DNA of 58,222 bases from a virus, in the IMG/VR virus record IMGVR_UViG_3300031521_000075, positions 1 to 58,222 of that record; one strand, given 5' to 3'. The notes under the pieces were generated by a model. That model was not told where the DNA came from. It made no database searches and was given only the letters and a program-made list of their open reading frames with translations. Below are positions 1-58,222 of the stretch, piece by piece (position 1 is the first letter of the stretch; the number at the start of each line of letters is the position of its first letter). The position numbers and the translations under genes were made by a program.

Positions 1-1305
1 AAATATTGGCAAACTACGATAGGTGTTACATTAGTATCAAATAATTATATAACAGAAAAATCAACCATTATCTATAAAGATAATTCTAGATCTTATAGAG
101 CAGCTACTCCATCCGAAATTAATTGGTATGAATCTTGTATTAAACATAAATGCATACTACCTCTAAATAAAGTTTTTAACGCAGGTGATTATATCGTTGC
201 TCTTGAAAACAATATTTGTTATAAAGTTGAAAATAGTGACCTTAAGTTTTCTTACGATAAAGTAAGATTAGCTACTGAAACAGAAATAAAAGATTACGAC
301 ACGGTAGGTAAACCTTATAATGTTGATTATTCTGTTAGAGGGTTTAGTGTAGGTGATTATTTTGTAGTTGTTAATTCTCTTGATGAAAAAGCTATTGATC
401 GATGTTATAAAGTTTCAGGAATTGATAAAAGCCGCGGTCTTATAAGATATAGTGATGATCATTCCTTTTCTATATTGACTGAGGTTAGACCAGCTACTCA
501 AGATGAAATAAATATATGGAATGTACAATGCTCAGCTAGTCTTCTAAGTTTTAACACTAAACATTTACCTAAAAGTGAATCAATCAAAGTTAAAGATTGT
601 TCTTTAGAAATAGGAGAATGTTATGTTACCTCCGATAACGAAGTTGAAATTTTCTTATTTAGAAACCACAACAGCACAGGAAAATATTTTGCAACAGAAG
701 ATAAATGGATGGCTAAAACAAGAGATATAGTTGGAATTGATATACCTAATAAAGGAATTATTAAGGGAGAAAGTTTATGTTATGAAAAAAAATGTATTAA
801 CAGAACATATAGAAAAGCTTCCGAGATTGAAAAATTATGGATGGAAGAATGTATAAACCGCATGGAGTTTATTTCTTTGCAAAAATTTATAGCTGAATAC
901 CCAAATTGTTCTAAACCTCAACTCCCTAAATCTTGGGAAGAATATGGGCATATACAGAATCATTATTTTCTCCAAGAAAGTGGTTGTATAGCTAGAGTTA
1001 AATCGAAACTAGTTAATAGTACTGAAATAGCCGCTAATGGAGTATTACCTTCAGAAGATTTAGTGAACGCTAATATCGCTCTTTGTAAACTTATTTGTTT
1101 AAGAGATAAATATAATGATGGGTGGAAAGCGGATTGGAGCTACAATAAAGAATATAAATATTTAATATATATCGAAAATGGGAAAATAGCAACAGAACGT
1201 GCGCTTGTTATTCAAAGAATTCTACATTTTAAAACATCAGAATTAAGAGATTTGTTTATTTCTAACTTTAAAGACTTAATTATTAAAGCTAAAGAATTAT
1301 TATAA
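1..1305 (+). CDS. Repeat-module protein, 5' end cut by window
   Basis: The frame is open from base 1, so the gene starts before the window; at least 434 codons are visible. I do not recognise a named family. The protein repeats a short module with the core Y/V-R-x-A-T-x-x-E-I, seen as YRAATPSEI (residue ~32), VRLATETEI (~88), VRPATQDEI (~162) and a looser YRKASEIEKLW (~272). Each lies 55-105 residues from the next and follows a beta-rich, SH3-like-looking segment. The same motif recurs in the next gene and at the end of the product at 15717. A TTG at 475 could serve as a start, but nothing favours it over the longer frame. The following ATG lies one base after the stop, suggesting one operon. 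Function unknown. Confidence 0.8.
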   Translation, partial: KYWQTTIGVTLVSNNYITEKSTIIYKDNSRSYRAATPSEINWYESCIKHKCILPLNKVFNAGDYIVALENNICYKVENSDLKFSYDKVRLATETEIKDYDTVGKPYNVDYSVRGFSVGDYFVVVNSLDEKAIDRCYKVSGIDKSRGLIRYSDDHSFSILTEVRPATQDEINIWNVQCSASLLSFNTKHLPKSESIKVKDCSLEIGECYVTSDNEVEIFLFRNHNSTGKYFATEDKWMAKTRDIVGIDIPNKGIIKGESLCYEKKCINRTYRKASEIEKLWMEECINRMEFISLQKFIAEYPNCSKPQLPKSWEEYGHIQNHYFLQESGCIARVKSKLVNSTEIAANGVLPSEDLVNANIALCKLICLRDKYNDGWKADWSYNKEYKYLIYIENGKIATERALVIQRILHFKTSELRDLFISNFKDLIIKAKELL

Positions 1306-1306
1306 T

Positions 1307-2719
1307 ATGAAAAATACAGATAAAATTATATTCGAAGGATATCCTAAAAGGATGTTAGTATGGAATAGCGATGTTAATGATACTCCAGTAAAAGCTTTAA
1401 AAATTGTTGTTTTTGAAAAAGTAGGAAAGACGTATTGTTATGCCTCATTAAACACTGAAGGTAAAATATTTTGCTATAGACATGCAGAAGATATTAAAGA
1501 TGTCGAAAATGAATCAACTCCTAGTTTAATAGAAATAGCTAAAGAAAAGTATCCGGTAGGAACAGTCTTTGCCCCTGCTCATTTATCAAACCCTTCAGAA
1601 ACAGACTACCTCTTTATAACAGAAGATAGTGAGTTTGTAATAGATGGAAAATATATTTATGCTGTTGTAAATGGAAAAAGATTCTTTGCTTCTTCCGATT
1701 CTAAATATGGAAACTGTGCTTATGATATGGCTGTTTACTATAACGGTAAATGGGCAGAGGTTGTTAATCCTTTAAAAAAGTTTGACGATACTAAAAATTG
1801 GTATGTAGAAGTTACTAAAGATAATTTAAATATTATTAAACACTGGAGAGGGAATGAAGCTTGCACGTATGATCTTGGTATATATGTAGGTCTAAACGAA
1901 AAAGGATATAAAGACCAATGGAGTAAAGAAGCTTATGCTTGCGAAAAACTAAAAAATAACTATAGAACTATCTCTACCGAAAGATTTTATGAGATTGTAA
2001 AAAATAGTGTGACAGGTGTTGTTAAGGATGAATATTATTACTGCTGGAATAACAATAATATTAGTTATATTTTTAAAGCTTTAGAAACATCTAATGACAT
2101 AGGTAGAGGGTTTCATGCTACTTCTGCAGCTGATGTTTATTTTGTTAGAGAAGATAAATATTCTGCCAACCATCGTTTAGTCTATTTTGATTTAGAAGTA
2201 GGTCCTCAATATTTTAAAAACTATAGAAAAGCTACTAAAAAAGAAATTGAGTTGTTTGAATCTAAAAATAGAATTGAGTTTAAAAAAGGAGAAGTTTATG
2301 AAGCTTACAATAAAGAAGAAAATCTAAAATATTTTTTTGTTGCTTTTGAAGCAAACAATAATGCAATAGCTTCTTATTGTAATGTATCTGATCATAGAGT
2401 AGCTAGAGGTGGATTATTTCCTTTTAACTTCTATACTTTTAAGAAAGCTACCCTTGAAGATTTACAAACCGCATTATATAAGTATGGTAAAGAATGGAAT
2501 GTCGAAACCAAAAAGTTAGATATAACTAGGGTTAAATATGGCAACCCTTATTTTTATATATGTGACAGTGGAGGAATAATACTTCAAGATACAGATGACT
2601 TCTTAGGTGTTGATGATAATAGATTTAAATCAAAAAACTATTTCCATACTGAAGAAGCGGCCGAGAAATATAATAAAGAACTTGTAATTTTTATTGATAA
2701 GTTTCATGAAGCTAATTAA
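1307..2719 (+). CDS. Repeat-module protein, paralogue of upstream gene
   Basis: A 470-residue protein with no recognised domain name. It shares the R-x-A-T-x-x-E-I signature with the preceding gene: YRKATKKEIELFE near residue 308 and FKKATLEDLQ near 378. A weaker copy may lie at YRTISTERFYEI (~222). The sequence is rich in Tyr and Lys, predicted mostly beta, and lacks a signal peptide or membrane span. It starts one base after the upstream stop, so the pair is probably co-transcribed. The two proteins look like products of module duplication. Role unknown. Confidence 0.85.
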   Translation: MKNTDKIIFEGYPKRMLVWNSDVNDTPVKALKIVVFEKVGKTYCYASLNTEGKIFCYRHAEDIKDVENESTPSLIEIAKEKYPVGTVFAPAHLSNPSETDYLFITEDSEFVIDGKYIYAVVNGKRFFASSDSKYGNCAYDMAVYYNGKWAEVVNPLKKFDDTKNWYVEVTKDNLNIIKHWRGNEACTYDLGIYVGLNEKGYKDQWSKEAYACEKLKNNYRTISTERFYEIVKNSVTGVVKDEYYYCWNNNNISYIFKALETSNDIGRGFHATSAADVYFVREDKYSANHRLVYFDLEVGPQYFKNYRKATKKEIELFESKNRIEFKKGEVYEAYNKEENLKYFFVAFEANNNAIASYCNVSDHRVARGGLFPFNFYTFKKATLEDLQTALYKYGKEWNVETKKLDITRVKYGNPYFYICDSGGIILQDTDDFLGVDDNRFKSKNYFHTEEAAEKYNKELVIFIDKFHEAN

Positions 2720-2837
2720 AAAAATAACACCTGCGATTATAATCATTTTAATAGGTATTAGTGTGATTATGCTTCTAGCTAAATTAAAAAAAGAATCTAA
2801 TATTATATATATACAAACTCTTCAATTAAATAAATAA
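2706..2837 (+). CDS. Small single-span membrane protein
   Basis: A 43-codon frame begins MKLIKKITPAIIIILIGISV and overlaps the end of the previous gene by 14 bases. It has a basic N terminus, one hydrophobic span (residues ~9-25) and a short polar tail. It sits just upstream of the six-member family of tiny membrane proteins but does not share their motif. The overlap, start position and composition support a real gene; function unknown. Confidence 0.6.
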   Translation: MKLIKKITPAIIIILIGISVIMLLAKLKKESNIIYIQTLQLNK

Positions 2838-2841
2838 GATT

Positions 2842-3012
2842 ATGGATGATTTTAACAAACTAGCTTTTTTAACCTTCTCTCCTATTATAGTAACATCATT
2901 ATGTTTTACTATTGGGATGTGTTTGATTAGTGTTGTCTCTATTTTATTGATTGTTATAATAGCTGTAATTAGTACGTTTATTTATGGAGTATTTATTTCT
3001 GAAGAATGTTAA
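2842..3012 (+). CDS. Tandem mini membrane protein 1
   Basis: A 56-residue protein, MDDFNKLAFLTFSPIIVTSL..., with two hydrophobic spans (~7-28 and ~31-52). It shares the pattern N-K-x-x-F-(F)-x-F-x-P-I-I near its start with the next five genes, each of similar size and topology. The stop is followed ten bases later by the next family member's ATG. Small two-span phage proteins can act in superinfection exclusion or lysis control, but nothing here fixes a role. Confidence 0.65.
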   Translation: MDDFNKLAFLTFSPIIVTSLCFTIGMCLISVVSILLIVIIAVISTFIYGVFISEEC

Positions 3013-3022
3013 TATATATATT

Positions 3023-3199
3023 ATGAATAAACAAAAAAAATATCTATTCTTTTTCTTCTACCCTATTATAGCATTTATATTATTCGGTGCTATGTTTAGC
3101 TATGTTCTTAATCTTACTACCGACTTAGCTATTGTATTAACGGTAATAACAACAATAATTTCAATATTTTTATATATACGCTATGAGCAATTTAAATAA
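3023..3199 (+). CDS. Tandem mini membrane protein 2
   Basis: I place the start at the ATG giving MNKQKKYLFFFFYPIIAFIL (58 residues). An in-frame ATG at 2984 would overlap the upstream gene and spoil the alignment with the paralogues. Two hydrophobic segments (~7-27 and ~31-50) are followed by a short basic tail. It carries the family's NK...FF...YPII pattern. It overlaps the following gene by 17 bases, as expected for a tightly packed array. Confidence 0.65.
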   Translation: MNKQKKYLFFFFYPIIAFILFGAMFSYVLNLTTDLAIVLTVITTIISIFLYIRYEQFK

Positions 3200-3353
3200 A
3201 ACGTTTTTTGCTATCTTTTTCCCTATTGCAATATTATTATTATGCTTTACTTTTTTTAGTATATTCTTAATTGATCTTGCTATTGTATCAACAATAATAA
3301 CTGCAGTAGTGGCCGTGTTTTTTTACATATTTATATTAGTAGAATGGGATTGA
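3183..3353 (+). CDS. Tandem mini membrane protein 3
   Basis: A 56-residue frame, MSNLNKTFFAIFFPIAILLL..., with two hydrophobic spans separated by an Asp at residue 31. NK..FF..FFPI places it in the same family as its neighbours. Its start lies inside the preceding gene and its end inside the next. The chained overlaps and conserved N-terminal pattern, rather than any database match, support it as a gene. Confidence 0.65.
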   Translation: MSNLNKTFFAIFFPIAILLLCFTFFSIFLIDLAIVSTIITAVVAVFFYIFILVEWD

Positions 3354-3541
3354 TTAAATTAAATAAAATATTTTTTTGGGGGTTTTTGCCGGCCACTATA
3401 TTTTTATTATGTTATACATTTAACATTTGTTTTAATCCGGATGTAACTATTCCATGTATTATAATAACTATTATGATTACAGGTGTTGTAGGTTTTATAA
3501 TATTGATTAATGATGATGACGAGAAATTCTGTTTATTCTAA
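3344..3541 (+). CDS. Tandem mini membrane protein 4
   Basis: A 65-residue protein, MGLIKLNKIFFWGFLPATIF..., starting inside the end of the previous family member. Two hydrophobic spans (~9-29 and ~36-56) precede an acidic tail (INDDDEKF). It has the LNK.FF...LP pattern of the array. The C terminus differs from its paralogues. Function unknown. Confidence 0.65.
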   Translation: MGLIKLNKIFFWGFLPATIFLLCYTFNICFNPDVTIPCIIITIMITGVVGFIILINDDDEKFCLF

Positions 3542-3578
3542 ACATAAACATATATTATATATATAAAACCTTTTTATT

Positions 3579-3758
3579 ATGGATAAACTAAATAAAATCT
3601 TTTTCTTTCTCTTCTACCCTATTATAATAACACTATCATGTTTTACTATAGGTTATTGTTTAAACAATGAATTTGGGTTTATTATAATAGCGTTTATAAT
3701 AATATTTGGAGTATTTGCTTATGTAATTACTTGGATTGCTTGGACGGATGGGATATAA
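3579..3758 (+). CDS. Tandem mini membrane protein 5
   Basis: A 59-residue frame, MDKLNKIFFFLFYPIIITLS..., with two hydrophobic spans (~7-27 and ~33-54) and a short polar end. The sequence CFTIG after the first span is shared with member 1, so the two are probably the closest pair. The leader before the ATG contains the string ATATATAAAACCTTTTT, repeated almost identically before the next member, which suggests duplication of gene plus leader. Confidence 0.65.
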   Translation: MDKLNKIFFFLFYPIIITLSCFTIGYCLNNEFGFIIIAFIIIFGVFAYVITWIAWTDGI

Positions 3759-3801
3759 TTAAATAAATAAAACATATTGTATATATAAAACCTTTTTTAT
3801 T

Positions 3802-3990
3802 ATGAATAAACTTAATCTTATACTCTTTATAATTTTCTTCCCTATTATAATAGCTTTCATCTGCAGTACTTGTGCGTATTGCATTAAATCGGATGCGGTT
3901 TGTTTCTCTAGTTTTCTTTTAGCTTTAATATTTGGAGTACTTACATATATTCTTACTATAGATGAATTAAAAGATTATATATATATATAA
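3802..3990 (+). CDS. Tandem mini membrane protein 6
   Basis: A 62-residue protein, MNKLNLILFIIFFPIIIAFI..., with two hydrophobic spans and an acidic-basic tail (IDELKDYIYI). The start fits the family pattern N-K-x-N-x-x-x-F-x-x-F-F-P-I-I and follows the duplicated leader string also seen before member 5. It is the last copy of the array. Function unknown. Confidence 0.7.
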   Translation: MNKLNLILFIIFFPIIIAFICSTCAYCIKSDAVCFSSFLLALIFGVLTYILTIDELKDYIYI

Positions 3991-4025
3991 ACCCTCTTTG
4001 TTATATATATTATATATACAAACTT

Positions 4026-4205
4026 ATGGAAAATGAAAATTTAATTAATGAAAACCATTATATATATATGAATATGGTTTTTAATCCATTTAATAAAACA
4101 TGTTTATTATGTGGTAAACCTATTATATATAATAATATCTTATGTTGCGGCTGCGAAAACGAAGTTACTGAAGATTTAGAAAATAAATATATATTATATA
4201 TATAA
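4026..4205 (+). CDS. Small zinc-ribbon-like protein
   Basis: A 59-codon frame with two cysteine pairs, CLLC at residues 26-29 and CCGC at 40-43. This spacing is typical of a short zinc ribbon, so the product probably binds one zinc ion. It follows the tiny-membrane-protein array in the same orientation. Too short for the usual length filters; the regular cysteine spacing makes it credible. Partner or target unknown. Confidence 0.55.
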   Translation: MENENLINENHYIYMNMVFNPFNKTCLLCGKPIIYNNILCCGCENEVTEDLENKYILYI

Positions 4206-4290
4206 TAACTTGTTTCGTATATATATATTTCGTATATTTAACCAATAAATAAATTATAAACATATATTATATATAAAAACCTTTATTATT

Positions 4291-4530
4291 ATGATTGAAT
4301 CAACCATATCAAAAAAAAATACTAACGATAACTCTATATTCCCTCTTATAGCCGAATCTAAAACTTCTTCTTTAGTTGTTCTCTTTGATGATAATCAATC
4401 AGGAACTGTTATTGTAGAATCTGATAAATACCAGGTTGGCAATCATTGTGAGAATTGGGTTAGTTGTTTCGATAAAGAAGATTGGGATATCTTATCTTCA
4501 GGAACTTCTATTACACTTACTGTGATATAA
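4291..4530 (+). CDS. Hypothetical small soluble protein
   Basis: A 79-residue protein, predicted mainly beta, with no signal peptide or membrane span. The middle (SSLVVLFDDNQSGTVIVES) and the end (ILSSGTSITLTVI) alternate hydrophobic and polar residues, as in a small beta barrel. It is the last gene before the 1.2 kb non-coding repeat region. I do not recognise the family. Confidence 0.75.
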   Translation: MIESTISKKNTNDNSIFPLIAESKTSSLVVLFDDNQSGTVIVESDKYQVGNHCENWVSCFDKEDWDILSSGTSITLTVI

Positions 4531-4594
4531 TATAAACAAAAAGGTTTATATATACGTTTACCCCTGTTTTTATTGCTTTGTATTTTTAGTTCGC

Positions 4595-4790
4595 GTTGAT
4601 ATTCAACCGATTAAGTTTTTTTTGATAAAGTGGCAATATCTTCATTGTTAGAGAATTAACAAAAGAGTTTTATAACAAAAACATTAATCTTTTGATAATC
4701 AACCAATTAAGGTTTTAACAAAAATATTAACAAAGAGTTTTACCCCGGTTTTATCACTTTATTTTCTTTAACTAGGGTTGATAATCAACT
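4595..4790. repeat. Iteron-like GTTGATAATCAAC elements
   Basis: Near-identical palindromic 13-mers occur at 4595-4607 (GTTGATATTCAAC), 4692-4704 (TTTGATAATCAAC) and 4778-4790 (GTTGATAATCAAC). A fourth partial copy at 5110 reads TTGATAATCAGCC. Several are followed by a C-rich/AATTAA or GATTAA tail. Dyad-symmetric elements of this size are typical binding sites for a dimeric initiator or regulator. Confidence 0.5.
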
Positions 4791-4816
4791 GTTTAGCTTT
4801 TTGATAAAGATTCTCC

Positions 4817-4906
4817 AAGTCGGCCGATCCGTAATAATGTCTATTTATTTCCCAAATAACTTAGATATTATATTATGCTTTCCCCAATTCATAATACGGC
4901 CGACTT
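4817..4906. repeat. Inverted repeat AAGTCGGCCG / CGGCCGACTT
   Basis: A perfect 10-bp inverted repeat (4817-4826 and 4897-4906) encloses 70 bases. The arms are much more GC-rich than the surroundings, so they stand out. It could be the stem of a structured RNA or a protein site. Confidence 0.55.
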
Positions 4907-4969
4907 TTTACTTTATATTATTTTCTCTCATAAATCGCTTTTAATCGCTTATATTTTTTTATTGTATTA

Positions 4970-5006
4970 GATATCATATAGAACAAGTTAATGAGTATAT
5001 GATATC
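4970..5006. repeat. Inverted repeat GATATCATATA / TATATGATATC
   Basis: A perfect 11-bp inverted repeat with a 15-base loop lies within the gene-free region. No T-run follows on either strand, so it is not an obvious terminator. It may extrude as a hairpin in single-stranded DNA during replication. Confidence 0.5.
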
Positions 5007-5120
5007 GTTATAGAAGATTTAAAGACGGTTTGGTTATGGTAGAAAAGTTTTAAAATAGGTTAAAAATTGTGTGAGTAAAAGTTAAGTTTAAAAAAACTAC
5101 CGTTATCTATTGATAATCAG

Positions 5121-5150
5121 CCGATTCTAACCGATTCTAACCGATTCTAG
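5121..5150. repeat. Three tandem CCGATTCTAA decamers
   Basis: Three head-to-tail decamers, the last ending G instead of A, directly follow a partial TTGATAATCA element. Short tandem units next to a palindromic iteron fit an initiator-binding cluster. The array is too short, and lacks spacers, for a CRISPR. Confidence 0.55.
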
Positions 5151-5418
5151 TTTTTTCTAACTTTTCCAATTTATTTCTTCAACATGATCAGCCGAGATCA
5201 ATAGGATCAATAGAGTCAACCGCCACTTCCTTATTCACTATATATGTTTCTATCCAATCTTTTAGTTTACTTCCTTTAGTTTATATAGGATTATATAGGT
5301 TTATATATATAAGATGTATTTAAAAATTTTTATATAATATATATTTAGGATATATAATATGTATATATTAGTTATATTATATTTTATATAATTTGTTATG
5401 TTTTTTATATATATAAAA

Positions 5419-5585
5419 TATATGTATATATTCGCGAGAGAATATAGTTATGTAATTGGTTTTAAATAAGTTACGTGGTTTTAAAATGTTACTAGGTTGA
5501 ATATCAAATAGTTATGATATAGGTTTGATTTTAAAGTTAGGGTTTTAATATTTATTTTTTTATAATATATGTATATATTCGCGAG
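5419..5585. repeat. Direct repeat TATATGTATATATTCGCGAG, two copies
   Basis: Identical 20-mers at 5419-5438 and 5566-5585, 147 bp apart. Each ends in the only GC-rich octamer nearby, TTCGCGAG, which contains the palindrome CGCG. Probably a protein-binding site within the suspected origin. Confidence 0.5.
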
Positions 5586-5674
5586 GCCGATTTCAAATAT
5601 TAAAAAGATGTTTGTTAATGTGTTGAATATGAGGTGGTTAAGATAATTATTAAATTTTTATAAAGATTTGTTGT

Positions 5675-5702
5675 TTTGTATATATATTTTTCTTAAATTT
5701 AG
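5675..5702 (+). promoter_or_regulatory. Early-type promoter TTTG-N-TAAATTTAG
   Basis: TTTG at 5675 and TAAATTTAG at 5694 start 19 nt apart, matching the other early promoters here. It faces the gene at 5741 and thus could drive the whole plus-strand accessory run. Confidence 0.6.
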
Positions 5703-5740
5703 GTATTGAAGTAATAACAAAAACTATAAAATAAACCGCG

Positions 5741-6040
5741 ATGTTAAAAGTAATAAAAGAAACTAAACAGATAACTATAGAAGGCTTAATAAGTCGATTA
5801 GAGGATAAAGAAAACTTAATAGTATTTTATAGAAGCGGTGACAGAAGAGACGGTATACCATGTTTTCTTCAGCATTTTGGGAAAGTTCATTTCTTTGCTT
5901 CTCCTATGTTTGATTATGCACACTCGTTTGAAAGTGATTCTTTAAAAGATTGTTTATCTTCTGCTGCTCAAGTTAGAGGTTTATATGTCTTAACTAAAGA
6001 TGAAGCTATTAAATTATTTAAATTAGAACCAATATCTTAA
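5741..6040 (+). CDS. Hypothetical protein, first gene of the early array
   Basis: A 99-residue soluble protein with no membrane span or signal. Its C terminus (LTKDEAIKLFKLEPIS) ends in the KLEP string also found in the three Cys-rich proteins downstream, hinting at domain exchange. It is preceded by an early-type promoter and followed after four bases by the next gene. No recognised family. Confidence 0.8.
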   Translation: MLKVIKETKQITIEGLISRLEDKENLIVFYRSGDRRDGIPCFLQHFGKVHFFASPMFDYAHSFESDSLKDCLSSAAQVRGLYVLTKDEAIKLFKLEPIS

Positions 6041-6044
6041 TATT

Positions 6045-6752
6045 ATGGAAGATAATAATTTTATTACAATAGCAGTAAAAGAAAACAGGCCTGAGTTAAT
6101 CACTAATCATATTTTATTTGATGATTCTAAATTATTAACAGAACAAGGTCGTTGCGGATTAGGTAATATGAACAATATATTAGGAGATTTAGAATCTCAA
6201 GAATGTAATGGTTTAACGTGTGTTCGTTGTCCTTTTGGGAATATTAACTATGATCGCCCTTCTAAAGATTTTCATTACGCTAGTGTTGAATCTATGAGAA
6301 AATGGTTAAAGCTAGAACCATTGAAAAAAATTAACGAATCAAAAATTGTGTATTTGAACGAAGATGATTTAAAAGAATTAAATCGCACCAACTTTAGTAC
6401 GGTATATTCAAAACATGGGTTTAAATATGATGTAGATTTTTTTGATGCAATAAACAAAACTGTCTTTTTAAAAAAAGACGATAAAATTTATGAAATTGAC
6501 ACAGAAAGAGTACATGACATTTATGCAGATTATGTATGTGGAGATGAAATAACTTTTGAAACCATATTAAATGACTTAACTCCTAATCCAACAAAAACTT
6601 ACACTGAAGAAGATTTTATAAACTTTTCAAATCAATTTTCTAATAACCAATTATTTGATGGAGACGCAGGAAGTTTCATAAACCTCAAAGAATTTTATCT
6701 TGATGTGTTTAAAGAATTTAAAACTTGGGTTGAAAATAATAAAAAAGAATAG
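6045..6752 (+). CDS. Cys-rich ITIAVKEN-domain protein, long form
   Basis: A 235-residue protein with three parts. Residues ~5-90 are a domain shared with the products at 7069 and 7850: F-ITIAVKENRPELIT, then cysteines in a C-G-x-G-N ... C-x-x-L-T-C-x-x-C-P pattern, closing with ESMRKWLKLEP. The cysteines look metal-binding. The middle is unique. The end (YTEEDF...FKTWVENNKK) is the tail module found on several otherwise unrelated proteins here. It overlaps nothing and starts four bases after the upstream stop. Function unknown. Confidence 0.85.
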   Translation: MEDNNFITIAVKENRPELITNHILFDDSKLLTEQGRCGLGNMNNILGDLESQECNGLTCVRCPFGNINYDRPSKDFHYASVESMRKWLKLEPLKKINESKIVYLNEDDLKELNRTNFSTVYSKHGFKYDVDFFDAINKTVFLKKDDKIYEIDTERVHDIYADYVCGDEITFETILNDLTPNPTKTYTEEDFINFSNQFSNNQLFDGDAGSFINLKEFYLDVFKEFKTWVENNKKE

Positions 6753-6755
6753 CTT

Positions 6756-7076
6756 ATGAATCATTTATTGAAAACCGCATTCGTTTTGATACTTGGAATG
6801 CTAATAACATATTTAACTTTTAGTTATATGTTGTTAAACTGCGATATGTTTTCTTGGGGAGAAGTTGATAGAAGTAAAGTAATTTTTGTTTGGATGTGTT
6901 GTTTATTGATTTCGGTTTTGTTTTATATTTTAGAAAAACCGAAGCCAAAACAAAAAACTTACACAATAGAAGAAGTTAAAGTGTTAATTTTAAAATCAAA
7001 TTTTCTTTCAATTGATAAGAAAAAAGAGTTTGAAGAATGGTTTGAAAGTGAAACAAAAAGAAATGATTATGAATAA
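6756..7076 (+). CDS. Two-span membrane protein with EEV-WF tail module
   Basis: A 106-residue protein. Two hydrophobic spans (~7-27 and ~44-60) are followed by a cytoplasm-like basic stretch and the sequence YTIEEVKVLI...EFEEWFESETK. The same kind of tail ends several soluble proteins in this cluster, so a shared tail appears on membrane and soluble partners alike. Its end overlaps the start of the next gene by eight bases. Confidence 0.8.
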   Translation: MNHLLKTAFVLILGMLITYLTFSYMLLNCDMFSWGEVDRSKVIFVWMCCLLISVLFYILEKPKPKQKTYTIEEVKVLILKSNFLSIDKKKEFEEWFESETKRNDYE

Positions 7077-7428
7077 TCTTATTACAACCGCAGTAAAAGA
7101 AAACAAACCTGAACTTATTACTAATCACCCTAGTTTTGATGTTGATCGTATACAAGAAGAAGGAGATTGTGTAGTAGGAGATATGTTTTCACTAAAAGAG
7201 TGTGATGGAATAAGTTGCGATCAATGTCCATTATATATTGAATATGGACGTGCTACAATTCAATCTACGAAACAATGGTTAAAATTAGAACCAGTTGTTC
7301 AACCTATAACTTATAGTGAAGAAGAAGTTAAAGAATTATTTATAAGTTTTCAAGCTTATAATATGACTGAAGAAGATATGACTTTTATGAAAGTTGAAAA
7401 TTGGTTTGAAAACAATAAAAAGAAATAA
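7069..7428 (+). CDS. Cys-rich ITIAVKEN-domain protein, short form A
   Basis: I choose the ATG that gives MNNLITTAVKENKPELIT, aligning with the paralogue at 7850; an in-frame ATG lies two codons earlier. 119 residues. The N-terminal domain has the family cysteines (CVVGDM, CDGISCDQCPL) and the closing STKQWLKLEP. The C-terminal tail YSEEEVKELF...VENWFENNKKK is the common tail module. Translation is probably coupled to the membrane-protein gene it overlaps. Confidence 0.85.
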   Translation: MNNLITTAVKENKPELITNHPSFDVDRIQEEGDCVVGDMFSLKECDGISCDQCPLYIEYGRATIQSTKQWLKLEPVVQPITYSEEEVKELFISFQAYNMTEEDMTFMKVENWFENNKKK

Positions 7429-7430
7429 CT

Positions 7431-7820
7431 ATGGATACAAATTCTAAATATAATCTTTTGTTAGATATTATTACTGATAAAATAATTGAATTATTAAAAA
7501 CGCCAAATATTGATATAAAATTATCATTTGGCAAATGCGGTGAACTTACATTAATAAAAATACATCGCAATAAAGATAATTCTTATGTTGAGTTTGGACC
7601 TAATTTAAGAACGTTTACTAAGTTTATTAAAAGTGTAGATACAGAAGATATAGTTAGTGCTTTACGCGAACTTATTATTAGACATGCTGAATACGGAATT
7701 AATGGTGGCGGAGTATCTTATAAATATACATTTACTTTTCCTGACAATTATCAATTTGATTTGTTTAAAGATAATTCGCTTTTAGTTGACTCATCATATA
7801 TACCATATAAATTAAGATAA
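7431..7820 (+). CDS. Hypothetical protein
   Basis: A 129-residue soluble protein starting two bases after the upstream stop. It has a helical N terminus (YNLLLDIITDKIIELL), a basic middle and a beta-rich, glycine-containing C terminus (GINGGGVSYKYTFTF). It does not carry the shared tail. No recognised family. Confidence 0.8.
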   Translation: MDTNSKYNLLLDIITDKIIELLKTPNIDIKLSFGKCGELTLIKIHRNKDNSYVEFGPNLRTFTKFIKSVDTEDIVSALRELIIRHAEYGINGGGVSYKYTFTFPDNYQFDLFKDNSLLVDSSYIPYKLR

Positions 7821-7849
7821 TAAAAAGAAATAACTTTAATATATTATTT

Positions 7850-8197
7850 ATGAATAATATTATTACAATAGCAGTAAGAGAACATAGACCAGAATTAATA
7901 ACCTCTCACTTTAGTTTTGATGTTGCTAGATTGGCAGATTATAATTGTGGAATGGGTAACATTTTAAATTTAAGCATATCTTGTTATGATTTAAATTGTA
8001 GAGAGTGTCCATTTTCGTGTGAGCTTAATGGAGCTACTCTCGAATCTATGAAACAATGGTTAAAACTAGAACCATCAAAACAATCTACTCAACCTATAAC
8101 TTATAGTGAAGAAGAGGTAAAAAATCTTCTTGAGAAATACAGAAATTACGCTGAAATACATGGTTTAAAAACAATAAAAAAAAATAAACTTATATAA
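7850..8197 (+). CDS. Cys-rich ITIAVKEN-domain protein, short form B
   Basis: A 115-residue paralogue of the product at 7069: MNNIITIAVREHRPELIT, the cysteine set (NCGMGN, CYDLNCRECPF) and ESMKQWLKLEP are all retained. The tail begins like the others (YSEEEVKNLLEKY) but stops without the final WFENNKK, so it may be truncated by a shifted stop. Probable metal-binding protein of unknown role. Confidence 0.85.
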   Translation: MNNIITIAVREHRPELITSHFSFDVARLADYNCGMGNILNLSISCYDLNCRECPFSCELNGATLESMKQWLKLEPSKQSTQPITYSEEEVKNLLEKYRNYAEIHGLKTIKKNKLI

Positions 8198-8208
8198 AAG
8201 AGAAAGTG

Positions 8209-8901
8209 ATGAAAACGAAATTATGCAAACCAGTATTAATCGAGAGTAATGATTCGGTTTATGTAGGAGATATAATGAAGTATGTCAAATTAATGTATTT
8301 GCGTACTGAATACGATTGCAAATTAGGAAGTTTAACTATAAACATAAACCGAAATGTTACAGAATCTAATGAATATTGGCAGAAGTATAAATTAGTTTTA
8401 GTTAGCTTAGACCCTAAAGAAATAATTAAAGAAGATGATTTTGTTTTATTGCAGAATGGTGAATTAAAAAGAATGAAAGAGTCTGATGTAATTGATTATT
8501 TGAATAGTAATTCTGATGCAACAGTAAAGGTAATTGCAACACAAAAACAATTATCTCCTGAATATATTAAAAAATTTATTAAAGAGTATAACGAAAATAA
8601 TGTTCAAAACGTAGAGGTTGAAGGTAATCTTTTTAGAAGATTCGGTTCAATTATACTACCTTGTAGTCCTCTTAATAATGAATCTAACTCTGATATGAGT
8701 ATATATAGTTTTGTTCCGAAAACAACAAACAACTTTGTTGCTATTGTTGAAAAAGAAAAGCCAAAAGTTTATACAGAAGAAGAAACATTTTCACTTATGC
8801 AACAATATTTAGATGAATATGTTTGGACTAAAGGTACTTATATGACTCCACAAAATTGGTTAAAAAAATATAATGCGGATAAATTAATCAAAACTTTCTA
8901 A
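8209..8901 (+). CDS. LCxPVLIE-family protein with tail module
   Basis: 230 residues from the ATG at 8209 (a GTG one codon earlier is possible; the paralogue at 9391 starts MKKTQLC, favouring the ATG). The N terminus KTKLCKPVLIE and the central block V-I-A-T-x-x-x-L-x-x-x-Y-I-K-K-F-I-K-E-Y-N are shared with the products at 9391 and 16546. The end, YTEEETFSLM...PQNWLKKYN, is a variant of the common tail. No catalytic motif seen. Confidence 0.8.
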   Translation: MKTKLCKPVLIESNDSVYVGDIMKYVKLMYLRTEYDCKLGSLTININRNVTESNEYWQKYKLVLVSLDPKEIIKEDDFVLLQNGELKRMKESDVIDYLNSNSDATVKVIATQKQLSPEYIKKFIKEYNENNVQNVEVEGNLFRRFGSIILPCSPLNNESNSDMSIYSFVPKTTNNFVAIVEKEKPKVYTEEETFSLMQQYLDEYVWTKGTYMTPQNWLKKYNADKLIKTF

Positions 8902-8912
8902 AATATAAAAAT

Positions 8913-9122
8913 ATGTTACCAAGAAGTTTACATTTAGAACAAATAAACAGATTTCATGATTATTTTTCTAACTTATGTAGTAAGATAGATCAAGAAACTG
9001 ATAAAGACAAACGTTATGAATTGCTTATAAAATATATGGAAATAACAAAATTTTGGAGTGAAGTAGATGATTTCATCGAATTTAAGTTAAAACAAAAGTT
9101 AGATGAAATTGAAAGAGATTAA
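8913..9122 (+). CDS. Small helical protein
   Basis: A 69-residue, highly charged and probably all-helical protein (EQINRFHDYFSNL...). No membrane span, cysteine pair or recognised motif beyond one Cys. It lies between two members of the LCxPVLIE family, in the same direction with short gaps. Confidence 0.7.
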   Translation: MLPRSLHLEQINRFHDYFSNLCSKIDQETDKDKRYELLIKYMEITKFWSEVDDFIEFKLKQKLDEIERD

Positions 9123-9139
9123 ATAAAAGAGAAATGGTT

Positions 9140-9394
9140 ATGTATAGTGATTACGAAAATAATATTATTTCTGTTATAAAAAAACATCTTTATAAAAAAG
9201 AAACTAAAGGTATACTTGGTGGTTTTGATTTTATATATACTAACATTGATAATCAAATTGATAAAATAAAAATAAAAGTAACAATATCAACTTGCTCTTT
9301 ACATGAACCTACTTTAGAAATAAACGACAGCAAAATAAATAACTATAACATCCAATATAAATTTTTAAAAAACTATTTTTACGATATTTTATGA
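9140..9394 (+). CDS. Hypothetical protein
   Basis: About 84 residues from the second in-frame ATG at 9140, which leaves an AGAGA purine run seven bases upstream; the ATG at 9134 is also possible. The protein is Lys/Asn/Ile-rich with a beta-like centre (DKIKIKVTISTC). Its stop overlaps the next ATG by four bases (ATGA), so translation is likely coupled. Confidence 0.7.
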   Translation: MYSDYENNIISVIKKHLYKKETKGILGGFDFIYTNIDNQIDKIKIKVTISTCSLHEPTLEINDSKINNYNIQYKFLKNYFYDIL

Positions 9395-10023
9395 AAAAAA
9401 CACAATTATGTAGACCAGTGCTAATTGAAATGGCAGAAGCTTCGAATTTGTATTTACACAATAATATGTTATATAATTTTGAAGCAGTAGAACATACTCC
9501 TGGGCAAGATAACGGAAGTAATCAATATTTAGTTTTAGTTAGTTTAGATTCAGAAAGTAAAGTAGTCGCAACACATAATCAACTTCCTCTTAAATATATT
9601 AAAAAAGTTGTAAAAGAATATAATTTTTATAGCGAACTTAAAGATGTAGAAATTGAGGTAGAATGTAAAAACATGCAACCTCAATTAACAAACGGGTTTG
9701 TTACAATTATTGATGAAGTAAAACAATTATCTGAAGATTGGGAAGCTTTACTTGCAATTAAAAACATTCCAGAACTTCCTCACATAATTAATTCTGTAAA
9801 AGAGTTAAGAAGATATTATATTGATGGACTTCAAGTTGGATATAATGTAGGAAAGTCAGAAACATCATTACACATCGAAGAAGTAACGTATACTAAAAAA
9901 GATTTAAAAGATGCTTGGGATGCTGGTTATAACAAAGCTGTTTCATCTATTAATGAAGATAGGTTTGACGAAGATGATAATGCTCCTGATTATAATACTT
10001 GGTTTAACAAAAAAAAGAAATAA
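9391..10023 (+). CDS. LCxPVLIE-family protein with tail module
   Basis: 210 residues. It begins MKKTQLCRPVLIEM and contains YLVLVSLDSESKVVATHNQL, then PLKYIKKVVKEYN, aligning with the product at 8209. The C terminus (YTKKDLKDAWDAGYNKA...YNTWFNKKKK) carries the W-F-x-K-K-K end of the shared tail; the D-A-W-D-A-G-Y-N stretch adds a helix. Role unknown; probably part of the same mobile set of phage proteins. Confidence 0.85.
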   Translation: MKKTQLCRPVLIEMAEASNLYLHNNMLYNFEAVEHTPGQDNGSNQYLVLVSLDSESKVVATHNQLPLKYIKKVVKEYNFYSELKDVEIEVECKNMQPQLTNGFVTIIDEVKQLSEDWEALLAIKNIPELPHIINSVKELRRYYIDGLQVGYNVGKSETSLHIEEVTYTKKDLKDAWDAGYNKAVSSINEDRFDEDDNAPDYNTWFNKKKK

Positions 10024-10025
10024 AC

Positions 10026-10394
10026 ATGATCACTCCAGTAACATTCGAAATAGCTAAACTTTTGAAAGAAAAGGGTTTTAACAAAAGATGTAGTAAAGCG
10101 TTTTTATTAAAAACTTTCCAACCTTCAAATCTTTTTGAAGATAACATTTCAGTGATTAAAGATGCTGAAAATTACTCAAATAGTGAGTTTGAAAAATACT
10201 ACAGACCAACAACCTCTGAAGTTGTGATGTGGCTATGGAATGACTATAAGATTTGGATTGAAGTTCGTAAATCTTATGTCGGTGGTTTTATCCCAGTCAT
10301 TGCGACATATCCAAGAATAGAATTAGAAACATATCTCACACCAACAGAAGCTTATATAGAAGGAATACTTTACACTTTAGTTAACTTATTATGA
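10026..10394 (+). CDS. Phage hypothetical, VTFEIAKLLKEKGF family
   Basis: A 122-residue protein of a layout I recognise as common but uncharacterised in Bacteroidota phages: EIAKLLKEKGF, one Cys, then YYRPTTSEVVMWLWNDY and a closing LTPTEAYIEGILYTLVNLL. A distant relative is at 21447 (YEVAKELKELGF ... QQVIDWLRIEH). The stop overlaps the next start by four bases. Function not known. Confidence 0.85.
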   Translation: MITPVTFEIAKLLKEKGFNKRCSKAFLLKTFQPSNLFEDNISVIKDAENYSNSEFEKYYRPTTSEVVMWLWNDYKIWIEVRKSYVGGFIPVIATYPRIELETYLTPTEAYIEGILYTLVNLL

Positions 10395-10684
10395 GAACAA
10401 TGCATGAATTGTTGATATTATTGAGAGGTAATATAAAAATAACTAAATCTTGGTTTGGTTTAAGACAAAGAATAGGTCGAGGTTTATGTTTAGAAATAGG
10501 TTTACTCTACAGTAGTTGCGATGATTTAATAAACAATGAAGAATATTGCTTATTGTGCAGTTATATAAATGATAATAGACCTTTTTACGAAAAAGATGAT
10601 TCTTATGGTTGGAAACCTACTTTGTGGAAGCCGAGGCTAAAATGGTTGAATGAACATATTGAACGAACAAGAAAGGTAAATTAA
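10391..10684 (+). CDS. Hypothetical protein, phage accessory family
   Basis: 97 residues with three cysteines (GLCLEIG, SSCDDL, YCLLCSY), an N-R-P-F block and a tryptophan-rich end (YGWKPTLWKPRLKWLNEHI). The layout resembles small unknown proteins seen in other Bacteroidota phages. It overlaps the preceding gene by four bases and is the last gene before the RNA-rich island. Confidence 0.75.
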   Translation: MRTMHELLILLRGNIKITKSWFGLRQRIGRGLCLEIGLLYSSCDDLINNEEYCLLCSYINDNRPFYEKDDSYGWKPTLWKPRLKWLNEHIERTRKVN

Positions 10685-10693
10685 AAATTAAAG

Positions 10694-10853
10694 AACTCTG
10701 CTAAGTAACTTAGACGAATACTTCGGGAGACGGCACTCCCATTAAAACAATAGCAAGTATTAAACCTGTTGAAGTCTTAGAATCTCTAAGTAAGTTGAAA
10801 GTAGACTGAAACATGAGTATCAATCCTTAGGTAAGGTTGACAGAGTTTTTTTA
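10694..10853 (+). ncRNA. Structured RNA candidate 1
   Basis: No gene fits here, but the DNA folds strongly as RNA. AACTCTG (10694-10700) pairs perfectly with CAGAGTT (10841-10847), closing a multibranch structure. Inside are AATACTT/AAGTATT (10717-10723 with 10755-10761), GGGAG/CTCCC (10725-10729 with 10736-10740), CTTAGA/TCTAAG (10776-10781 with 10785-10790) and CCTT/AAGG. A run of seven T follows the closing stem, so it would end like an intrinsic terminator. I cannot match it to a known family. Confidence 0.6.
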
Positions 10854-10865
10854 CAAAAAATTTGG

Positions 10866-10893
10866 TTTGTGTTGATATATGTTATATCTTTAG
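10866..10893 (+). promoter_or_regulatory. Early-type promoter
   Basis: TTTG at 10866 and TATCTTTAG at 10885 start 19 nt apart. The ATG at 10916 is 23 nt after the second box, the same distance as at four other sites. It separates the structured RNA from the next gene. Confidence 0.75.
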
Positions 10894-10915
10894 TAAATAA
10901 AATAGCATTAATAAT

Positions 10916-11209
10916 ATGGAAAAAGAAAAGATTTTCACTCCTGAATTTCTAAAAGAAATAGGGTTTACTTTAATTGATGAATCAAAAAGTAAATTTAAAC
11001 CATATTCAACTTATGGAAAGGCAAAAGATAAAATAAATCTTACATTAATTGAATGGTGTGAAGAAGGACATTCTGTTACTTATTTTGGGGAACAATTAAA
11101 ACCGAATACAAGTGTTGGAATAAAAAAAGATGCTGGTGGTCGAACTGTTTTTAATGGATATGTTTTTACACAAGATGATGTAAGAAAAATATTATCTTTA
11201 ACTTGGTAA
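10916..11209 (+). CDS. Hypothetical protein in RNA-rich island
   Basis: 97 residues, beginning FTPEFLKEIGFTLI and ending GRTVFNGYVFTQDDVRKILSL. The pattern 'EFLK..GF ... GRT.F.GYV.T.DDV..I' is familiar from small uncharacterised phage proteins. It is the only clear gene between structured RNA candidates 1 and 2 and has its own promoter. Confidence 0.8.
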   Translation: MEKEKIFTPEFLKEIGFTLIDESKSKFKPYSTYGKAKDKINLTLIEWCEEGHSVTYFGEQLKPNTSVGIKKDAGGRTVFNGYVFTQDDVRKILSLTW

Positions 11210-11220
11210 TTTTAAAATTA

Positions 11221-11350
11221 AATAAGTAATCCAGTCAATAGTGTTGATAACATTGTGAAACAATAAAAGATAGTATAATTACCAACTATGGAGTAATCAT
11301 CCGAAGTTTTTGGAATCATAATTATATGTTTGGGGAGAAAATTACTTATT
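11221..11350 (+). ncRNA. Structured RNA candidate 2
   Basis: AATAAGTAAT (11221-11230) and ATTACTTATT (11341-11350) form a perfect 10-bp closing stem around 110 bases with no gene. Internal pairings include a bulged CAAT..GTT/AACATTG hairpin and ATAGT/ACTAT. Pairing of this length closing such a distance is unlikely in this AT-rich DNA unless selected. Family unknown. Confidence 0.5.
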
Positions 11351-11461
11351 TATTTAATAACAAATAATAGTAGGGATATTGGTGTTGTAAAACTGTAATA
11401 TTCACTGCGATATAAATTCTGTCAAATCAGATCTATTTGTTGTTTTTTTAGAAAAAAATTT

Positions 11462-11550
11462 AATAATTGATACTACATGTCCGAATCTGAAGTGCACTAT
11501 CTGGTAAGTCTTTAATTGCGAAGAAGTCAGATTATCAATTATTTTTTTCA
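11462..11550 (+). ncRNA. Structured RNA candidate 3 with terminator-like end
   Basis: AATAATTGAT (11462-11471) pairs perfectly with ATCAATTATT (11534-11543). Nested inside, AATCTGA (11484-11490) pairs with TCAGATT (11527-11533). A T-run follows the outer stem. The inner loop (~36 bases) is less AT-rich than its surroundings. It ends ten bases before the tRNA-like gene. Family unknown. Confidence 0.5.
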
Positions 11551-11559
11551 TAATTAAAC

Positions 11560-11631
11560 GGGTATGGAGCTTTAGGGTAAGCGTGCCGGCGGAGCTGGTA
11601 AGTGAAGTAGGTTCGAATCCTGTCATATCCA
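11560..11631 (+). tRNA. tRNA-like gene, anticodon uncertain (GGA?)
   Basis: The 3' half is clearly tRNA-like: the T arm is GTAGG-TTCGAAT-CCTGT and the acceptor CATATCC pairs with GGGTATG at the 5' end. The D arm reads GCTT-TAGGGT-AAGC. The anticodon stem TGCCG/TGGTA leaves the loop GCGGAGC, giving GGA (Ser) but with C instead of U at position 33 and a short variable region, unlike a normal tRNA-Ser. It may be a degenerate or specialised tRNA. It is the only tRNA-like gene on the plus strand. Confidence 0.6.
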
Positions 11632-11646
11632 CAAAATTTTAAAACT

Positions 11647-11745
11647 ATGTATTGTAAACAATGTAACATTATTATCCAAATTGGATTAAACAACAGCAGT
11701 GATTCTCGTTATTGTATTCATTGTTATCGATTTTTAATGCCTTAA
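11647..11745 (+). CDS. Tiny zinc-ribbon peptide
   Basis: A 32-residue frame with CKQC at residues 3-6 and CIHC at 23-26, a regular two-pair zinc ribbon. It starts 16 bases after the tRNA-like gene and ends ten bases before the next ATG. Such peptides are easily missed; the exact cysteine spacing is the main evidence. Confidence 0.5.
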   Translation: MYCKQCNIIIQIGLNNSSDSRYCIHCYRFLMP

Positions 11746-11755
11746 TTTTTTATAT

Positions 11756-11986
11756 ATGCCAATAATATTAGGTTTAAACGACCACATGCCTTTTGGAAAA
11801 CATAAAGGAAAGCTAATAAAAGATTTATTAACAGCAGAAAACATTAGTTATTTAGAATGGTTTATAAAAACAGTTCTTACTTATAAATTTGACAATATTA
11901 TCTTAGATAAAATATCAATTATTGAAGATAATATGTATGAAGGAAACTCTTTTGCGTCAGAAAACGGAATAATGGAACATTTTTAA
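11756..11986 (+). CDS. MPFGKHKGK-motif protein (exodeoxyribonuclease X C-terminal-like/DUF3820-like)
   Basis: 76 residues. MPFGKHKGKLIKDLL...YLEWFIK matches the compact 'M-P-F-G-K-x-K-G-K-x-(I/L)-x-D-L-P-x-x-Y-L-x-W' signature known from the C-terminal domain of some RNase-T-like exonucleases and from stand-alone DUF3820-type proteins. Here it stands alone with no nuclease domain. It may bind nucleic acid. Assignment rests on the motif only. Confidence 0.7.
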   Translation: MPIILGLNDHMPFGKHKGKLIKDLLTAENISYLEWFIKTVLTYKFDNIILDKISIIEDNMYEGNSFASENGIMEHF

Positions 11987-12184
11987 TTAAATCTTAAAAT
12001 TTTGGAATTAGAATGTCAAAACGAAAAGTATTGTACAAGAAAATTAGGAGAGGCGTTAAAAGTTAAAATTTCTTCTTGCAATATACATAAGCATTGTGTA
12101 AACTATAGACCAATAGTAGAGGTTAAAAAAATAATGTTATTGATATAACAATAAAGATTTCATATACAAAAGAAAATTAATAAT
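11987..12184 (+). other. Gap with possible gene remnant
   Basis: From a TTG at 12002 a frame reads 48 residues with three cysteines (LELECQNEKYCTRKLGEALK...), in the same frame as the previous gene after its stop, but without an ATG. It could be a decayed gene or the former extension of the upstream one. Nothing else is evident in this stretch. Confidence 0.3.
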
Positions 12185-13073
12185 ATGGAAAATCAAGAAG
12201 GGTGTTTAAAAGGCGAAACTTGCAACCGAACTGTCTGATGATGATTTAGATTTCCAATATAAATATATTTATGATGACATGAAGGTAAACAAAATAGAAG
12301 ATCTTCAAAACATTGACTATTTATTTTTAGTAACTAAACAAACTAAAGACGGTGTTTATTCTCCTACAAAAGCTGTAATTGATCGGTTTTATCAATATAA
12401 TTATTCTAGCAATAAAGCAAAAATTGACAAAACTATTCTTAAAAAAGCAGGAGTTCATACTGTTCAGTTTAAAGATTCTGTTCATTTTAACATTTTAGAA
12501 TATTTTAATTTAAAAGACATAAAAATTAAAGCCCCTAAAAAAGTTATAGAACGTTACAACTATTCAAAATATTGTGAAGATAAAATAATAGTAGAAAAAA
12601 TTAAAAAAGAAGAAGAAGAAAAACTTCGCGAAGAATTAGAAATTAAAGCCGACACATATACTTTAATGCAAAACGGAAAAGTTGTATTAAAAGATAAACG
12701 TTCTTATGAAATTGCTGAATACTTTGATAAAAAAACCAGTTTGAATTTAAAAAAAGATGCTGTAAACGCAATGACTTCGGTTTTTGAAGCTTACCCGGAT
12801 ATAGAAAAAATTGAATTAGCTTCTTTTGGAACTTATTACAAATACGAACTAGCTGGGGAATCTCATTATGATACAGATTGTTTAAACAAACATATTGATA
12901 AAAATTTACTTAACAACATTTGCGAACTTTATGATTTTTACCTTCCGAGTGAAGAAGATTTAGAAGTTACGTTTGGATGGTCAGAAAGAGGGTTTCAAGT
13001 TTTCGGAGTTCGCAGAAAACCAAAATCTAAAAAACTTGAAGCTTATGTTGAAGATTATGATGGTGTTGAATAG
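12185..13073 (+). pseudogene. Hypothetical protein with probable frameshifted 5' end
   Basis: The clean reading frame starts at the ATG at 12279 (264 residues) and may be the whole gene. However, the same frame upstream reads coding-like sequence (LATELSDDDLDFQYKYIYDD) back to a stop with no ATG, while an ATG at 12185 with a leader typical of this phage opens a frame that is one base off and stops at 12238. A single indel in the A-run near 12209 would join them. The body has a charged coiled-coil-like stretch (~105-125). Function unknown; 12279-13073 is the conservative gene. Confidence 0.55.
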
Positions 13074-13088
13074 AATAATAAAAAATAT

Positions 13089-14153
13089 ATGAAAAAAATA
13101 AAAAAAGAAATTACTCTTACTGTAACATTAAATGAGTATATTTCAAAAGACAAAACTTCTCTTTTGGTGGACAAAAAGGGTTTGCTTTCTTTATTAAAAT
13201 CAACAATTAAAGAAACTGAAGAAGGGTCTAAAGAAGAAATCATTAATAGAGATAATATTTACGATTTTTTATCATTTAAAGTAGATGAAGAAAAACTGTT
13301 AACTATTTATGATGAACAAAACAAAAAAACTTATCCTCATTTTGTTTATCATTTTTTAAGAAAATTTTATACAACCTCTGAAGGTTGTCAATATTGGATG
13401 AATGGAGGTAATTTTATTTATTCGGATTACGACCCACGCACTCTTTTACATAATAGAATGGTTACTGGGGAGTTAAGAAGTTATGGTAAAGATTATTCAG
13501 TAAGAGATAGAATTTTGCTTCATTTAGTTTCTGCTAAAGCTATTCGTGTTTATGGAATTGGAGCATCTTATAAAATGGTTAAGTTAAAAACGCATCAAGA
13601 TCTAATTGATTTTTTTGATTTCATTTTAAATAGCAAAATGATAGAAATGTACTCCAAAGAATCTTTGTCTTTAAAAGGAGAATGTTTGTTAGATAAAGAA
13701 TTTAGTGATGCAAAAATTTTTTTAAAAAAGAAAGAATTTACAGCCGTGCATTTAATTTACCAATGTTGGAGAAGTTATGATTTAAAAGCATTGAAATATT
13801 TAATCGATTCTCGCAATTTAGATTTATATAAACTTGACGAATTATTAAAACCAGAACCTTTAGGGGTTTTAGGTATATTTGTTAATTTGTTTTACTATGA
13901 AATAAAAAGTATAACTGAGAAAAACCGTTATAAAAAAGATTATAACAGTTACATTGAGTTTATGACTTTTGTCGCAACTAATTATCCGAATTTAGAATTA
14001 AAATATAGCGATGTAAGATATTTAGATTCTACTGTTTTTCGCTTTGATGATAAAAAAGATTTTATAAATACTGTTATAAAATCAGATCGATATAAAGAAA
14101 ATGTTTTTTTTAAAGAAGTTTTAAATAAAATATTCAAAATACAAAATAATTAA
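13089..14153 (+). CDS. Hypothetical 354-residue protein
   Basis: A soluble, Lys-rich protein without signal peptide, membrane span or recognised motif; one of the larger products in the accessory array. It begins MKKIKKEITLTVTLNEY and is predicted mixed alpha/beta at the start and mainly helical later. It follows the possibly frameshifted gene by 15 bases and precedes the next gene by two, so it is likely in the same transcript. Confidence 0.85.
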   Translation: MKKIKKEITLTVTLNEYISKDKTSLLVDKKGLLSLLKSTIKETEEGSKEEIINRDNIYDFLSFKVDEEKLLTIYDEQNKKTYPHFVYHFLRKFYTTSEGCQYWMNGGNFIYSDYDPRTLLHNRMVTGELRSYGKDYSVRDRILLHLVSAKAIRVYGIGASYKMVKLKTHQDLIDFFDFILNSKMIEMYSKESLSLKGECLLDKEFSDAKIFLKKKEFTAVHLIYQCWRSYDLKALKYLIDSRNLDLYKLDELLKPEPLGVLGIFVNLFYYEIKSITEKNRYKKDYNSYIEFMTFVATNYPNLELKYSDVRYLDSTVFRFDDKKDFINTVIKSDRYKENVFFKEVLNKIFKIQNN

Positions 14154-14155
14154 TT

Positions 14156-14458
14156 ATGACTTACGACGAAAAAATAGATAAATTCGATAAAAAAATTCGA
14201 AACGTTTTTGGAAAAACACCTTTTGATGAACTACCGTACAAAATGCATCATGGAAGTAGTTCTCATAGTCCAGATAACACAAGTGGAATGAGTACTTGTG
14301 ATATTGTTACATGGGTAAAATGGAAAAACTTTGATTGGTTTAGACCTTATGGTGATTTTGGACAAGCACAAATACTTAAAATGATTGATATTTGCAATAA
14401 TGATTATCAAATTGAATCATTATTTGAATTATTATCTGCTAAAAAAGTTAATTTATGA
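14156..14458 (+). CDS. Hypothetical protein
   Basis: A 100-residue soluble protein. The centre has His/Ser-rich sequence (MHHGSSSHSPDNTSG) and a tryptophan cluster (WVKWKNFDWFRPYG). The end is helical. It overlaps the following start by four bases (ATGA). Not recognised. Confidence 0.75.
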   Translation: MTYDEKIDKFDKKIRNVFGKTPFDELPYKMHHGSSSHSPDNTSGMSTCDIVTWVKWKNFDWFRPYGDFGQAQILKMIDICNNDYQIESLFELLSAKKVNL

Positions 14459-14754
14459 GAGTATTATCTGAAACATATCCAACCGCAAGAAAAACATATG
14501 AATGCAACTCTTGTTTATTTATATTTGAAGGGTTTGGAAATAACTTAAAAGAATTTTTTAATTACTATAAATTAACTCTAACAGAAAAAAAACAAGTCTT
14601 GACTGCTAAAAATAATAAATATCAAATTCGTGCAGGAGAAAAATATATTAGACAAACATTAATAGATGAATCTTCAAAAGATTTCTTTTGTGTAAAATCC
14701 ATCCCTGAAGTACATAACATTTGCTGCAAATATAACTTATATCAAGAAAATTAA
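14455..14754 (+). CDS. Zinc-binding-type phage protein (YPTARKTYECNSC)
   Basis: 99 residues. YPTARKTYECNSC near the start, then I-R-A-G-E-K-Y-I-R-Q, and IPEVHNICCKYNLY at the end. The layout (P-T-A-R-K-x-Y-x-C-x-x-C ... G-E-K-Y ... H-x-I-C) is one I associate with small uncharacterised zinc proteins in Bacteroidota phages. The cysteine pair at ~17-20 with the distal His and Cys could bind one zinc. Translation is coupled to the upstream gene by overlap. Confidence 0.8.
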   Translation: MRVLSETYPTARKTYECNSCLFIFEGFGNNLKEFFNYYKLTLTEKKQVLTAKNNKYQIRAGEKYIRQTLIDESSKDFFCVKSIPEVHNICCKYNLYQEN

Positions 14755-14766
14755 AAAATGAGTAGG

Positions 14767-14794
14767 TTTGTATACAAATAATTCTTAAATTTAG
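14767..14794 (+). promoter_or_regulatory. Early-type promoter
   Basis: TTTG at 14767 and TAAATTTAG at 14786, starts 19 nt apart, 23 nt before the ATG at 14817. Confidence 0.75.
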
Positions 14795-14816
14795 GTATAA
14801 TTAAAAACTAAGAATT

Positions 14817-15113
14817 ATGAGTATAGAAGAACTAACATCAGGAATTACAATTTATTGTGTAAAATCAAACAGAGTAGTTTGGTATAGATACTTATGTGTA
14901 CACCCATCAGGAAAAGGTTCTTACCATATTTTGATAGAAGGGTTTACAGAAGAACCTCTTAGAATATACAAAGATGAATTACAAAAAATATTAGATCAAG
15001 ATTGTTTAACTTACGAAAGTGCTCAATTATTATTGGCAAAAAAACTAAGAGAAGAATCTGATCGTCTTTTTGAAAAACTTGAAGAAAAAGGTAACTTAAC
15101 TTTAAAACAATAA
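14817..15113 (+). CDS. Hypothetical protein
   Basis: 98 residues: a beta-rich first half (GITIYCVKSNRVVWYRYLCV) with two cysteines and a helical, charged second half (LLLAKKLREESDRLFEKLEEK). First gene behind a clear early promoter. No recognised family. Confidence 0.8.
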   Translation: MSIEELTSGITIYCVKSNRVVWYRYLCVHPSGKGSYHILIEGFTEEPLRIYKDELQKILDQDCLTYESAQLLLAKKLREESDRLFEKLEEKGNLTLKQ

Positions 15114-15117
15114 AATT

Positions 15118-15711
15118 ATGAAAGAGAAAGAAAATACTACACCTAGATTTTTTGTAGATATTAGAGTTGGTTGCGCAGCTGTAAGAGATTCTCAACACCC
15201 TAAATACAGTAAAAACTATCCTGGCTTGAATCAGGATTTGGAAGATATTGTAGCATGGAAACAAGGTGTTAGAGATATTCTTGATGAATGGTCTGTAAAA
15301 GAAGAAGATATTGATTATTTAACTAATCTTTGTGATTCTTTAAACAAAGGGTTAAGTGAATTAACACTACCTGCTGAAATACAAAAAATTTACTATGATC
15401 TTTTTAAAGATGGATGTTTGATTTTTTCAAACATATCTGGAGATCAGATGATGGAATTAAGAAATCAAATAGCAAAAAAAAGATTAAAAGGATATTCTCT
15501 TAAAATAAACAGCAACTCTTTTAATCTTTTCGACAAAGAGGTTAACATAGAAAACGAAACTGTTATGTTAACAGATTTAGGTGAAGTAGAAAACAAATGG
15601 TTTTCGGATAGAAATTTAAATGGGTATCCAATGGGTTGTGCACCAGAAAGTGAAAGACTTGTTATGTGTATTAAACTTAGAAGTTTACAATTAGATAATG
15701 AAAAAAAATAA
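15118..15711 (+). CDS. Hypothetical protein (FFVDIRVGCAAVRD)
   Basis: 197 residues. The N terminus, RFFVDIRVGCAAVRDSQHP followed by YPGLNQDLEDIVAWKQG, has a distinctive look shared with uncharacterised phage proteins. The rest is helical then beta-rich, with a Cys/Pro segment near the end (GYPMGCAPESERLV). No membrane span. Function unknown. Confidence 0.8.
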   Translation: MKEKENTTPRFFVDIRVGCAAVRDSQHPKYSKNYPGLNQDLEDIVAWKQGVRDILDEWSVKEEDIDYLTNLCDSLNKGLSELTLPAEIQKIYYDLFKDGCLIFSNISGDQMMELRNQIAKKRLKGYSLKINSNSFNLFDKEVNIENETVMLTDLGEVENKWFSDRNLNGYPMGCAPESERLVMCIKLRSLQLDNEKK

Positions 15712-15716
15712 AAATT

Positions 15717-16118
15717 ATGCAAATTATTTATAAAGACGACAAAGGAAATCAAATTGGTTTTCCAAAATCTTTCCTTTGTGATTACGACCTTAGAGTAAAC
15801 GAAGATGTTGAGATTGAAGATGTTAAATATAAAACCTCGAAAATTGAGATTGAATCTAACTTTATTATTATTTCGGTAGAAAAAAAGAAAGAAAATGAAT
15901 CTTTCAAACCTATGACTTTAGTATGTTTTGATTTTAAAAAATACCCAAAAAATATTTATAGAAAACTATTTTCTGAACATCAAACTTATGTTTTTCTTGG
16001 AACACCTGATTTGGTGGAAAATTATGGTATTATAGGAGATCTAGTAACAGGTAAAGTTATAGGATTATATCGCACAGAATATTTTAGAAAAGCAACTAAA
16101 GATGAAATTTTTGTATAA
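15717..16118 (+). CDS. Hypothetical protein ending in RKATKDEI motif
   Basis: 133 residues, beta-rich (MQIIYKDDKGNQIGFP...). It ends YFRKATKDEIFV, one copy of the R-x-A-T-x-x-E-I motif reiterated in the two proteins at the left edge. It therefore looks like a single-module relative of those. The stop lies inside the next gene's start. Confidence 0.8.
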   Translation: MQIIYKDDKGNQIGFPKSFLCDYDLRVNEDVEIEDVKYKTSKIEIESNFIIISVEKKKENESFKPMTLVCFDFKKYPKNIYRKLFSEHQTYVFLGTPDLVENYGIIGDLVTGKVIGLYRTEYFRKATKDEIFV

Positions 16119-16368
16119 GTTAAAATTATTTTTTTATATTGTAATTATATTAATTGGGTTTGCAAGTTGTTCTATAAATGTAGAATCAAACAATCCAAAT
16201 AAATTTAAATATACAATTAAAACTGGAACTGGGTTTAAAGAAGAATATTGGTATTCTTTAAGTGAATTAAAATATGAAAGTAATGGTTGCGTTAAGTTTT
16301 TAGGTTTTTCTTATGGAAAAATAGATACAACCGTTATATGTGGATCTTATGTTGTTGAACCGTATTAA
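16102..16368 (+). CDS. Predicted lipoprotein
   Basis: 88 residues. A basic start, hydrophobic core and lipobox-like LIGFASC (Cys at residue 23) predict export and lipid attachment. The mature part is short and beta-rich with two further cysteines. It overlaps the preceding gene by 17 bases. Phage lipoproteins are sometimes superinfection-exclusion factors, but that is only a possibility here. Confidence 0.75.
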   Translation: MKFLYKLKLFFYIVIILIGFASCSINVESNNPNKFKYTIKTGTGFKEEYWYSLSELKYESNGCVKFLGFSYGKIDTTVICGSYVVEPY

Positions 16369-16376
16369 AAAAAACT

Positions 16377-16541
16377 ATGGAAAAGAAGTGTCAAATTTAC
16401 AGAATAAGTTCAAAAGAAATAGGAGAATTATCAGAAGGAAGTCTTGTTTTGTTTTTGAACGATGACAATAAACTTCATTTAAACATAATTCATCGAATAA
16501 GCGAGATTAAGCAAAGCGAAAAAAAAGTTTTGGGTAAATAG
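16377..16541 (+). CDS. Small hypothetical protein
   Basis: A 54-residue frame, MEKKCQIYRISSKEIGELSE..., filling the gap between two supported genes in the same direction, with a leader typical of this phage. Soluble and mixed in charge. Not recognised. Confidence 0.55.
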   Translation: MEKKCQIYRISSKEIGELSEGSLVLFLNDDNKLHLNIIHRISEIKQSEKKVLGK

Positions 16542-16545
16542 CGGT

Positions 16546-17085
16546 ATGTTGATAAATAAATATTTAAAACAGAATGTCGTAAAAAAACAACATCTTTATA
16601 TAACATCGGATGAAAAAATAAAAGAAAACAATTTCTACATTTATAGAATACCTAGAGGTCAGTTAACAATAAAGCAATCTACAGAAAATTTAGATTCAGG
16701 TTTTGAAGTTCGAAAAATTATTGCTTCAACCAATACTCAATTAGGCTTGCCTCAAATAAGCGAAAGTTTTATTAGAGAATACATAAAAGCTTATAATGGA
16801 AATGACGAAACTATCGAAGATATAACAGTAAAATATGGATATACTGTTAATAAAGAAATGGGTCATTTTAATCAATTTCGAGAATATTTTGTCAAAACAG
16901 ATTCAAAAAACTGTGTCGATGTTAAAAGAACTAAAACTAGTTACAGTAGAGAAGAAGTAATTGAGCTCATAAGAAAATTTAACAAAGAAGCTACAATAGG
17001 TGGAGATAGCGAATTAATGGAGAAATTTAAATCTACCATGACTTATCCTCAAATTCAAGAAAAGTGGATTAAAGAAAACTTATAA
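16546..17085 (+). CDS. LCxPVLIE-related protein with tail module
   Basis: 179 residues. The centre (IIASTNTQLGLPQISESF then IREYIKAYNGNDETIEDI) matches the 'I-A-T-x-x-x-L-x-x-P-x-I ... E-Y-I-K-A-Y-N' block of the products at 8209 and 9391, a layout common in Bacteroidota phages. The end (YSREEVIELIRKF...QEKWIKENL) is a variant of the shared tail. The LC-P start of the other two is missing. Confidence 0.8.
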   Translation: MLINKYLKQNVVKKQHLYITSDEKIKENNFYIYRIPRGQLTIKQSTENLDSGFEVRKIIASTNTQLGLPQISESFIREYIKAYNGNDETIEDITVKYGYTVNKEMGHFNQFREYFVKTDSKNCVDVKRTKTSYSREEVIELIRKFNKEATIGGDSELMEKFKSTMTYPQIQEKWIKENL

Positions 17086-17097
17086 AACCAAATCACA

Positions 17098-17271
17098 ATG
17101 GGTTGGAGAACATCAGTAAGAAAACAAATAAATCGAGCTAAATCTAGAAGAGTAGAAAATGCAATTACTACTAGAATAGCTAAAGAAAATAGAGAAGATT
17201 ACGAAAAAAACTACAAGCAAATTCACAATGATGGTCGTTCTTTATCATATGATTACGACTGTACTTATTAA
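17098..17271 (+). CDS. Small basic protein
   Basis: A 57-residue frame with a strongly basic N-terminal half (MGWRTSVRKQINRAKSRRVE) and an acidic, aromatic end (SYDYDCTY). It may bind nucleic acid. It fills the space between a supported gene and the next promoter. Short and unrecognised. Confidence 0.5.
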   Translation: MGWRTSVRKQINRAKSRRVENAITTRIAKENREDYEKNYKQIHNDGRSLSYDYDCTY

Positions 17272-17301
17272 AAAAAAGATAAAGTCAAGATAATTTTTTG
17301 G

Positions 17302-17329
17302 TTTGTATGAAATTATTTATTATCTTTAG
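17302..17329 (+). promoter_or_regulatory. Early-type promoter
   Basis: TTTG at 17302 and TATCTTTAG at 17321 start 19 nt apart; the ATG at 17354 is 25 nt downstream of the second box. Confidence 0.75.
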
Positions 17330-17353
17330 ATATACAAACTAAATAAAAAGAAA

Positions 17354-18205
17354 ATGGAAGTAGAAAGTATTGCAGAAATTAATGAGCTTATTGCTTATAT
17401 AAAAAAGAACAAACCAGCAATTGTAAAAAAAGCTTTTACTGATATACAAACGAGTTTTTTAAATAAAACTATTTATTGGAGGTCACGACCTGAAAAATAT
17501 GATGATTATTCATTTATTAGAAGTTGTAAATCACATAGAATATTTATGAGTTTAAGGAACTCTCTAATACAATCTTCTACAACTGGCAAAATATATTTAA
17601 TTATAGATATTGATAAAAAGCATACAACTGTAATTGATATAGAAATTGGTAGTATTATCAAATTAGAATCATTAATGTTTTATAACTGTAAATATCCTAC
17701 TGAAAGATATTATTTATATGTTACTAAAGACGTTATAATAAACACAAAAAATACTGATAACGGAACTAAAGTAACATCAAATTTTGATGAATATACTGTT
17801 ATAGGAAAATACAAAAAAAAAGAATTTACTTCTATTTTAAATTCTTGTAGATCTTATATATTAACTATTTCTCTTGGAATAGATTTAGACTCTATGAAAA
17901 TAGTTGAAGAACAAGAACTTGCAATTAACGGCAATACATATTATAAAAACTTAGATGCTCGCAAAAGAGATATTAAAGAAATAAATCTTAAATTAGAAGA
18001 ATACAACTACAGAAAATCTGTACATCAAAAACTTAAAAATGATGGTAAAATTTTTACAGATAAGGATGGTAGTAAATGGAATATGGAAGCTATAAGTAAG
18101 TTAGCTAAACAAAAAGAAGAAAACGAAAAAACTTATTGGTATGAGTCTCAAATTGATAAAATCCAAAAAGAATATTTAGCAAATAATAACGAACCATTCA
18201 GTTAA
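17354..18205 (+). CDS. Hypothetical 283-residue protein
   Basis: A soluble, Lys-rich protein with no recognised domain. The first half is mixed, the middle beta-rich (KIYLIIDIDKKHTTVIDIEI), and the last ~80 residues are a charged helix likely to coil (KEINLKLEEYNYRKSVHQKL). It is first behind an early promoter. Confidence 0.8.
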   Translation: MEVESIAEINELIAYIKKNKPAIVKKAFTDIQTSFLNKTIYWRSRPEKYDDYSFIRSCKSHRIFMSLRNSLIQSSTTGKIYLIIDIDKKHTTVIDIEIGSIIKLESLMFYNCKYPTERYYLYVTKDVIINTKNTDNGTKVTSNFDEYTVIGKYKKKEFTSILNSCRSYILTISLGIDLDSMKIVEEQELAINGNTYYKNLDARKRDIKEINLKLEEYNYRKSVHQKLKNDGKIFTDKDGSKWNMEAISKLAKQKEENEKTYWYESQIDKIQKEYLANNNEPFS

Positions 18206-18231
18206 ATTTAAAACTAAAGATGTAGTTAGAA

Positions 18232-18567
18232 ATGGAATTTAAAAGTTTAAAAAAAGGAGAATTTATAAGGTGGAGCTTATCTTCTACTTCAAAAGCTCTG
18301 TATGGAAAAGTTATTAATAACGATTTAAATAACCTTACTATTCTTGATTTGTCTTCTTTAGAAGAACATGTTATTGATATTAGTTGCGACAATCTTGAAC
18401 TTTCAAAAAAAATTGTTGTAATTGGCAAAAAAGATGTCATGTATTTTTTAAGATTAAAAGTTGCTTATTTAAAAGGAGATAAGAAAAAACTTGAAGATTC
18501 AGTTAAAAAGAAAATTGAATTAATTGATGATAAAATACAAAAATATTATAATGTTTTTAATGATTAA
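18232..18567 (+). CDS. Hypothetical protein
   Basis: 111 residues. The N terminus looks like a small beta barrel (KGEFIRWSLSSTSKALYGKV) and the C terminus a charged helix (KKKLEDSVKKKIELIDDKI). No signal or membrane span. It follows the previous gene at 26 bases and precedes the next by three. Confidence 0.75.
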   Translation: MEFKSLKKGEFIRWSLSSTSKALYGKVINNDLNNLTILDLSSLEEHVIDISCDNLELSKKIVVIGKKDVMYFLRLKVAYLKGDKKKLEDSVKKKIELIDDKIQKYYNVFND

Positions 18568-18570
18568 AAA

Positions 18571-19203
18571 ATGAAACCAGAAAATTTATTAAAATATCAC
18601 GGTGCTAAATTTACTGCAACTATTGATAACACAAAATGTATTGGAGAGATTATTGTAAAAGGTCCATGTGTTTATTTAGCTAATAATGAAAGAGGTACAA
18701 TTTTTCATAAAAACATAAAAACAAATTTTAAGTTTATTTGGCTTTATAACTTTAGTGTTGTTGATTTGTTTATTTTAGATAAACAAATAATCAAAGAAAG
18801 AGAAAAATATAAAGAAGTATATGCTTACGAAAAACCTGGAGTGGAAGGTTTAGCAAGTCTATGCAAAACAATTATGCTCTTTGAATGTGCAGATGGTATT
18901 GTTTGTGTAGACCCTAGTTGTATTGAAAGGTTTAAACATGGAGTAACTTTTACAACCAAATATTTCAGCAACTGGAAAGATGTTCCAAAAGAAACACATA
19001 TTCCTTTCACTGAAACAGATATAAACTGGATTGATTGTAAAATCAAAATTTTTCTTACTGGAGAAGTAAGAACAATAAAATACATTTCTAAAGATTCGGT
19101 AATTGACAATAATAACGAATGTATAACACTTCAAAACCTTTTTGAAAATTATACATTTGCTAATGGGACACCCTTTGGAGAAAAAATAATTAAAATAGAT
19201 TAA
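18571..19203 (+). CDS. Hypothetical protein (two-part, Cys-containing)
   Basis: 210 residues. Residues 1-60 (FTATIDNTKCIGEIIVKGPC, YLANNERGT) resemble a beta-barrel segment found in uncharacterised phage proteins. The second half includes GIVCVDPSCIERFKHG and DINWIDCKIKIFLTGE. Five cysteines in total, without regular spacing. Function unknown. Confidence 0.75.
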   Translation: MKPENLLKYHGAKFTATIDNTKCIGEIIVKGPCVYLANNERGTIFHKNIKTNFKFIWLYNFSVVDLFILDKQIIKEREKYKEVYAYEKPGVEGLASLCKTIMLFECADGIVCVDPSCIERFKHGVTFTTKYFSNWKDVPKETHIPFTETDINWIDCKIKIFLTGEVRTIKYISKDSVIDNNNECITLQNLFENYTFANGTPFGEKIIKID

Positions 19204-19205
19204 GC

Positions 19206-19391
19206 ATGAGAAACAAAAAAGGTGGATTAAGAAGTGGTGTTAACAACCACCAATTGAAAACAAACAGGAATACTAAAAATTATAATTATCTAAGATCACC
19301 TTTAACTATAAAAGAGGTTGTATTTCAGTCATATCCTGTATTATTTAGCTTTATTCCAGGTGTAACAGGTATAACATTAACTTTAAAATAA
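19206..19391 (+). CDS. Small basic protein
   Basis: 61 residues starting MRNKKGGLRSGVNNHQLKTN, basic at the N terminus and hydrophobic at the end (SYPVLFSFIPGVTGITLTL). Two bases after the upstream stop, in the same direction. Unrecognised. Confidence 0.55.
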   Translation: MRNKKGGLRSGVNNHQLKTNRNTKNYNYLRSPLTIKEVVFQSYPVLFSFIPGVTGITLTLK

Positions 19392-19412
19392 TAACTCTTT
19401 AAAATCAAAATT

Positions 19413-19685
19413 ATGAAAAATAAATTATTTCTTATTTTCGGTTGTATTTTCTTTATATTATGTTCTTGTCAAGAAAATTGTAAAACTCAAGCAACCAGTT
19501 CTGCAATCCCTGACATTAAAAATCAATATAAAAATGCTGATGTATATATTATTGCTAACACTGATGATTATTATTTAGTTATTACAGATTCGGCAGTTAG
19601 GGTTGTTTCTTATCGTTATAGAAGTAATGTAGCTCATTATGTTTGTAATTTAATAACTGAAGTTCCTCAAAATCAAAAAAAATGA
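19413..19685 (+). CDS. Predicted lipoprotein
   Basis: 90 residues with a classic lipoprotein signal: basic start, hydrophobic core, lipobox ILCSC around Cys 19. The mature part is polar with a beta-rich middle (DVYIIANTDDYYLVITDSAV). It overlaps the next start by four bases. Second predicted lipoprotein of this array. Confidence 0.75.
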   Translation: MKNKLFLIFGCIFFILCSCQENCKTQATSSAIPDIKNQYKNADVYIIANTDDYYLVITDSAVRVVSYRYRSNVAHYVCNLITEVPQNQKK

Positions 19686-19906
19686 ATTTTGAAAACCAAA
19701 GATATATTGTAAATGACGATACAATAATACTTTTAGAAAAAGTAGAAAAATCAACAAGAGGTATTCATTGTTTTTTTATACCTTGTCAAAAAGAAAAAGA
19801 AACTACAATAACAAGTTTTCTTAAAGTATATAAGAATGGAAAACTTCACGAATATTTGTTAAAAAAAGGTAATGGTAAACTTCCAAAATTAATTATATGT
19901 CAGTAA
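19682..19906 (+). CDS. Hypothetical protein
   Basis: 74 residues, beta-rich, with two cysteines close together (GIHCFFIPCQKEKE) and a third at the end. Coupled by overlap to the lipoprotein gene upstream and overlapping the broken gene downstream. Not recognised. Confidence 0.65.
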   Translation: MNFENQRYIVNDDTIILLEKVEKSTRGIHCFFIPCQKEKETTITSFLKVYKNGKLHEYLLKKGNGKLPKLIICQ

Positions 19907-20041
19907 CAACCACAGCTTATAAAAACCTATTAAACGTCTTGGGTGAAGATACATGGGGGTCATAATGAGTTTAAGGATGGATATATTGACACAGTTCAAG
20001 AAATTGCTTTAGAGTTAATAAAAATTAAAAGAAGGTTGTAA
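19897..20041 (+). pseudogene. Small gene broken at a G5 run
   Basis: From the ATG at 19897 the frame reads MSVTTTAYKNLLNVLGEDTW and stops three codons later, just after GGGGG (19955-19959). Skipping one G restores a continuous frame (WGHNEFKDGYIDTVQEIALE...) to the stop at 20041, giving 47 residues. One extra G is therefore the simplest explanation: a mutation, phase variation or assembly error. Function unknown. Confidence 0.5.
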
Positions 20042-20051
20042 AATAATTTGG

Positions 20052-20079
20052 TTTGTATTGATATTCTTTGTAATTTTAT
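20052..20079 (+). promoter_or_regulatory. Early-type promoter
   Basis: TTTG at 20052 and TAATTTTAT at 20071 start 19 nt apart, 23 nt before the ATG at 20102. The second box deviates slightly from the consensus. Confidence 0.7.
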
Positions 20080-20101
20080 TTTAAATTAAAACCCTAAAAA
20101 T

Positions 20102-20467
20102 ATGAGTTGTAAAGAAATCAATAACTTATCTTTAGAAGATTGGATAAGTTTAAACAACAATAGTGATTTGAAAATAGTTGAAAGAGATTCTTCTATTAAA
20201 CCTATCTCTATACAAGAAGAATTAACTGCACAACCGCGAATTACAATAGCAAAGGAAGAAATTAGAGTAAAACTATCTAAAGATTCTTTAGCAGACTTAA
20301 AACAAATTGTTTTATTCGCGAAATTAGCTTATTGTAATGTAGCTAATTGTAACTACAACAGTACTATTAGATTAACTTTAAACAAGGATGAAAGTTCAAA
20401 AATTAAAGTTAAATTTATCAAAGGTTTTCCTCCAGAAAAAATATCAAAAATTTTAACTTCTTTATAA
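20102..20467 (+). CDS. Hypothetical protein
   Basis: 121 residues. The first 60 are polar; the second half has an alpha-beta look (VKLSKDSLADLKQIVLFAKL, then IRLTLNKDESSKIKVKFI) with CNVANC in between. First gene behind an early promoter. Not recognised. Confidence 0.75.
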   Translation: MSCKEINNLSLEDWISLNNNSDLKIVERDSSIKPISIQEELTAQPRITIAKEEIRVKLSKDSLADLKQIVLFAKLAYCNVANCNYNSTIRLTLNKDESSKIKVKFIKGFPPEKISKILTSL

Positions 20468-20468
20468 T

Positions 20469-20684
20469 ATGCAAAGACCAGCTTACAAAACCGTAAAAGA
20501 ACTTGATGGTATCAAATTAGGTAGATGTCAAATTTTTAATGATACTGAAGATTCATTTTCCGAGGTATTGAAAATATTTCCAAAAGGAAATAACATAACA
20601 AGTAAAGACAATCCTTTTTATGTTCGCAACTCTATCGGAGCTTTAAGTTATTATAGCAGAAATTTAATCAAACATAACATTTAG
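20469..20684 (+). CDS. Hypothetical protein
   Basis: 71 residues, basic, no membrane span; starts one base after the upstream stop and ends three before the next ATG. It contains KELDGIKLGRCQIFND and a C-terminal YYSRNLIKHN. Unrecognised. Confidence 0.65.
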   Translation: MQRPAYKTVKELDGIKLGRCQIFNDTEDSFSEVLKIFPKGNNITSKDNPFYVRNSIGALSYYSRNLIKHNI

Positions 20685-20687
20685 TTT

Positions 20688-21194
20688 ATGAAATATTACA
20701 AATCTGCAATAGATGATAAACTTATTCAGTTTAATCCTGAAACAAAAGTTTACAAAACAAGAAATTACACAGAAAAAATTAATCCTGTTTTAACTCTTGA
20801 AGAATTTAATTTGTTAAACCCAAAAGAAGTAAAAAAACAAGAATTTTGTAGATTGATGAATGAATACTACAAAAATGTAAAACATTCATGGGAGTACGAA
20901 GGTAAAAAGTTTAGAAAGCTTGATAATTTTGAAGCTAAAAACTATTCACTTTCTGCTAACTATGATTTAGGAAAAGATGTTCCTTATCATGATTTATCGG
21001 ATGGAAATAAGTGGCACTACAAAAAAAACTTAATTCTTGTTTATCATTGGGGTAGAATTTATTATCATACTATATCTTATGGTGGATATAAACAAGGACA
21101 ACTCCTTGATCCAAAAACTCTTAATGGAGTAAGATGGGCGCAACTTAAACATTGTGCACCAATATTTGATGTTGAATTAAAAAAAATTATATAA
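20688..21194 (+). CDS. Hypothetical protein
   Basis: 168 residues, rich in Tyr, Lys and aromatic residues. The N-terminal 45 residues read like a short repeat (KYYKSAIDDKLIQFNPETKV). The C-terminal half is beta-rich with HWGRIYYHTISYGGYKQG. No signal or membrane span. Unrecognised. Confidence 0.75.
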   Translation: MKYYKSAIDDKLIQFNPETKVYKTRNYTEKINPVLTLEEFNLLNPKEVKKQEFCRLMNEYYKNVKHSWEYEGKKFRKLDNFEAKNYSLSANYDLGKDVPYHDLSDGNKWHYKKNLILVYHWGRIYYHTISYGGYKQGQLLDPKTLNGVRWAQLKHCAPIFDVELKKII

Positions 21195-21195
21195 A

Positions 21196-21453
21196 ATGAC
21201 AATTGGGTATATAATAGTTATTATAATTGCTATACTTGTTCAATGTTTTAATATATTAGCAGTTAAAAAGACCACCGGCTATGATAAATATAAAAGCAAG
21301 TTTGATGTTTATATTGGGTTAAGTTCTAAGTATCCTTTTAGAATCATGTTTAATACTATTACTTTTGTAGTTATTTTTGCAGAAATAATGTATTTTTTAA
21401 TTTTTTCATATAGCCAAGTTATTATAGACTTTTTATCTAAAAAAATATGTTAA
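21196..21453 (+). CDS. Two-span membrane protein
   Basis: 85 residues with hydrophobic spans at ~2-21 and ~50-74 and a basic connecting loop (KKTTGYDKYKSKF). A small inner-membrane protein by prediction. It overlaps the next start by seven bases. Confidence 0.7.
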   Translation: MTIGYIIVIIIAILVQCFNILAVKKTTGYDKYKSKFDVYIGLSSKYPFRIMFNTITFVVIFAEIMYFLIFSYSQVIIDFLSKKIC

Positions 21454-21878
21454 AAGACCAATTTGCAACATATGAAGTTGCTAAAGAACTTAAAGAATTA
21501 GGGTTTGATGAACCTTGCTTGGCTGTTTTTGACCCTAATTTACTTCTTCAGTTTAATTTTGAAGACAAAGATGAATCTTTTTATTTGTACAACAAAAACC
21601 ATAGTATTAATGGGTTTCCTTGTTGCAATGTTTTTGATAACTCAATAATAGTTCCTTTATGGCAACAAGTTATTGATTGGTTGAGAATAGAACATAATAC
21701 AGATGTATGCATTTCGCCTGCTGGAGATAATAATTGCAATACTATTGGATATTATTACGAAATAATAGTGAATGATTACAAAAAAGATAACATAGAATCC
21801 GAAACATATGATTCTTATGAAAAAGCTAGAGAACTTTTGATTTTAAAAGCAATTGAAATTATTAAAACAAACAGATGA
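21447..21878 (+). CDS. Phage hypothetical, YEVAKELKELGF family
   Basis: 143 residues of a widespread but uncharacterised phage type: ATYEVAKELKELGFDEPC, later PLWQQVIDWLRIEH, a Y-Y-Y-E-I strand, and a closing helix with SYEKARELLILKAIEI. It is a distant relative of the product at 10026. It overlaps genes on both sides by a few bases. Confidence 0.85.
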   Translation: MLKDQFATYEVAKELKELGFDEPCLAVFDPNLLLQFNFEDKDESFYLYNKNHSINGFPCCNVFDNSIIVPLWQQVIDWLRIEHNTDVCISPAGDNNCNTIGYYYEIIVNDYKKDNIESETYDSYEKARELLILKAIEIIKTNR

Positions 21879-22060
21879 AAAATAAAATTATAGGTTTATC
21901 AATAGCCTGTGCTACTTTAAGTATTATTCCAACTTTTATTTATGCTAATATGTTGAAATACAATTTAGCTATTGATATTTTACTTGGATTAGGAACTATG
22001 ATTGGAATATTTACCTTTTTTGGATTAATCATATATGGTTTTAACAAAGCAACAGAATAA
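21875..22060 (+). CDS. Two-span membrane protein
   Basis: 61 residues almost entirely made of two hydrophobic spans (~5-25 and ~30-55) with a short basic start. Overlaps the preceding gene by four bases and lies three bases before the YopX-like gene. Function unknown. Confidence 0.65.
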   Translation: MKNKIIGLSIACATLSIIPTFIYANMLKYNLAIDILLGLGTMIGIFTFFGLIIYGFNKATE

Positions 22061-22062
22061 AA

Positions 22063-22497
22063 ATGAAATATCAAAAATATAGAGTTTGGCATAAACTTAA
22101 AAAAGAATGGTTGTTTGGATACGAATACCCAAATTTAGGTGGATTTAGTTTATTTGGGGAAGTAGTTTTGCTTGGAATGCTATCTTCAATTAGTCTAGAT
22201 GAACTAAATGATTTAGAAGTTACTGAATTTGTAGGAAAAAAAGATTTAAAAGAAAGAGATATTTACGAAGGTGATATTTATTTCGAAGAATTAGAGTTTG
22301 ACCATGGAGACGAAAGGTTATATTTTGTTTGCAAATGGATTAATCATTGGTCAAGGTTTGTTTGGTTAACTTATGGAGAAACTCTTCAAAACGAAGAAAC
22401 TTTAGAAGATGATGGAACTTTTGGATTAGAAATAGATAAAAAACATTACGCAGGAAATATTTTTGAAAATCCTGAGTTGCTACAAGGTCGTGATTAA
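22063..22497 (+). CDS. YopX-like protein
   Basis: 144 residues matching the layout of phage YopX proteins: KYRVWHKLKKEW at the start, EFVGKKDLKERDIYEGDI in the middle (consensus G-L-K-D-K-x-G-x-E-I-Y-E-G-D-I), then a beta-rich half ending HYAGNIFENPELL. The family is common in phages of Gram-positive and Bacteroidota hosts; its function is not established. The GN-I-(Y/F)-E-N-P-E-L-L ending is diagnostic. Confidence 0.9.
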   Translation: MKYQKYRVWHKLKKEWLFGYEYPNLGGFSLFGEVVLLGMLSSISLDELNDLEVTEFVGKKDLKERDIYEGDIYFEELEFDHGDERLYFVCKWINHWSRFVWLTYGETLQNEETLEDDGTFGLEIDKKHYAGNIFENPELLQGRD

Positions 22498-22507
22498 ATT
22501 GAAGAAA

Positions 22508-22903
22508 ATGAATTTAGAAATTACAAAAGAAGAACTTGAAAATCAATTAGGGTATAAATTAAATGATTTCAGTATAAAGCCTTTATATGAAAACGAACAA
22601 TGTGTTGGTTTATCTATAGAGGTTTCTCCTGTTCAGAAAATTAAACAAATTTTTATTCCTCTTACTATTAGTAAAGAAGATTTGGAAAATTTAATTCATA
22701 AAACGTTAAACTTTACTGATTACACTGGCTTGCACGCAATCCTTTGTGATTTAGATATACTTGGATTATCTGCTGAAGAAAATGAAATAAAACAATATTA
22801 CGACAAACTACCTGATGATTTGAAAGTGAATATTTTATTGTATGGATTGTCAAATGCTATTACTAGTGGTGATGTTTATTTGTGGTTTAAAAACAACTTA
22901 TGA
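22508..22903 (+). CDS. Hypothetical protein
   Basis: 131 residues from the ATG at 22508; a longer frame overlaps the YopX gene and looks non-coding there. It starts MNLEITKEELENQLGYKLND and has an acidic helical C-terminal half with DLDILGLSAEENEIKQYYDK. It overlaps the next gene by four bases. Unrecognised. Confidence 0.75.
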   Translation: MNLEITKEELENQLGYKLNDFSIKPLYENEQCVGLSIEVSPVQKIKQIFIPLTISKEDLENLIHKTLNFTDYTGLHAILCDLDILGLSAEENEIKQYYDKLPDDLKVNILLYGLSNAITSGDVYLWFKNNL

Positions 22904-23133
22904 AAAACGAAATTGGTGTTTTTATAAACCGCTTAAATAAAATTGGAATAAATATTGAAACTGTTTCAAATTATCCTTGGGTTTATTTAACTAAAATAAA
23001 CAATAAACCGGTTGAAGAAAAACTTTATTCTGAACATGGGTTTACTTTGGCTTTTTTACCTCTTAGAGTGGATCAAGAAATTGCGTTTTCTAACTTAGAA
23101 GAAACATTTAAATTAATAAAAAAATATATTTAA
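22900..23133 (+). CDS. Hypothetical protein (FTLAFLPLRVDQ)
   Basis: 77 residues. NYPWVYLTKINNK and the later GFTLAFLPLRVDQE resemble short uncharacterised phage proteins; the product at 23884 has a related ending (TLEFIPLRVIDKL), so the two may be paralogues separated by the nuclease gene. One base of overlap with the next start. Confidence 0.75.
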   Translation: MKNEIGVFINRLNKIGINIETVSNYPWVYLTKINNKPVEEKLYSEHGFTLAFLPLRVDQEIAFSNLEETFKLIKKYI

Positions 23134-23903
23134 TGTCAGATATAAAATACTTTAAAGCTTTTATTCGTGTTATAAAATCTATGTCTAGTCACAACATTTT
23201 AACTAATGAACACGGATTTGGAACTTGGAATGTAGTAGAAGAAAGATTGATTGAAGCAAAAGACAAAAAAGAAGTAAAGCAATATTTACTTGAAAAGTAT
23301 CCTCAATTTTTCCAAAAAGAAAAAGTTTACGAAAAAGAAACCAAAGATACAGCACAATTCTTTTATGTAGTCATTTTTGAGTTATATGATTATGAAAGAA
23401 AAATAGTTGAAAATAACATTCCTTGGGTTTGTGATCATTGTGGACATAAACATGAAAACGAATATATTAGCAACCCTGTAAAAAACGAACGTTTGTATGG
23501 TGATAAAAAGTTTTGTAAAAGTAGAGATGGTGGAAGTTATTGTATGGATGAATATAAAAACTGTGAAATGCCTGATGATCAATATTATGTAAAAAGTGAC
23601 AGTCCAAATTACATCTATAAAATAACTGAAAAAAGCACTAATAAAAGTTATATTGGAAAAACTCGTAACGCTCCTTTTTTTAGATGGTGGAATCATTTAA
23701 GTCATAGCTCAACACCATTCGGTTTATATTTTAGAAAAACTAAATTAAATGAATGGACTTTTGAAGTTTTAATGATTTTACCTTCTGAAACTCCTGATTC
23801 TGAAGTGTTTAGTTTTGAATCAGAATATATAATTTATTTTGACTCAATAAATAATGGTTTTAATTCTTTAATTAGTAACAAAAATGCAGCTGTCGTTAGT
23901 TAA
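23133..23903 (+). CDS. GIY-YIG endonuclease with N-terminal zinc region
   Basis: 256 residues. The C-terminal third has the GIY-YIG fold signature: YIYKI then SYIGKT about ten residues later, an Arg in APFFRWWNH, and a later Glu in SFESEYIIYFDS, which would coordinate the metal. The centre has CDHCGHKHE and further cysteines consistent with zinc binding. It is probably a homing-type or stand-alone nuclease that nicks DNA. It lies between two small genes that look related, as if it had inserted there. Confidence 0.85.
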   Translation: MSDIKYFKAFIRVIKSMSSHNILTNEHGFGTWNVVEERLIEAKDKKEVKQYLLEKYPQFFQKEKVYEKETKDTAQFFYVVIFELYDYERKIVENNIPWVCDHCGHKHENEYISNPVKNERLYGDKKFCKSRDGGSYCMDEYKNCEMPDDQYYVKSDSPNYIYKITEKSTNKSYIGKTRNAPFFRWWNHLSHSSTPFGLYFRKTKLNEWTFEVLMILPSETPDSEVFSFESEYIIYFDSINNGFNSLISNKNAAVVS

Positions 23904-24129
23904 ATTTAAAACAGAATTTTTAGAAATTCTAAACAACCAATGTCAAACAAAAGTTACAAAGTATTATAAAGAAGAAGTTAATTACACTCTTTTTAATTTA
24001 TTTACTAAATATGATTTGACTGAAATACAATGGTATTTAAAAGAAAAAGATATTTATACTTTAGAGTTCATACCTTTAAGAGTAATTGATAAACTTGCTA
24101 TGCAAGGAATTTTAAATTTGACAGAATAA
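23884..24129 (+). CDS. Hypothetical protein
   Basis: 81 residues, overlapping the end of the nuclease gene by 20 bases. TKYDLTEIQWYLKEKDIYTL and LEFIPLRVIDKLA are the notable parts; the latter resembles the product at 22900. Unrecognised. Confidence 0.7.
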   Translation: MQLSLVKFKTEFLEILNNQCQTKVTKYYKEEVNYTLFNLFTKYDLTEIQWYLKEKDIYTLEFIPLRVIDKLAMQGILNLTE

Positions 24130-24130
24130 A

Positions 24131-24874
24131 ATGAAAAAAATTGTAGTTATAGGAGATATTCATAGTAGAACTATCTGGAAGCAAATTGTACACAATAACC
24201 CAAATGTTGATTATTATGTTTTTTTAGGAGATTATATGGATCCGTATCCTTTTGAATCTCAATGGGATAAAAAAGTAACTAATTATTCTTTCAAAGAAAC
24301 AATAACTAATCTTAAAGAAATTATTGAATTTAAAAAACAAAATAGTGAAAAGGTTATATTACTTATAGGAAACCATGATGCACATTACTTGTTTGATGTT
24401 TCTCCTTGTTCAAGATATGATGAAATAAACGCAAAAGAAATAAAAAAAACATTTCAAGAAAATGAAAAAATATTTACTTTTGCATTTCAAATAAAAAATT
24501 ATTTATTTACGCATGCAGGAGTAACTTTACAATGGTTTGATTATTGTAGAGTAATTATGAACAACTTAGGGTTATTAAAAGATAAATCTAACCTTGCTGA
24601 AGTAATTAATAGAATGTCGGTTGATTTTTTAGATACTTTAGCTTGGTGTAATTATATAAGAGGTGGTTATAATCCATGTTCAGGAATCTTATGGGCGGAC
24701 GCTAAAGAATCTTTTCAAAACATAATTAAAGACATTCACCAATATGTAGGTCATAGTAAAGTTTCAGAATTTACCTTAGGGAAAATGGATGAAAATACTT
24801 CTATTATTTATTGTGATGTTTTACATAAAACTAAAGAAAACTTAGAAGATAATTATTTAGTAGTTGAAATTTAA
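24131..24874 (+). CDS. Calcineurin-like metallophosphoesterase
   Basis: 247 residues with the metal-binding motifs of the family in order: GDIH (Asp9, His11), GDYMD (Asp34), GNHD (81-83), THAG (His128) and a late GHSK (~213). This predicts a two-metal phosphatase, phosphodiesterase or nucleotidase acting in the cytoplasm; substrate unknown. Phages often carry such enzymes for end repair or signalling. It lies one base after the upstream stop. Confidence 0.9.
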   Translation: MKKIVVIGDIHSRTIWKQIVHNNPNVDYYVFLGDYMDPYPFESQWDKKVTNYSFKETITNLKEIIEFKKQNSEKVILLIGNHDAHYLFDVSPCSRYDEINAKEIKKTFQENEKIFTFAFQIKNYLFTHAGVTLQWFDYCRVIMNNLGLLKDKSNLAEVINRMSVDFLDTLAWCNYIRGGYNPCSGILWADAKESFQNIIKDIHQYVGHSKVSEFTLGKMDENTSIIYCDVLHKTKENLEDNYLVVEI

Positions 24875-24884
24875 AATTACAAAA

Positions 24885-25175
24885 ATGGGAAAATTAGCTG
24901 TTGACAATACAACTTTTTTAGGAGAAATAGATGAAATTGAAATAAGTTACTCTCCAGATTTACAAGAAACTCAGTTTGCTATTTGCCATAAACCTAGATG
25001 CCAAACCCACAGTAGTTATTTTTGGGTGCCGAAAGATTCACTTCACTTAGATATTCCTAAAGAACACATTTCTAAAGAGATAAGAAAAATCAAATACGAC
25101 ACAATTCAATCAATTATTGGTGGATCTAAAGATTTAGAATATTATAAAATGATTTTAAAAAAATTTGAAGAATAA
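24885..25175 (+). CDS. Hypothetical protein
   Basis: 96 residues from the ATG at 24885 (a TTG upstream would overlap the phosphoesterase). The start GKLAVDNTTFLGEIDEIEIS is beta-rich; CHKPRCQTHSSYFW contains a possible metal site; the C terminus is helical. Last gene before the convergent STAS gene. Confidence 0.75.
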   Translation: MGKLAVDNTTFLGEIDEIEISYSPDLQETQFAICHKPRCQTHSSYFWVPKDSLHLDIPKEHISKEIRKIKYDTIQSIIGGSKDLEYYKMILKKFEE

Positions 25176-25178
25176 AAA

Positions 25179-25526
25179 TTAAATTTCGAAAAACTCTTCA
25201 AGAGTTTCGTATATTGTAAACATTTTTGTTAAATGCATAATATCAAGAACTTCTTTAAACTTGTTAGTTAAATTACAAAGAATAAAAGAGTTATTATGTT
25301 TCTTTGCAGCTCTTAAACTCGCTACTAAACAACCTAATGTAGAACTATCAAAACGAGTTAAATGATTCATATCTAAAATAAAAACTAAATTAGGTGTATC
25401 ACTACTAACATATTTAAAAATTTGTTCTTTAGCAAATTGTGTTACTTCAGAATTAAAATTGTTTTCCCCTTTAAAAGACCCAATAATAACTCCATTTCTA
25501 TTTTGTATGTTTAAAACTTCTCTCAT
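25179..25526 (-). CDS. STAS-domain protein (anti-sigma-factor antagonist type)
   Basis: 115 residues spanning one STAS domain. LVFILDMNHLTRFDSSTLGC fits the core strand and phospho-loop (D-S-S-x-L-G), followed by the helix LVASLRAAKKHNN, the strand FILCNL and a closing EVLDIMHLTKMFTIYETLEE. In bacteria such proteins release sigma factors or regulators when the loop Ser is dephosphorylated. In a phage it may act on the host's partner-switching stress circuit. Encoded opposite to its neighbours, converging with the gene at 24885. Confidence 0.8.
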   Translation of the reverse strand: MREVLNIQNRNGVIIGSFKGENNFNSEVTQFAKEQIFKYVSSDTPNLVFILDMNHLTRFDSSTLGCLVASLRAAKKHNNSFILCNLTNKFKEVLDIMHLTKMFTIYETLEEFFEI

Positions 25527-25608
25527 TCTTTAATAAATATTAAAAAATTCAATTTTAATATTTTTTTTCTTATTTTAATAATAAAAATATTAATTAAAAA
25601 TTAAAATT

Positions 25609-25833
25609 ATGTGTAAAGAAAACGAGAATGAAAGTTGCAGTGGTTGCAATAACGGCTTAGAAGAGTATCAAAAAAGAGAATTAGAATTAAGAGAAAAAGA
25701 ATTAAAGTTTAATGAAGACGTTGTGAAACTTGAAAAAAAACTTGTTTGTATTGACTATGCAGGGAAATTTGCAGAAACAGCTGACGAATTAGTTTTAAAA
25801 GCAGAAATTATTTGGAAGTTTGTAAACGCTTAG
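25609..25833 (+). CDS. Small coiled-coil protein with CSGC motif
   Basis: 74 residues. It begins MCKENENESCSGCNNG, with three cysteines, then a long charged helix (QKRELELREKELKFNEDVVK) likely to form a coiled coil. Soluble. Lies four bases before the next gene. Unrecognised. Confidence 0.7.
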   Translation: MCKENENESCSGCNNGLEEYQKRELELREKELKFNEDVVKLEKKLVCIDYAGKFAETADELVLKAEIIWKFVNA

Positions 25834-25837
25834 TTTT

Positions 25838-26170
25838 ATGAAAAAAGTTAATTCAATTTCAGATGTTATTGATTTTATGTCAAGTTCTGATAGTAATGAA
25901 ATTTATAATTTATTAGATTCATATTCTGCGAATAGATCTACTCCAGATAAAGATGCTTTTACATGTATAAGTTCAATTCCCGAATTAACTCATATACATA
26001 AAAAACTAAAAAACGAAGGATTTATATTTACATCTGTAATAGATCCTGTTAATATAAAAACAAGCAACCAAAAAATGATTAGAAGTTTTCTTATCGATAA
26101 CTTACCTAAACTTTTAGAAGAAATAAAAGAAGAACCTATCCAAAAAGGAAAGCCAAAAAGAAAAAAATAA
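25838..26170 (+). CDS. Hypothetical protein
   Basis: 110 residues, polar, with a basic tail (KPKRKKK). No recognised motif. It is followed directly by an intrinsic terminator, so it ends this small operon. Confidence 0.75.
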   Translation: MKKVNSISDVIDFMSSSDSNEIYNLLDSYSANRSTPDKDAFTCISSIPELTHIHKKLKNEGFIFTSVIDPVNIKTSNQKMIRSFLIDNLPKLLEEIKEEPIQKGKPKRKK

Positions 26171-26177
26171 TAAAAAG

Positions 26178-26207
26178 CCGAATTAGTTAATTCTATTCGG
26201 TTTTTTT
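26178..26207 (+). terminator. Intrinsic terminator
   Basis: CCGAAT (26178-26183) pairs with ATTCGG (26195-26200), with an extra TAG/CTA pairing across a bulge, and seven T follow. Confidence 0.8.
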
Positions 26208-26212
26208 GTTGT

Positions 26213-26240
26213 ATGGTAATGTATTTTATATTATCTTTAG
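26213..26240 (+). promoter_or_regulatory. Early-type promoter, weak upstream box
   Basis: TATCTTTAG at 26232, followed by ATATAA, matches the second box exactly. At the expected 19-nt distance the first box reads ATGG instead of TTTG. The ATG at 26269 is 29 nt downstream. Confidence 0.5.
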
Positions 26241-26268
26241 ATATAAATAAAAACCTAAAAATAATCTT

Positions 26269-26955
26269 ATGAAAAAGATATACATTGCTTCAAAAACCGC
26301 GATTTTAACAATTGTTTTGTTGTTATCGGTTAATATATCAAATGCTGATAGTACTTCGGTAAAATCGCAGTTAAAATCGCAAAACGACTTGGTTAAAAAC
26401 ATTGAGTATGTTACACAAAGTGTTGTTTATATAAAAACTATTGAAAAGGGAAATTCTTTTAGTGTTGCATCTGGAATTGTTATTAATTCAAACGGCTACA
26501 TTTTAACAAACAGCCATGTTGTTTCAAATAGTTTAAACATTTTAGTTACTTTACCTAATAATAGAGTTTGTTTAGCAACTATTGTAAAAAATGATATTAT
26601 AAATGATATTGCAATTATAAAAATTAATTCAAATAATTTAATTCCTATTAAAATTGCTAATAGTGATAGTATTCGTATATCTGAACAAGTTGCGGCGGTA
26701 GGAAACCCTTTAGGAGTAAAAAAGACAATTTCTCTTGGATTTATTAAAGATAAAGCAACCAAATTAACTGTTGATCAAAATTTAACTTTTATACAATCAA
26801 CTACAGTTACTGATTTTGGAAGTAGTGGTGGTGCTTTAATAAATTCTAAAGGCGAATTAATCGGAATTACAACAGCATCAGGATATGACAATCATATTAG
26901 ATGTACATATTCAATACCTTCTAATCTTATTTTAAACTTAATTTCTGAATTATAA
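26269..26955 (+). CDS. Secreted trypsin-like (HtrA/DegP-type) serine protease
   Basis: 228 residues. A signal peptide (basic start, hydrophobic 10-22, likely cleavage after SNA) predicts export to the periplasm. The catalytic triad is visible: His83 in LTNSHVV, Asp113 in NDIAIIKI, Ser186 in DFGSSGGAL (usual form GNSGGPL). GNPLG before the serine is also typical. There is no PDZ domain, so it is a minimal protease. It could process host envelope or phage proteins late in infection. It ends overlapping the convergent nucleotidyltransferase gene. Confidence 0.88.
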   Translation: MKKIYIASKTAILTIVLLLSVNISNADSTSVKSQLKSQNDLVKNIEYVTQSVVYIKTIEKGNSFSVASGIVINSNGYILTNSHVVSNSLNILVTLPNNRVCLATIVKNDIINDIAIIKINSNNLIPIKIANSDSIRISEQVAAVGNPLGVKKTISLGFIKDKATKLTVDQNLTFIQSTTVTDFGSSGGALINSKGELIGITTASGYDNHIRCTYSIPSNLILNLISEL

Positions 26956-27640
26956 GATTTTGTTTAAAGTCTTTTAATTTTTGAATATAATTTGTTCTTC
27001 TTAAAATCTTAAAAACTAAATTTTCTTCTGAAAATTCGCCACCGTTTTCTAACCCTGTGCTTCTAAATCTTGAGATTTTATCTTCCATTTTCTCAATCAA
27101 CTCAAGTTTTTTGTCAACATTTGCTTTTACCTCTATAATATTGTCAATTATTTTTGTAAAAAAACTTGCTTTTCTTATTAACTTATTAATAGGAATTGCG
27201 TGGTTTTCTTTTTTTGGTTCAATAACCCAAGAATTATTTTTTATTGAATAAATTCCTGATGAAACAAAATCTTCATTTTCATCTTGACCATATAATTCAA
27301 CATCAAAGTCAAATATTTTAATATTATATTTTAAATTCCAAATTGATTTTTTTGCTAACATATATTCAGCTACCAATTCAACATCTTCATTTATTTCGCT
27401 AAAATCAAACAAAACATGTAAATCAACATCAGAGTAAGAACTCCAATTGTAATTTGCTAAACTTCCTGCTAAAATTATATCTTTAACAGAAACACCTTCA
27501 AGCTTTAAAGAATCTATAAATTGTGTCGCGATTTCAAGAAGTTTTTTTCTTACTTCATTATTTAGTTTATTGTTAGTAAAAAACAATGGATTTAGTTCCT
27601 TTTTTTCAATAAAACTTTTTTCTAAAGGTGTTTGGTTCAT
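26927..27640 (-). CDS. Nucleotidyltransferase-fold protein
   Basis: 237 residues. IILAGSLANYNWSSYSDVDL carries the G-S-x-x-x-x-(~9)-D-x-D signature of the Pol-beta-like nucleotidyltransferase superfamily, with a third acidic residue likely in FDFDVELYGQ. A helical C-terminal half follows. Similar proteins with 'SGSLANYNWS.YSD.DLH' occur in T4-like phages, so it probably belongs to the phage core set. Substrate unknown. Overlaps the protease gene tail-to-tail by 29 bases. Confidence 0.8.
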   Translation of the reverse strand: MNQTPLEKSFIEKKELNPLFFTNNKLNNEVRKKLLEIATQFIDSLKLEGVSVKDIILAGSLANYNWSSYSDVDLHVLFDFSEINEDVELVAEYMLAKKSIWNLKYNIKIFDFDVELYGQDENEDFVSSGIYSIKNNSWVIEPKKENHAIPINKLIRKASFFTKIIDNIIEVKANVDKKLELIEKMEDKISRFRSTGLENGGEFSEENLVFKILRRTNYIQKLKDFKQNLIIQKLSLK

Positions 27641-27691
27641 TACTTATGTTTTTTTTAAATAAATATGAATTTATTCTTTAAATAAGTTTGG

Positions 27692-27719
27692 TTTGTATTG
27701 TTATTTTTGTTATTTTTAG
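27692..27719 (+). promoter_or_regulatory. Early-type promoter
   Basis: TTTG at 27692 and TATTTTTAG at 27711 start 19 nt apart, 23 nt before the ATG at 27742. Confidence 0.75.
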
Positions 27720-27741
27720 ATATAAATTAAAATGCAATAAA

Positions 27742-27954
27742 ATGGATATACAATTAGATGTGAACGAAGCTAAAATTAGTGCTTCTTCAAGTAATAAAGT
27801 GACAGCAAATTTAGAAGGTGTAAGTAAAAATGATTTAATCGATTTAATATCCATTAAAGATTTTGTAGCTTTTTATAACATATCAGATATTTTGTCTGAA
27901 ATAGATGTAGAAGATGTTAAAAAGCATTTTGATTTAACAGAAAACGAAGAATAA
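27742..27954 (+). CDS. Hypothetical protein
   Basis: 70 residues from the ATG at 27742; an upstream ATG would lie inside the promoter. Acidic and mainly helical (DLIDLISIKDFVAFYNISDI). One base of overlap with the following start. Confidence 0.75.
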   Translation: MDIQLDVNEAKISASSSNKVTANLEGVSKNDLIDLISIKDFVAFYNISDILSEIDVEDVKKHFDLTENEE

Positions 27955-28358
27955 TGAAAACATCAAGAAGTGTTTTTGGAGATAGTAAAGTTTTACAAAT
28001 CTTTTCAGGACCTGCTTATATTGGAAAAAAAATTGATCCTGTTCAGTTTTATCAAATTGGGTATCAATGGAGTAACATTCTCCCTATAATGTTTTTCAGT
28101 TTTAAGACAAAACCAATTATTAAAAACTTATCATTAATCAATATTGCTTTTCCTTTATTATATCTTAATTGGTTAATATGGTTATTGATTTTTGGTAGTA
28201 TTAAAGGGTTAACATGGTTTGTTTTTTATTGTTTAGTTGGTTTTTATCCTGGAGCGTTTGAAGACTTTGGTTGGAGTAAAAGATATTTGATCTTACCTAT
28301 TTTATTTTGGAAAATTACTGCTATATCTTTAGCAACATTTATTTATTTAAATTTTTAA
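27954..28358 (+). CDS. Membrane protein
   Basis: 134 residues with about three hydrophobic spans (~58-80, ~84-102, ~112-132) after a polar N terminus. Coupled to the preceding gene by a one-base overlap. Probably sits in the inner membrane with the next product. Function unknown. Confidence 0.75.
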   Translation: MKTSRSVFGDSKVLQIFSGPAYIGKKIDPVQFYQIGYQWSNILPIMFFSFKTKPIIKNLSLINIAFPLLYLNWLIWLLIFGSIKGLTWFVFYCLVGFYPGAFEDFGWSKRYLILPILFWKITAISLATFIYLNF

Positions 28359-28369
28359 AACTATAACTT

Positions 28370-28675
28370 ATGTCACAATATTGGAGATTAAAAAAACAAG
28401 CTGACTATCAAGTAGCAAAAAGTTTAAGAAAAACAATTCCTGCTTTACAACACGAAACTACAGAATGGATTTGTGATAGATTAGCGGAATCAGACTTTGT
28501 AGTTTACAAAAAAAAACTTGTTAAAACACCTGTTTATATTAGACTTTCAATTATTCCAGCTTTAGTTGTTATGGCTATTCTTTTTATCTTTATGCCTGTT
28601 AATTATATAATTAGTGGTCATTGGGGATATAAATGGCAATGGCTTGAAAATTGGCTATCAGCATTAGGATTTTAA
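28370..28675 (+). CDS. Single-span membrane protein
   Basis: 101 residues: a basic helical N terminus (YWRLKKQADYQVAKSLRKT), one strong span at ~55-78 (LSIIPALVVMAILFIFMPVN), and a tryptophan-rich end (WGYKWQWLENWL). The layout resembles small proteins in other Bacteroidota phages. Function unknown. Confidence 0.8.
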   Translation: MSQYWRLKKQADYQVAKSLRKTIPALQHETTEWICDRLAESDFVVYKKKLVKTPVYIRLSIIPALVVMAILFIFMPVNYIISGHWGYKWQWLENWLSALGF

Positions 28676-28696
28676 AAATTTAAATAAATACTATAT

Positions 28697-29068
28697 ATGA
28701 AAAATAACAATTGCTTTGATTGTTTAAACCATCTTGATGGGGAATTAGCAGAAAACACTGGATGGTATCACCCATGTAATTTAGGAATAAAAAACGAAGA
28801 TTTACAAAACGTAAAAGAATGCGAAAATTACTTTCCTAATACTGGCTTTCAAATAGACGGTTACTATTCACATGTTCATTTTGAGGTTGATAAAAATAAA
28901 GTAAACGGTTGTATGGAAATGATAATTCATTCAAATGGAGAATTTCCTACCGAAAATTCACACGAACAAATACAACTTCACCTTTGCGATTTTCGCCAAC
29001 TAGAACATTTTGTAAAAGAATGGGGAGAATATTTTAGAAAAACAGGAGTAATTACAGATAAGAATTAA
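28697..29068 (+). CDS. Cys-containing hypothetical protein
   Basis: 123 residues. The N terminus has CFDCLNH and further cysteines and histidines (WYHPCN, KECENYF), a plausible zinc site. The remainder is mixed, ending with a charged helix. Five bases before the next gene. Confidence 0.75.
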   Translation: MKNNNCFDCLNHLDGELAENTGWYHPCNLGIKNEDLQNVKECENYFPNTGFQIDGYYSHVHFEVDKNKVNGCMEMIIHSNGEFPTENSHEQIQLHLCDFRQLEHFVKEWGEYFRKTGVITDKN

Positions 29069-29073
29069 AAACA

Positions 29074-29373
29074 ATGAATTTACAAGAAAAAATCGACAAA
29101 AACACAATTTTACACTATGTAGAATCACAAGCTGCTCATTATGATGATGACGACAAAGAAATTGTAGACAGTTATAGTTTATCTTTTAGTTTTTATAATT
29201 GCCATTACTATGTTTATGTAAAAAGAAAAGATATTGATCAAAACAGAGAATATGTTTTATTAGAAGGAGATTCTGAGTTATTTGGAAGCTTTGAATCAAA
29301 ATGCGAAGGAGAACTTTGGGATATAATAAAACAAAAATGTAATGATTTTGATATCTGGAAGTCTAATCTTTAA
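29074..29373 (+). CDS. Hypothetical protein
   Basis: 99 residues, acidic. A beta-rich core (SYSLSFSFYNCHYYVYVKRK) lies between helical ends. Unrecognised. It precedes queE by 34 bases. Confidence 0.75.
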   Translation: MNLQEKIDKNTILHYVESQAAHYDDDDKEIVDSYSLSFSFYNCHYYVYVKRKDIDQNREYVLLEGDSELFGSFESKCEGELWDIIKQKCNDFDIWKSNL

Positions 29374-29407
29374 AATTTATTAATTATTTTAAGAACAAAA
29401 ACAATAT

Positions 29408-30292
29408 ATGAAGAAAACACTTGACAGTACAGATGACTTAATGTTAGTAGAAAATGGGATTTTTCCGATCATTTTTGATGAAAATGGAAAAAGAGTAAAA
29501 GAAGTAACCGAATTGGAAAGTAGATTTCCAGGTACAGTTCAAGGTGAAGGAATGTTTGCAGGAAGTTTAAGTTTGTTTCTTAGAACTTCCGGCTGCAATT
29601 TGCGCTGTTTGTTTAAATCCTCTGATTCTCAAGCAATTCCAAACAAATGTGATACCTGGTATTCAAGTTTTGAACATGAGCAAAATTGGGTAACACAAAA
29701 GACTGCCGAAAAGATTATCCGAAATAACGTAAAAAAAGGACAACATTTAGTTATTTCAGGAGGAGAGCCTTTTTTACAAGCAAAAAAACTAGCTAAACTA
29801 TTAGATAGTTTAAAAGATTTAGAATTAATAGTTACTGTAGAAACAAACGGTACTATTTACAACGAAGAATTATGTAAAAGAATTTCTCTAATTTCTTTAT
29901 CTCCTAAACTTAGCAATTCAACACCTACGGATGAAAAATGTAAAGCATCTGGTATCTTTCTTGAAGATGGATTACTTGTTAATCACGAAAAATATCGTAA
30001 TAATTTATTACCTATTCAAAAGTTTGTTAACTTTAGTCATGAAAATTCAAATACAGGAGTTCAATTAAAATTTGTAGTAACTTGCGAAAGAGATATTGAA
30101 GAAATAAAAAGTAAATATCTTAAAGAACTAGAAGATGTTACTCCTCAAATGATATATTTAATGCCTGAAGGTATTACCCAAAAAGAAATGCAAGAAAAAT
30201 CTAAGTGGGTGATTAATAAATGTATAGAAGAAGATTTTATTTATTGCCCTAGACTTCATATTGAAGTTTACGGAGAAAAAAGAGAAGTTTAA
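29408..30292 (+). CDS. queE: QueE-like radical SAM 7-carboxy-7-deazaguanine synthase
   Basis: 294 residues. It converts carboxytetrahydropterin to 7-carboxy-7-deazaguanine in queuosine/7-deazaguanine synthesis. Visible: substrate-loop sequence FPGTVQGEGMFAG; radical SAM cysteines Cys63 and Cys67 in SGCNLRC and Cys81 in NKCDTWYS, the long gap being typical of QueE; and GGEP at 118-121 for SAM binding. Phages use this pathway to make modified guanine in DNA that resists host nucleases. No queC, queD or transglycosylase gene is in the window, so it would rely on genes elsewhere or on the host. Confidence 0.9.
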   Translation: MKKTLDSTDDLMLVENGIFPIIFDENGKRVKEVTELESRFPGTVQGEGMFAGSLSLFLRTSGCNLRCLFKSSDSQAIPNKCDTWYSSFEHEQNWVTQKTAEKIIRNNVKKGQHLVISGGEPFLQAKKLAKLLDSLKDLELIVTVETNGTIYNEELCKRISLISLSPKLSNSTPTDEKCKASGIFLEDGLLVNHEKYRNNLLPIQKFVNFSHENSNTGVQLKFVVTCERDIEEIKSKYLKELEDVTPQMIYLMPEGITQKEMQEKSKWVINKCIEEDFIYCPRLHIEVYGEKREV

Positions 30293-30308
30293 ACAAAGTC
30301 AACCTTGG

Positions 30309-30340
30309 AAAAGAGGTAGTTTATTCTACCTCTTTTAAAA
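30309..30340 (+). terminator. Intrinsic terminator after queE
   Basis: AAAAGAGGTAG (30309-30319) pairs perfectly with CTACCTCTTTT (30326-30336): 11 bp, 6-base loop, T-rich 3' side. Confidence 0.8.
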
Positions 30341-30365
30341 ATATAAATAATAAAAACTACAAAAT

Positions 30366-30542
30366 ATGGACGGATTAAGCAAAGCGTATGATGAATGGGA
30401 TTCATACATGGAATTATGTGAAGAGTTTAAAATTAAAGCTTTTTGTTTTTGTGACTTAAAATGGCTTGAACACCACAAAGATTTAATTTCAAAAAAAAAT
30501 CAAATTAGCGAAGTAGGAAATCTTTTAGACATTAGAAAGTGA
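30366..30542 (+). CDS. Small hypothetical protein before helicase
   Basis: A 58-residue frame, MDGLSKAYDEWDSYMELCEE..., helical, with three cysteines (ELC, FCFC). Its TGA overlaps the GTG start of the helicase gene (GTGA), which supports both genes and suggests coupled translation. It may be a helicase partner; not recognised. Confidence 0.65.
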   Translation: MDGLSKAYDEWDSYMELCEEFKIKAFCFCDLKWLEHHKDLISKKNQISEVGNLLDIRK

Positions 30543-31834
30543 AAACAGTAACAACAATTATTACATCAGAATACAAAAGCGTTTTAGAAGATATTAAAAG
30601 CGGTGCAAAGCAAATCTTTATAACAGGAAATGCAGGAACAGGGAAAAGTACACTTTTAAACTACATTTTAACTCAAACTTGTTGTATTAAGGTAGCCCCT
30701 ACTGGTGTTGCTGCTACAAACATTAAAGGAATGACGATTCATTCTTTTTTCAACATAAGTCCAGTTGAAGCAAATATCTATAAAACTAGACCTTTAAGTG
30801 AGAAAAAAGCTCAAATTTTATTTGAAGCAGATGCAATAGTAATTGATGAAATATCAATGGTATCTTCCTTACTACTTGATCAAATCAATATAGTTTGCCA
30901 AAGATCTTTAAAAAATAAAGAATTATTTGGAGGAAAGCAAATTATAATGTTTGGAGACGTAGGTCAGTTACAACCAGTAATCAATAGTTCTTTAAAAGTA
31001 CAACTTGATAAATTATATGCTTCTTCAATGTTCTTTGATAGTAACTCCTTTAAAGCATGTAAAGATGTAAAATATCATTGTCTTACAAAAAACTTTAGAC
31101 AACAAGATTTAAGTTTTTCAAAAACTTTAGATTCAATTAGATTAGGAAAAACAAATTCTGAGCATTTAGCTGTCTTAAATTCAAGATTAATTGATTCTAC
31201 TACTACAGATGATAACGCTATTTATTTAGCAAGCACTAACGATACAGTTAACGCATTGAATGATATAATGTTAGAAGAAATTCCAGGAAAAACATATGAA
31301 TTTAAAGCCGCAGTTGTAGGAAAATTTAAAACTGCAAACACTGTATTGGTTGAAAATTTAAAACTAAAAAAAGGATGTAAAATAATGATGCTTTCAAATT
31401 GTTCTGAAAGTGGAGAATATGTTAACGGTACTTTAGGTACTTTTGATAGTTATAATGAAGAAGATCATTTAGCAATTGTTTTAATTAACGGAAAGAAACA
31501 TAAAATTGAACCTGTCGTTCACGAAGAAATTCAATATGATTTAAACGACAAAGGACAAATTATTAATAATGTAATTGGTTCTTTCCAACAATTTCCTATT
31601 AAAATTGGTTACGCAATTACGATTCACAAAAGCCAAGGTATGACTTTTGATAAAACTATAATTTTAAACGGAAAAGGTTTTTTTGGAGAAGGTCAAGGTT
31701 ATGTAGCTCTTTCAAGATGTAGAACTTTAGAAGGGATTACTTTAGAAAAGCCTGTAAAGAAAAGCGATTTTAAAACTAATCATTACAGTATTAATTGGTT
31801 AAACGAAAAATTGCAACTGCAACTGCAACAATAA
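30539..31834 (+). CDS. PIF1-like superfamily 1 DNA helicase
   Basis: 431 residues starting with GTG. Walker A GNAGTGKST (30-38), APTGVAATNIKGMTIHSFF (motif Ia, PIF1-type), Walker B VIDEISMVSS (101-110), GDVGQLQPV (motif III), late TIHKSQGMTF and GYVALSRCRTLEGI (motifs V-VI). It unwinds DNA 5' to 3' and may replace the Dda helicase of T4 in replication initiation or recombination. The start is fixed by GTGA overlap with the upstream gene. Confidence 0.92.
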   Translation: MKTVTTIITSEYKSVLEDIKSGAKQIFITGNAGTGKSTLLNYILTQTCCIKVAPTGVAATNIKGMTIHSFFNISPVEANIYKTRPLSEKKAQILFEADAIVIDEISMVSSLLLDQINIVCQRSLKNKELFGGKQIIMFGDVGQLQPVINSSLKVQLDKLYASSMFFDSNSFKACKDVKYHCLTKNFRQQDLSFSKTLDSIRLGKTNSEHLAVLNSRLIDSTTTDDNAIYLASTNDTVNALNDIMLEEIPGKTYEFKAAVVGKFKTANTVLVENLKLKKGCKIMMLSNCSESGEYVNGTLGTFDSYNEEDHLAIVLINGKKHKIEPVVHEEIQYDLNDKGQIINNVIGSFQQFPIKIGYAITIHKSQGMTFDKTIILNGKGFFGEGQGYVALSRCRTLEGITLEKPVKKSDFKTNHYSINWLNEKLQLQLQQ

Positions 31835-31860
31835 AATAGCTTTTTAAAGTATATTAACAA

Positions 31861-31893
31861 AAACCTCTTATTTTTAAACATAAGAGGTTTTTT
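31861..31893 (+). terminator. Intrinsic terminator after helicase
   Basis: AAACCTCTTA (31861-31870) and TAAGAGGTTT (31881-31890) form a perfect 10-bp hairpin followed by T-rich sequence. Confidence 0.85.
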
Positions 31894-31919
31894 TATTTAT
31901 ATTTAACAAAAAACCGTTA

Positions 31920-33665
31920 ATGAAAAAAACTATTTTATCTATTTTATTGCTCTTTTCAATAAATTGTTATTGCACAACATATACATCAACAACTAGTGGC
32001 AATTGGTCAACACCTACAAATTGGACACCGAACGGAGTTCCTTCTTCATCAGATATAGTAATTATAGGTAATAATAAATCTATTATCTATTCAGGAGTTT
32101 TAAACATGGGAGTTTCTTATAGCTCTCCTATGAGTTTAACAATAAACCCAGGAAGTTCTTTAACTACTTCTGGAATAACACAACTTGATGGATCAAAATC
32201 TATATTAGTAAACAACGGTGTTTTAAACATAACTGGAAATTTAACTCAAAACCAAGGCTCTAGTTCTTCAACATCTGATAGAAATATTATAACGAATAAT
32301 GGTGTTTTAACCTTGGTTGGTAATTTTTCTGATAATCAAAATACTACATTAACTAACAATATAAATGGTGTTATCAAAATAACTAATGGAAATTTTACTC
32401 ATAATGCCTCTTCTCTTTTAAGCAACTTTGGTGTTATTAATATTGACAATACAAATTATAGTGGAAAAACTGTCGTTTTTTCTAATTTAAACTTTTCAAC
32501 CGATATTTTTCTTAATACAGGAAGTAAATTTAATATAACAAAGTCTGACTTAAACTTAACAGGATATAATTCTTTTGCAATAAACGGAAAAATTGATGTC
32601 TATGATGGAAATATTACATCATCTTTAAGTTCTATAACTATTAGTAGTACTGGAGGAATATATACAAATGATACAGACAATAATGGAGATGGAATTTTTA
32701 ATTTAAATGGAGGAGGGGCTAGTTTAACAAACAATGGAGATGTATATGTTTCTTCATTATCTTCTTCTGGTGGTGGTATAACAATAACCGATAATAAAAT
32801 TATGTTTATTGCAAATATAAACTTTGGGAATTTTGATGATGGAAATAATATAATAAATGTTTCTTCAACCGGTCAACTATATTATTGTTATAATCCAGTA
32901 AGACATGAACTTAATCGAGGAGTGTTAGGGGTTGTTGCAAATGGAGGAAAATTATATTATTCAAAAGAAGATAATAGCTACCCTTCTACTACACCTAATA
33001 CTGATTTAGGTATAAACCAACCAGAAATGGATTTTACTGTTTCAAATGCTGACCAAATCAGTATGACTACACTTGGAATAAGTAACTGTAAAACCTTTTA
33101 CGACACTAAAGTTGTTTCTATTTTGCCAATTGATTTATTATATTTTGATGTTGCTAAACATAACAAATCAGTATTATTAGAATGGAAAACATTAAGCGAA
33201 AATAATAATGATTTTTTTAGTGTTTTAAAATCATTTAACGGTGTTGATTTTAATGATATTTATACAACTCCTGGTTGCGGAACTTGTAGTTATGAAAATA
33301 TATATAATTATGTTGATGACTACCCTCAAGAAGGAATTAATTATTATAAACTTAAACAAACTGATATAAATGGACAAAATACAACAAGTAAAACAAAAAG
33401 TATTTTAATAGATGATTTTGAATTTTTAATTTCATTTCCAAATTTAAAAGAGTTTAAAATTTCTTTTAACAGCAAAAAAGAAATAAATGTTAATGTGGAA
33501 ATATTTAACGAATTAGGAGTCAGCGTTGTTAAAGAAAAAGTTAATATAATTAAAGAAATAGATTTTTGTTCGGATGATTATTATCAATTTACCCCAGGAG
33601 TTTATTTTATAGTAATTAGTTATAACAAAATTTTGTATACAAAAAAAATAATAATAGAAAATTAA
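31920..33665 (+). CDS. Secreted protein with type IX sorting domain
   Basis: 581 residues. N terminus: signal peptide (MKKTILSILLLFSIN), then TSTTSGNWSTPTNWTPNG, typical of flavobacterial exported proteins. Residues ~70-360 are Ser/Thr/Asn/Gly-rich, beta-solenoid-like repeats. Then LPIDLLYFDVAKHNKSVLLE with NNDFFSVLKSFNGVDF, a linker often seen before the sorting domain. The last ~75 residues (VNVEIFNELGVSVVKEK ... TPGVYFIVI) fit a type-A T9SS C-terminal signal. Predicted to be released or anchored on the infected cell's surface. Flanked by terminators; looks acquired from a host. Confidence 0.85.
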   Translation: MKKTILSILLLFSINCYCTTYTSTTSGNWSTPTNWTPNGVPSSSDIVIIGNNKSIIYSGVLNMGVSYSSPMSLTINPGSSLTTSGITQLDGSKSILVNNGVLNITGNLTQNQGSSSSTSDRNIITNNGVLTLVGNFSDNQNTTLTNNINGVIKITNGNFTHNASSLLSNFGVINIDNTNYSGKTVVFSNLNFSTDIFLNTGSKFNITKSDLNLTGYNSFAINGKIDVYDGNITSSLSSITISSTGGIYTNDTDNNGDGIFNLNGGGASLTNNGDVYVSSLSSSGGGITITDNKIMFIANINFGNFDDGNNIINVSSTGQLYYCYNPVRHELNRGVLGVVANGGKLYYSKEDNSYPSTTPNTDLGINQPEMDFTVSNADQISMTTLGISNCKTFYDTKVVSILPIDLLYFDVAKHNKSVLLEWKTLSENNNDFFSVLKSFNGVDFNDIYTTPGCGTCSYENIYNYVDDYPQEGINYYKLKQTDINGQNTTSKTKSILIDDFEFLISFPNLKEFKISFNSKKEINVNVEIFNELGVSVVKEKVNIIKEIDFCSDDYYQFTPGVYFIVISYNKILYTKKIIIEN

Positions 33666-33690
33666 AACACGCGATTTAAACCTATTATTT

Positions 33691-33705
33691 TATATTTAGA
33701 TATAA
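33691..33705 (+). promoter_or_regulatory. Promoter-like TATATTTAGATATAA
   Basis: The downstream box matches the early set (TATnTTTAGATATAA), but no TTTG lies 19 nt upstream. It is 72 nt before the ATG at 33777. A weak or hybrid promoter. Confidence 0.4.
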
Positions 33706-33776
33706 GAACATATAGTAAAGATAATAATCAATTTAAACTATGGTTTTGAAAGAAATAACATTAATTAAATAGTTAA

Positions 33777-34169
33777 ATGAAGACAAAAAAAGAAAAACAA
33801 TTAGAAATTGAATTGTTGGTTGAAAAAATCCAACGCATTAGCAAAAAGAAAGTTACTTTTGTAGAAGCAAAAGAAAATTTATCTTTTAAAGAAAGTGTAA
33901 AAAGAAACATCTTAAAAGAAGAAGTTTATCCTGATGAACAAATTAATTTATTAGTTAAAAAACTAACTGAAAAAAAAATTCCTTGTAGAGTAAAAGTAGC
34001 AGATGATCAAACAATTATTTTGTTAGGAGCTTATTACCCTGATAGTTTATGTGATAAAGTTTATGACATTTTAGAATCCTTAGGAATGGAAGCCGAAATA
34101 TGTGCAGATTATTCTGGAGGTAGTGTTCAAAAAAACATTTCTATAAACGGAGGACCTAAAAGATATTAA
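33777..34169 (+). CDS. Leader-family protein A (capsid-cargo candidate)
   Basis: 130 residues. Residues 1-30 are the leader found on five other products: MKTKKEKQLEIELLVEKIQR, then ISKKKVTFVE. A second conserved block, SFKESVKRNILKE (36-48), is shared with the product at 34458. Both blocks end in x-x-E sites resembling the (I/L)-x-E cleavage motif of T4-type prohead proteases. The rest (KKIPCRVKVADDQTIILLGA...) is a small alpha-beta domain of unknown function. Convergent with the minus-strand genes; shares a terminator with them. Confidence 0.8.
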   Translation: MKTKKEKQLEIELLVEKIQRISKKKVTFVEAKENLSFKESVKRNILKEEVYPDEQINLLVKKLTEKKIPCRVKVADDQTIILLGAYYPDSLCDKVYDILESLGMEAEICADYSGGSVQKNISINGGPKRY

Positions 34170-34206
34170 AAAAAAAGGTTAGAAAATATTTTCTAACCTT
34201 TTTTTT
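34165..34206. terminator. Bidirectional terminator
   Basis: AAAAAAGGTTAGAAAATATTTTCTAACCTTTTTT is a near-perfect palindrome flanked by A and T runs, lying between convergent genes. Confidence 0.85.
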
Positions 34207-34210
34207 GTTG

Positions 34211-34453
34211 TTATTTCTCGTTTGCAATAACTTCGTAACCACTTCCGTAAATATATTTTACATCAAATGCAATTTTAGCACCATTTTTTAAATCTGTAAT
34301 ACTGTTTTTTAAATATTCATTTACAAATAAACCAACATCTTGTGTTGTACTAATTCTTGATAATCTTTCTTGCTTTTCTAAAACAACTTTCTTTCCAGAT
34401 TTTTTTTCAATCTTTTCAATTAATAATTGAATATCTTTTTGATTTTTATCCAT
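34211..34453 (-). CDS. Leader-family protein C, small
   Basis: 80 residues from the ATG at 34453, which leaves a four-base gap after the upstream stop. It begins MDKNQKDIQLLIEKIEKKSG then KKVVLEKQE, a diverged copy of the leader in the neighbouring genes. The remainder (FVNEYLKNSITDLKNGAKIA...) is short. The leader makes up a third of the protein. Probable virion-associated protein by association. Confidence 0.7.
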   Translation of the reverse strand: MDKNQKDIQLLIEKIEKKSGKKVVLEKQERLSRISTTQDVGLFVNEYLKNSITDLKNGAKIAFDVKYIYGSGYEVIANEK

Positions 34454-34457
34454 TTGT

Positions 34458-35189
34458 TTATAATTTAAAATCATTAATAAGTTTATCTGCTTCTTTAGAA
34501 CTTAAGCCTTCAACTTCGTATACCCAATCTAAATCAGTAAATGCTGTGTAAAAAGACCCACTTGAACTTTTAGGTAATGTCCAACTAATATCAAATTTTT
34601 TAGAATCATTTATTTGGTTTAAAAAATCCAAATAAGCTTCTTTACTGTCAATTTGCAAAGTTGGTGTTTGTTTTACAATTATTGAATAAAGAGTATCTCC
34701 ATTTATGTTTTTATTATAGAAATCATTTAAATCTGGAATGCAACTTTTAATTTCATCTAATTGTTTTTTTGTTGTTTGATAAACACCTTCATTAACATTT
34801 GTTTTACCTATGCTAGTATTTTCAGCAGGTAGTTTACTTTTTGAAAGTTTTAACAATTCTCTTGCTCTTACTAACGCTGAATGTAAACCGTCAGATAATT
34901 CATCATCTCCTACAAGAACTTCAAGTTGTATTTTTAATTCTACTAATTGATTAAACAAACTTTCTGCTTCATCGAATTCTTCTTTGTTATTAGGTAAAGT
35001 CCAAGTTCCTTCTTTTAAAATGTTTCTTTTCAAACTTTCTTTGAAAGATTTTTTTTCTTTTTCTAAATTTTCATTAGGTTTGTAATCTGGACTTGTTACT
35101 TCTTTAAACGTAACCTTCTTTTTACTTATTCTTTCAATTTTCTCAACCAATAAGTTAATTTCTAATTGTTTTTCTCTTTTTGTTTTCAT
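34458..35189 (-). CDS. Leader-family protein B
   Basis: 243 residues. The leader MKTKREKQLEINLLVEKIER + ISKKKVTFKE is nearly identical to that at 33777, and the second block SFKESLKRNILKE also recurs, here followed by GTWTLPNNKEE. The body is helical (FDEAESLFNQLVELKIQLEV) with a mixed C-terminal domain. Lies in the structural region upstream of a small leader-family gene. Suggested role: protein packaged into or attached to the head; not proven. Confidence 0.8.
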   Translation of the reverse strand: MKTKREKQLEINLLVEKIERISKKKVTFKEVTSPDYKPNENLEKEKKSFKESLKRNILKEGTWTLPNNKEEFDEAESLFNQLVELKIQLEVLVGDDELSDGLHSALVRARELLKLSKSKLPAENTSIGKTNVNEGVYQTTKKQLDEIKSCIPDLNDFYNKNINGDTLYSIIVKQTPTLQIDSKEAYLDFLNQINDSKKFDISWTLPKSSSGSFYTAFTDLDWVYEVEGLSSKEADKLINDFKL

Positions 35190-35210
35190 TATTTATTTTA
35201 ATTATTTAAC

Positions 35211-35642
35211 TTAACTAACTTCAATTGTTTTAGTAGCAAAATCAACTTCAATATATCCAATTATAAATCTTCCGTTTTCTTCAAACCCAACTGAACTTGT
35301 AAAATTCCAACCAGGATTAGAAGTGTCAAAATTTAACACCCATTCTATTACTTCACTATTACTTCTTTTCTGTCCTATTCTTTTTTCAATTTCTTGAATT
35401 ATATTTTCTTCTAAACTTTCTATAGGAAGATATAGTTCTATTTGACTTTTAATACTTTTATAAACAGGATCAATTGAAGAAATACCCCAAGATTTATATT
35501 GAGGGACAAGTTTGTAGATTATTTCAAACTCAAGGTTTCCTAAAACATCTATATCTACATTAAAATCTTCTATTTTGTAATACTTCAAAAGACCTCTAAT
35601 GTTTCCACTATTAATTTTACTTTTAAACTCTAAATTTTCCAT
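35211..35642 (-). CDS. Hypothetical protein in tail region
   Basis: 143 residues, mixed alpha/beta, no membrane span. MENLEFKSKINSGNIRGLLK then beta strands; a pair of tryptophans in WVLNFDTSNPGWNFTSSVG. Between tail tube and the leader-family genes, so it may be a minor virion protein. Unrecognised. Confidence 0.75.
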   Translation of the reverse strand: MENLEFKSKINSGNIRGLLKYYKIEDFNVDIDVLGNLEFEIIYKLVPQYKSWGISSIDPVYKSIKSQIELYLPIESLEENIIQEIEKRIGQKRSNSEVIEWVLNFDTSNPGWNFTSSVGFEENGRFIIGYIEVDFATKTIEVS

Positions 35643-35654
35643 TTTAATTATTAT

Positions 35655-35690
35655 AAAAAAACAAAGTCTTAAAAATAAAACTTTGTTTTT
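35655..35690 (-). terminator. Terminator downstream of tail tube gene
   Basis: AAACAAAG and CTTTGTTT (35659-35666, 35681-35688) form a hairpin with T runs in the minus-strand direction. Confidence 0.7.
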
Positions 35691-35716
35691 AATTAGTTAG
35701 TAATCAATAAATTATA

Positions 35717-36247
35717 TTAATATTCCATAGTATATGTATCATAGAAGATCTCCATAGTACAGTCGCAAATTCCATCATCATCTTGAGAAAGAGAGCCACC
35801 ATCTAAGTTAGCTAACAAACAACCGTGAAGTACAAACTTTTGCATTACTGCTCCTGTTGGATCTTCAAGGTTAAGAGTAATCTCTTTTTTGTATGTAGAA
35901 GCGTAACCACCTTTTCCTGATGCAGGATCAGTATGTTCTCTTTGCCATGCCTCTAATTTTGCATAAACAGAAGAACCAATTGCATCTCTAAATTTAACAG
36001 ACATTGACTCTGTTTGAGATTTTCCTTTGTATCTAAAATTCCAGTTTTTGAATTTTACATCTACAATATTATTTGTAACTTTAGGTCTACTAGCTTCAAC
36101 AGCAAATCTTTCATCGATTCCCATAAAACTTGGAAACTCTATTGACCATAAATCCTTTCTTAAAGGTTCAAACTCATTAGGTATATTTGAAAACATTTTT
36201 CCTGAACAAAGGAAATCTGATTTCATTTTTTTTATCATTTTGCTCAT
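35717..36247 (-). CDS. Tail tube protein (T4 gp19-like)
   Basis: 176 residues, the expected size. Features of gp19-type tube proteins: FAVEASRPKVTNNIVDVKFK, the strand NWNFRYKGKSQTESMSVKF, a helix with LEAWQREHTD, then YKKEITLNLEDPTGAVMQKF and LHGCLLANLDGGSLSQDDD before a final strand. It polymerises into the inner tube of the contractile tail. It lies downstream of the sheath gene with one small gene between, as in T4-like order. Confidence 0.88.
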   Translation of the reverse strand: MSKMIKKMKSDFLCSGKMFSNIPNEFEPLRKDLWSIEFPSFMGIDERFAVEASRPKVTNNIVDVKFKNWNFRYKGKSQTESMSVKFRDAIGSSVYAKLEAWQREHTDPASGKGGYASTYKKEITLNLEDPTGAVMQKFVLHGCLLANLDGGSLSQDDDGICDCTMEIFYDTYTMEY

Positions 36248-36259
36248 TATTTTATCTTA

Positions 36260-36514
36260 TTATTGTTTTAATTGTTTTCTAATTTTCATAGCTAAGTTAT
36301 TAATACTTTCTACTGCTGTCGCAATTTCAGCATTTATTTGAGTTAATTCAGTAGCGTATAATTCTTGAAAATGATAACTTAAATTCATTACTAAAGTAGT
36401 TTTACTTTCATCTAAACTTGTTTTAGCACTTGCAAAGACTTTCATTGCATCTATGATGCGACTATCTGCCTCTTTTAAAAGTTTCTTTTTTGTTATTTCT
36501 TCTTGTTTCATCAT
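36260..36514 (-). CDS. Small helical protein between sheath and tube
   Basis: 84 residues, all-helical and charged (KKKLLKEADSRIIDAMKVFA...). It has two tandem late-type promoter boxes upstream. Its place between gp18- and gp19-like genes suggests a tail-associated role, but no family is recognised. Confidence 0.75.
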   Translation of the reverse strand: MMKQEEITKKKLLKEADSRIIDAMKVFASAKTSLDESKTTLVMNLSYHFQELYATELTQINAEIATAVESINNLAMKIRKQLKQ

Positions 36515-36529
36515 TTTTAAAGTTTCTTT

Positions 36530-36560
36530 CTTTTAAATATAACTTTTTCTTTTAAATATA
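36530..36560 (-). promoter_or_regulatory. Two tandem late-type promoter boxes
   Basis: TATATTTAAAAG occurs twice on the minus strand, at 36530-36541 and 36549-36560, 16-46 bases before the ATG at 36514. Same box as upstream of the capsid and protease genes. Confidence 0.6.
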
Positions 36561-36624
36561 ATTTTTTCATTTCTTTTTTAAGTTATTTTGTTCAAATTAA
36601 CTTAGTTTCTGTTTATAATTAAAA

Positions 36625-36666
36625 GAACCACATTCTTCAAAATATTACTTTTGAAAAATGTGGTTC
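36625..36666 (-). terminator. Terminator downstream of sheath gene
   Basis: GAACCACATT (36625-36634) pairs with AATGTGGTTC (36657-36666), extended inwards by TTCAAAA/TTTTGAA; T-rich on the minus-strand 3' side. Confidence 0.75.
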
Positions 36667-36695
36667 GAAGAAAAAAAATAATTATAATTTAATTT

Positions 36696-39600
36696 TTATT
36701 GATTGTAAGTTAACCCTCCGTCTTTTAATACAAAATCTACCACAATTCGCTCGACTGGATATAAAGGACTAATAGTAATTACTCCATTAAGAGTTGTTCT
36801 ATCTTCATCCGATCCGTTAACAGAAACTTCAAATGTTTCTAAACCGTTTAATTTTTTAATTCTTTCGAAAATAGGAGTTACAGTGTTTTTAAATTCTGTT
36901 TTCAAACTTTCGTTTTTTAATTGATGTAACAAAGGTCTTAAAATTTGATTAAGAGCTTTTTTAGCATATCCTAACAATAGTCTATTATGAATAAAAGATA
37001 AAGCAGAGAAGTTTGCTTGAGTTGTTCTTGATTCAGTAATTTCAAATCCTGAACCTGGAAATAAAGTAATAGGGTTAATATTAGCTTTTTTAAGAATTTC
37101 TCTATCGTTATGTTTCATTCTTTTTCTCATTCTCACGATATTGTCAGTTACAGTTCTCAAAGAACCTGCAGGTGGTTGCCATACATTTTCTATAGTAGCT
37201 GTTCTTGCAATTGTTGCTAAACCCACTATTGAAGGAGGCAACCACATATTAAGGTTATTAATAGAATCTGATAATTGAGAATCAGGATAATAAACAGCAG
37301 AATAAGAAGATAACATATCTGAAGAAGATAAAGCTTGAGAAGCATCACTAGGAATTATCTCAGGTTTTTTTCCTGGGATGTTATATTCATAATTAAAATC
37401 AAATAAATATAAAGCATCACCTCTGTTTTCAATCATTTCTAAAACTGCAGAAGTCGCAACATTATGTGTTTGGAAGTTTAAATCAGGAGTAACTAACACA
37501 GAAAAATCTGTAGTTAAATCTTCTGGGTCAGATAATACATCTATAGCTTGTGTTAAAGCTTCAAAATCTTTAGATGTTGGATCATTCCATGTTCTTTCAG
37601 AATATACGTTCCATCCATCAAAACCACCTTCGAAAGCAACAACATATTTCATTTTTTTAGAAAGATTCAATCCTACTGCTTTAGCTGTATTAGAATCAGA
37701 AATATTGTATGATGAAGGGCTAACTAAGACAAATCTTGTTCCATTGTTTGAATGAACTTGTTGAGCTTCTGATCCTGGTACTAAATCAATATAACTAGGA
37801 TTTAAATGGAATCCGTTTCCTTTAGAAAGAGTACCTGTAATGTTTTTAAATGTTAAGTAAGCTTTATCTAAAGCTTTAAACATATTAGTATTATTACTTG
37901 CTAAACCTAAAATTTGTTTTGTTACTGGTTTAGATAAATCATATTGCGAAGTCCAAGTTAAATCAGGTAAACAAAAATTAGTTACATTTGTATAACCTTC
38001 AATTCCATAAGGAAGTGCAGTACTTGGTAATGATTCGTTTTCGTTTAATTCAATGAAAATAAATTTAGATTGAAGAGGGAAGTTTTCGCCATCACCAATT
38101 CTTCTTAAAATATAATTTGAAGATTTAGGGTTCATTGTTAAGTTAGGATAACCTTCATAAACACTTCTTGATTTATCTTCAGTATTATTAAAGTTTCTTA
38201 CATATAAATCAAATGATCCGTAATTAGAGTTTCCTGTTGGATCTATGTTAGAAATTTCTATTTTAATTTCTGTGTTCGCAGCTTCACCATCTGAAATACT
38301 CCATATTCTGAATAATTGTTTTGCAGCACCATTTAAATCAAAATTGTCAACAAACCAAGGTGTTACTGGAGTTTGGAATTCTGCTTTGAAGTTAATCAAT
38401 TGAGTTTCCCAAGTTGGTGTCCATGCTTTTCTAATATATTTTCCATCACCTGCTACAAAGTTTCCAGCAAGTGTAGGCACTGTATTATCTAATTTTGTTA
38501 AAGAATATTCTGTAGTTGTTAAGCCAATAGTTGCTGTTTTAACTTTCCAAGTTCCGTTTAAAGATAAATCAGTAAGACTTAATCCACTTATCACAACTGA
38601 ATCTCCTGCAGAAATATTAGGAGTAGCTACTATTGATGTAATTACACCTTGAACTGTAGCTGTTGTAGTTTCAACTGATGCCCAAGTAACTGAAAAAGCT
38701 GTCGCACTTGTAACAACAAAAGTTCCATTATAAGTATTAGGAGTAGCACTTGTTATAACAATTTCATCTCCAGAAGAATAAGGAGCAGTAGTTTGATTTG
38801 CAAAAGTAGCTGTTGCAGCTGTACCTGAACCTGTAATAGCTGTAGTTGTTATTTTCTTTTCAGAATATGTCGCAACGTTTTTAGCAGTAACAGAAATAGT
38901 TGTTGGTGTTGGTTGAGAAGCTTCAGTTATACTAGCTGATTGATATTGAAAATCAGTATTAACAGTAATATTTCCTGAAAGTAAACTTAACTCTCCGTTA
39001 ACTCCTAATTCTTCAGTTCCTGGATAATAATAACCAGCTTCACCTTTTACAGTTAATTTAACTGGAGTAGAAGGAAAAACAGATTCAACCCACAAAGGTG
39101 AAGGTTGGCCATAAATTTTTGTATTGTCTCTTGGGTCAGTTCCGAAAACATTTGAAATATATTGACTTGAATCTTCTCTTAAAGAACATTTAATTTCTGT
39201 TTTAGGGAAAGTATCTTGATTTCCTTCAAAATAAACAACAACAGTAAAATCTTTATCTGTTCCGTTTTCTTGTATTTCTACATAATCTACTGGAGATCCT
39301 ACAAAACCTTCTCTTCTTGGTTTTAATATACAAGCTATTGTATCAGCTGTTGTTTTAAAAGGTTCTCCTTTTAACAAAATACCTCCACCACTATAAGCAC
39401 CTGTAAAAGATCCTGCAACACTAATTGTTCCAGATCCTACAGCTGAAATAACTTGTTTTCCGTTAATAGAAAGACCAGCAACACTACTAATGTTAATAAT
39501 ATCACCTATTGCAAATTCGTCAATAGTATTTCCTAAAGTTATTACATAAGTTCCTGCATTTTCAACTATATTTTCAATAGTTATAGGAGTACTTGCAGGG

Positions 39601-39965
39601 TTGTTTAAACCTCCAGCATTGTAAGCAACAACAAACATTTTATTTGTTCCACCTACGTTTTTACTTCCAACTATTTGATAATCTTCATTATACCCTTCCA
39701 ATCCTAACATTCTTACTTCTTTATAATTAGAAGCTTGGTTAAGAAATTCGTTTGCATAATAAGAAGAAATATAATTAGGGTTTACACCTCCCATACGAAC
39801 TGTTCTTTCTGACATTGAAGACGACATCATAGGTTCAAACGCAGGGCCTTTTTCTGATAATACAATTGCTCCACCTGCAAAGGTTCCAACAGCGTTTTGT
39901 ATAAATGTTAAGTCTGTTTCTCTGAAATAAATTCCGCTAGAGATACTTGTTACTTTTTTTGCCAT
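36696..39965 (-). CDS. Contractile tail sheath protein (T4 gp18-like)
   Basis: 1089 residues, larger than T4 gp18 (659). N terminus SGIYFRETDLTFIQNAVGTF then GAIVLSEKGPAFEP is typical of sheath proteins. The C terminus has PAGSLRTVTDNIVRMRKRMK and VERIVVDFVLKDGGLTYNQ, with the conserved domain that builds the sheath lattice. The extra length comes from inserted beta modules around residues 130-205 and 370-510 with the pattern G-D-x-(I/V)-x-I-(S/T)-S ... N-G-x-x-x-V. They probably decorate the sheath surface. Confidence 0.9.
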   Translation of the reverse strand: MAKKVTSISSGIYFRETDLTFIQNAVGTFAGGAIVLSEKGPAFEPMMSSSMSERTVRMGGVNPNYISSYYANEFLNQASNYKEVRMLGLEGYNEDYQIVGSKNVGGTNKMFVVAYNAGGLNNPASTPITIENIVENAGTYVITLGNTIDEFAIGDIINISSVAGLSINGKQVISAVGSGTISVAGSFTGAYSGGGILLKGEPFKTTADTIACILKPRREGFVGSPVDYVEIQENGTDKDFTVVVYFEGNQDTFPKTEIKCSLREDSSQYISNVFGTDPRDNTKIYGQPSPLWVESVFPSTPVKLTVKGEAGYYYPGTEELGVNGELSLLSGNITVNTDFQYQSASITEASQPTPTTISVTAKNVATYSEKKITTTAITGSGTAATATFANQTTAPYSSGDEIVITSATPNTYNGTFVVTSATAFSVTWASVETTTATVQGVITSIVATPNISAGDSVVISGLSLTDLSLNGTWKVKTATIGLTTTEYSLTKLDNTVPTLAGNFVAGDGKYIRKAWTPTWETQLINFKAEFQTPVTPWFVDNFDLNGAAKQLFRIWSISDGEAANTEIKIEISNIDPTGNSNYGSFDLYVRNFNNTEDKSRSVYEGYPNLTMNPKSSNYILRRIGDGENFPLQSKFIFIELNENESLPSTALPYGIEGYTNVTNFCLPDLTWTSQYDLSKPVTKQILGLASNNTNMFKALDKAYLTFKNITGTLSKGNGFHLNPSYIDLVPGSEAQQVHSNNGTRFVLVSPSSYNISDSNTAKAVGLNLSKKMKYVVAFEGGFDGWNVYSERTWNDPTSKDFEALTQAIDVLSDPEDLTTDFSVLVTPDLNFQTHNVATSAVLEMIENRGDALYLFDFNYEYNIPGKKPEIIPSDASQALSSSDMLSSYSAVYYPDSQLSDSINNLNMWLPPSIVGLATIARTATIENVWQPPAGSLRTVTDNIVRMRKRMKHNDREILKKANINPITLFPGSGFEITESRTTQANFSALSFIHNRLLLGYAKKALNQILRPLLHQLKNESLKTEFKNTVTPIFERIKKLNGLETFEVSVNGSDEDRTTLNGVITISPLYPVERIVVDFVLKDGGLTYNQ

Positions 39966-40156
39966 TTGTATATTATTAATTTAATTTTACGTATTATAAT
40001 CTTTATAATTAAATATGATGTTTTTTTAAAAACTAACCATTTACACTTTGTTTTTTAATAAAGTAATATTTAAAAACTTTTTATTTTTAAAAAAAAATTC
40101 TTATATTTAATTATATAGAGGCAAACTCTATAATAAGTTTAACCAAAAATTTTTAA

Positions 40157-40348
40157 ATGGAAGTCAAGTATTTTAGTGACAACAGTATTTATTCAACAAG
40201 TTTAGAAATAGAAAGAATAGGGAATATTGCAATAAAATTAGTGCAACAAGAAAACAGAACAAAAGGCATTCCTTTAGTATATTCTGTAGACAATAAAATA
40301 TTTTATGAACTAGCAGATGGTTCAATTACAACACAAAGTCCTTTCTAA
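40157..40348 (+). CDS. Small hypothetical protein
   Basis: 63 residues (MEVKYFSDNSIYSTSLEIER...), beta-rich, opposite in direction to the sheath gene and divergent from it. A TATATTTAA string and a short hairpin (ATAGAGgcaaaCTCTAT) precede it. Unrecognised. Confidence 0.65.
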   Translation: MEVKYFSDNSIYSTSLEIERIGNIAIKLVQQENRTKGIPLVYSVDNKIFYELADGSITTQSPF

Positions 40349-40380
40349 AAAAACCTTTATTTTTATTTAAAATCTTTAGG

Positions 40381-40408
40381 TTTGTGTCAGTTTTCTTCGT
40401 ATATTTAT
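40381..40408 (+). promoter_or_regulatory. Early-type promoter
   Basis: TTTG at 40381 and TATATTTAT at 40400 start 19 nt apart, 23 nt before the ATG at 40431. Confidence 0.75.
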
Positions 40409-40430
40409 ATTATAATTAAAAACTACGATT

Positions 40431-40715
40431 ATGATAAACGGTCAAGATTTTAAAACTGAAAAACTTTATTCACTTAGATTATTAACTATTCAAAGAACCT
40501 TTGTAAGTTATATTCCTCAAGTGCTTTTAGAGAATGGTTGGAATAATATTTATTCTGAAAAAAATAATGGTAGATTGTTTACAAGTAAAAAGAAAGAACA
40601 AGATTGCTCTTTTAAAGAACAAGGTCTTGCTATTCTAACAAGATGGGCTAAACAAGAAGAAGAAAAACAAAACACTACAATTGAATATTTTACTACTCAA
40701 GATTTGTTAAAATAA
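40431..40715 (+). CDS. Hypothetical early protein
   Basis: 94 residues, basic, single Cys (KEQDCSFKEQG). It starts MINGQDFKTEKLYSLRLLTI and ends in a charged helix. An isolated early gene, by its promoter, inside the late region. Unrecognised. Confidence 0.7.
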   Translation: MINGQDFKTEKLYSLRLLTIQRTFVSYIPQVLLENGWNNIYSEKNNGRLFTSKKKEQDCSFKEQGLAILTRWAKQEEEKQNTTIEYFTTQDLLK

Positions 40716-40735
40716 TTGGGTTTCTTTATCTTTTC

Positions 40736-40750
40736 TAATATTTAAATAAA
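40736..40750 (+). promoter_or_regulatory. Late-type promoter box
   Basis: TAATATTTAAATAAA, 16-30 bases before the ATG at 40766, matches the box found before the structural genes. Confidence 0.55.
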
Positions 40751-40765
40751 AAACTTTTTAAATTA

Positions 40766-41557
40766 ATGAAAACAGGTAAAGAAAAACAATTAGAAATAGA
40801 CTTGCTGGTTGAAAAAATTCAACGTATTAGTAAAAAGAAAGTAGTATTTAAAGAAAATACTTCTACAATTAGCCTTCCAGAAAGTATTGAATCTTTTTTA
40901 CAGGATATTGCTAAAACAACTAAACTAATTAGTAATTCCGATATAACAAGATTCAACCCATCTCCTGAAAACCTTTCAGAAATAAGAAAATTAAAAAAGA
41001 AAATTATTTCTCTCCATGCTGACAGTAATCTTAACAATATTCCTGAAGTGAAAGAAGTTGTTGCTATTGTAAAAAAATTTAAAAAAGGAGTAAATAGAGC
41101 TTTAAAACAAAACATTAAAGAAAGTATAGAGCCAACTAAATTATCGTTTAATGAGTTGATTAATCGCGAAATTAAAAGTAATTTCCAAGATGATAGAAGT
41201 TTATTTAATGACATAATTTCCTTTTGTCAAGATGAACAAAATAGCAATGTTGAAAAAGCTCAATTAATTGATAAGTTTGATTCTGCTATGGGAGAAACTC
41301 CTGATACTTTACCTCTTTCTGTAAAAGTGAAAAAATTCTTGAAGGATGCAACCGAAGGAGAAAAATTTGAAATTACAGAAGAATTCGAAGCGGAAGATGA
41401 ACAAAAATTGTTAAATGATTTAAACGATTTAAAAACTTCTTTGAAAAGCAACACAATATCTTCGAATAACTACCAAAGTGCTTATTATAGAATTTCTCAA
41501 AAATTAAAAAAACTAAATTCAGGTAAAGAACAGTTAACAGAATTGAAAATAAAGTAA
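40766..41557 (+). CDS. Leader-family protein D
   Basis: 263 residues. The leader MKTGKEKQLEIDLLVEKIQR + ISKKKVVFKE is conserved in DNA as well as protein with the copy at 33777, so the exchange was recent or selection is strong. The predicted trim site is after FKE (residue 30). The body is helical and charged (SLPESIESFLQDIAKTTKLI ...), perhaps a coiled coil. A late-type box precedes it. Candidate internal head protein. Confidence 0.8.
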   Translation: MKTGKEKQLEIDLLVEKIQRISKKKVVFKENTSTISLPESIESFLQDIAKTTKLISNSDITRFNPSPENLSEIRKLKKKIISLHADSNLNNIPEVKEVVAIVKKFKKGVNRALKQNIKESIEPTKLSFNELINREIKSNFQDDRSLFNDIISFCQDEQNSNVEKAQLIDKFDSAMGETPDTLPLSVKVKKFLKDATEGEKFEITEEFEAEDEQKLLNDLNDLKTSLKSNTISSNNYQSAYYRISQKLKKLNSGKEQLTELKIK

Positions 41558-41560
41558 AAT

Positions 41561-41600
41561 AAAAAAAAGATCTATAATTAAATTTATAGATCTTTTTTTT
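41561..41600. terminator. Bidirectional terminator
   Basis: AAAAGATCTATAA / TTATAGATCTTTT hairpin with A and T runs on either side, ending the gene at 40766 and possibly serving the minus strand too. Confidence 0.8.
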
Positions 41601-41701
41601 TATTTTAAAAATTTTAAATATGCTTTTTGAAATTCAAACATTTGTTTACTTTTTAAAAAATATAGATTTTTTAAATTTGTTTGCCTAATATCTTTCATTA
41701 C

Positions 41702-42190
41702 TTAAAATGTTAGCATTTTTACAACATTCATCTGTGCGTTTAAAATTTCTCCAATAGAGTGCTGATATAATCTTTGTCTAATAGAACTATAATCAGATCC
41801 TTTTCGATCAACTACGTCAATATAGTTATCATTAACTAAATCTGCTAATTCTGCACATAACTGTTTTGCTCTTGCCACTTGTGAATTTCCGCTTGGGTTG
41901 AAATCCAAACCAACTAATTTTTCTCCAAATGTTTTTTCTCTTTCTTCTTGTATTTTTAAACGATTTTTATCTTCAAAAGCTTCAGATATTTCTTTTTTTA
42001 TTCTTTTGAAATAATTTTCAGGAGTTTCTCCAATTAAATTACGCCATATACTTTCAGTGAATGTAACTGACTTTCCGTTTTTGTCTGTTACTTTAAAAAT
42101 TGGATTCCAGCTTTTATCAAGACCATGTGTCATTTCATATCCTTCTGACGCAAGATCTAACCATAACTTTTCTGATATTTTTTCTTTCAT
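41702..42190 (-). CDS. Acb2/Tad1-like nucleotide-sponge candidate
   Basis: 162 residues. The C-terminal half (~88-162) matches the helical-hairpin signature I know from Acb2/Tad1-type proteins: GEKLVGLDFNPSGNSQVARA, K-Q-L-C-A-E-L-A-D-L, then EILNAQMNVVKMLTF (family: F-N-P-S-(G/N)-N-x-x-V ... A-Q-M-x-A-V-K-x-x-T). Such proteins bind cyclic nucleotides or ADP-ribose-type signals and blunt CBASS or Thoeris. The first ~85 residues are a separate unknown domain. Identification is by motif memory, not search. Confidence 0.7.
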   Translation of the reverse strand: MKEKISEKLWLDLASEGYEMTHGLDKSWNPIFKVTDKNGKSVTFTESIWRNLIGETPENYFKRIKKEISEAFEDKNRLKIQEEREKTFGEKLVGLDFNPSGNSQVARAKQLCAELADLVNDNYIDVVDRKGSDYSSIRQRLYQHSIGEILNAQMNVVKMLTF

Positions 42191-42200
42191 TTTAATTATA

Positions 42201-42590
42201 TTAATAAATACATTTTACACTTAAAGGTTTCAAAACTAATTTAGTTGTCATTTTTTCACTATTGCTAGTATCAAAAGTCCCAAAATCTACACATACAATT
42301 TTTTCAATTTGTATTTCAATTTGACCTACAATATGATTACAAGAATCAACGTTATTTATAAAAATTTTGAAATCATTATAATTTTTTAACCGATTACAAA
42401 TATCTATTATAGCTTGCAAATTATGTTCTCCTATAGCGTTTGCAAAATATAAACTAAAATTACACCATTTTCCTTTTCTAAACTTTGGAGTCTCTGCTTT
42501 AACAACAAAGTTGTTATCAATTTTAAACTCTTCTGGAAAGCTTACAGAAAAATTATCATAAGTTTTATATTCCCAAATATTAACTACCAT
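42201..42590 (-). CDS. Possible tail-tube-like virion protein
   Basis: 129 residues, beta-rich. The order of elements (FVVKAETPKFRKGKWCNFSL, a helix EHNLQAIIDICNRL, then GQIEIQIEKIVCVDFGTFDT and a last strand) is reminiscent of small tube-fold tail proteins, but the match is loose. Its place in the late block agrees. Otherwise unknown. Confidence 0.55.
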   Translation of the reverse strand: MVVNIWEYKTYDNFSVSFPEEFKIDNNFVVKAETPKFRKGKWCNFSLYFANAIGEHNLQAIIDICNRLKNYNDFKIFINNVDSCNHIVGQIEIQIEKIVCVDFGTFDTSNSEKMTTKLVLKPLSVKCIY

Positions 42591-42594
42591 ATTT

Positions 42595-42846
42595 TTAATA
42601 TTCTTCTCGGTTTAACATAAATAATTTATAAAGTATATCAGAATCTATCATCTTTGATTCAACCTCATATTCATATCCTTCTGACCCTGCTTCTATTCCT
42701 TCTTCTTTTAAGATATTACAAATCTCTAATTTTCTTTGAGTAATTTCCATATTAGTCATTTTGTTTAAAAACTCATACGGCTGATCATTTCTTATTTGTA
42801 GTTTATTAACTAATTCTAGTATTGATAAAGTATACACTGTTTCCAT
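42595..42846 (-). CDS. Small acidic protein
   Basis: 83 residues, helical and acidic (ILELVNKLQIRNDQPYEFLN ... ILKEEGIEAGSEGYEYEVES). Four bases upstream of the gene at 42590, so co-transcribed. Unrecognised. Confidence 0.7.
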   Translation of the reverse strand: METVYTLSILELVNKLQIRNDQPYEFLNKMTNMEITQRKLEICNILKEEGIEAGSEGYEYEVESKMIDSDILYKLFMLNREEY

Positions 42847-42858
42847 TATCTTTCAATT

Positions 42859-43383
42859 TTATTGATTTAAAATTCCTCTAACAATTACCTCTTTAGTTCC
42901 TTTAACTTTATACTCATTAGGGTTATCTAAAATGTCATCCAATAAAGAATGAATCTTTTGCCTTGCTCCTGTTTTTAAAACATTATCATCTTGAATATCT
43001 TCAAGGCTAACGTTAATTAACAGATCATAAGATAGTTTAAAGGTTGAAGAATCATAAAGTTGGTTTAAACTCGCGTTGTTTTTTACATGTTTATAAAAAC
43101 TTTCTTTATCGTAAACTTCCGGTGATAAAAAAATACTATACAAATATACAGTGTTTTTTAATTCCATACCATCTTTAAGTTTGTAACAACAAGTACTTCC
43201 TAGCTTTTCATCAAACGTGGAATCCATAATAACAATGTCATCAACATTTTTGAATTCATCACATTCTTTTATTCTTTCTTTAAACATCTCTAAAGCTTCT
43301 CCTTTTAGAGAAATTTCATAATAACTATCTACTCCTTCATTTATTGATTTAAGCAAAGGAACTATTAACTCTTTAAATTTCAT
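42859..43383 (-). CDS. Hypothetical late-region protein
   Basis: 174 residues starting MKFKELIVPLLKSINEGVDS; a longer frame to 43422 adds an unlikely leader. The body is mixed with a conserved-looking centre (LKNTVYLYSIFLSPEVYDK) and an end GARQKIHSLLDDILDNPNEY. First gene downstream of tRNA-Ser. Unrecognised. Confidence 0.75.
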   Translation of the reverse strand: MKFKELIVPLLKSINEGVDSYYEISLKGEALEMFKERIKECDEFKNVDDIVIMDSTFDEKLGSTCCYKLKDGMELKNTVYLYSIFLSPEVYDKESFYKHVKNNASLNQLYDSSTFKLSYDLLINVSLEDIQDDNVLKTGARQKIHSLLDDILDNPNEYKVKGTKEVIVRGILNQ

Positions 43384-43476
43384 TTTTCTTTTTAATATAA
43401 GAAAAAAAGTTATAAACTTCAACTTTTGCAGAGAAATTTATAACCTTAAAAAAATCTAAAACATATTAGGTAAAAG

Positions 43477-43567
43477 CGGAAAAGGTGAGATTCAAACTCA
43501 CGCAACGATGTTTAGTCGTTCTAAACGCTTAGCGGGCGCTCCTCTTAAATCTCTTGAGTACTTTTCC
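43477..43567 (-). tRNA. tRNA-Ser (GCT)
   Basis: Acceptor GGAAAAG/CTTTTCC, anticodon stem AGCGC/GCGTT, T arm GTGAG-TTTGAAT-CTCAC, and a class II variable arm with AACGA/TCGTT. The anticodon GCT reads AGC/AGT. The loop is CCGCTAA, with C instead of the near-universal U at position 33. Its 5' 23 bases overlap the 3' end of the HNH gene, whose TAA stop lies in the D loop. Confidence 0.8.
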
Positions 43568-44600
43568 ATTTTAAATTTTTATTATCATTTAAGCTATTGA
43601 GTATGCTTAACTCACAATAAATTTCCTGTTTCTCTTCATAAAAGAATCCGTATTTTAACTCCCAGTTAGTTATCCTTTCTAGTAACTCAATTAAGGTTAT
43701 AGAACACTTTCTTTTTTTTAAGTTGTTTTCCGAATGAATCATTAATTTACAATTTGCTGGATGTGCTAACAATAAAGGATTAATGTTTTGCAATATCCCT
43801 TCATAAATAGAAAACATATGATCTCTACTTACTCCACCAAGATTATTACCCTTATTTGTGGGTTTATACCATCCATGTTTTTCTATTAAACTAAAATCAA
43901 ACTCTTTTGAAAATTGACTTAAGGGAAATTTAAAATTAGACAACCATTGATAATTTACCTTTACTGCTCTTTTTTTTAAATAAAACTTTTTATAACATTC
44001 ACGATTACAAAACCTTTTATTTGATCTGTACATAATAATATCTTTATTACACTCTAAACACTTTTCTTTTGGTAAACTACTTCCTTTAAGACACGTTCTA
44101 CTACAATATTTTCTATTTTTGATTTGACTAAGAGACAATTTTAATTCTTTATTACAAACAGGACATACCCATGTTTCTTTAGGTTTAATTACTTTTAACT
44201 TCCTACTTTCTTCTCTACAATCACTACACAAACAACGACTTAAATTTGTTCTTTTATCTACGTCTATCTCTTTTTTACACTTAACACAAATTCCTTTTTT
44301 TAAACACCCTGTAGTTATACGACTATTAGCACAAGACCTAGAACAATAATATTTCTTCTTTAAAGGAAATTGTTTTTCTCTTTCGCTTACTTCAAACGCA
44401 CTCTTACACTTTTCACAACTTACTTTAAAAATCTTTATTTCTCCTAATTTATCATCACGGCGTTTTTCAAATCCTTTTTTTTGATTCTCTCTAAATTTTT
44501 TTAAAAATTTTTCATCTTTGTGATACCATCTAACATGATTAGACTTTTGTTGACCTTTATCAAACTCTTCACCACAAATCTCGCACTTAAACCTCTTCAT
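43545..44600 (-). CDS. Zinc-finger HNH-type endonuclease
   Basis: 351 residues from the ATG at 44600. Many CxxC pairs form an array of zinc fingers (FKCEICGEEF, CEKCKS, YCSRSCANSR, CVKCKK, CPVCNK, CLECNK, FCNRECYKKF). The C-terminal region GVSRDHMFSIYEG ... HPANCKLMIHSENNLKKR is the HNH-like core (Asp-His, Asn, His-x-x-N). Probably a homing endonuclease. It ends inside tRNA-Ser, whose D loop supplies the stop codon. Confidence 0.85.
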   Translation of the reverse strand: MKRFKCEICGEEFDKGQQKSNHVRWYHKDEKFLKKFRENQKKGFEKRRDDKLGEIKIFKVSCEKCKSAFEVSEREKQFPLKKKYYCSRSCANSRITTGCLKKGICVKCKKEIDVDKRTNLSRCLCSDCREESRKLKVIKPKETWVCPVCNKELKLSLSQIKNRKYCSRTCLKGSSLPKEKCLECNKDIIMYRSNKRFCNRECYKKFYLKKRAVKVNYQWLSNFKFPLSQFSKEFDFSLIEKHGWYKPTNKGNNLGGVSRDHMFSIYEGILQNINPLLLAHPANCKLMIHSENNLKKRKCSITLIELLERITNWELKYGFFYEEKQEIYCELSILNSLNDNKNLKWKSTQEI

Positions 44601-44610
44601 TATTGTTTTT

Positions 44611-44622
44611 TTATTTAAATAC
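44611..44622 (-). promoter_or_regulatory. Late-type promoter box
   Basis: GTATTTAAATAA on the minus strand, 11 bases before the HNH gene start. Confidence 0.5.
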
Positions 44623-44664
44623 AACAAAAATCGGAATAAATTTAAATCGAACCCACTTTTTTAT

Positions 44665-44743
44665 TGGAGCCTGAATTCGGAATCGAACCGAAGTTAATTA
44701 TATTTTGCAGACATAACCCACATCCAACATTAGGTATTCAGGC
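44665..44743 (-). tRNA. tRNA-Cys (GCA)
   Basis: Acceptor GCCTGAA/TTCAGGC, anticodon loop CTGCAAA (GCA), T arm TTCGG-TTCGATT-CCGAA. TCCA is encoded at the 3' end, unlike the other tRNAs here, so its CCA needs no addition. Confidence 0.9.
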
Positions 44744-44766
44744 TTGTGTTGTTAATTTATAGTATT

Positions 44767-45477
44767 TTAAAACTTTAATTTTCTACCTTTTTTCCACCCT
44801 TCAGGGATAATTTCGTCTTTATTTAACTTTCTACTCCTTTTTTCTTCTAAAGAATAAATCCAGTATGTTCCAAATTGAGAATTTGTATTACCTAAACCTT
44901 TTCCTTTATGTTGCTTCATTTTATCTATTGTTTCTTTTGAATGTTTTTTTCCTTCAAAGGAACCTTTTAAAACTCCACTAGCATATCTTTCTTTTTTTGT
45001 TTTAACAGCACGTACAACTGCTTCTTGAAATTTTTTAGGATTATTTTCAAACCATTGTTTCATTCTTAACCCAATTTCTTTTTTTTGTTCTTCACTCCAT
45101 CTTTTTCCGTAAAACCCATTACCGCTTCCAGGAAAAGACCCACCTTCCCCTCCTGGTGCTAAATTAGTTAAAGGCCCTGTTTTAAATTTAGTAGTACCTA
45201 TTTCTTTTATTATTTTTTTTTCCAATTCACAAGCTTCTTCATTTAATAAATTTTCTCTTATTTTTAATATTATAGGTTCTAAACCCTCTTTTAATATTTT
45301 TTTAATTTTATTATCCTTATAAGTATTACAGCTATTACAACGTAAGTGTGCATAAAGTCTAAGACCTTCACCTTTTCCTATGTAAAAAGGCTCATAATCA
45401 ACCTCTAAACTATTAAAACTATAAACTCCTTTTTTTCTCGGATCTAAATAAACATATACATAATACTTGTTTTCCAT
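44767..45477 (-). CDS. GIY-YIG homing endonuclease with NUMOD-type repeats
   Basis: 236 residues from the ATG at 45477. The start MENKYYVYVYLDPRKKGVYS, then PFYIGKGEGLRLYAHL, is a GIY-YIG domain (catalytic Arg in GLRLYAH; Glu in NEEACELEKKII). The C terminus has short DNA-binding repeats: GFYGKRWSEEQKKEIGLRMK and FEGKKHSKETIDKMKQHKG (NUMOD3-like). It sits between tRNA-Cys and tRNA-Thr, a typical homing position. Confidence 0.9.
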   Translation of the reverse strand: MENKYYVYVYLDPRKKGVYSFNSLEVDYEPFYIGKGEGLRLYAHLRCNSCNTYKDNKIKKILKEGLEPIILKIRENLLNEEACELEKKIIKEIGTTKFKTGPLTNLAPGGEGGSFPGSGNGFYGKRWSEEQKKEIGLRMKQWFENNPKKFQEAVVRAVKTKKERYASGVLKGSFEGKKHSKETIDKMKQHKGKGLGNTNSQFGTYWIYSLEEKRSRKLNKDEIIPEGWKKGRKLKF

Positions 45478-45485
45478 TTCGTTTT

Positions 45486-45496
45486 TATTTAAATAC
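45486..45496 (-). promoter_or_regulatory. Late-type promoter box
   Basis: GTATTTAAATA on the minus strand, nine bases before the GIY-YIG gene start. Confidence 0.5.
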
Positions 45497-45567
45497 GAAA
45501 AAAAAGTTCGAATCTGATTAAATAAAACTAAAATAAGTAGCATTGTTTAAAATTCGAATTATTTTTG

Positions 45568-45639
45568 AGCTTTCTTTCGGAACTGACCCGAAAATTACTG
45601 GTTACAAATCAGTTGTTTTTCCTGTTAAACTAAGAAAGC
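45568..45639 (-). tRNA. tRNA-Thr (TGT)
   Basis: Acceptor GCTTTCT/AGAAAGC, anticodon loop TTTGTAA (TGT), T stem TTCGG/CCGAA with the unusual T loop GTCAGTT. An A/C mismatch lies at the base of the anticodon loop. Confidence 0.75.
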
Positions 45640-45654
45640 GTAATAAAAAATTAT

Positions 45655-45712
45655 AAAGTAAAACAGATTAAAAACTACTTAGAGGAGATCTAACTTTAAT
45701 CTATTTTACTTT
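45655..45712. repeat. 18-bp inverted repeat between tRNA genes
   Basis: AAAGTAAAACAGATTAAA (45655-45672) and TTTAATCTATTTTACTTT (45695-45712) pair at 17 of 18 positions around a 22-base loop. No T-run follows, so it is more likely a processing hairpin or small RNA than a terminator. Confidence 0.6.
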
Positions 45713-45758
45713 AAGGAAGGAATAAAGCTCAACATAGATATATAACTTGTTGATAATG

Positions 45759-45831
45759 AGCGGTAAAAGAATTCTGCCATCTTGACCCCTGGTTTGGAAG
45801 ACCAGCGCTCTAACTTCTGAGCTACTACCGC
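45759..45831 (-). tRNA. tRNA-Gly (TCC)
   Basis: Acceptor GCGGTAG/TTACCGC, D arm GCTC...GAGC, anticodon stem CTGGT/ACCAG with loop CTTCCAA (TCC). The T arm is degenerate (AAGAT-GGCAGAA-TTCTT, no TTC motif). Confidence 0.75.
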
Positions 45832-45987
45832 AAAATACCTAGTTTATTTATTTTATACTACATCGGGCTAGGTCACCGATCTAATCTTAAAAAATCGAAT
45901 ACTTAAAATCTATTTATCTTCACGACATTCTTTTTACCGTTAACTGATTCTTAACTTTATACGGTTGAATAAAGAAGTATTCAAAGT
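45832..45987 (-). other. Inter-tRNA spacer with possible RNA structure
   Basis: No gene seen. Pairings include GAATACTT/AAGTATTC (45897-45904 with 45975-45982), ATCGG/CCGAT (45862-45866 with 45876-45880) and ACCGT/ACGGT. It may be a structured spacer or a decayed tRNA. Confidence 0.35.
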
Positions 45988-46323
45988 TTATATTGTAGGA
46001 TATTTTTTATCTAATTCTTCAATAACCCAATAAGGACTATTTCCAGCTAAAACAACATTTTTAAATCCGTTTTTTAAAGTAACTATAGATTCTTTTTCTG
46101 TTACCGATCCTGTATATCTATCACCATAACTACCGGTTACTTGTTTAGTTGCTGGATCTATATCTCCCCAGTCGCTTCTACCGTTTCCTATTGGTTCTAC
46201 ATAATACTTTTTACCTGTTCTGAAAGACGTTACAATATGTCTTCCTGTTTCCTCAGAGTTAATTAAGAAATTCTTAATTGTTTCACTTATCCCATTTTTA
46301 CTTGGTTTTAAATTGTTTATAAC
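45988..46323 (-). CDS. Start-less reading frame, possible pseudogene
   Basis: An open frame of 111 codons without any ATG, bounded upstream by a stop 10 bases after tRNA-Ala. The sequence looks genuinely coding: GISETIKNFLINSEETGRHI, TGKKYYVEPIGNGRSDWGDI, ATKQVTGSYGDRYTGSV, and a helical end. Either translation begins at a non-standard codon or the 5' end was lost when the tRNA moved in. Family unknown. Confidence 0.5.
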   Translation of the reverse strand, partial: VINNLKPSKNGISETIKNFLINSEETGRHIVTSFRTGKKYYVEPIGNGRSDWGDIDPATKQVTGSYGDRYTGSVTEKESIVTLKNGFKNVVLAGNSPYWVIEELDKKYPTI

Positions 46324-46335
46324 TTATTAATTTAG

Positions 46336-46412
46336 TGGAGACTATGGGATTTGAACCCATGACCTTCTCATTGCAAATGAGACGCTCTAAGCCAGACTGG
46401 AGCTAAGTCCCC
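46336..46412 (-). tRNA. tRNA-Ala (TGC)
   Basis: Acceptor GGGGACT/AGTCTCC, D stem GCTC/GAGC with a long loop, anticodon loop TTTGCAA (TGC), T arm ATGGG-TTCAAAT-CCCAT. Confidence 0.88.
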
Positions 46413-46482
46413 GTAACCCTTTCTACGTGTAAGTTTCGAAAGGAACAATCTCACAAATATCTTTGTGACTTACTAGATCTTG

Positions 46483-46556
46483 TAGGCAAGGTTGGACTCG
46501 AACCAACGACCACGAACTTATCAGATTCGCATTCTAACCAACTGAAATACATGCCT
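46483..46556 (-). tRNA. tRNA-Ile (GAT)
   Basis: Acceptor AGGCATG/CTTGCCT (one T/T mismatch), anticodon stem CGAAT/GTTCG with loop CTGATAA (GAT), T arm GTTGG-TTCGAGT-CCAAC. The 70-base spacer to tRNA-Ala folds into small hairpins (CACAA/TTGTG). Confidence 0.85.
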
Positions 46557-46565
46557 ATATACTTT

Positions 46566-46769
46566 TTATTTTGAAAAATATTCTTTAACATTTATATACT
46601 TACGTTCATCTTTATATTCAAAGTAAGAAATTAAATCATCAACTACTTGATCTTTTGATGCCTCTCCGCTTGGATTTATCGCAAAATGAATTTCACTATA
46701 ATTATGTTCTTTTGATAATCTTTTTAACTTTTCTTCTTGTGTTTCACTACTATAAATAACTGAATCCAT
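46566..46769 (-). CDS. Small protein with strong Shine-Dalgarno
   Basis: 67 residues (MDSVIYSSETQEEKLKRLSK...), containing HFAINPSGEASKDQVVDDL. Its leader reads AAAGGAGGTAAAATG, a full anti-SD match. Other leaders in this window lack such a site, which suggests a different origin. It lies between tRNA-Ile and tRNA-Val. Unrecognised. Confidence 0.7.
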   Translation of the reverse strand: MDSVIYSSETQEEKLKRLSKEHNYSEIHFAINPSGEASKDQVVDDLISYFEYKDERKYINVKEYFSK

Positions 46770-46828
46770 TTTACCTCCTTTTAAATGTTTTTGATATTTA
46801 TTAAATATTATGTTTTTATAAAAATTGG

Positions 46829-46902
46829 TAGGAAATGACGGATTCGAACCGCCGACCTTTTCGATGTAAACGAATTACTCTAACCAACTGAGCTAATCTC
46901 CT
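46829..46902 (-). tRNA. tRNA-Val (TAC)
   Basis: Acceptor AGGAGAT/ATTTCCT, D stem GCTC/GAGT, anticodon loop TTTACAT (TAC), T arm GGCGG-TTCGAAT-CCGTC. Confidence 0.88.
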
Positions 46903-46980
46903 ATATTGTTAAGAACCCTCGTTATAAGATATGCAATCAAATACAGTATTTCTTAATTATGTTGTTTTTTTTATTAAAAG

Positions 46981-47054
46981 TGGTTCCTATCAGATTTGAA
47001 CTGATACTCTCGCATATTAAAAGTATGGGGTTTTGCCAATTAAACTAAAGAACC
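46981..47054 (-). tRNA. tRNA-Lys (TTT), copy 1
   Basis: Acceptor GGTTCTT/AGGAACC, anticodon loop CTTTTAA (TTT), T arm TATCA-GTTCAAA-TCTGATA. The top anticodon-stem pair is C/C. Confidence 0.85.
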
Positions 47055-47059
47055 AATGG

Positions 47060-47133
47060 TGCATTTGGCGGGACTTGAACCCGCAACCCACTGGTTAAAA
47101 GCCAGTTACATCTACCAATTGAGCTACAAGTGC
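47060..47133 (-). tRNA. tRNA-Lys (TTT), copy 2
   Basis: Acceptor GCACTTG/CAAATGC with one mismatch, D stem GCTC, anticodon stem ACTGG/CCAGT, loop CTTTTAA (TTT), T arm GCGGG-TTCAAGT-CCCGC. The body differs from copy 1, so it is not a recent duplicate. Two TTT tRNAs suit an AAA-rich genome. Confidence 0.88.
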
Positions 47134-47265
47134 TTATTAATGTTTTTTAAGCAACTTTAACCCTTGGTATATGTTGCTTTTAGCGTTTACTTTTTAATTG
47201 CTTGAACTTTTTCATTTTGTTTGTTTTTTAAATTGTTTAAATTAATATTTTTATTATTGTTTTTG

Positions 47266-47340
47266 TTGCGCGAGTGGGACTCGAACCCACGACCTCAAGA
47301 TTATGATTCTCACTATCTGACCAACTGATAATATCGCGCA
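47266..47340 (-). tRNA. tRNA-Met/Ile2 (CAT)
   Basis: Acceptor TGCGCGA/TCGCGCA, anticodon loop ATCATAA (CAT), T arm GTGGG-TTCGAGT-CCCAC. A CAT anticodon can be Met or lysidine-modified Ile; not separable here. Confidence 0.87.
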
Positions 47341-47353
47341 AAATGCTTTTTTG

Positions 47354-47428
47354 TGTCTCCTCTCCGAGTCGAACGGAAGCCCTTGGATTTTCAGTCCAAT
47401 GTACAATTACCACCTATACGAAGGAGAC
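47354..47428 (-). tRNA. tRNA-Phe (GAA)
   Basis: Acceptor GTCTCCT/AGGAGAC, anticodon stem TTGGA/TCCAA with loop CTGAAAA (GAA), T arm. Its 5' 38 bases are also the last codons of the endonuclease gene upstream, whose TGA stop is formed by U33-G34-A35 of the anticodon loop. Confidence 0.9.
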
Positions 47429-48254
47429 TTTTTATGTTTTTTTTACATTTACTTAATTCTCCGCTATATATTATTTGTATATTCGGAACAGCCTCTAATT
47501 TTAACTCTAGATTTTCATCTTTATCTGCATAAAATTTTCCTTTTACTTCAACCCATTTATTATGTTCTTCTAGATAAAAATCAGGATAGTATTTACTATT
47601 TTTCCCTTTCTTATTTACGTATTCAAAAAACTGTGTTGAGTTTTTAACCCATTTTATATTATTTTCATCTAACAACATTGCAAAAACTTTTTCAGCACCC
47701 GAATCCATTTGAAAGCCATTGTAAACGCTTCTATGTTTAATAGTTGAATTTATTTGAAAACCGCCTGATTGTTTTAACCAACATTCTCTATGATATTTTT
47801 TTAGATTATAAGATTTATGGTAAATTAACTCACCACATGCTAAACAAATTGAAGTTGTATCTGAGTTTTTATATTGTCGAGGTTGTGCATTTGCAAATTT
47901 AACTTTTTTGCTATTTTTTGAAGAAATAGATTGTTTTAATTTAACTTCATCTGATTTAACTCTACTATTTGCGCATTGTCTCGAACAGTGTTTTTTGTAT
48001 TTCCCTTCTGTTAGTTTTTCATATGTTACTTTTACTATATATTCTTTACTGCATTTTTGACAATAAACAACATGTTCTTTAGCTAAACTGCCACATGTTC
48101 TTTTTACTCCTTTACGTTGTTTTGAGACTTTTATACTCTTTGTTTTACTTACTACATTAGGATTGCATTTGCAATTAGAACTATGCGCTGCAAATTGTTG
48201 TGTTTTTTCAAACTCAAATTCTTCATTACAAAAACGACATTTATATTTCTTCAT
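47391..48254 (-). CDS. Zinc-finger PD-(D/E)XK endonuclease (Vsr-like)
   Basis: 287 residues. N terminus KYKCRFCNEEFEFEKTQQF and SSNCKCNP, YCQKCSKEY, HCSRQCANSR are zinc-finger pairs. The nuclease core is FQMDSGAEKVFAMLLDENN then YYPDFYLEEHNKWVEVKGKF: Glu, P-D and E-V-K, as in Vsr/very-short-patch-like homing enzymes. The N-terminal half is nearly the same as in the next gene. It runs into tRNA-Phe and stops in its anticodon loop. Confidence 0.87.
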   Translation of the reverse strand: MKKYKCRFCNEEFEFEKTQQFAAHSSNCKCNPNVVSKTKSIKVSKQRKGVKRTCGSLAKEHVVYCQKCSKEYIVKVTYEKLTEGKYKKHCSRQCANSRVKSDEVKLKQSISSKNSKKVKFANAQPRQYKNSDTTSICLACGELIYHKSYNLKKYHRECWLKQSGGFQINSTIKHRSVYNGFQMDSGAEKVFAMLLDENNIKWVKNSTQFFEYVNKKGKNSKYYPDFYLEEHNKWVEVKGKFYADKDENLELKLEAVPNIQIIYSGELSKCKKNIKSLLRIGGNCTLD

Positions 48255-48311
48255 TTCTTTTGAATAAAATCGAACCTTTTTTCTGGTGTTTTTATATTAT
48301 ATTTTAAAAAG

Positions 48312-48401
48312 CGGTCTATATCGGATTCAAACCGATCTGATTCGTTATTAACTTTCTCCCACGTGACAGGTGGGCGGACACATCCAGCATCCCCATAGAC
48401 C
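48312..48401 (-). tRNA. tRNA-Asp (GTC) with long variable region
   Basis: Acceptor GGTCTAT/ATAGACC, D stem GGAT/GTCC, anticodon stem CCCAC/GTGGG with loop CTGTCAC (GTC), T arm ATCGG-TTTGAAT-CCGAT, discriminator G as in normal tRNA-Asp. About 21 bases lie between anticodon and T arms, where tRNA-Asp normally has five. Confidence 0.75.
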
Positions 48402-48435
48402 ATAGTATTAATTTCCTTTATTTTAAATTAAAAAG

Positions 48436-48517
48436 CACGCACTGTAGGATTCGAACCTACGAGTGAAAATCAGAGAAGTTTGGAATTTCTTGCCGTCGAC
48501 CACTTGGCTAAGTACGT
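48436..48517 (-). tRNA. Class II-like tRNA, anticodon CCA (Trp) most likely
   Basis: Acceptor ACGTACT/AGTGCGT, D stem GCC/GGC, anticodon stem AGAAA/CTTCT (one A/C), loop TTCCAAA (CCA). A 13-base variable region folds as TGA-TTT-TCA, and the T arm is GTAGG-TTCGAAT-CCTAC. The D arm and variable arm look serine-like, the anticodon tryptophan-like. Confidence 0.65.
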
Positions 48518-48549
48518 ATTATATGCGTTATAAAGCCGCATCCCTTTAG

Positions 48550-48621
48550 TACCCCTACCAGGACTCGAACCTGAATCTAAAAATTAGAAGTTTTTCGTTC
48601 TATCCCTTGAACTATAGAGGC
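48550..48621 (-). tRNA. tRNA-Arg (TCT)
   Basis: Acceptor GCCTCTA/TAGGGGT (with wobble pairs), anticodon stem AAAAA/TTTTT with loop CTTCTAA (TCT), T arm TCAGG-TTCGAGT-CCTGG. Reads AGA, a favoured Arg codon in AT-rich phages. Confidence 0.87.
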
Positions 48622-48634
48622 ATTTAAATTTTTA

Positions 48635-49591
48635 CTACTTGTCTAAAATTTGTTTTCTTAACTTTTGATAGATTTTGTAAAACTCTAAATCATAATCAAA
48701 ATCCAACCATATCATTCTATATCCCTTTTCATCACAATATTTTTGTAAAGCTTCTTTTTTATATGGAATTGTTCTATTATAATTATGAGTTGAGTTATTA
48801 CTCCATTTCATTTTTACTTCTACAATATAAACTTCGTTTTCCTTTTTTACATAAAAATCAGGATTAAAGGTTCTATGGTTATTGTTTTCCCAAAAATTTA
48901 ATATATTTTTATACTTCTCTATCTTCTCTGCCTTAAAAACGTCTATTAAATAAACTATTGCTGCTTGTTCTAACCTAGAATCTGTTTTAAAGTCGTTTAA
49001 AAAACCGTAACTAAAACTTTCTTGCTTAGTATTAAAATTATCAGTTCCTCTTTCTTTTATTACCCTTTGTCGACTAAGTGAGTGTAAATAATTATTACAT
49101 TCTTTACTACATGTTTTAACACTCCATTTATAATCAAACTCTTTTTTACAAACTTCACAAATAGATTTTCTATTTGAATATTTACTAGATTTTCCTATAG
49201 ATATGTAATAGTCATCTCTTTTTTTTTGAGAAGATAAAAACTTTTCACTAGCTTTTAACGAATTAGATGTTTTTAAATTACTCTCTTCAGTTTTTATACG
49301 ACTATTAGCACAAGATCTACAACAGAATTTACTATACTTCTTTTTATTATAAGCCTGTTCTGTTATTTTTACAACATACTCTTTATTACATTTTTGACAA
49401 TTTAATATATATTCAAGTTTTAAAACTCCGTTAATTCTTTTTCTACCTGTTAGTTTTTCACTTATTTTAAAAGCTCTTGTTTTACTAATCACATTAGGAT
49501 TACAATTACAATTAGAACTATGTGCTGCAAACTGTTGTACTTTTTCGAATTCAAATTCTTCTTTACAAAAACGACATTTATATTTCTCCAT
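48635..49591 (-). CDS. Zinc-finger PD-(D/E)XK endonuclease
   Basis: 318 residues. Its N-terminal zinc region (KYKCRFCKEEFEFEKVQQF, SSNCNCNP, LNCQKCNKEY, FCCRSCANSR, CEVCKKEF) closely parallels the gene at 47391. The nuclease part differs: DSRLEQAAIVYLIDVF, then FNPDFYVKKENEVYIVEVKM, i.e. Glu, P-D and E-V-K, followed by a longer C terminus. Homing-type enzyme located between tRNA-Arg and tRNA-Asn. Confidence 0.87.
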   Translation of the reverse strand: MEKYKCRFCKEEFEFEKVQQFAAHSSNCNCNPNVISKTRAFKISEKLTGRKRINGVLKLEYILNCQKCNKEYVVKITEQAYNKKKYSKFCCRSCANSRIKTEESNLKTSNSLKASEKFLSSQKKRDDYYISIGKSSKYSNRKSICEVCKKEFDYKWSVKTCSKECNNYLHSLSRQRVIKERGTDNFNTKQESFSYGFLNDFKTDSRLEQAAIVYLIDVFKAEKIEKYKNILNFWENNNHRTFNPDFYVKKENEVYIVEVKMKWSNNSTHNYNRTIPYKKEALQKYCDEKGYRMIWLDFDYDLEFYKIYQKLRKQILDK

Positions 49592-49656
49592 TTCTTTTTA
49601 ATATAAATATGTACTTTTGAACAAAATCGAACCTAAAATCAATATTTATTTTTTTG

Positions 49657-49745
49657 CGCGCCAGGCAGGATTCGAACCTGCGGTGAAGATTTCTCTTACT
49701 GGATTAACAGTCCAGACTTTTCGGCCAACTAAAGCAACCAGCGCA
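49657..49745 (-). tRNA. tRNA-Asn (GTT) with long variable arm
   Basis: Acceptor GCGCTGG/CTGGCGC, anticodon stem CTGGA/TCCAG with loop CTGTTAA (GTT), T arm GCAGG-TTCGAAT-CCTGC. The variable region contains the hairpin AAGA-GAAA-TCTT, unusual for tRNA-Asn. Exact ends are approximate by a few bases. Confidence 0.75.
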
Positions 49746-50056
49746 TATTTTATTATATTATTTTATCTTAAAAAAAATAAACCTCAATTACAAAGAGTTA
49801 TACTTGATAACTGTACCATTGCAGGTCTACAACATCTCGGAACTTAATTATTTTAAATCATTATAACAAACTATAGATTTTAGCTACGTGTTTATTGTTA
49901 AATGTGTTTAAAACAGAGTTAAATCACAGAATATTAATTATTTGGCGCCCAAGCCATCTTGAGATCCTAACTTCATAGCGTTCTGACTTTACTAATCATT
50001 AGTTTAAAAGTTTTACTTTGTCAGTACGTGAAAACTTAGTAAAAAACCATATATTG
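49746..50056 (-). other. Gene-free tRNA spacer with hairpins
   Basis: No gene found. Hairpins include AGTTAT/ATAACT near 49797-49813, the palindrome ACTAATCATTAGT (49991-50003) and CTGAC/GTCAG around it (49983-49987 with 50020-50024). A GC-richer patch, GGCGCCCAAGCC, lies at ~49944. Possibly decayed tRNAs or stable RNAs; no TTCRA T-loop motif was found. Confidence 0.35.
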
Positions 50057-50138
50057 TGAGAATGGAGAGATTCGAACTCCCATGCCTGTTAAGAACCGGA
50101 GCTACAATCCGGCGAGCCACCAATTGCTCAACACTCTC
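50057..50138 (-). tRNA. tRNA-Tyr (GTA), copy 1
   Basis: Acceptor GAGAGTG/CATTCTC, D arm GAGC...GGCTC, anticodon stem CCGGA/TCCGG with loop TTGTAGC (GTA), class II variable region as usual for bacterial tRNA-Tyr, T arm GGGAG-TTCGAAT-CTCTC. Confidence 0.85.
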
Positions 50139-50148
50139 ATTTTATTTG

Positions 50149-50238
50149 TGGGTGCCAAGGGACTCGAACCCCTCTACTGTAAGGCCAATACGACGATTTG
50201 ATCAGGGCGGATTTACAGTCCGCTGCCGTTAGACACCC
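50149..50238 (-). tRNA. tRNA-Tyr (GTA), copy 2, D arm apparently missing
   Basis: Acceptor GGGTGTC/GGCACCC, anticodon stem GCGGA/TCCGC with loop CTGTAAA (GTA), T arm GAGGG-GTTCGAG-TCCCTT. Only six bases (ACGGCA) replace the D arm, while about 34 bases form the variable region. CTGTAA of the anticodon loop is complementary to TTACAG in that region. Confidence 0.65.
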
Positions 50239-50310
50239 ATTTTTATTACCTAATATGTCAAAGAACTTTATTTTTTTATAATTAGTTTAATGAAACCATT
50301 ATAAAAACAA

Positions 50311-50342
50311 AAAACCCGAAATCTTGTTAAAAACTTCGGGTT
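50311..50342 (-). terminator. Terminator of small late gene
   Basis: AACCCGAA (50313-50320) and TTCGGGTT (50335-50342); on the minus strand the stem is followed by TTTTTTGTTTTT. It insulates the tRNA cluster from genes to the right. Confidence 0.8.
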
Positions 50343-50368
50343 AATTATTAAATGTTTCCATTAATATT

Positions 50369-50530
50369 TTAAATCCGAAATCTTTGCGTTTTTTTGTCAT
50401 CTCCAAATCTACTTACACTTCCTGTAAAATAATTTGTATCCGCCGCTGTATTATATGTACACCAATTGCCAGTCATAATATTTCTATTATTTGTGATTAT
50501 TGTTTTAATATTTTTACTACTATTGTACAT
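50369..50530 (-). CDS. Small protein ending in FRI, paralogue of next
   Basis: 53 residues from MYNSSKNIKTIITNNRN; a longer frame to 50566 is possible. The end GNWCTYNTAADTNYFTGSVS ... QRFRI resembles the product at 50633 (KNWYTYKTIKTF ... LGIRI). Both genes are followed by near-identical terminators, suggesting duplicated gene-terminator units. Function unknown. Confidence 0.55.
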   Translation of the reverse strand: MYNSSKNIKTIITNNRNIMTGNWCTYNTAADTNYFTGSVSRFGDDKKTQRFRI

Positions 50531-50565
50531 TTTTATAATTTTACTTTCTTTATACTTTATAACCA

Positions 50566-50606
50566 AAAAAAAATCCGAAACTTTTTTACGTTTTCGGATT
50601 TTTTAA
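50566..50606 (-). terminator. Terminator between small paralogues
   Basis: AAATCCGAAA...TTTTCGGATTT hairpin with T runs on both sides; the stem sequence is related to that of the terminator at 50311. Confidence 0.8.
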
Positions 50607-50632
50607 ATTTAATTTCAACTATTAAATTATTT

Positions 50633-50734
50633 TCAAATCCGAATACCTAGCATTCCACAATCATTACTCACTCTATTACCAGCAAAGCTAATAGCGAAAG
50701 TTTTAATTGTTTTATATGTATACCAGTTTTTCAT
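50633..50734 (-). CDS. Tiny protein (33 residues), paralogue of previous
   Basis: MKNWYTYKTIKTFAISFAGN..., 33 codons, ending GIRI. It shares the N-W-x-T-Y-x-T core and -RI end with the product at 50369. It has a late-type box just upstream and a terminator just downstream, so it is a self-contained transcription unit. Confidence 0.5.
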   Translation of the reverse strand: MKNWYTYKTIKTFAISFAGNRVSNDCGMLGIRI

Positions 50735-50746
50735 TTTATTTGTTTT

Positions 50747-50759
50747 TATTTTAAATATA
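50747..50759 (-). promoter_or_regulatory. Late-type promoter box
   Basis: TATATTTAAAATA on the minus strand, 13 bases before the ATG at 50734. Confidence 0.6.
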
Positions 50760-50815
50760 ACTATTTTATTTTTTTTGTTAATTTTTTATCAATTATTTTT
50801 AACTAATTTGATACC

Positions 50816-50843
50816 CTAAAGATATAACATGTTTTAACACAAT
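50816..50843 (-). promoter_or_regulatory. Early-type promoter on minus strand
   Basis: ATTG and TATCTTTAG start 19 nt apart, with flanks (GTGTT, TATATCTTTAG) almost as at 10866. It is 82 bases upstream of the small gene at 50734, farther than usual. Confidence 0.5.
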
Positions 50844-50978
50844 CCACGGATTTTATTTAAATATTTTAAAATATTTTTTAATTACTTAAAAAATAAGTAG
50901 TTAAGTTTAAATTGTTTTAAAAACTTGATGTTAATATTTAAGAAATACAATTTATATTTCTATAATTTATCATATTTT

Positions 50979-50993
50979 TATATTTAAAATAAA
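50979..50993 (+). promoter_or_regulatory. Late-type promoter box
   Basis: TATATTTAAAATAAA immediately upstream of, and partly overlapping, the start-less GNAT frame. Confidence 0.5.
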
Positions 50994-51362
50994 AAAAAGG
51001 ATTTAAGAAAACAAATTTATCTTTTAGAAAAGTTAACTAACAAAAAAATTATCTTAAGAGAAAACTCAGAATTAATACAGTATTCACTAAAGAAAACATC
51101 TATTGGTTATTTAGTATCTGCTATTCAAAATGAAAAAACAATTGGAAAATTAGAATTTATTAAAAATGAATTCAAACCAGGGTTAATAGCAGCTAGTGTT
51201 GTAGTAGACCCAAATTTTAGAAGACAAGGAATTGCTTCTTCTATGTATGAGTTCGCTGAAAAAGAATTTAATTTAAAATTTATTAAAACAGATAGTGTTT
51301 TAACTCCTGATGGTAAACTGCTGTGGAATAATCCTAATAGAAAGTTTGGAATTGCAAAATAA
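50988..51362 (+). CDS. GNAT acetyltransferase with truncated leader, no ATG
   Basis: An open frame of 124 codons without an in-frame ATG before the catalytic region. The first residues (DLRKQIYLLEKLTNKKIILR-E) align with the leader of the capsid-cargo candidates. VVVDPNFRRQGIASSMYEFA is the acetyl-CoA-binding motif of GNAT enzymes (R/Q-x-x-G-x-G/A), preceded by the strand GLIAASVVV. The domain is short but has the right order. Either a non-ATG start is used or the gene lost its first codons. Confidence 0.6.
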   Translation, partial: NKKKDLRKQIYLLEKLTNKKIILRENSELIQYSLKKTSIGYLVSAIQNEKTIGKLEFIKNEFKPGLIAASVVVDPNFRRQGIASSMYEFAEKEFNLKFIKTDSVLTPDGKLLWNNPNRKFGIAK

Positions 51363-51420
51363 ACTTTAGAGGAAAATAAAAAACCCCTTAATTTAATTGA
51401 TTAAGAGATTTTAAAAAAAG

Positions 51421-51627
51421 TTATTTTTCTCTAACTATTATAATTTCTGGACACATATAAATATGCATTAAGCCACTAGCTTTATTACTATCCAAACCAA
51501 TATAACGTTCTTTTAATTTACCTTCTTTAGTTTTGTATTTGATTATTTCTAAGAAATCATGAATATATTCGCTTTGAGCAAGTAAATCTTGTTTTTCTTG
51601 TTCTGTATCTACAAAAATTCTTATCAT
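51421..51627 (-). CDS. Small hypothetical protein
   Basis: 68 residues (MIRIFVDTEQEKQDLLAQSE...), mixed alpha/beta, ending IYMCPEIIIVREK. It starts one base after the upstream stop, so it is co-transcribed with the leader-family gene. A weak hairpin (TTAAT/ATTAA) lies between it and the convergent GNAT frame. Confidence 0.65.
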   Translation of the reverse strand: MIRIFVDTEQEKQDLLAQSEYIHDFLEIIKYKTKEGKLKERYIGLDSNKASGLMHIYMCPEIIIVREK

Positions 51628-51628
51628 A

Positions 51629-52363
51629 TTATATTTTTTCTAAACTTTCTTTTACTCTTAATAAAAACTCACGTTGTCCTAAGTATTTCCATGATGCATC
51701 TACAAACTTTGGCGTAGAATCATCTATTACATAGCTTGTAGGGCCGCCACCTTCGTCAGTTACAGCATCAAATGTAAGAACATAAGGTTTTCCTTTTACA
51801 ATAATTTCCACTTGATATCCAATAGTCCATTTAATTCCACTACGACTCATTGCATCTTTTCCCATTCGAGTAATAGCATTACCGCCTTTAGAAAACTTAT
51901 AATCAAGTCCCATTTTCAAAAGAAGATTTGAAAGAGGTCCTGTATAGCTTCCTCTAAGTCCTTTATCACTTTTACTAAGATCATTTTGTTTTTGAACATA
52001 TTGAGAAGGAACAATTGCATTATCAAATGTATCTTGAATTTCTTGAGGAGTAGCTCCTAGTTTTAAAGCTTTATCTCCAAATTCTGAAAAACTACCATTA
52101 TAATAACGTCCAGATTGAGATATATTAATATCTTCTCCTTTAAGTTTAAGTCCTGCTACAAATCTAGCGATAGCTTTATCTTTATTAGTTATAGTAGAAG
52201 CTACACCTTTTCCATCTCCACCTTTTAATACTATATCTAACATTCTTTCCCAGTCTTTACTTCCAACTTTTGCTTCTGTTAAAACTACTTTCTTCCCAGA
52301 AATTCTTTGAAGTTTTTCAGTAAGCAACTCTATTGTTAATTGTTTTTCTTTGTTTTTAGTCAT
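51629..52363 (-). CDS. Leader-family protein E, next to capsid gene
   Basis: 244 residues. The leader MTKNKEKQLTIELLTEKLQR + ISGKKVVLTE matches the others and ends in V-V-L-T-E, a good (I/L)-x-E fit. The body contains SQSGRYYNGSFSEFGDKALK and a beta-rich C terminus (QVEIIVKGKPYVLTFDAVTD). Being directly downstream of the major capsid gene supports a head role. No known family. Confidence 0.8.
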   Translation of the reverse strand: MTKNKEKQLTIELLTEKLQRISGKKVVLTEAKVGSKDWERMLDIVLKGGDGKGVASTITNKDKAIARFVAGLKLKGEDINISQSGRYYNGSFSEFGDKALKLGATPQEIQDTFDNAIVPSQYVQKQNDLSKSDKGLRGSYTGPLSNLLLKMGLDYKFSKGGNAITRMGKDAMSRSGIKWTIGYQVEIIVKGKPYVLTFDAVTDEGGGPTSYVIDDSTPKFVDASWKYLGQREFLLRVKESLEKI

Positions 52364-52445
52364 TATTTCTTTTTTTATAGTAATACCTTCACTTGCGTAA
52401 TAATAATCTCTATTTCCTGCTATTATGGTCGTATTTTAAACACAA

Positions 52446-52481
52446 AAAAACCCTTAACCTATTAAGATTAAGAGTTTTTTG
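52446..52481 (-). terminator. Terminator after major capsid gene
   Basis: On the minus strand CT(C)TTAA...TTAAGGG forms a hairpin followed by seven T (AAAAAAACCCTTAA on the plus strand). Confidence 0.7.
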
Positions 52482-52494
52482 TTATTATTTACGA

Positions 52495-54162
52495 TTAGTT
52501 AAATACTTCGAATTTTTCAATTCCCTTCATTTGAACGATTCCGTAGAATTTATTGTTCAACATTTTAGTTCCGAATCTTGAAGCTAATTGTCTACGTGGA
52601 TTGAAAGTTTCTGGATCAATCACAACAGGTGATAAGATATACTCAATATAAGGACAGTATACATAACCTGTATCGAAGAATGATGTACCTTTTCTACCTA
52701 CAAGACAAACTTCAGCAGGTAATATTGGGTCAACATAAACATCCCATTTTTTAGATAATTTACCAATTCTTTCTACACCAGCAGCAAATTTAGTACCTTC
52801 TTGGTCGCCTTCCATTGGTTTGTAAGTTTCTAAGTTCTCTAACTTAGCAGCACCTTCAGCAGAAATAAGAACCCAGTTAGCACCACCTCTACGGGTTGAT
52901 TTTTGGATTTTACCATTAATTCTGTTTACAGCGTAAACTAAAGTTTGGTTATAGTTACCTTCAGTACCACGGAATACTGTGTTAGCTGGATTAGGATCGA
53001 TTGCAGTTGCAAAGTTAGCGTTCCATACTTCAAAGTGAGCAGCACCAATAACTAATTCTTTAATGATCATACGGTCTTTTTCTTGAGCTGTTTCTTCAGA
53101 CATTAATTGTGTTAATTCTGCTTCAGCGTCAATTGCATGATAAGCCATTAAGTCTTGAGCTAATTCAATAGTCCAAGCTGTTTTAAGTTTATGGATGTGT
53201 GTTTGAATAGGAGCAGAAGTAACTTTCATTTTTAATTCTGAACTATTTTGTGGTTCAAGTTCTAAGTTAGCGTAATCGTTAAATCCGATACGAACTTGAA
53301 CTGTACCTAAACCTGTTTTAGTAGGAATAATTTTTAAAAGTACATGGTTGTTTGGAGCACCAGGACCTTGGATTCCACCACCTGTTGTTGTTGGAGGTTG
53401 GTTTTGACCAGTTGCGTTACCTGAAGAAGTAACTCCTTGTGTACGACCTGAAGAAAGGAAATCTTCTCCCCAAGCTTGGATAGTTTTTTGTACGAAATAA
53501 TCTTGACCTTCAACAAGTGAACCTGCGAACACTCTTAAAGAAGCTAAATTATTCATTGTAAAACCACCTACTGCAGTTGCGTTAAAATCTACTACTGCAA
53601 TATTCATTACGTTAGTAGCACCTAAGTCAACATTTGAAATTTGGAAATTTGCAGTTAAAGCAGCATCAGCAGCAGCAACTGTAGAAGCGTCAGTATAACC
53701 ACGAGCAATTACACGACCTTTAGAAGTATCGTATCCTTTGTTGTCGTAGAAACGATCGTATCCACTTGTAGTTTCGTAATCTTTTGCTGTTCCAACAGAT
53801 GATTTAGCGTTAGCTCCTGTAGTAACTTCATAATCCAAATAGAAAACAACTCCGTTAGAATAAGATAATGGTTGTACACTAATTAAATTAGGTGTTACCA
53901 TTAAAGCGTTTTGACGTCTGATCATTGGGATAGCGATAGTATCAAATACTGCCATATCCGCAGATGTATTATTTTCAGCTAAGATTTGTTTCTTTTGGTT
54001 TTCAGCTAAGATCGCCATTTTTCCCAAATCTCTACCTTTTAATCCATATAAGTATCCTGATTTTTTCCATGCATTAACTACCTCAGTAATACGAGTAGTT
54101 TCAGAACGGTCAAGAATTCTACCTAACTTATATTTTTCTGTATTTTCTTGTAATTGTCTCAT
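52495..54162 (-). CDS. Major capsid protein (T4 gp23-like)
   Basis: 555 residues, close to T4 gp23 (521). Head-specific features: SGYLYGLKGRDLGKMAILAE then NQKKQILAE|NNTSADMAVF. Cleavage after Glu63 by the prohead protease would match T4, which cuts gp23 after residue 65. Later IPMIRRQNALMVTPNLISVQ and the C-terminal FDTGYVYCPYIEYILSPVV with PRRQLASRFGTKMLNNKFYG are typical of the family. Forms the capsid lattice. Upstream lies a late-type box; downstream a terminator. Confidence 0.93.
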   Translation of the reverse strand: MRQLQENTEKYKLGRILDRSETTRITEVVNAWKKSGYLYGLKGRDLGKMAILAENQKKQILAENNTSADMAVFDTIAIPMIRRQNALMVTPNLISVQPLSYSNGVVFYLDYEVTTGANAKSSVGTAKDYETTSGYDRFYDNKGYDTSKGRVIARGYTDASTVAAADAALTANFQISNVDLGATNVMNIAVVDFNATAVGGFTMNNLASLRVFAGSLVEGQDYFVQKTIQAWGEDFLSSGRTQGVTSSGNATGQNQPPTTTGGGIQGPGAPNNHVLLKIIPTKTGLGTVQVRIGFNDYANLELEPQNSSELKMKVTSAPIQTHIHKLKTAWTIELAQDLMAYHAIDAEAELTQLMSEETAQEKDRMIIKELVIGAAHFEVWNANFATAIDPNPANTVFRGTEGNYNQTLVYAVNRINGKIQKSTRRGGANWVLISAEGAAKLENLETYKPMEGDQEGTKFAAGVERIGKLSKKWDVYVDPILPAEVCLVGRKGTSFFDTGYVYCPYIEYILSPVVIDPETFNPRRQLASRFGTKMLNNKFYGIVQMKGIEKFEVFN

Positions 54163-54188
54163 TATTTTTTTTAATTTTAAATTGTTTT

Positions 54189-54201
54189 TATTTTAAATAT
54201 A
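54189..54201 (-). promoter_or_regulatory. Late-type promoter before capsid gene
   Basis: TATATTTAAAATA on the minus strand, 27-39 bases before the capsid ATG. Confidence 0.6.
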
Positions 54202-54271
54202 ACTTGTTTTGAAAAAAAGTAATTTTTGTTATGTTTTTTTTGTTATTTTGTTGTTTTTTTTTATTATTTTA

Positions 54272-55840
54272 TTACATTGTGTAATATTCATCATCAAGAT
54301 CTTTCATTCCCATTAAAAAATTAATTCTTTTTTGGTCTGCAGTCATTGCTTGATCATTATCATCGTCAAATTTTGAAGCAACAAATGTACTGTTTCCTCT
54401 ATTGCTTTCTATAATTAAAGAATTAAGTTTTGGTTTTTTGTATTCTTTTGCTGTTGAAATAACTTTCTTATACAAATCTTTAGTTTTTTCAATAGAACTA
54501 CATTTGTCAAAACTTTCAGCTAAGTTTTGTTTTGTTTTTTCAGTTAATTCAGGCATTAAGTTTAAAATACCATTGATCTTTAAAAGCTTGTAGTTTTCTA
54601 ATTGAAGTTTTTTAACACTTTCTTGTAATTTTTTTATTTCTTTACCTTCAGCTTTTTTAGTTATTATAGATTCTTTTAAATCTAATTCATCATTTGTTGA
54701 TTCTGAAAAGCGATCGTAATCTTCATCATCTTTCAATAAATCAATAACTAAGCTATTTACATCATCTTTTTTCTCTAATGAGTTAGAATAATCAACATCA
54801 TCGATATCTTCAGCTTCTTCGCTATCGTCTCCAATAGAAGAAACTAATTCTTGATCAGATACTTCACTTGAAGAATCTTCACTATTGTCTATTGTCAAAT
54901 CGCCTAAGCCAGCTTCAGTTGCTTTATCAATATCTAGTTCGTCATCAGTATTTCCTATATCATCTACACTATCAGTATCAACAATATCTTCTTCTGAATC
55001 AATAACGTCATCTGTACTTTCTACATCTTCAACGTTTTCTTCGTTGTCGTAAACATTTATACCTTCATCTAAGATTTCTTCGTCTTCTACATCTGTTACA
55101 TCATCAGTATCAACAATATCTTCTTCTGAATCAATAATGTCTTCAGTATTGTCAGTATCTACTGTATCTAATACAGCTTCAAGATCTTCAACAACATCTT
55201 CTAAGTCAATTTCAATATCTTCAATATCGTTTTGGATATCTTCAATACTTACTTCTTCAACTTCTTCTGAATCTTCTAATTCTGCATCCAAAGCAATATC
55301 ATCTTCATCTTCTAATGCAGGTAAAATTTCTTCGTCTTCTTCCGAATCAATATCTTCAACACCTTCTTGTAATTCGTCATCTTCAGAATCTAAATCAATA
55401 TCTTCTGAATCATCTTCATCATCACTAATAATGTTTATAATATCCATATCATCATCAGATAAGCCATCTTCTTCTGAATCTAAATCAGATCCCATCTCAG
55501 ATTCCATATTGTCTTCAGTATTTTCTACAGGTGCTAATACAATATTAAAAACACCAGTTTCTGGATCAAGAGTTAACACTCCTGTTTTAGTTCCTTCAGC
55601 GTCAACTACAGATACTATATCTCCTACGTTTAAAACAGGATCTATTTCTTCAGTATTTTCAACATCAGCATTTACGTCATCTACAACATCTTCTTCTGAA
55701 GGTAAACCTGCAGGGTCAATATCAGCAACTTCTATTGAATCAATGTTGCTTTCAACATCAACATCTTCAATATCCTTTTCTGTATCAATAAGAGAAGTTT
55801 GAGATTCTTCTAATAATTTGTTTATTTTATCTTTATTCAT
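54272..55840 (-). CDS. Prohead scaffold (gp22-like) with long acidic domain
   Basis: 522 residues. Residues ~15-370 are extraordinarily Asp/Glu-rich, with repeats such as DVIDSEEDIVDTD and EDIDSEEDEE, plus one small beta segment (GDIVSVVDAEGTKTGVLTLD). Residues ~390-500 form a helical region (LQESVKKLQLENYKLLKING) as in T4 gp22-type scaffolds. Position between protease and capsid genes agrees. It would build the prohead core and be digested on maturation. The acidic part is much longer than in T4. Confidence 0.8.
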   Translation of the reverse strand: MNKDKINKLLEESQTSLIDTEKDIEDVDVESNIDSIEVADIDPAGLPSEEDVVDDVNADVENTEEIDPVLNVGDIVSVVDAEGTKTGVLTLDPETGVFNIVLAPVENTEDNMESEMGSDLDSEEDGLSDDDMDIINIISDDEDDSEDIDLDSEDDELQEGVEDIDSEEDEEILPALEDEDDIALDAELEDSEEVEEVSIEDIQNDIEDIEIDLEDVVEDLEAVLDTVDTDNTEDIIDSEEDIVDTDDVTDVEDEEILDEGINVYDNEENVEDVESTDDVIDSEEDIVDTDSVDDIGNTDDELDIDKATEAGLGDLTIDNSEDSSSEVSDQELVSSIGDDSEEAEDIDDVDYSNSLEKKDDVNSLVIDLLKDDEDYDRFSESTNDELDLKESIITKKAEGKEIKKLQESVKKLQLENYKLLKINGILNLMPELTEKTKQNLAESFDKCSSIEKTKDLYKKVISTAKEYKKPKLNSLIIESNRGNSTFVASKFDDDNDQAMTADQKRINFLMGMKDLDDEYYTM

Positions 55841-55867
55841 TTATAAAAAATTTATTTGATTCATTTT

Positions 55868-55879
55868 TATTTAAATATA
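55868..55879 (-). promoter_or_regulatory. Late-type promoter before scaffold gene
   Basis: TATATTTAAATA on the minus strand, 28-39 bases before the scaffold ATG. Confidence 0.6.
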
Positions 55880-55890
55880 GAAGAACAAAA

Positions 55891-55926
55891 AAAAAAGATA
55901 GAAAATCTTAAACTTTCTATCTTTTA
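55891..55926 (-). terminator. Terminator
   Basis: AAAGATAGAAA (55894-55904) pairs with TTTCTATCTTT (55914-55924), with A/T runs outside; it ends the transcript of the gene at 55947. Confidence 0.8.
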
Positions 55927-55946
55927 ATTATTTTTATTATTTTTTT

Positions 55947-56927
55947 TTAAGCTTTCCTTAACTCAAAGCCTGTTTTACCTTTCCAAACTAATTCATAGTC
56001 ATTATATACTCTTAAAATGTTTTCAATTGAGATATCCCATTCATCAGGTTCTACTGTGATTCTTTTTTCTTCTCCTCTTTGATTAGTATAGTTTTTAGTT
56101 AAAACTTCTATTGAATCATTTTTTGCTACTATAAACTCAGTTTCTTCATCTAAGCTAATTATTTTTGCTACTTCGTCCTCTATCTCTTTGTTAATTTCTT
56201 TATCTGTTCTTTGTTGAGGTTGAGGTTCGTAAAAATCATCTTCTTTAATTATTTTTTTTGTTGTTTTTACACTATCAACAAACATTTCAACATTTTCTCT
56301 TGTAGAACTAGCAAGCATGCTATTCATTTCAAATCTTATTTTATCTTCTCTTACATCTATTCCTTGAATTGAAAGAGGTAGCATATCATATTTTTTTTGC
56401 AATGCTTTTTCTAAATCAGCTTTAAAATCGTAAATCTCTTGTTGAGCATCAACTCTTTTTAAAGCTAAGTTTTCTTGTTTAGAAGAATATTCTAATACAC
56501 CATCTATAGTTAAATGTTCACCTATAATTTGAATGTTTTTTAAAGTTGACTTTTTTGTTTTTTTGAAAAAATTAATTATATCAGTTACTATAGGTTCATC
56601 CGCATATTTTTTAAAACCTGGAGTTTTGTCTTCGATTTCTTTTAAAGTTTTCTTTTTAGAAATCTTTTCTTCTAACATAGTTGTAACTTCTTCAGTTTCG
56701 TCTTCTGAGAATAAAGGTGTTAATAAATCAAAAGTATCTTTAGAAACTAGAATTGCATCTATAAAACCATTTTTCTTTATATGATTTAATAATTCTTCTT
56801 TAGTTAAATCTGAAAAATCTTCAACTAATTTATAACTCTCTTTATTTTCTTCAACATCAGTATAAACACCGCCTCTTACATCTTTTTTTGTTAAAAGATA
56901 ATATTGTATATTTTTATCTGTTTCCAT
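55947..56927 (-). CDS. Head-region protein of unknown function
   Basis: 326 residues, charged, no membrane span. N-terminal part mixed (YYLLTKKDVRGGVYTDVEEN), central helices (KADLEKALQKKYDMLPLSIQ), C terminus beta-rich ending DYELVWKGKTGFELRKA. It is encoded between protease and scaffold genes, with a four-base... close spacing (3 bases) to the protease stop, so it should be a head-assembly or core protein. T4 has no gene at this point. Confidence 0.75.
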   Translation of the reverse strand: METDKNIQYYLLTKKDVRGGVYTDVEENKESYKLVEDFSDLTKEELLNHIKKNGFIDAILVSKDTFDLLTPLFSEDETEEVTTMLEEKISKKKTLKEIEDKTPGFKKYADEPIVTDIINFFKKTKKSTLKNIQIIGEHLTIDGVLEYSSKQENLALKRVDAQQEIYDFKADLEKALQKKYDMLPLSIQGIDVREDKIRFEMNSMLASSTRENVEMFVDSVKTTKKIIKEDDFYEPQPQQRTDKEINKEIEDEVAKIISLDEETEFIVAKNDSIEVLTKNYTNQRGEEKRITVEPDEWDISIENILRVYNDYELVWKGKTGFELRKA

Positions 56928-56930
56928 TTT

Positions 56931-57701
56931 TTAGCTTAATATATTTTTTGTTTTTAAAAATCTTTCTAAACCTAATATTTCTAAATATACCTTTTCTGAT
57001 TCTGTTAAAGTTTGTATTTTAGGAACTTCAGATTCAAATAATAGTTTAGATTTTTTATGAAGTAAAGGAGTAGATCCGTTTGCTTCAACTAATTGCATTT
57101 TTTCTGACCCAAAGTTAGATGCATTACCTACAAAATCCCAGCATACCATTTCCATATCTTCTGCTACGATATCATATTCAGATTCTGAATATTGCTCTAA
57201 AGAACCTAAAGCTCTTGAAGAAATTCCAACATTTTTATTGTTTAAAATAAACCCTCTAACTTTTCTTCCTGGTGCATTATCTGGCATATAAGCGCTTAAT
57301 ACTTTAATTTTTGCAATTACATCTTTTCCATTAAAAGATAAATCTTCAATTACTAAAGCTGCGTTACCTAAAGAAGGTGTTGCTGAATCTGAAGGATGAT
57401 CAAGCTCCCCATACGAAAGTCCGTTTCTTACTTCATTCTCCATATATCTGATACATTCTCTTTTTAGATACTCCCAAGGATAAATTCTACCATTTCTGTT
57501 TGGTTTATCTCCTGATTGTATAATTCCAGTAAGCCATAAAGGTAAATCTGGGTTACGTTTACATTTTTCAATATAAGACATTCCACCTTCTGCTTCTAAT
57601 AAAAAACCATTAGACTTTGCATTTATAAGACGGCCGTTTATTCTTGATTCGTCAAGTAAAGCTCTTTCACTTGATATTTTTATTTTTTTTCCGTAATTCA
57701 T
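56931..57701 (-). CDS. Prohead core protease (T4 gp21-like)
   Basis: 256 residues. The family signature is clear: LTGIIQSGDKPNRNGRIYPW, LSYGELDHPSDSATPSLGNA with the catalytic His (residue 102), and NNKNVGISSRALGSLEQY with the catalytic Ser (161 or 162). It cleaves scaffold, capsid and internal proteins after (I/L)-x-E-like sites during head maturation, then degrades itself. It lies immediately upstream of the unknown head gene. Late-type box upstream. Confidence 0.92.
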   Translation of the reverse strand: MNYGKKIKISSERALLDESRINGRLINAKSNGFLLEAEGGMSYIEKCKRNPDLPLWLTGIIQSGDKPNRNGRIYPWEYLKRECIRYMENEVRNGLSYGELDHPSDSATPSLGNAALVIEDLSFNGKDVIAKIKVLSAYMPDNAPGRKVRGFILNNKNVGISSRALGSLEQYSESEYDIVAEDMEMVCWDFVGNASNFGSEKMQLVEANGSTPLLHKKSKLLFESEVPKIQTLTESEKVYLEILGLERFLKTKNILS

Positions 57702-57715
57702 TAAAAAATATATTT

Positions 57716-57728
57716 TATTTTAAATATT
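57716..57728 (-). promoter_or_regulatory. Late-type promoter before protease gene
   Basis: AATATTTAAAATA on the minus strand, 15-27 bases before the protease ATG. Confidence 0.55.
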
Positions 57729-57760
57729 GTTTTTTTTGTAAAAAAATAATTAAAGCAAAA

Positions 57761-57797
57761 AAAAAAGACTTTAATATAGTTACTAAAGTCTTTTTTA
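57761..57797 (-). terminator. Terminator
   Basis: AAAAGACTTTA ... TAAAGTCTTTT hairpin with flanking A/T runs, after the gene at the right edge and before the protease transcript. Confidence 0.8.
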
Positions 57798-57816
57798 TTA
57801 TTATTGTTTGTATTTG

Positions 57817-58222
57817 TTAATTATTTAAAGCATTTGGAATACCTCTTCTTATTTTTTTACAAGTTTCAATTAACTCTTGAACTCCGTCTTCGTAATCCAT
57901 ATAAGGAGAAATTCCTTCTTCTACATGTTTGAATTCTGTTCTTAGTCCACTTACAACTCTATCTAAAACTTGAATAGTTTTTCTTAATTCTTGTTTTGCA
58001 TCTGCAATTGATTCTTTAGAAGCTGATTTTCTTTCAGTTGATGTTATTGGTTTCACTTGCTCAACATTTTCTTCTTCTTCTTGGATTACTTCTTTATCTT
58101 TATTTTCTTTACTTTCTTGTCTTCTAGATTTAAGATTCTTTTGAATTTCTCTTTCTATTTCTTCATCACTTTTAGGAGCAAATTCTTCTTCATCTTTGTA
58201 ATATGCTTTATCTTTTTGCTCG
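57817..58222 (-). CDS. Partial head-region gene, 5' end beyond window
   Basis: The frame is open to the right edge (134 codons visible); a GTG at 58056 is an unlikely internal start. The visible N-terminal part is very charged (EFAPKSDEEIEREIQKNLKS, RRQESKENKDKEVIQEEEEN). The end is helical (DAKQELRKTIQVLDRVVSGL ... KKIRRGIPNALNN). It lies where T4 has genes 67/68 or the portal; I cannot assign it. Confidence 0.7.
   Translation of the reverse strand, partial: EQKDKAYYKDEEEFAPKSDEEIEREIQKNLKSRRQESKENKDKEVIQEEEENVEQVKPITSTERKSASKESIADAKQELRKTIQVLDRVVSGLRTEFKHVEEGISPYMDYEDGVQELIETCKKIRRGIPNALNN

What the first reader, a model, noticed from the sequence alone, without database searches (positions are those of the whole stretch)
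33777..52363. A shared cleavable-looking N-terminal leader on at least six different proteins: candidate capsid-targeting signal for internal head proteins
Seen: products at 33777, 34458, 34211, 40766, 51629 and the GNAT frame at 50988 begin with variants of K-E-K-Q-L-E-I-x-L-L-V-E-K-I-Q-R-I-S-K-K-K-V, ending in (F/L)-x-E near residue 30, but their bodies are unrelated. Known: in T4, internal proteins carry an N-terminal capsid-targeting sequence cut by gp21 after (L/I)-x-E. The window encodes a gp21-like protease, and its capsid protein has Q-I-L-A-E at residue 63. Inference: the leader loads diverse cargo (one an acetyltransferase) into the head, to be trimmed and possibly injected into the host. 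Two cargo genes share a second block ending I-L-K-E.
Basis: partly seen in the sequence, partly recalled or inferred. Interest (0 to 1): 0.85.

Follow-up and report, generated by a model that had tools for sequence, protein, structure and literature searches.

The report
Shared capsid-loading tag in T4-type phages
This uncultured T4-type phage, and at least eight related phage lineages, put the same short peptide tag on many otherwise unrelated proteins, most likely so that the proteins are built into the young phage head, cut free by the head protease and delivered into the host with the DNA; this would let candidate virion-carried effectors be listed directly from sequence.

Summary
Five window proteins carry the ~30-residue leader, and a GNAT frame without a normal start codon carries a divergent one. 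Other IMG/VR pieces of the same phage bring the total to about 15. Degenerate-DNA scans found the tag in at least eight further uncultured lineages; seven of nine tagged lineages have a gp23-type capsid gene and/or an S77 (gp21-type) protease on the contig. A profile built only from other phages recovers every window leader. The pattern has eight hits in 84,980 bacterial and archaeal genomes, all explained as epimerases or ATP synthase delta.

The capsid-targeting reading is supported by inference. Tags end KK[VI]x[LFIY]xE, in the same register as the capsid pro-site KKQILAE. Tagged genes lie in the portal-to-capsid block in three lineages. Predicted cut points coincide with domain boundaries in differently tagged or untagged homologues. 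The peptide is under purifying selection. Five C-terminal tags stop exactly before the cleavage Glu, suggesting that targeting and cleavage are separable.

It works like the T4 capsid-targeting sequence but is longer and differs in sequence. Virion presence and cleavage are untested. I rate it a new variant of a known kind.

The parts
33777..33866 (+). N-terminal tag MKTKKEKQLEIELLVEKIQRISKKKVTFVE of the 130-aa ORF 33777-34169
33882..33920 (+). second block SFKESVKRNILKE of ORF 33777; candidate second protease site (ILKE)
   Evidence: by eye; shared with ORF 34458
34370..34450 (-). N-terminal tag MDKNQKDIQLLIEKIEKKSGKKVVLEK of ORF 34211-34450 (internal ATG; lacks the x-E ending)
35100..35189 (-). 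N-terminal tag MKTKREKQLEINLLVEKIERISKKKVTFKE of ORF 34458-35189
35010..35048 (-). second block SFKESLKRNILKE of ORF 34458, directly before the 'GTW' domain found after SLQE in G005 and TLKE in G016
40766..40855 (+). N-terminal tag MKTGKEKQLEIDLLVEKIQRISKKKVVFKE of ORF 40766-41557
50988..51062 (+). divergent tag NKKKDLRKQIYLLEKLTNKKIILRE on the GNAT ORF 50988-51362; no canonical start codon
52274..52363 (-). N-terminal tag MTKNKEKQLTIELLTEKLQRISGKKVVLTE of ORF 51629-52363, next gene after the capsid gene
52495..54162 (-). gp23-type major capsid protein
   Evidence: PF07068 3e-58
53974..53994 (-). capsid pro-site KKQILAE (residues 57-63), same spacing KK-x-x-L-x-E as the tag end
54272..55840 (-). 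acidic scaffold-like protein (gp22 position; C-terminus RINFLMGMKDLDDEYYTM resembles the C-termini of the proteins at the same position in G004 and G021)
   Evidence: position and C-terminus by eye
55947..56927 (-). 326-aa head-core candidate between protease and scaffold; its C-terminal ~97 aa are homologous to the body of a tagged protein (G002 3-704)
56241..56258 (-). KKIIKE|D junction in the 326-aa protein, matching the tag-end junction KKVVFKE|D of its tagged relative
56931..57701 (-). S77 (gp21-type) prohead protease with conserved GELDHP and GISSR motifs
   Evidence: PF03420 8.5e-20; alignment

Best explanation
The peptide is a portable prohead-targeting tag with a built-in protease site. 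It is a predicted helix of about 20 residues followed by KK[VI]x[LFIY]xE. Proteins that carry it would be drawn into the assembling head core (scaffold, small core proteins, protease) before the shell closes. The gp21-type S77 protease would then cut after the Glu, as it is expected to do at KKQILAE in the capsid protein. The freed bodies stay in the head and at least some are delivered to the host with the DNA; the bodies include a 2H phosphoesterase, GNAT and Nudix proteins. In some proteins the tag sits at the C-terminus without the Glu, so targeting and cleavage appear separable. Shown here: the tag, its distribution, its selection, its gene context and the site register. Inferred: binding to the core, cleavage, encapsidation, injection and effector function.
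For: 1. Tag shared by about 15 proteins of this phage, nearly all at the exact N-terminus, and found in at least 8 other lineages. An HMM of other-phage tags recovers every window leader. 2. Seven of nine tagged lineages carry Gp23 and/or S77 on the contig. In 84,980 bacterial and archaeal genomes the pattern hits only GalE-type epimerases and ATP synthase delta, none of them N-terminal tags. 3. Tagged genes lie in the prohead-core block: between portal and protease in G004; around protease and scaffold in G012; on both sides of the protease in G021. In this phage one is near the portal and one follows the capsid gene. 4. Tag end and capsid pro-site share register: KKVFLKE and KKVVLEE versus KKQILKE in G021; KKVVLTE versus KKQILAE here. 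E follows in 27 of 31 N-terminal or internal tags. 5. Junctions mark domain boundaries: KKVVFKE|D versus KKIIKE|D before one homologous domain; ILKE, SLQE and TLKE each before GTW; untagged homologues of P0001 begin where mature P0001 would begin. 6. Purifying selection on the peptide: pN/pS 0.02-0.76, mostly below 0.5, with high pS. 7. Five distinct C-terminal tags all stop immediately before the Glu position. 8. The relative Flavobacterium phage immuto has its own, different shared leaders ending [IL][IL]xE.
Against: No virion proteomics. Four tags lack the Glu (34211, two in G004 8914, G012 19290). Homologues of P0001 are untagged in other lineages, so that body does not always need the tag. 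A tagged gene lies next to tail sheath or tail tube in several lineages, so an association with tail assembly is possible. The first DNA pattern required a Glu at the end, which inflates that conservation for hits. The scaffold shows no excess of [LI]xE (9 versus 13.6 expected). The tag helix is not more amphipathic than shuffles.
Confidence: 0.74

Rival explanations
1. The tag is a docking motif for another phage assembly or host-takeover machine (tail, baseplate or a transcription complex). It is not proteolytically removed, and the terminal xE is just the end of a helix-turn-strand motif.
For: C-terminal and internal copies exist. A tagged gene sits next to sheath or tube in several lineages. 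A similar string occurs inside ATP synthase delta, with no prohead protease involved.
Against: C-terminal copies lose exactly the Glu. The tag end has the register of the capsid pro-site. Junctions coincide with domain starts in homologues. The tag clusters in the core block beside the protease.
Confidence: 0.15
2. Ordinary paralogy or a DNA-level repeat: leaders share sequence because of recent cassette duplication, with no peptide-level function.
For: Leader DNA is 66-92% identical between genes of this phage. T-even internal protein genes are known to shuffle as modules (own knowledge).
Against: Synonymous sites are strongly diverged while the peptide is kept (pN/pS as low as 0.02). Tags are conserved as protein across lineages with unrelated bodies.
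Confidence: 0.04
(A sub-case of the best explanation, so its probability is not exclusive of it.)
For: Several tagged genes occupy gp67/gp68-like positions. One has a hydrophobic, probably membrane-spanning stretch after STLNE (G004 8914). Most bodies have no recognisable enzyme fold.
Against: Some bodies are enzyme-like: 2H phosphoesterase and GNAT, Nudix. Body content varies between phages, like T4 internal proteins.
Confidence: 0.3

Closest known systems
T4 capsid-targeting sequence (CTS) of internal proteins IPI-IPIII and Alt, cut by gp21 (PMC3012670, PMC5694885)
   Same: One N-terminal leader on diverse bodies; leader ends at a Glu-type prohead protease site; S77 protease and gp23 capsid; genes in the head region; bodies variable.
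   Different: About 30 residues instead of 10-20; different sequence; carried by about 15 proteins instead of a few; also used at C-termini (without Glu) and internally; F or Y tolerated at P3.
P1 DarB N-terminal capsid-targeting signal (PMC9024508)
   Same: About 30 N-terminal residues direct a protein to the capsid.
SPN3US / phiKZ propeptides cut by S80-type proteases (PMC5694885)
   Same: N-terminal propeptides on several head and ejection proteins, cut after Glu; gp53 and gp54 share 15 residues.
   Different: Propeptides mostly over 100 residues; A-x-E or S-x-E sites; different protease family.
Leaders of Flavobacterium phage immuto (found here)
   Same: Short leaders shared by several proteins, ending [IL][IL]xE like that phage's capsid pro-site QIVSE.
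   Different: Different sequences (FDLKKFLVENKLTxNSxLLxE; MKKQILSEQFKRMQxLAGIITE; MKKSxLRxIIKE).

Membership tests
T4-type capsid-targeting system | One short leader shared by proteins with otherwise unrelated bodies | tested here: met
T4-type capsid-targeting system | Leader ends at a Glu-type prohead protease consensus, (L/I)-x-E | tested here: met
   [LFIY]xE in 27 of 31 N-terminal or internal tags, same register as the capsid pro-site; F and Y are departures from strict (L/I)
T4-type capsid-targeting system | gp21-type S77 protease and gp23-type capsid in the same phage | tested here: met
T4-type capsid-targeting system | Tagged genes located with head or late genes | tested here: met
   for G004, G012, G021; none found in the 33-kb early region of the window nor in the replication region of G002
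T4-type capsid-targeting system | Sequence homology to the T4 leader | not tested
   T4 itself was not searched with the tag HMM; no relatives were found in 'phages' by tblastn, where low-complexity filtering may hide them
T4-type capsid-targeting system | Leader directs encapsidation and is removed in the virion | not testable with these tools
   needs virion mass spectrometry or a reporter fusion
Acb1 anti-CBASS / 2H phosphoesterase (cargo G002 4270-4938) | 2H fold signature | tested here: inconclusive
   PF13563 E 3e-5, PF23474 (Acb1) E 0.0011, both below the curated cut-off; HLT and HST motifs by eye

The most novel reading that the evidence does not exclude
A general cargo-loading code of uncultured T4-type phages: one tag that works at the N-terminus (cleaved), internally (between domains of polyproteins the protease cuts apart) or at the C-terminus (retained, Glu absent), used to pre-load a dozen or more different proteins, including an anti-CBASS-like 2H phosphoesterase, into each virion for delivery with the DNA.
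Probability: 0.3. Interest if true: 0.82.

Novelty: new variant of a known kind. Interest (0 to 1): 0.66.

Why it matters
In T4 and P1 only a handful of proteins are known to be packaged with the DNA and injected, and they are hard to recognise because their bodies vary. A readable tag that marks many such proteins in uncultured T4-type phages would turn virion-carried effectors, including counter-defence enzymes, into something that can be listed from sequence and tested. C-terminal copies that stop exactly before the cleavage Glu offer a natural way to separate targeting from cleavage.

Tried and rejected
tblastn of the leader against annotated phages gave nothing real (low-complexity filtering may hide matches). 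The search for related loci with a whole tagged protein found nothing. HMM search of the complete immuto genome and parts of LR756508, LR756511 and Mel-JY01 for this tag was negative (whole-record searches also negative). AlphaFold of the 51629 protein without an alignment was too poor to use (pLDDT 50). P0001 (pLDDT 73) has no PDB fold match at E < 0.001. The helix is not more amphipathic than shuffles, so no such claim is made. The scaffold is not enriched in [LI]xE. GalE and ATP synthase delta look-alikes were examined and dismissed as internal segments of those enzymes. G010 and G019 hits from the DNA scans were judged false. An excess of tags in late regions was computed (P 1e-5), but the 'rest' used there includes tail genes, so only the absence from early and replication regions is relied on.
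Full report
WHAT WAS CHECKED. The window (58,222 bp, 27% GC) is an IMG/VR virus fragment. It encodes a gp23-type capsid protein, an S77 prohead protease and a tail sheath, so it is a T4-type myovirus. The leader is present at 33777, 34458, 40766 and 51629, and in a close variant at 34211 whose start is an internal ATG. Leave-one-out HMMs give E 1e-6 to 1e-19, while the best of 13,780 shuffled ORFs scores 13 bits. The GNAT frame at 50988 has no ATG, GTG or TTG, and a stop lies just upstream. Its leader does not match the window leaders (E 6.4) but matches a model built from other phages (E 2.8e-4). An ATT start or a broken start are both possible.

THE SAME PHAGE HAS MORE. Contig 3300030339_000188 (G001) overlaps the window at 100% over 12,940 bp. 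Contigs 3300031521_000025 (G002) and 3300030339_000209 (G003) overlap each other at 99.95% and look like the rest of the same phage (same GC, complementary tRNA sets, 79-92% identical leader DNA); that they belong to the same genome is an inference. Together they carry about 15 tagged proteins. Bodies include a 2H phosphoesterase-like protein (PF13563 3e-5, Acb1 0.0011), GNAT proteins, a repeat protein resembling leucine-rich repeats by eye, and many unknowns. No tag was found in the 33-kb early region of the window or the replication region of G002.

THE TAG IS A FAMILY. Degenerate DNA scans of IMG/VR, followed by HMM scoring, found the tag in at least eight further lineages: G004, the G005/G008/G011/G022 group, G012, G013, G016, G021, G024 and G025. 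Most copies are N-terminal and most lineages carry several. Seven of nine tagged lineages (this phage included) carry Gp23 and/or S77 on the contig. G016, one of the two without, has a tail sheath. In 84,980 bacterial and archaeal genomes the pattern gave eight hits: six read as GalE-type epimerases (five of them scanned with Pfam, the sixth by its matching N-terminal sequence) and two are ATP synthase delta. That G010 is also an epimerase look-alike is judged from its sequence.

GENE CONTEXT. In G004 the order is terminase, portal, Nudix, TAG, 347-aa protein, TAG, protease, scaffold, capsid. In G012 two tagged genes precede the protease and one follows the scaffold. In G021 tagged genes flank the protease, and others lie after the sheath. 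Portals of G004 and of this phage were confirmed by PHROGs; scaffolds are assigned by position and C-terminus only. In T4 this is where the core proteins gp67 and gp68 lie (own knowledge). A conserved tagged protein also lies next to the tail sheath in G005 and G016 and just before the likely tube gene in G024, which leaves a tail role open for that one.

THE CUT SITE. Capsid pro-sites are KKQILAE here, KRQILRE in G004, KKQILKE in G021, AKQIVSE in immuto and RLFNE in LR756511. Tags end KK[VI]x[LFIY]xE, in the same register. E follows in 27 of 31 N-terminal or internal tags; note that the pattern demanded that E, while the pattern did not. Three independent cases place the predicted cut at a domain boundary. 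First, the body of G002 3-704 is homologous to the last ~97 residues of the 326-aa protein encoded between protease and scaffold; the junctions are KKVVFKE|D and KKIIKE|D although the upstream sequences are unrelated. Second, a 'GTW' domain follows ILKE (window 34458), SLQE (G005 6371) and TLKE (G016 13392). Third, untagged homologues of P0001 start where the cut P0001 would start.

SELECTION AND MODULARITY. Between leaders of this phage pN/pS is 0.02-0.76 (mostly below 0.5) with high synonymous divergence, so the peptide, not the DNA, is conserved. Related bodies occur with and without the tag: P0001 relatives, a repeat-protein paralogue at G002 80118, a Nudix protein in G004, and a 2H phosphoesterase in LR756511.

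C-TERMINAL TAGS. Five distinct proteins (G002 25413, the G005/G008/G011 protein, G021 44670, G024 29525 and 43645) end with the tag, and all stop exactly one residue before the conserved Glu: KKVVLI*, KKVSFV*, KKIVLE*, RKIRLI*, RKVVFQ*. The two G024 cases are weak by HMM score (E 0.002 and 0.09). The simplest reading is that the core of the tag does the targeting and the Glu belongs to the cut. This is an inference from five sequences.

COMPARISON. T4 internal proteins share only a capsid-targeting sequence that takes them into the scaffolding core, and gp21 removes it (PMC3012670, PMC5694885). In P1, 30 N-terminal residues of DarB direct a reporter to the capsid (PMC9024508). The tag here works like these by all features that sequence can test, but it is longer, of different sequence, on many more proteins, and used at both ends. 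The relative immuto has its own, different leaders ending [IL][IL]xE, which suggests that lineage-specific leaders of this type are widespread. The paper library searched is open-access only, so absence of a published description is not proof of novelty.

LIMITS. Nothing here shows encapsidation, cleavage or injection. The tagged phages are uncultured fragments. Structure prediction added only that the tag of P0001 is modelled as a helix (residues 4-25) followed by a low-confidence linker.

Noticed in passing
L066/L067 (G012, IMGVR_UViG_3300002220_000508) 21289-23232: The S77 prohead protease gene carries an intein-like insertion of several hundred residues exactly at the catalytic GELDHP motif.
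   Followed up: no
L026 (G002) about 4890-9496; L029 (G002 67056); L030 (G002 95546): The terminase gene and other ORFs of this phage show intein-like sequences (ends such as LLIHNC, FLVHNC).
   Followed up: no
L081-L084 (immuto, MW353175): Three further families of shared N-terminal leaders on otherwise different proteins, all ending [IL][IL]xE: FDLKKFLVENKLTxNS, MKKQILSEQFKRMQ and MKKSxLRxIIKE.
   Followed up: partly
window 33000-58222: TATTTAA lies within 70 bp upstream of 8 of 22 late-region genes against 4 of 46 in the early region (about 1 and 2 expected); a candidate late promoter element.
   Followed up: partly
window 29408-30292; L029 (G002 69299); L026 (G002 11302): Genes that look by eye like QueE, QueC and a GTP cyclohydrolase, suggesting 7-deazaguanine DNA modification.
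   Followed up: no
window 43476-50138: Array of 14 tRNA genes interleaved with ORFs that look like homing endonucleases.
   Followed up: no
L102 63-581 (and L147): Tagged 172-aa protein whose body (LLYHST...VYVSD...EGGTISV) recalls ADP-ribosyltransferase-fold proteins by eye; no Pfam or PHROG match.
   Followed up: partly
L061 (G004) 8914-9591: Protein next to the protease with two tandem tags, an Ala/Pro-rich linker, and a hydrophobic segment after STLNE.
   Followed up: no
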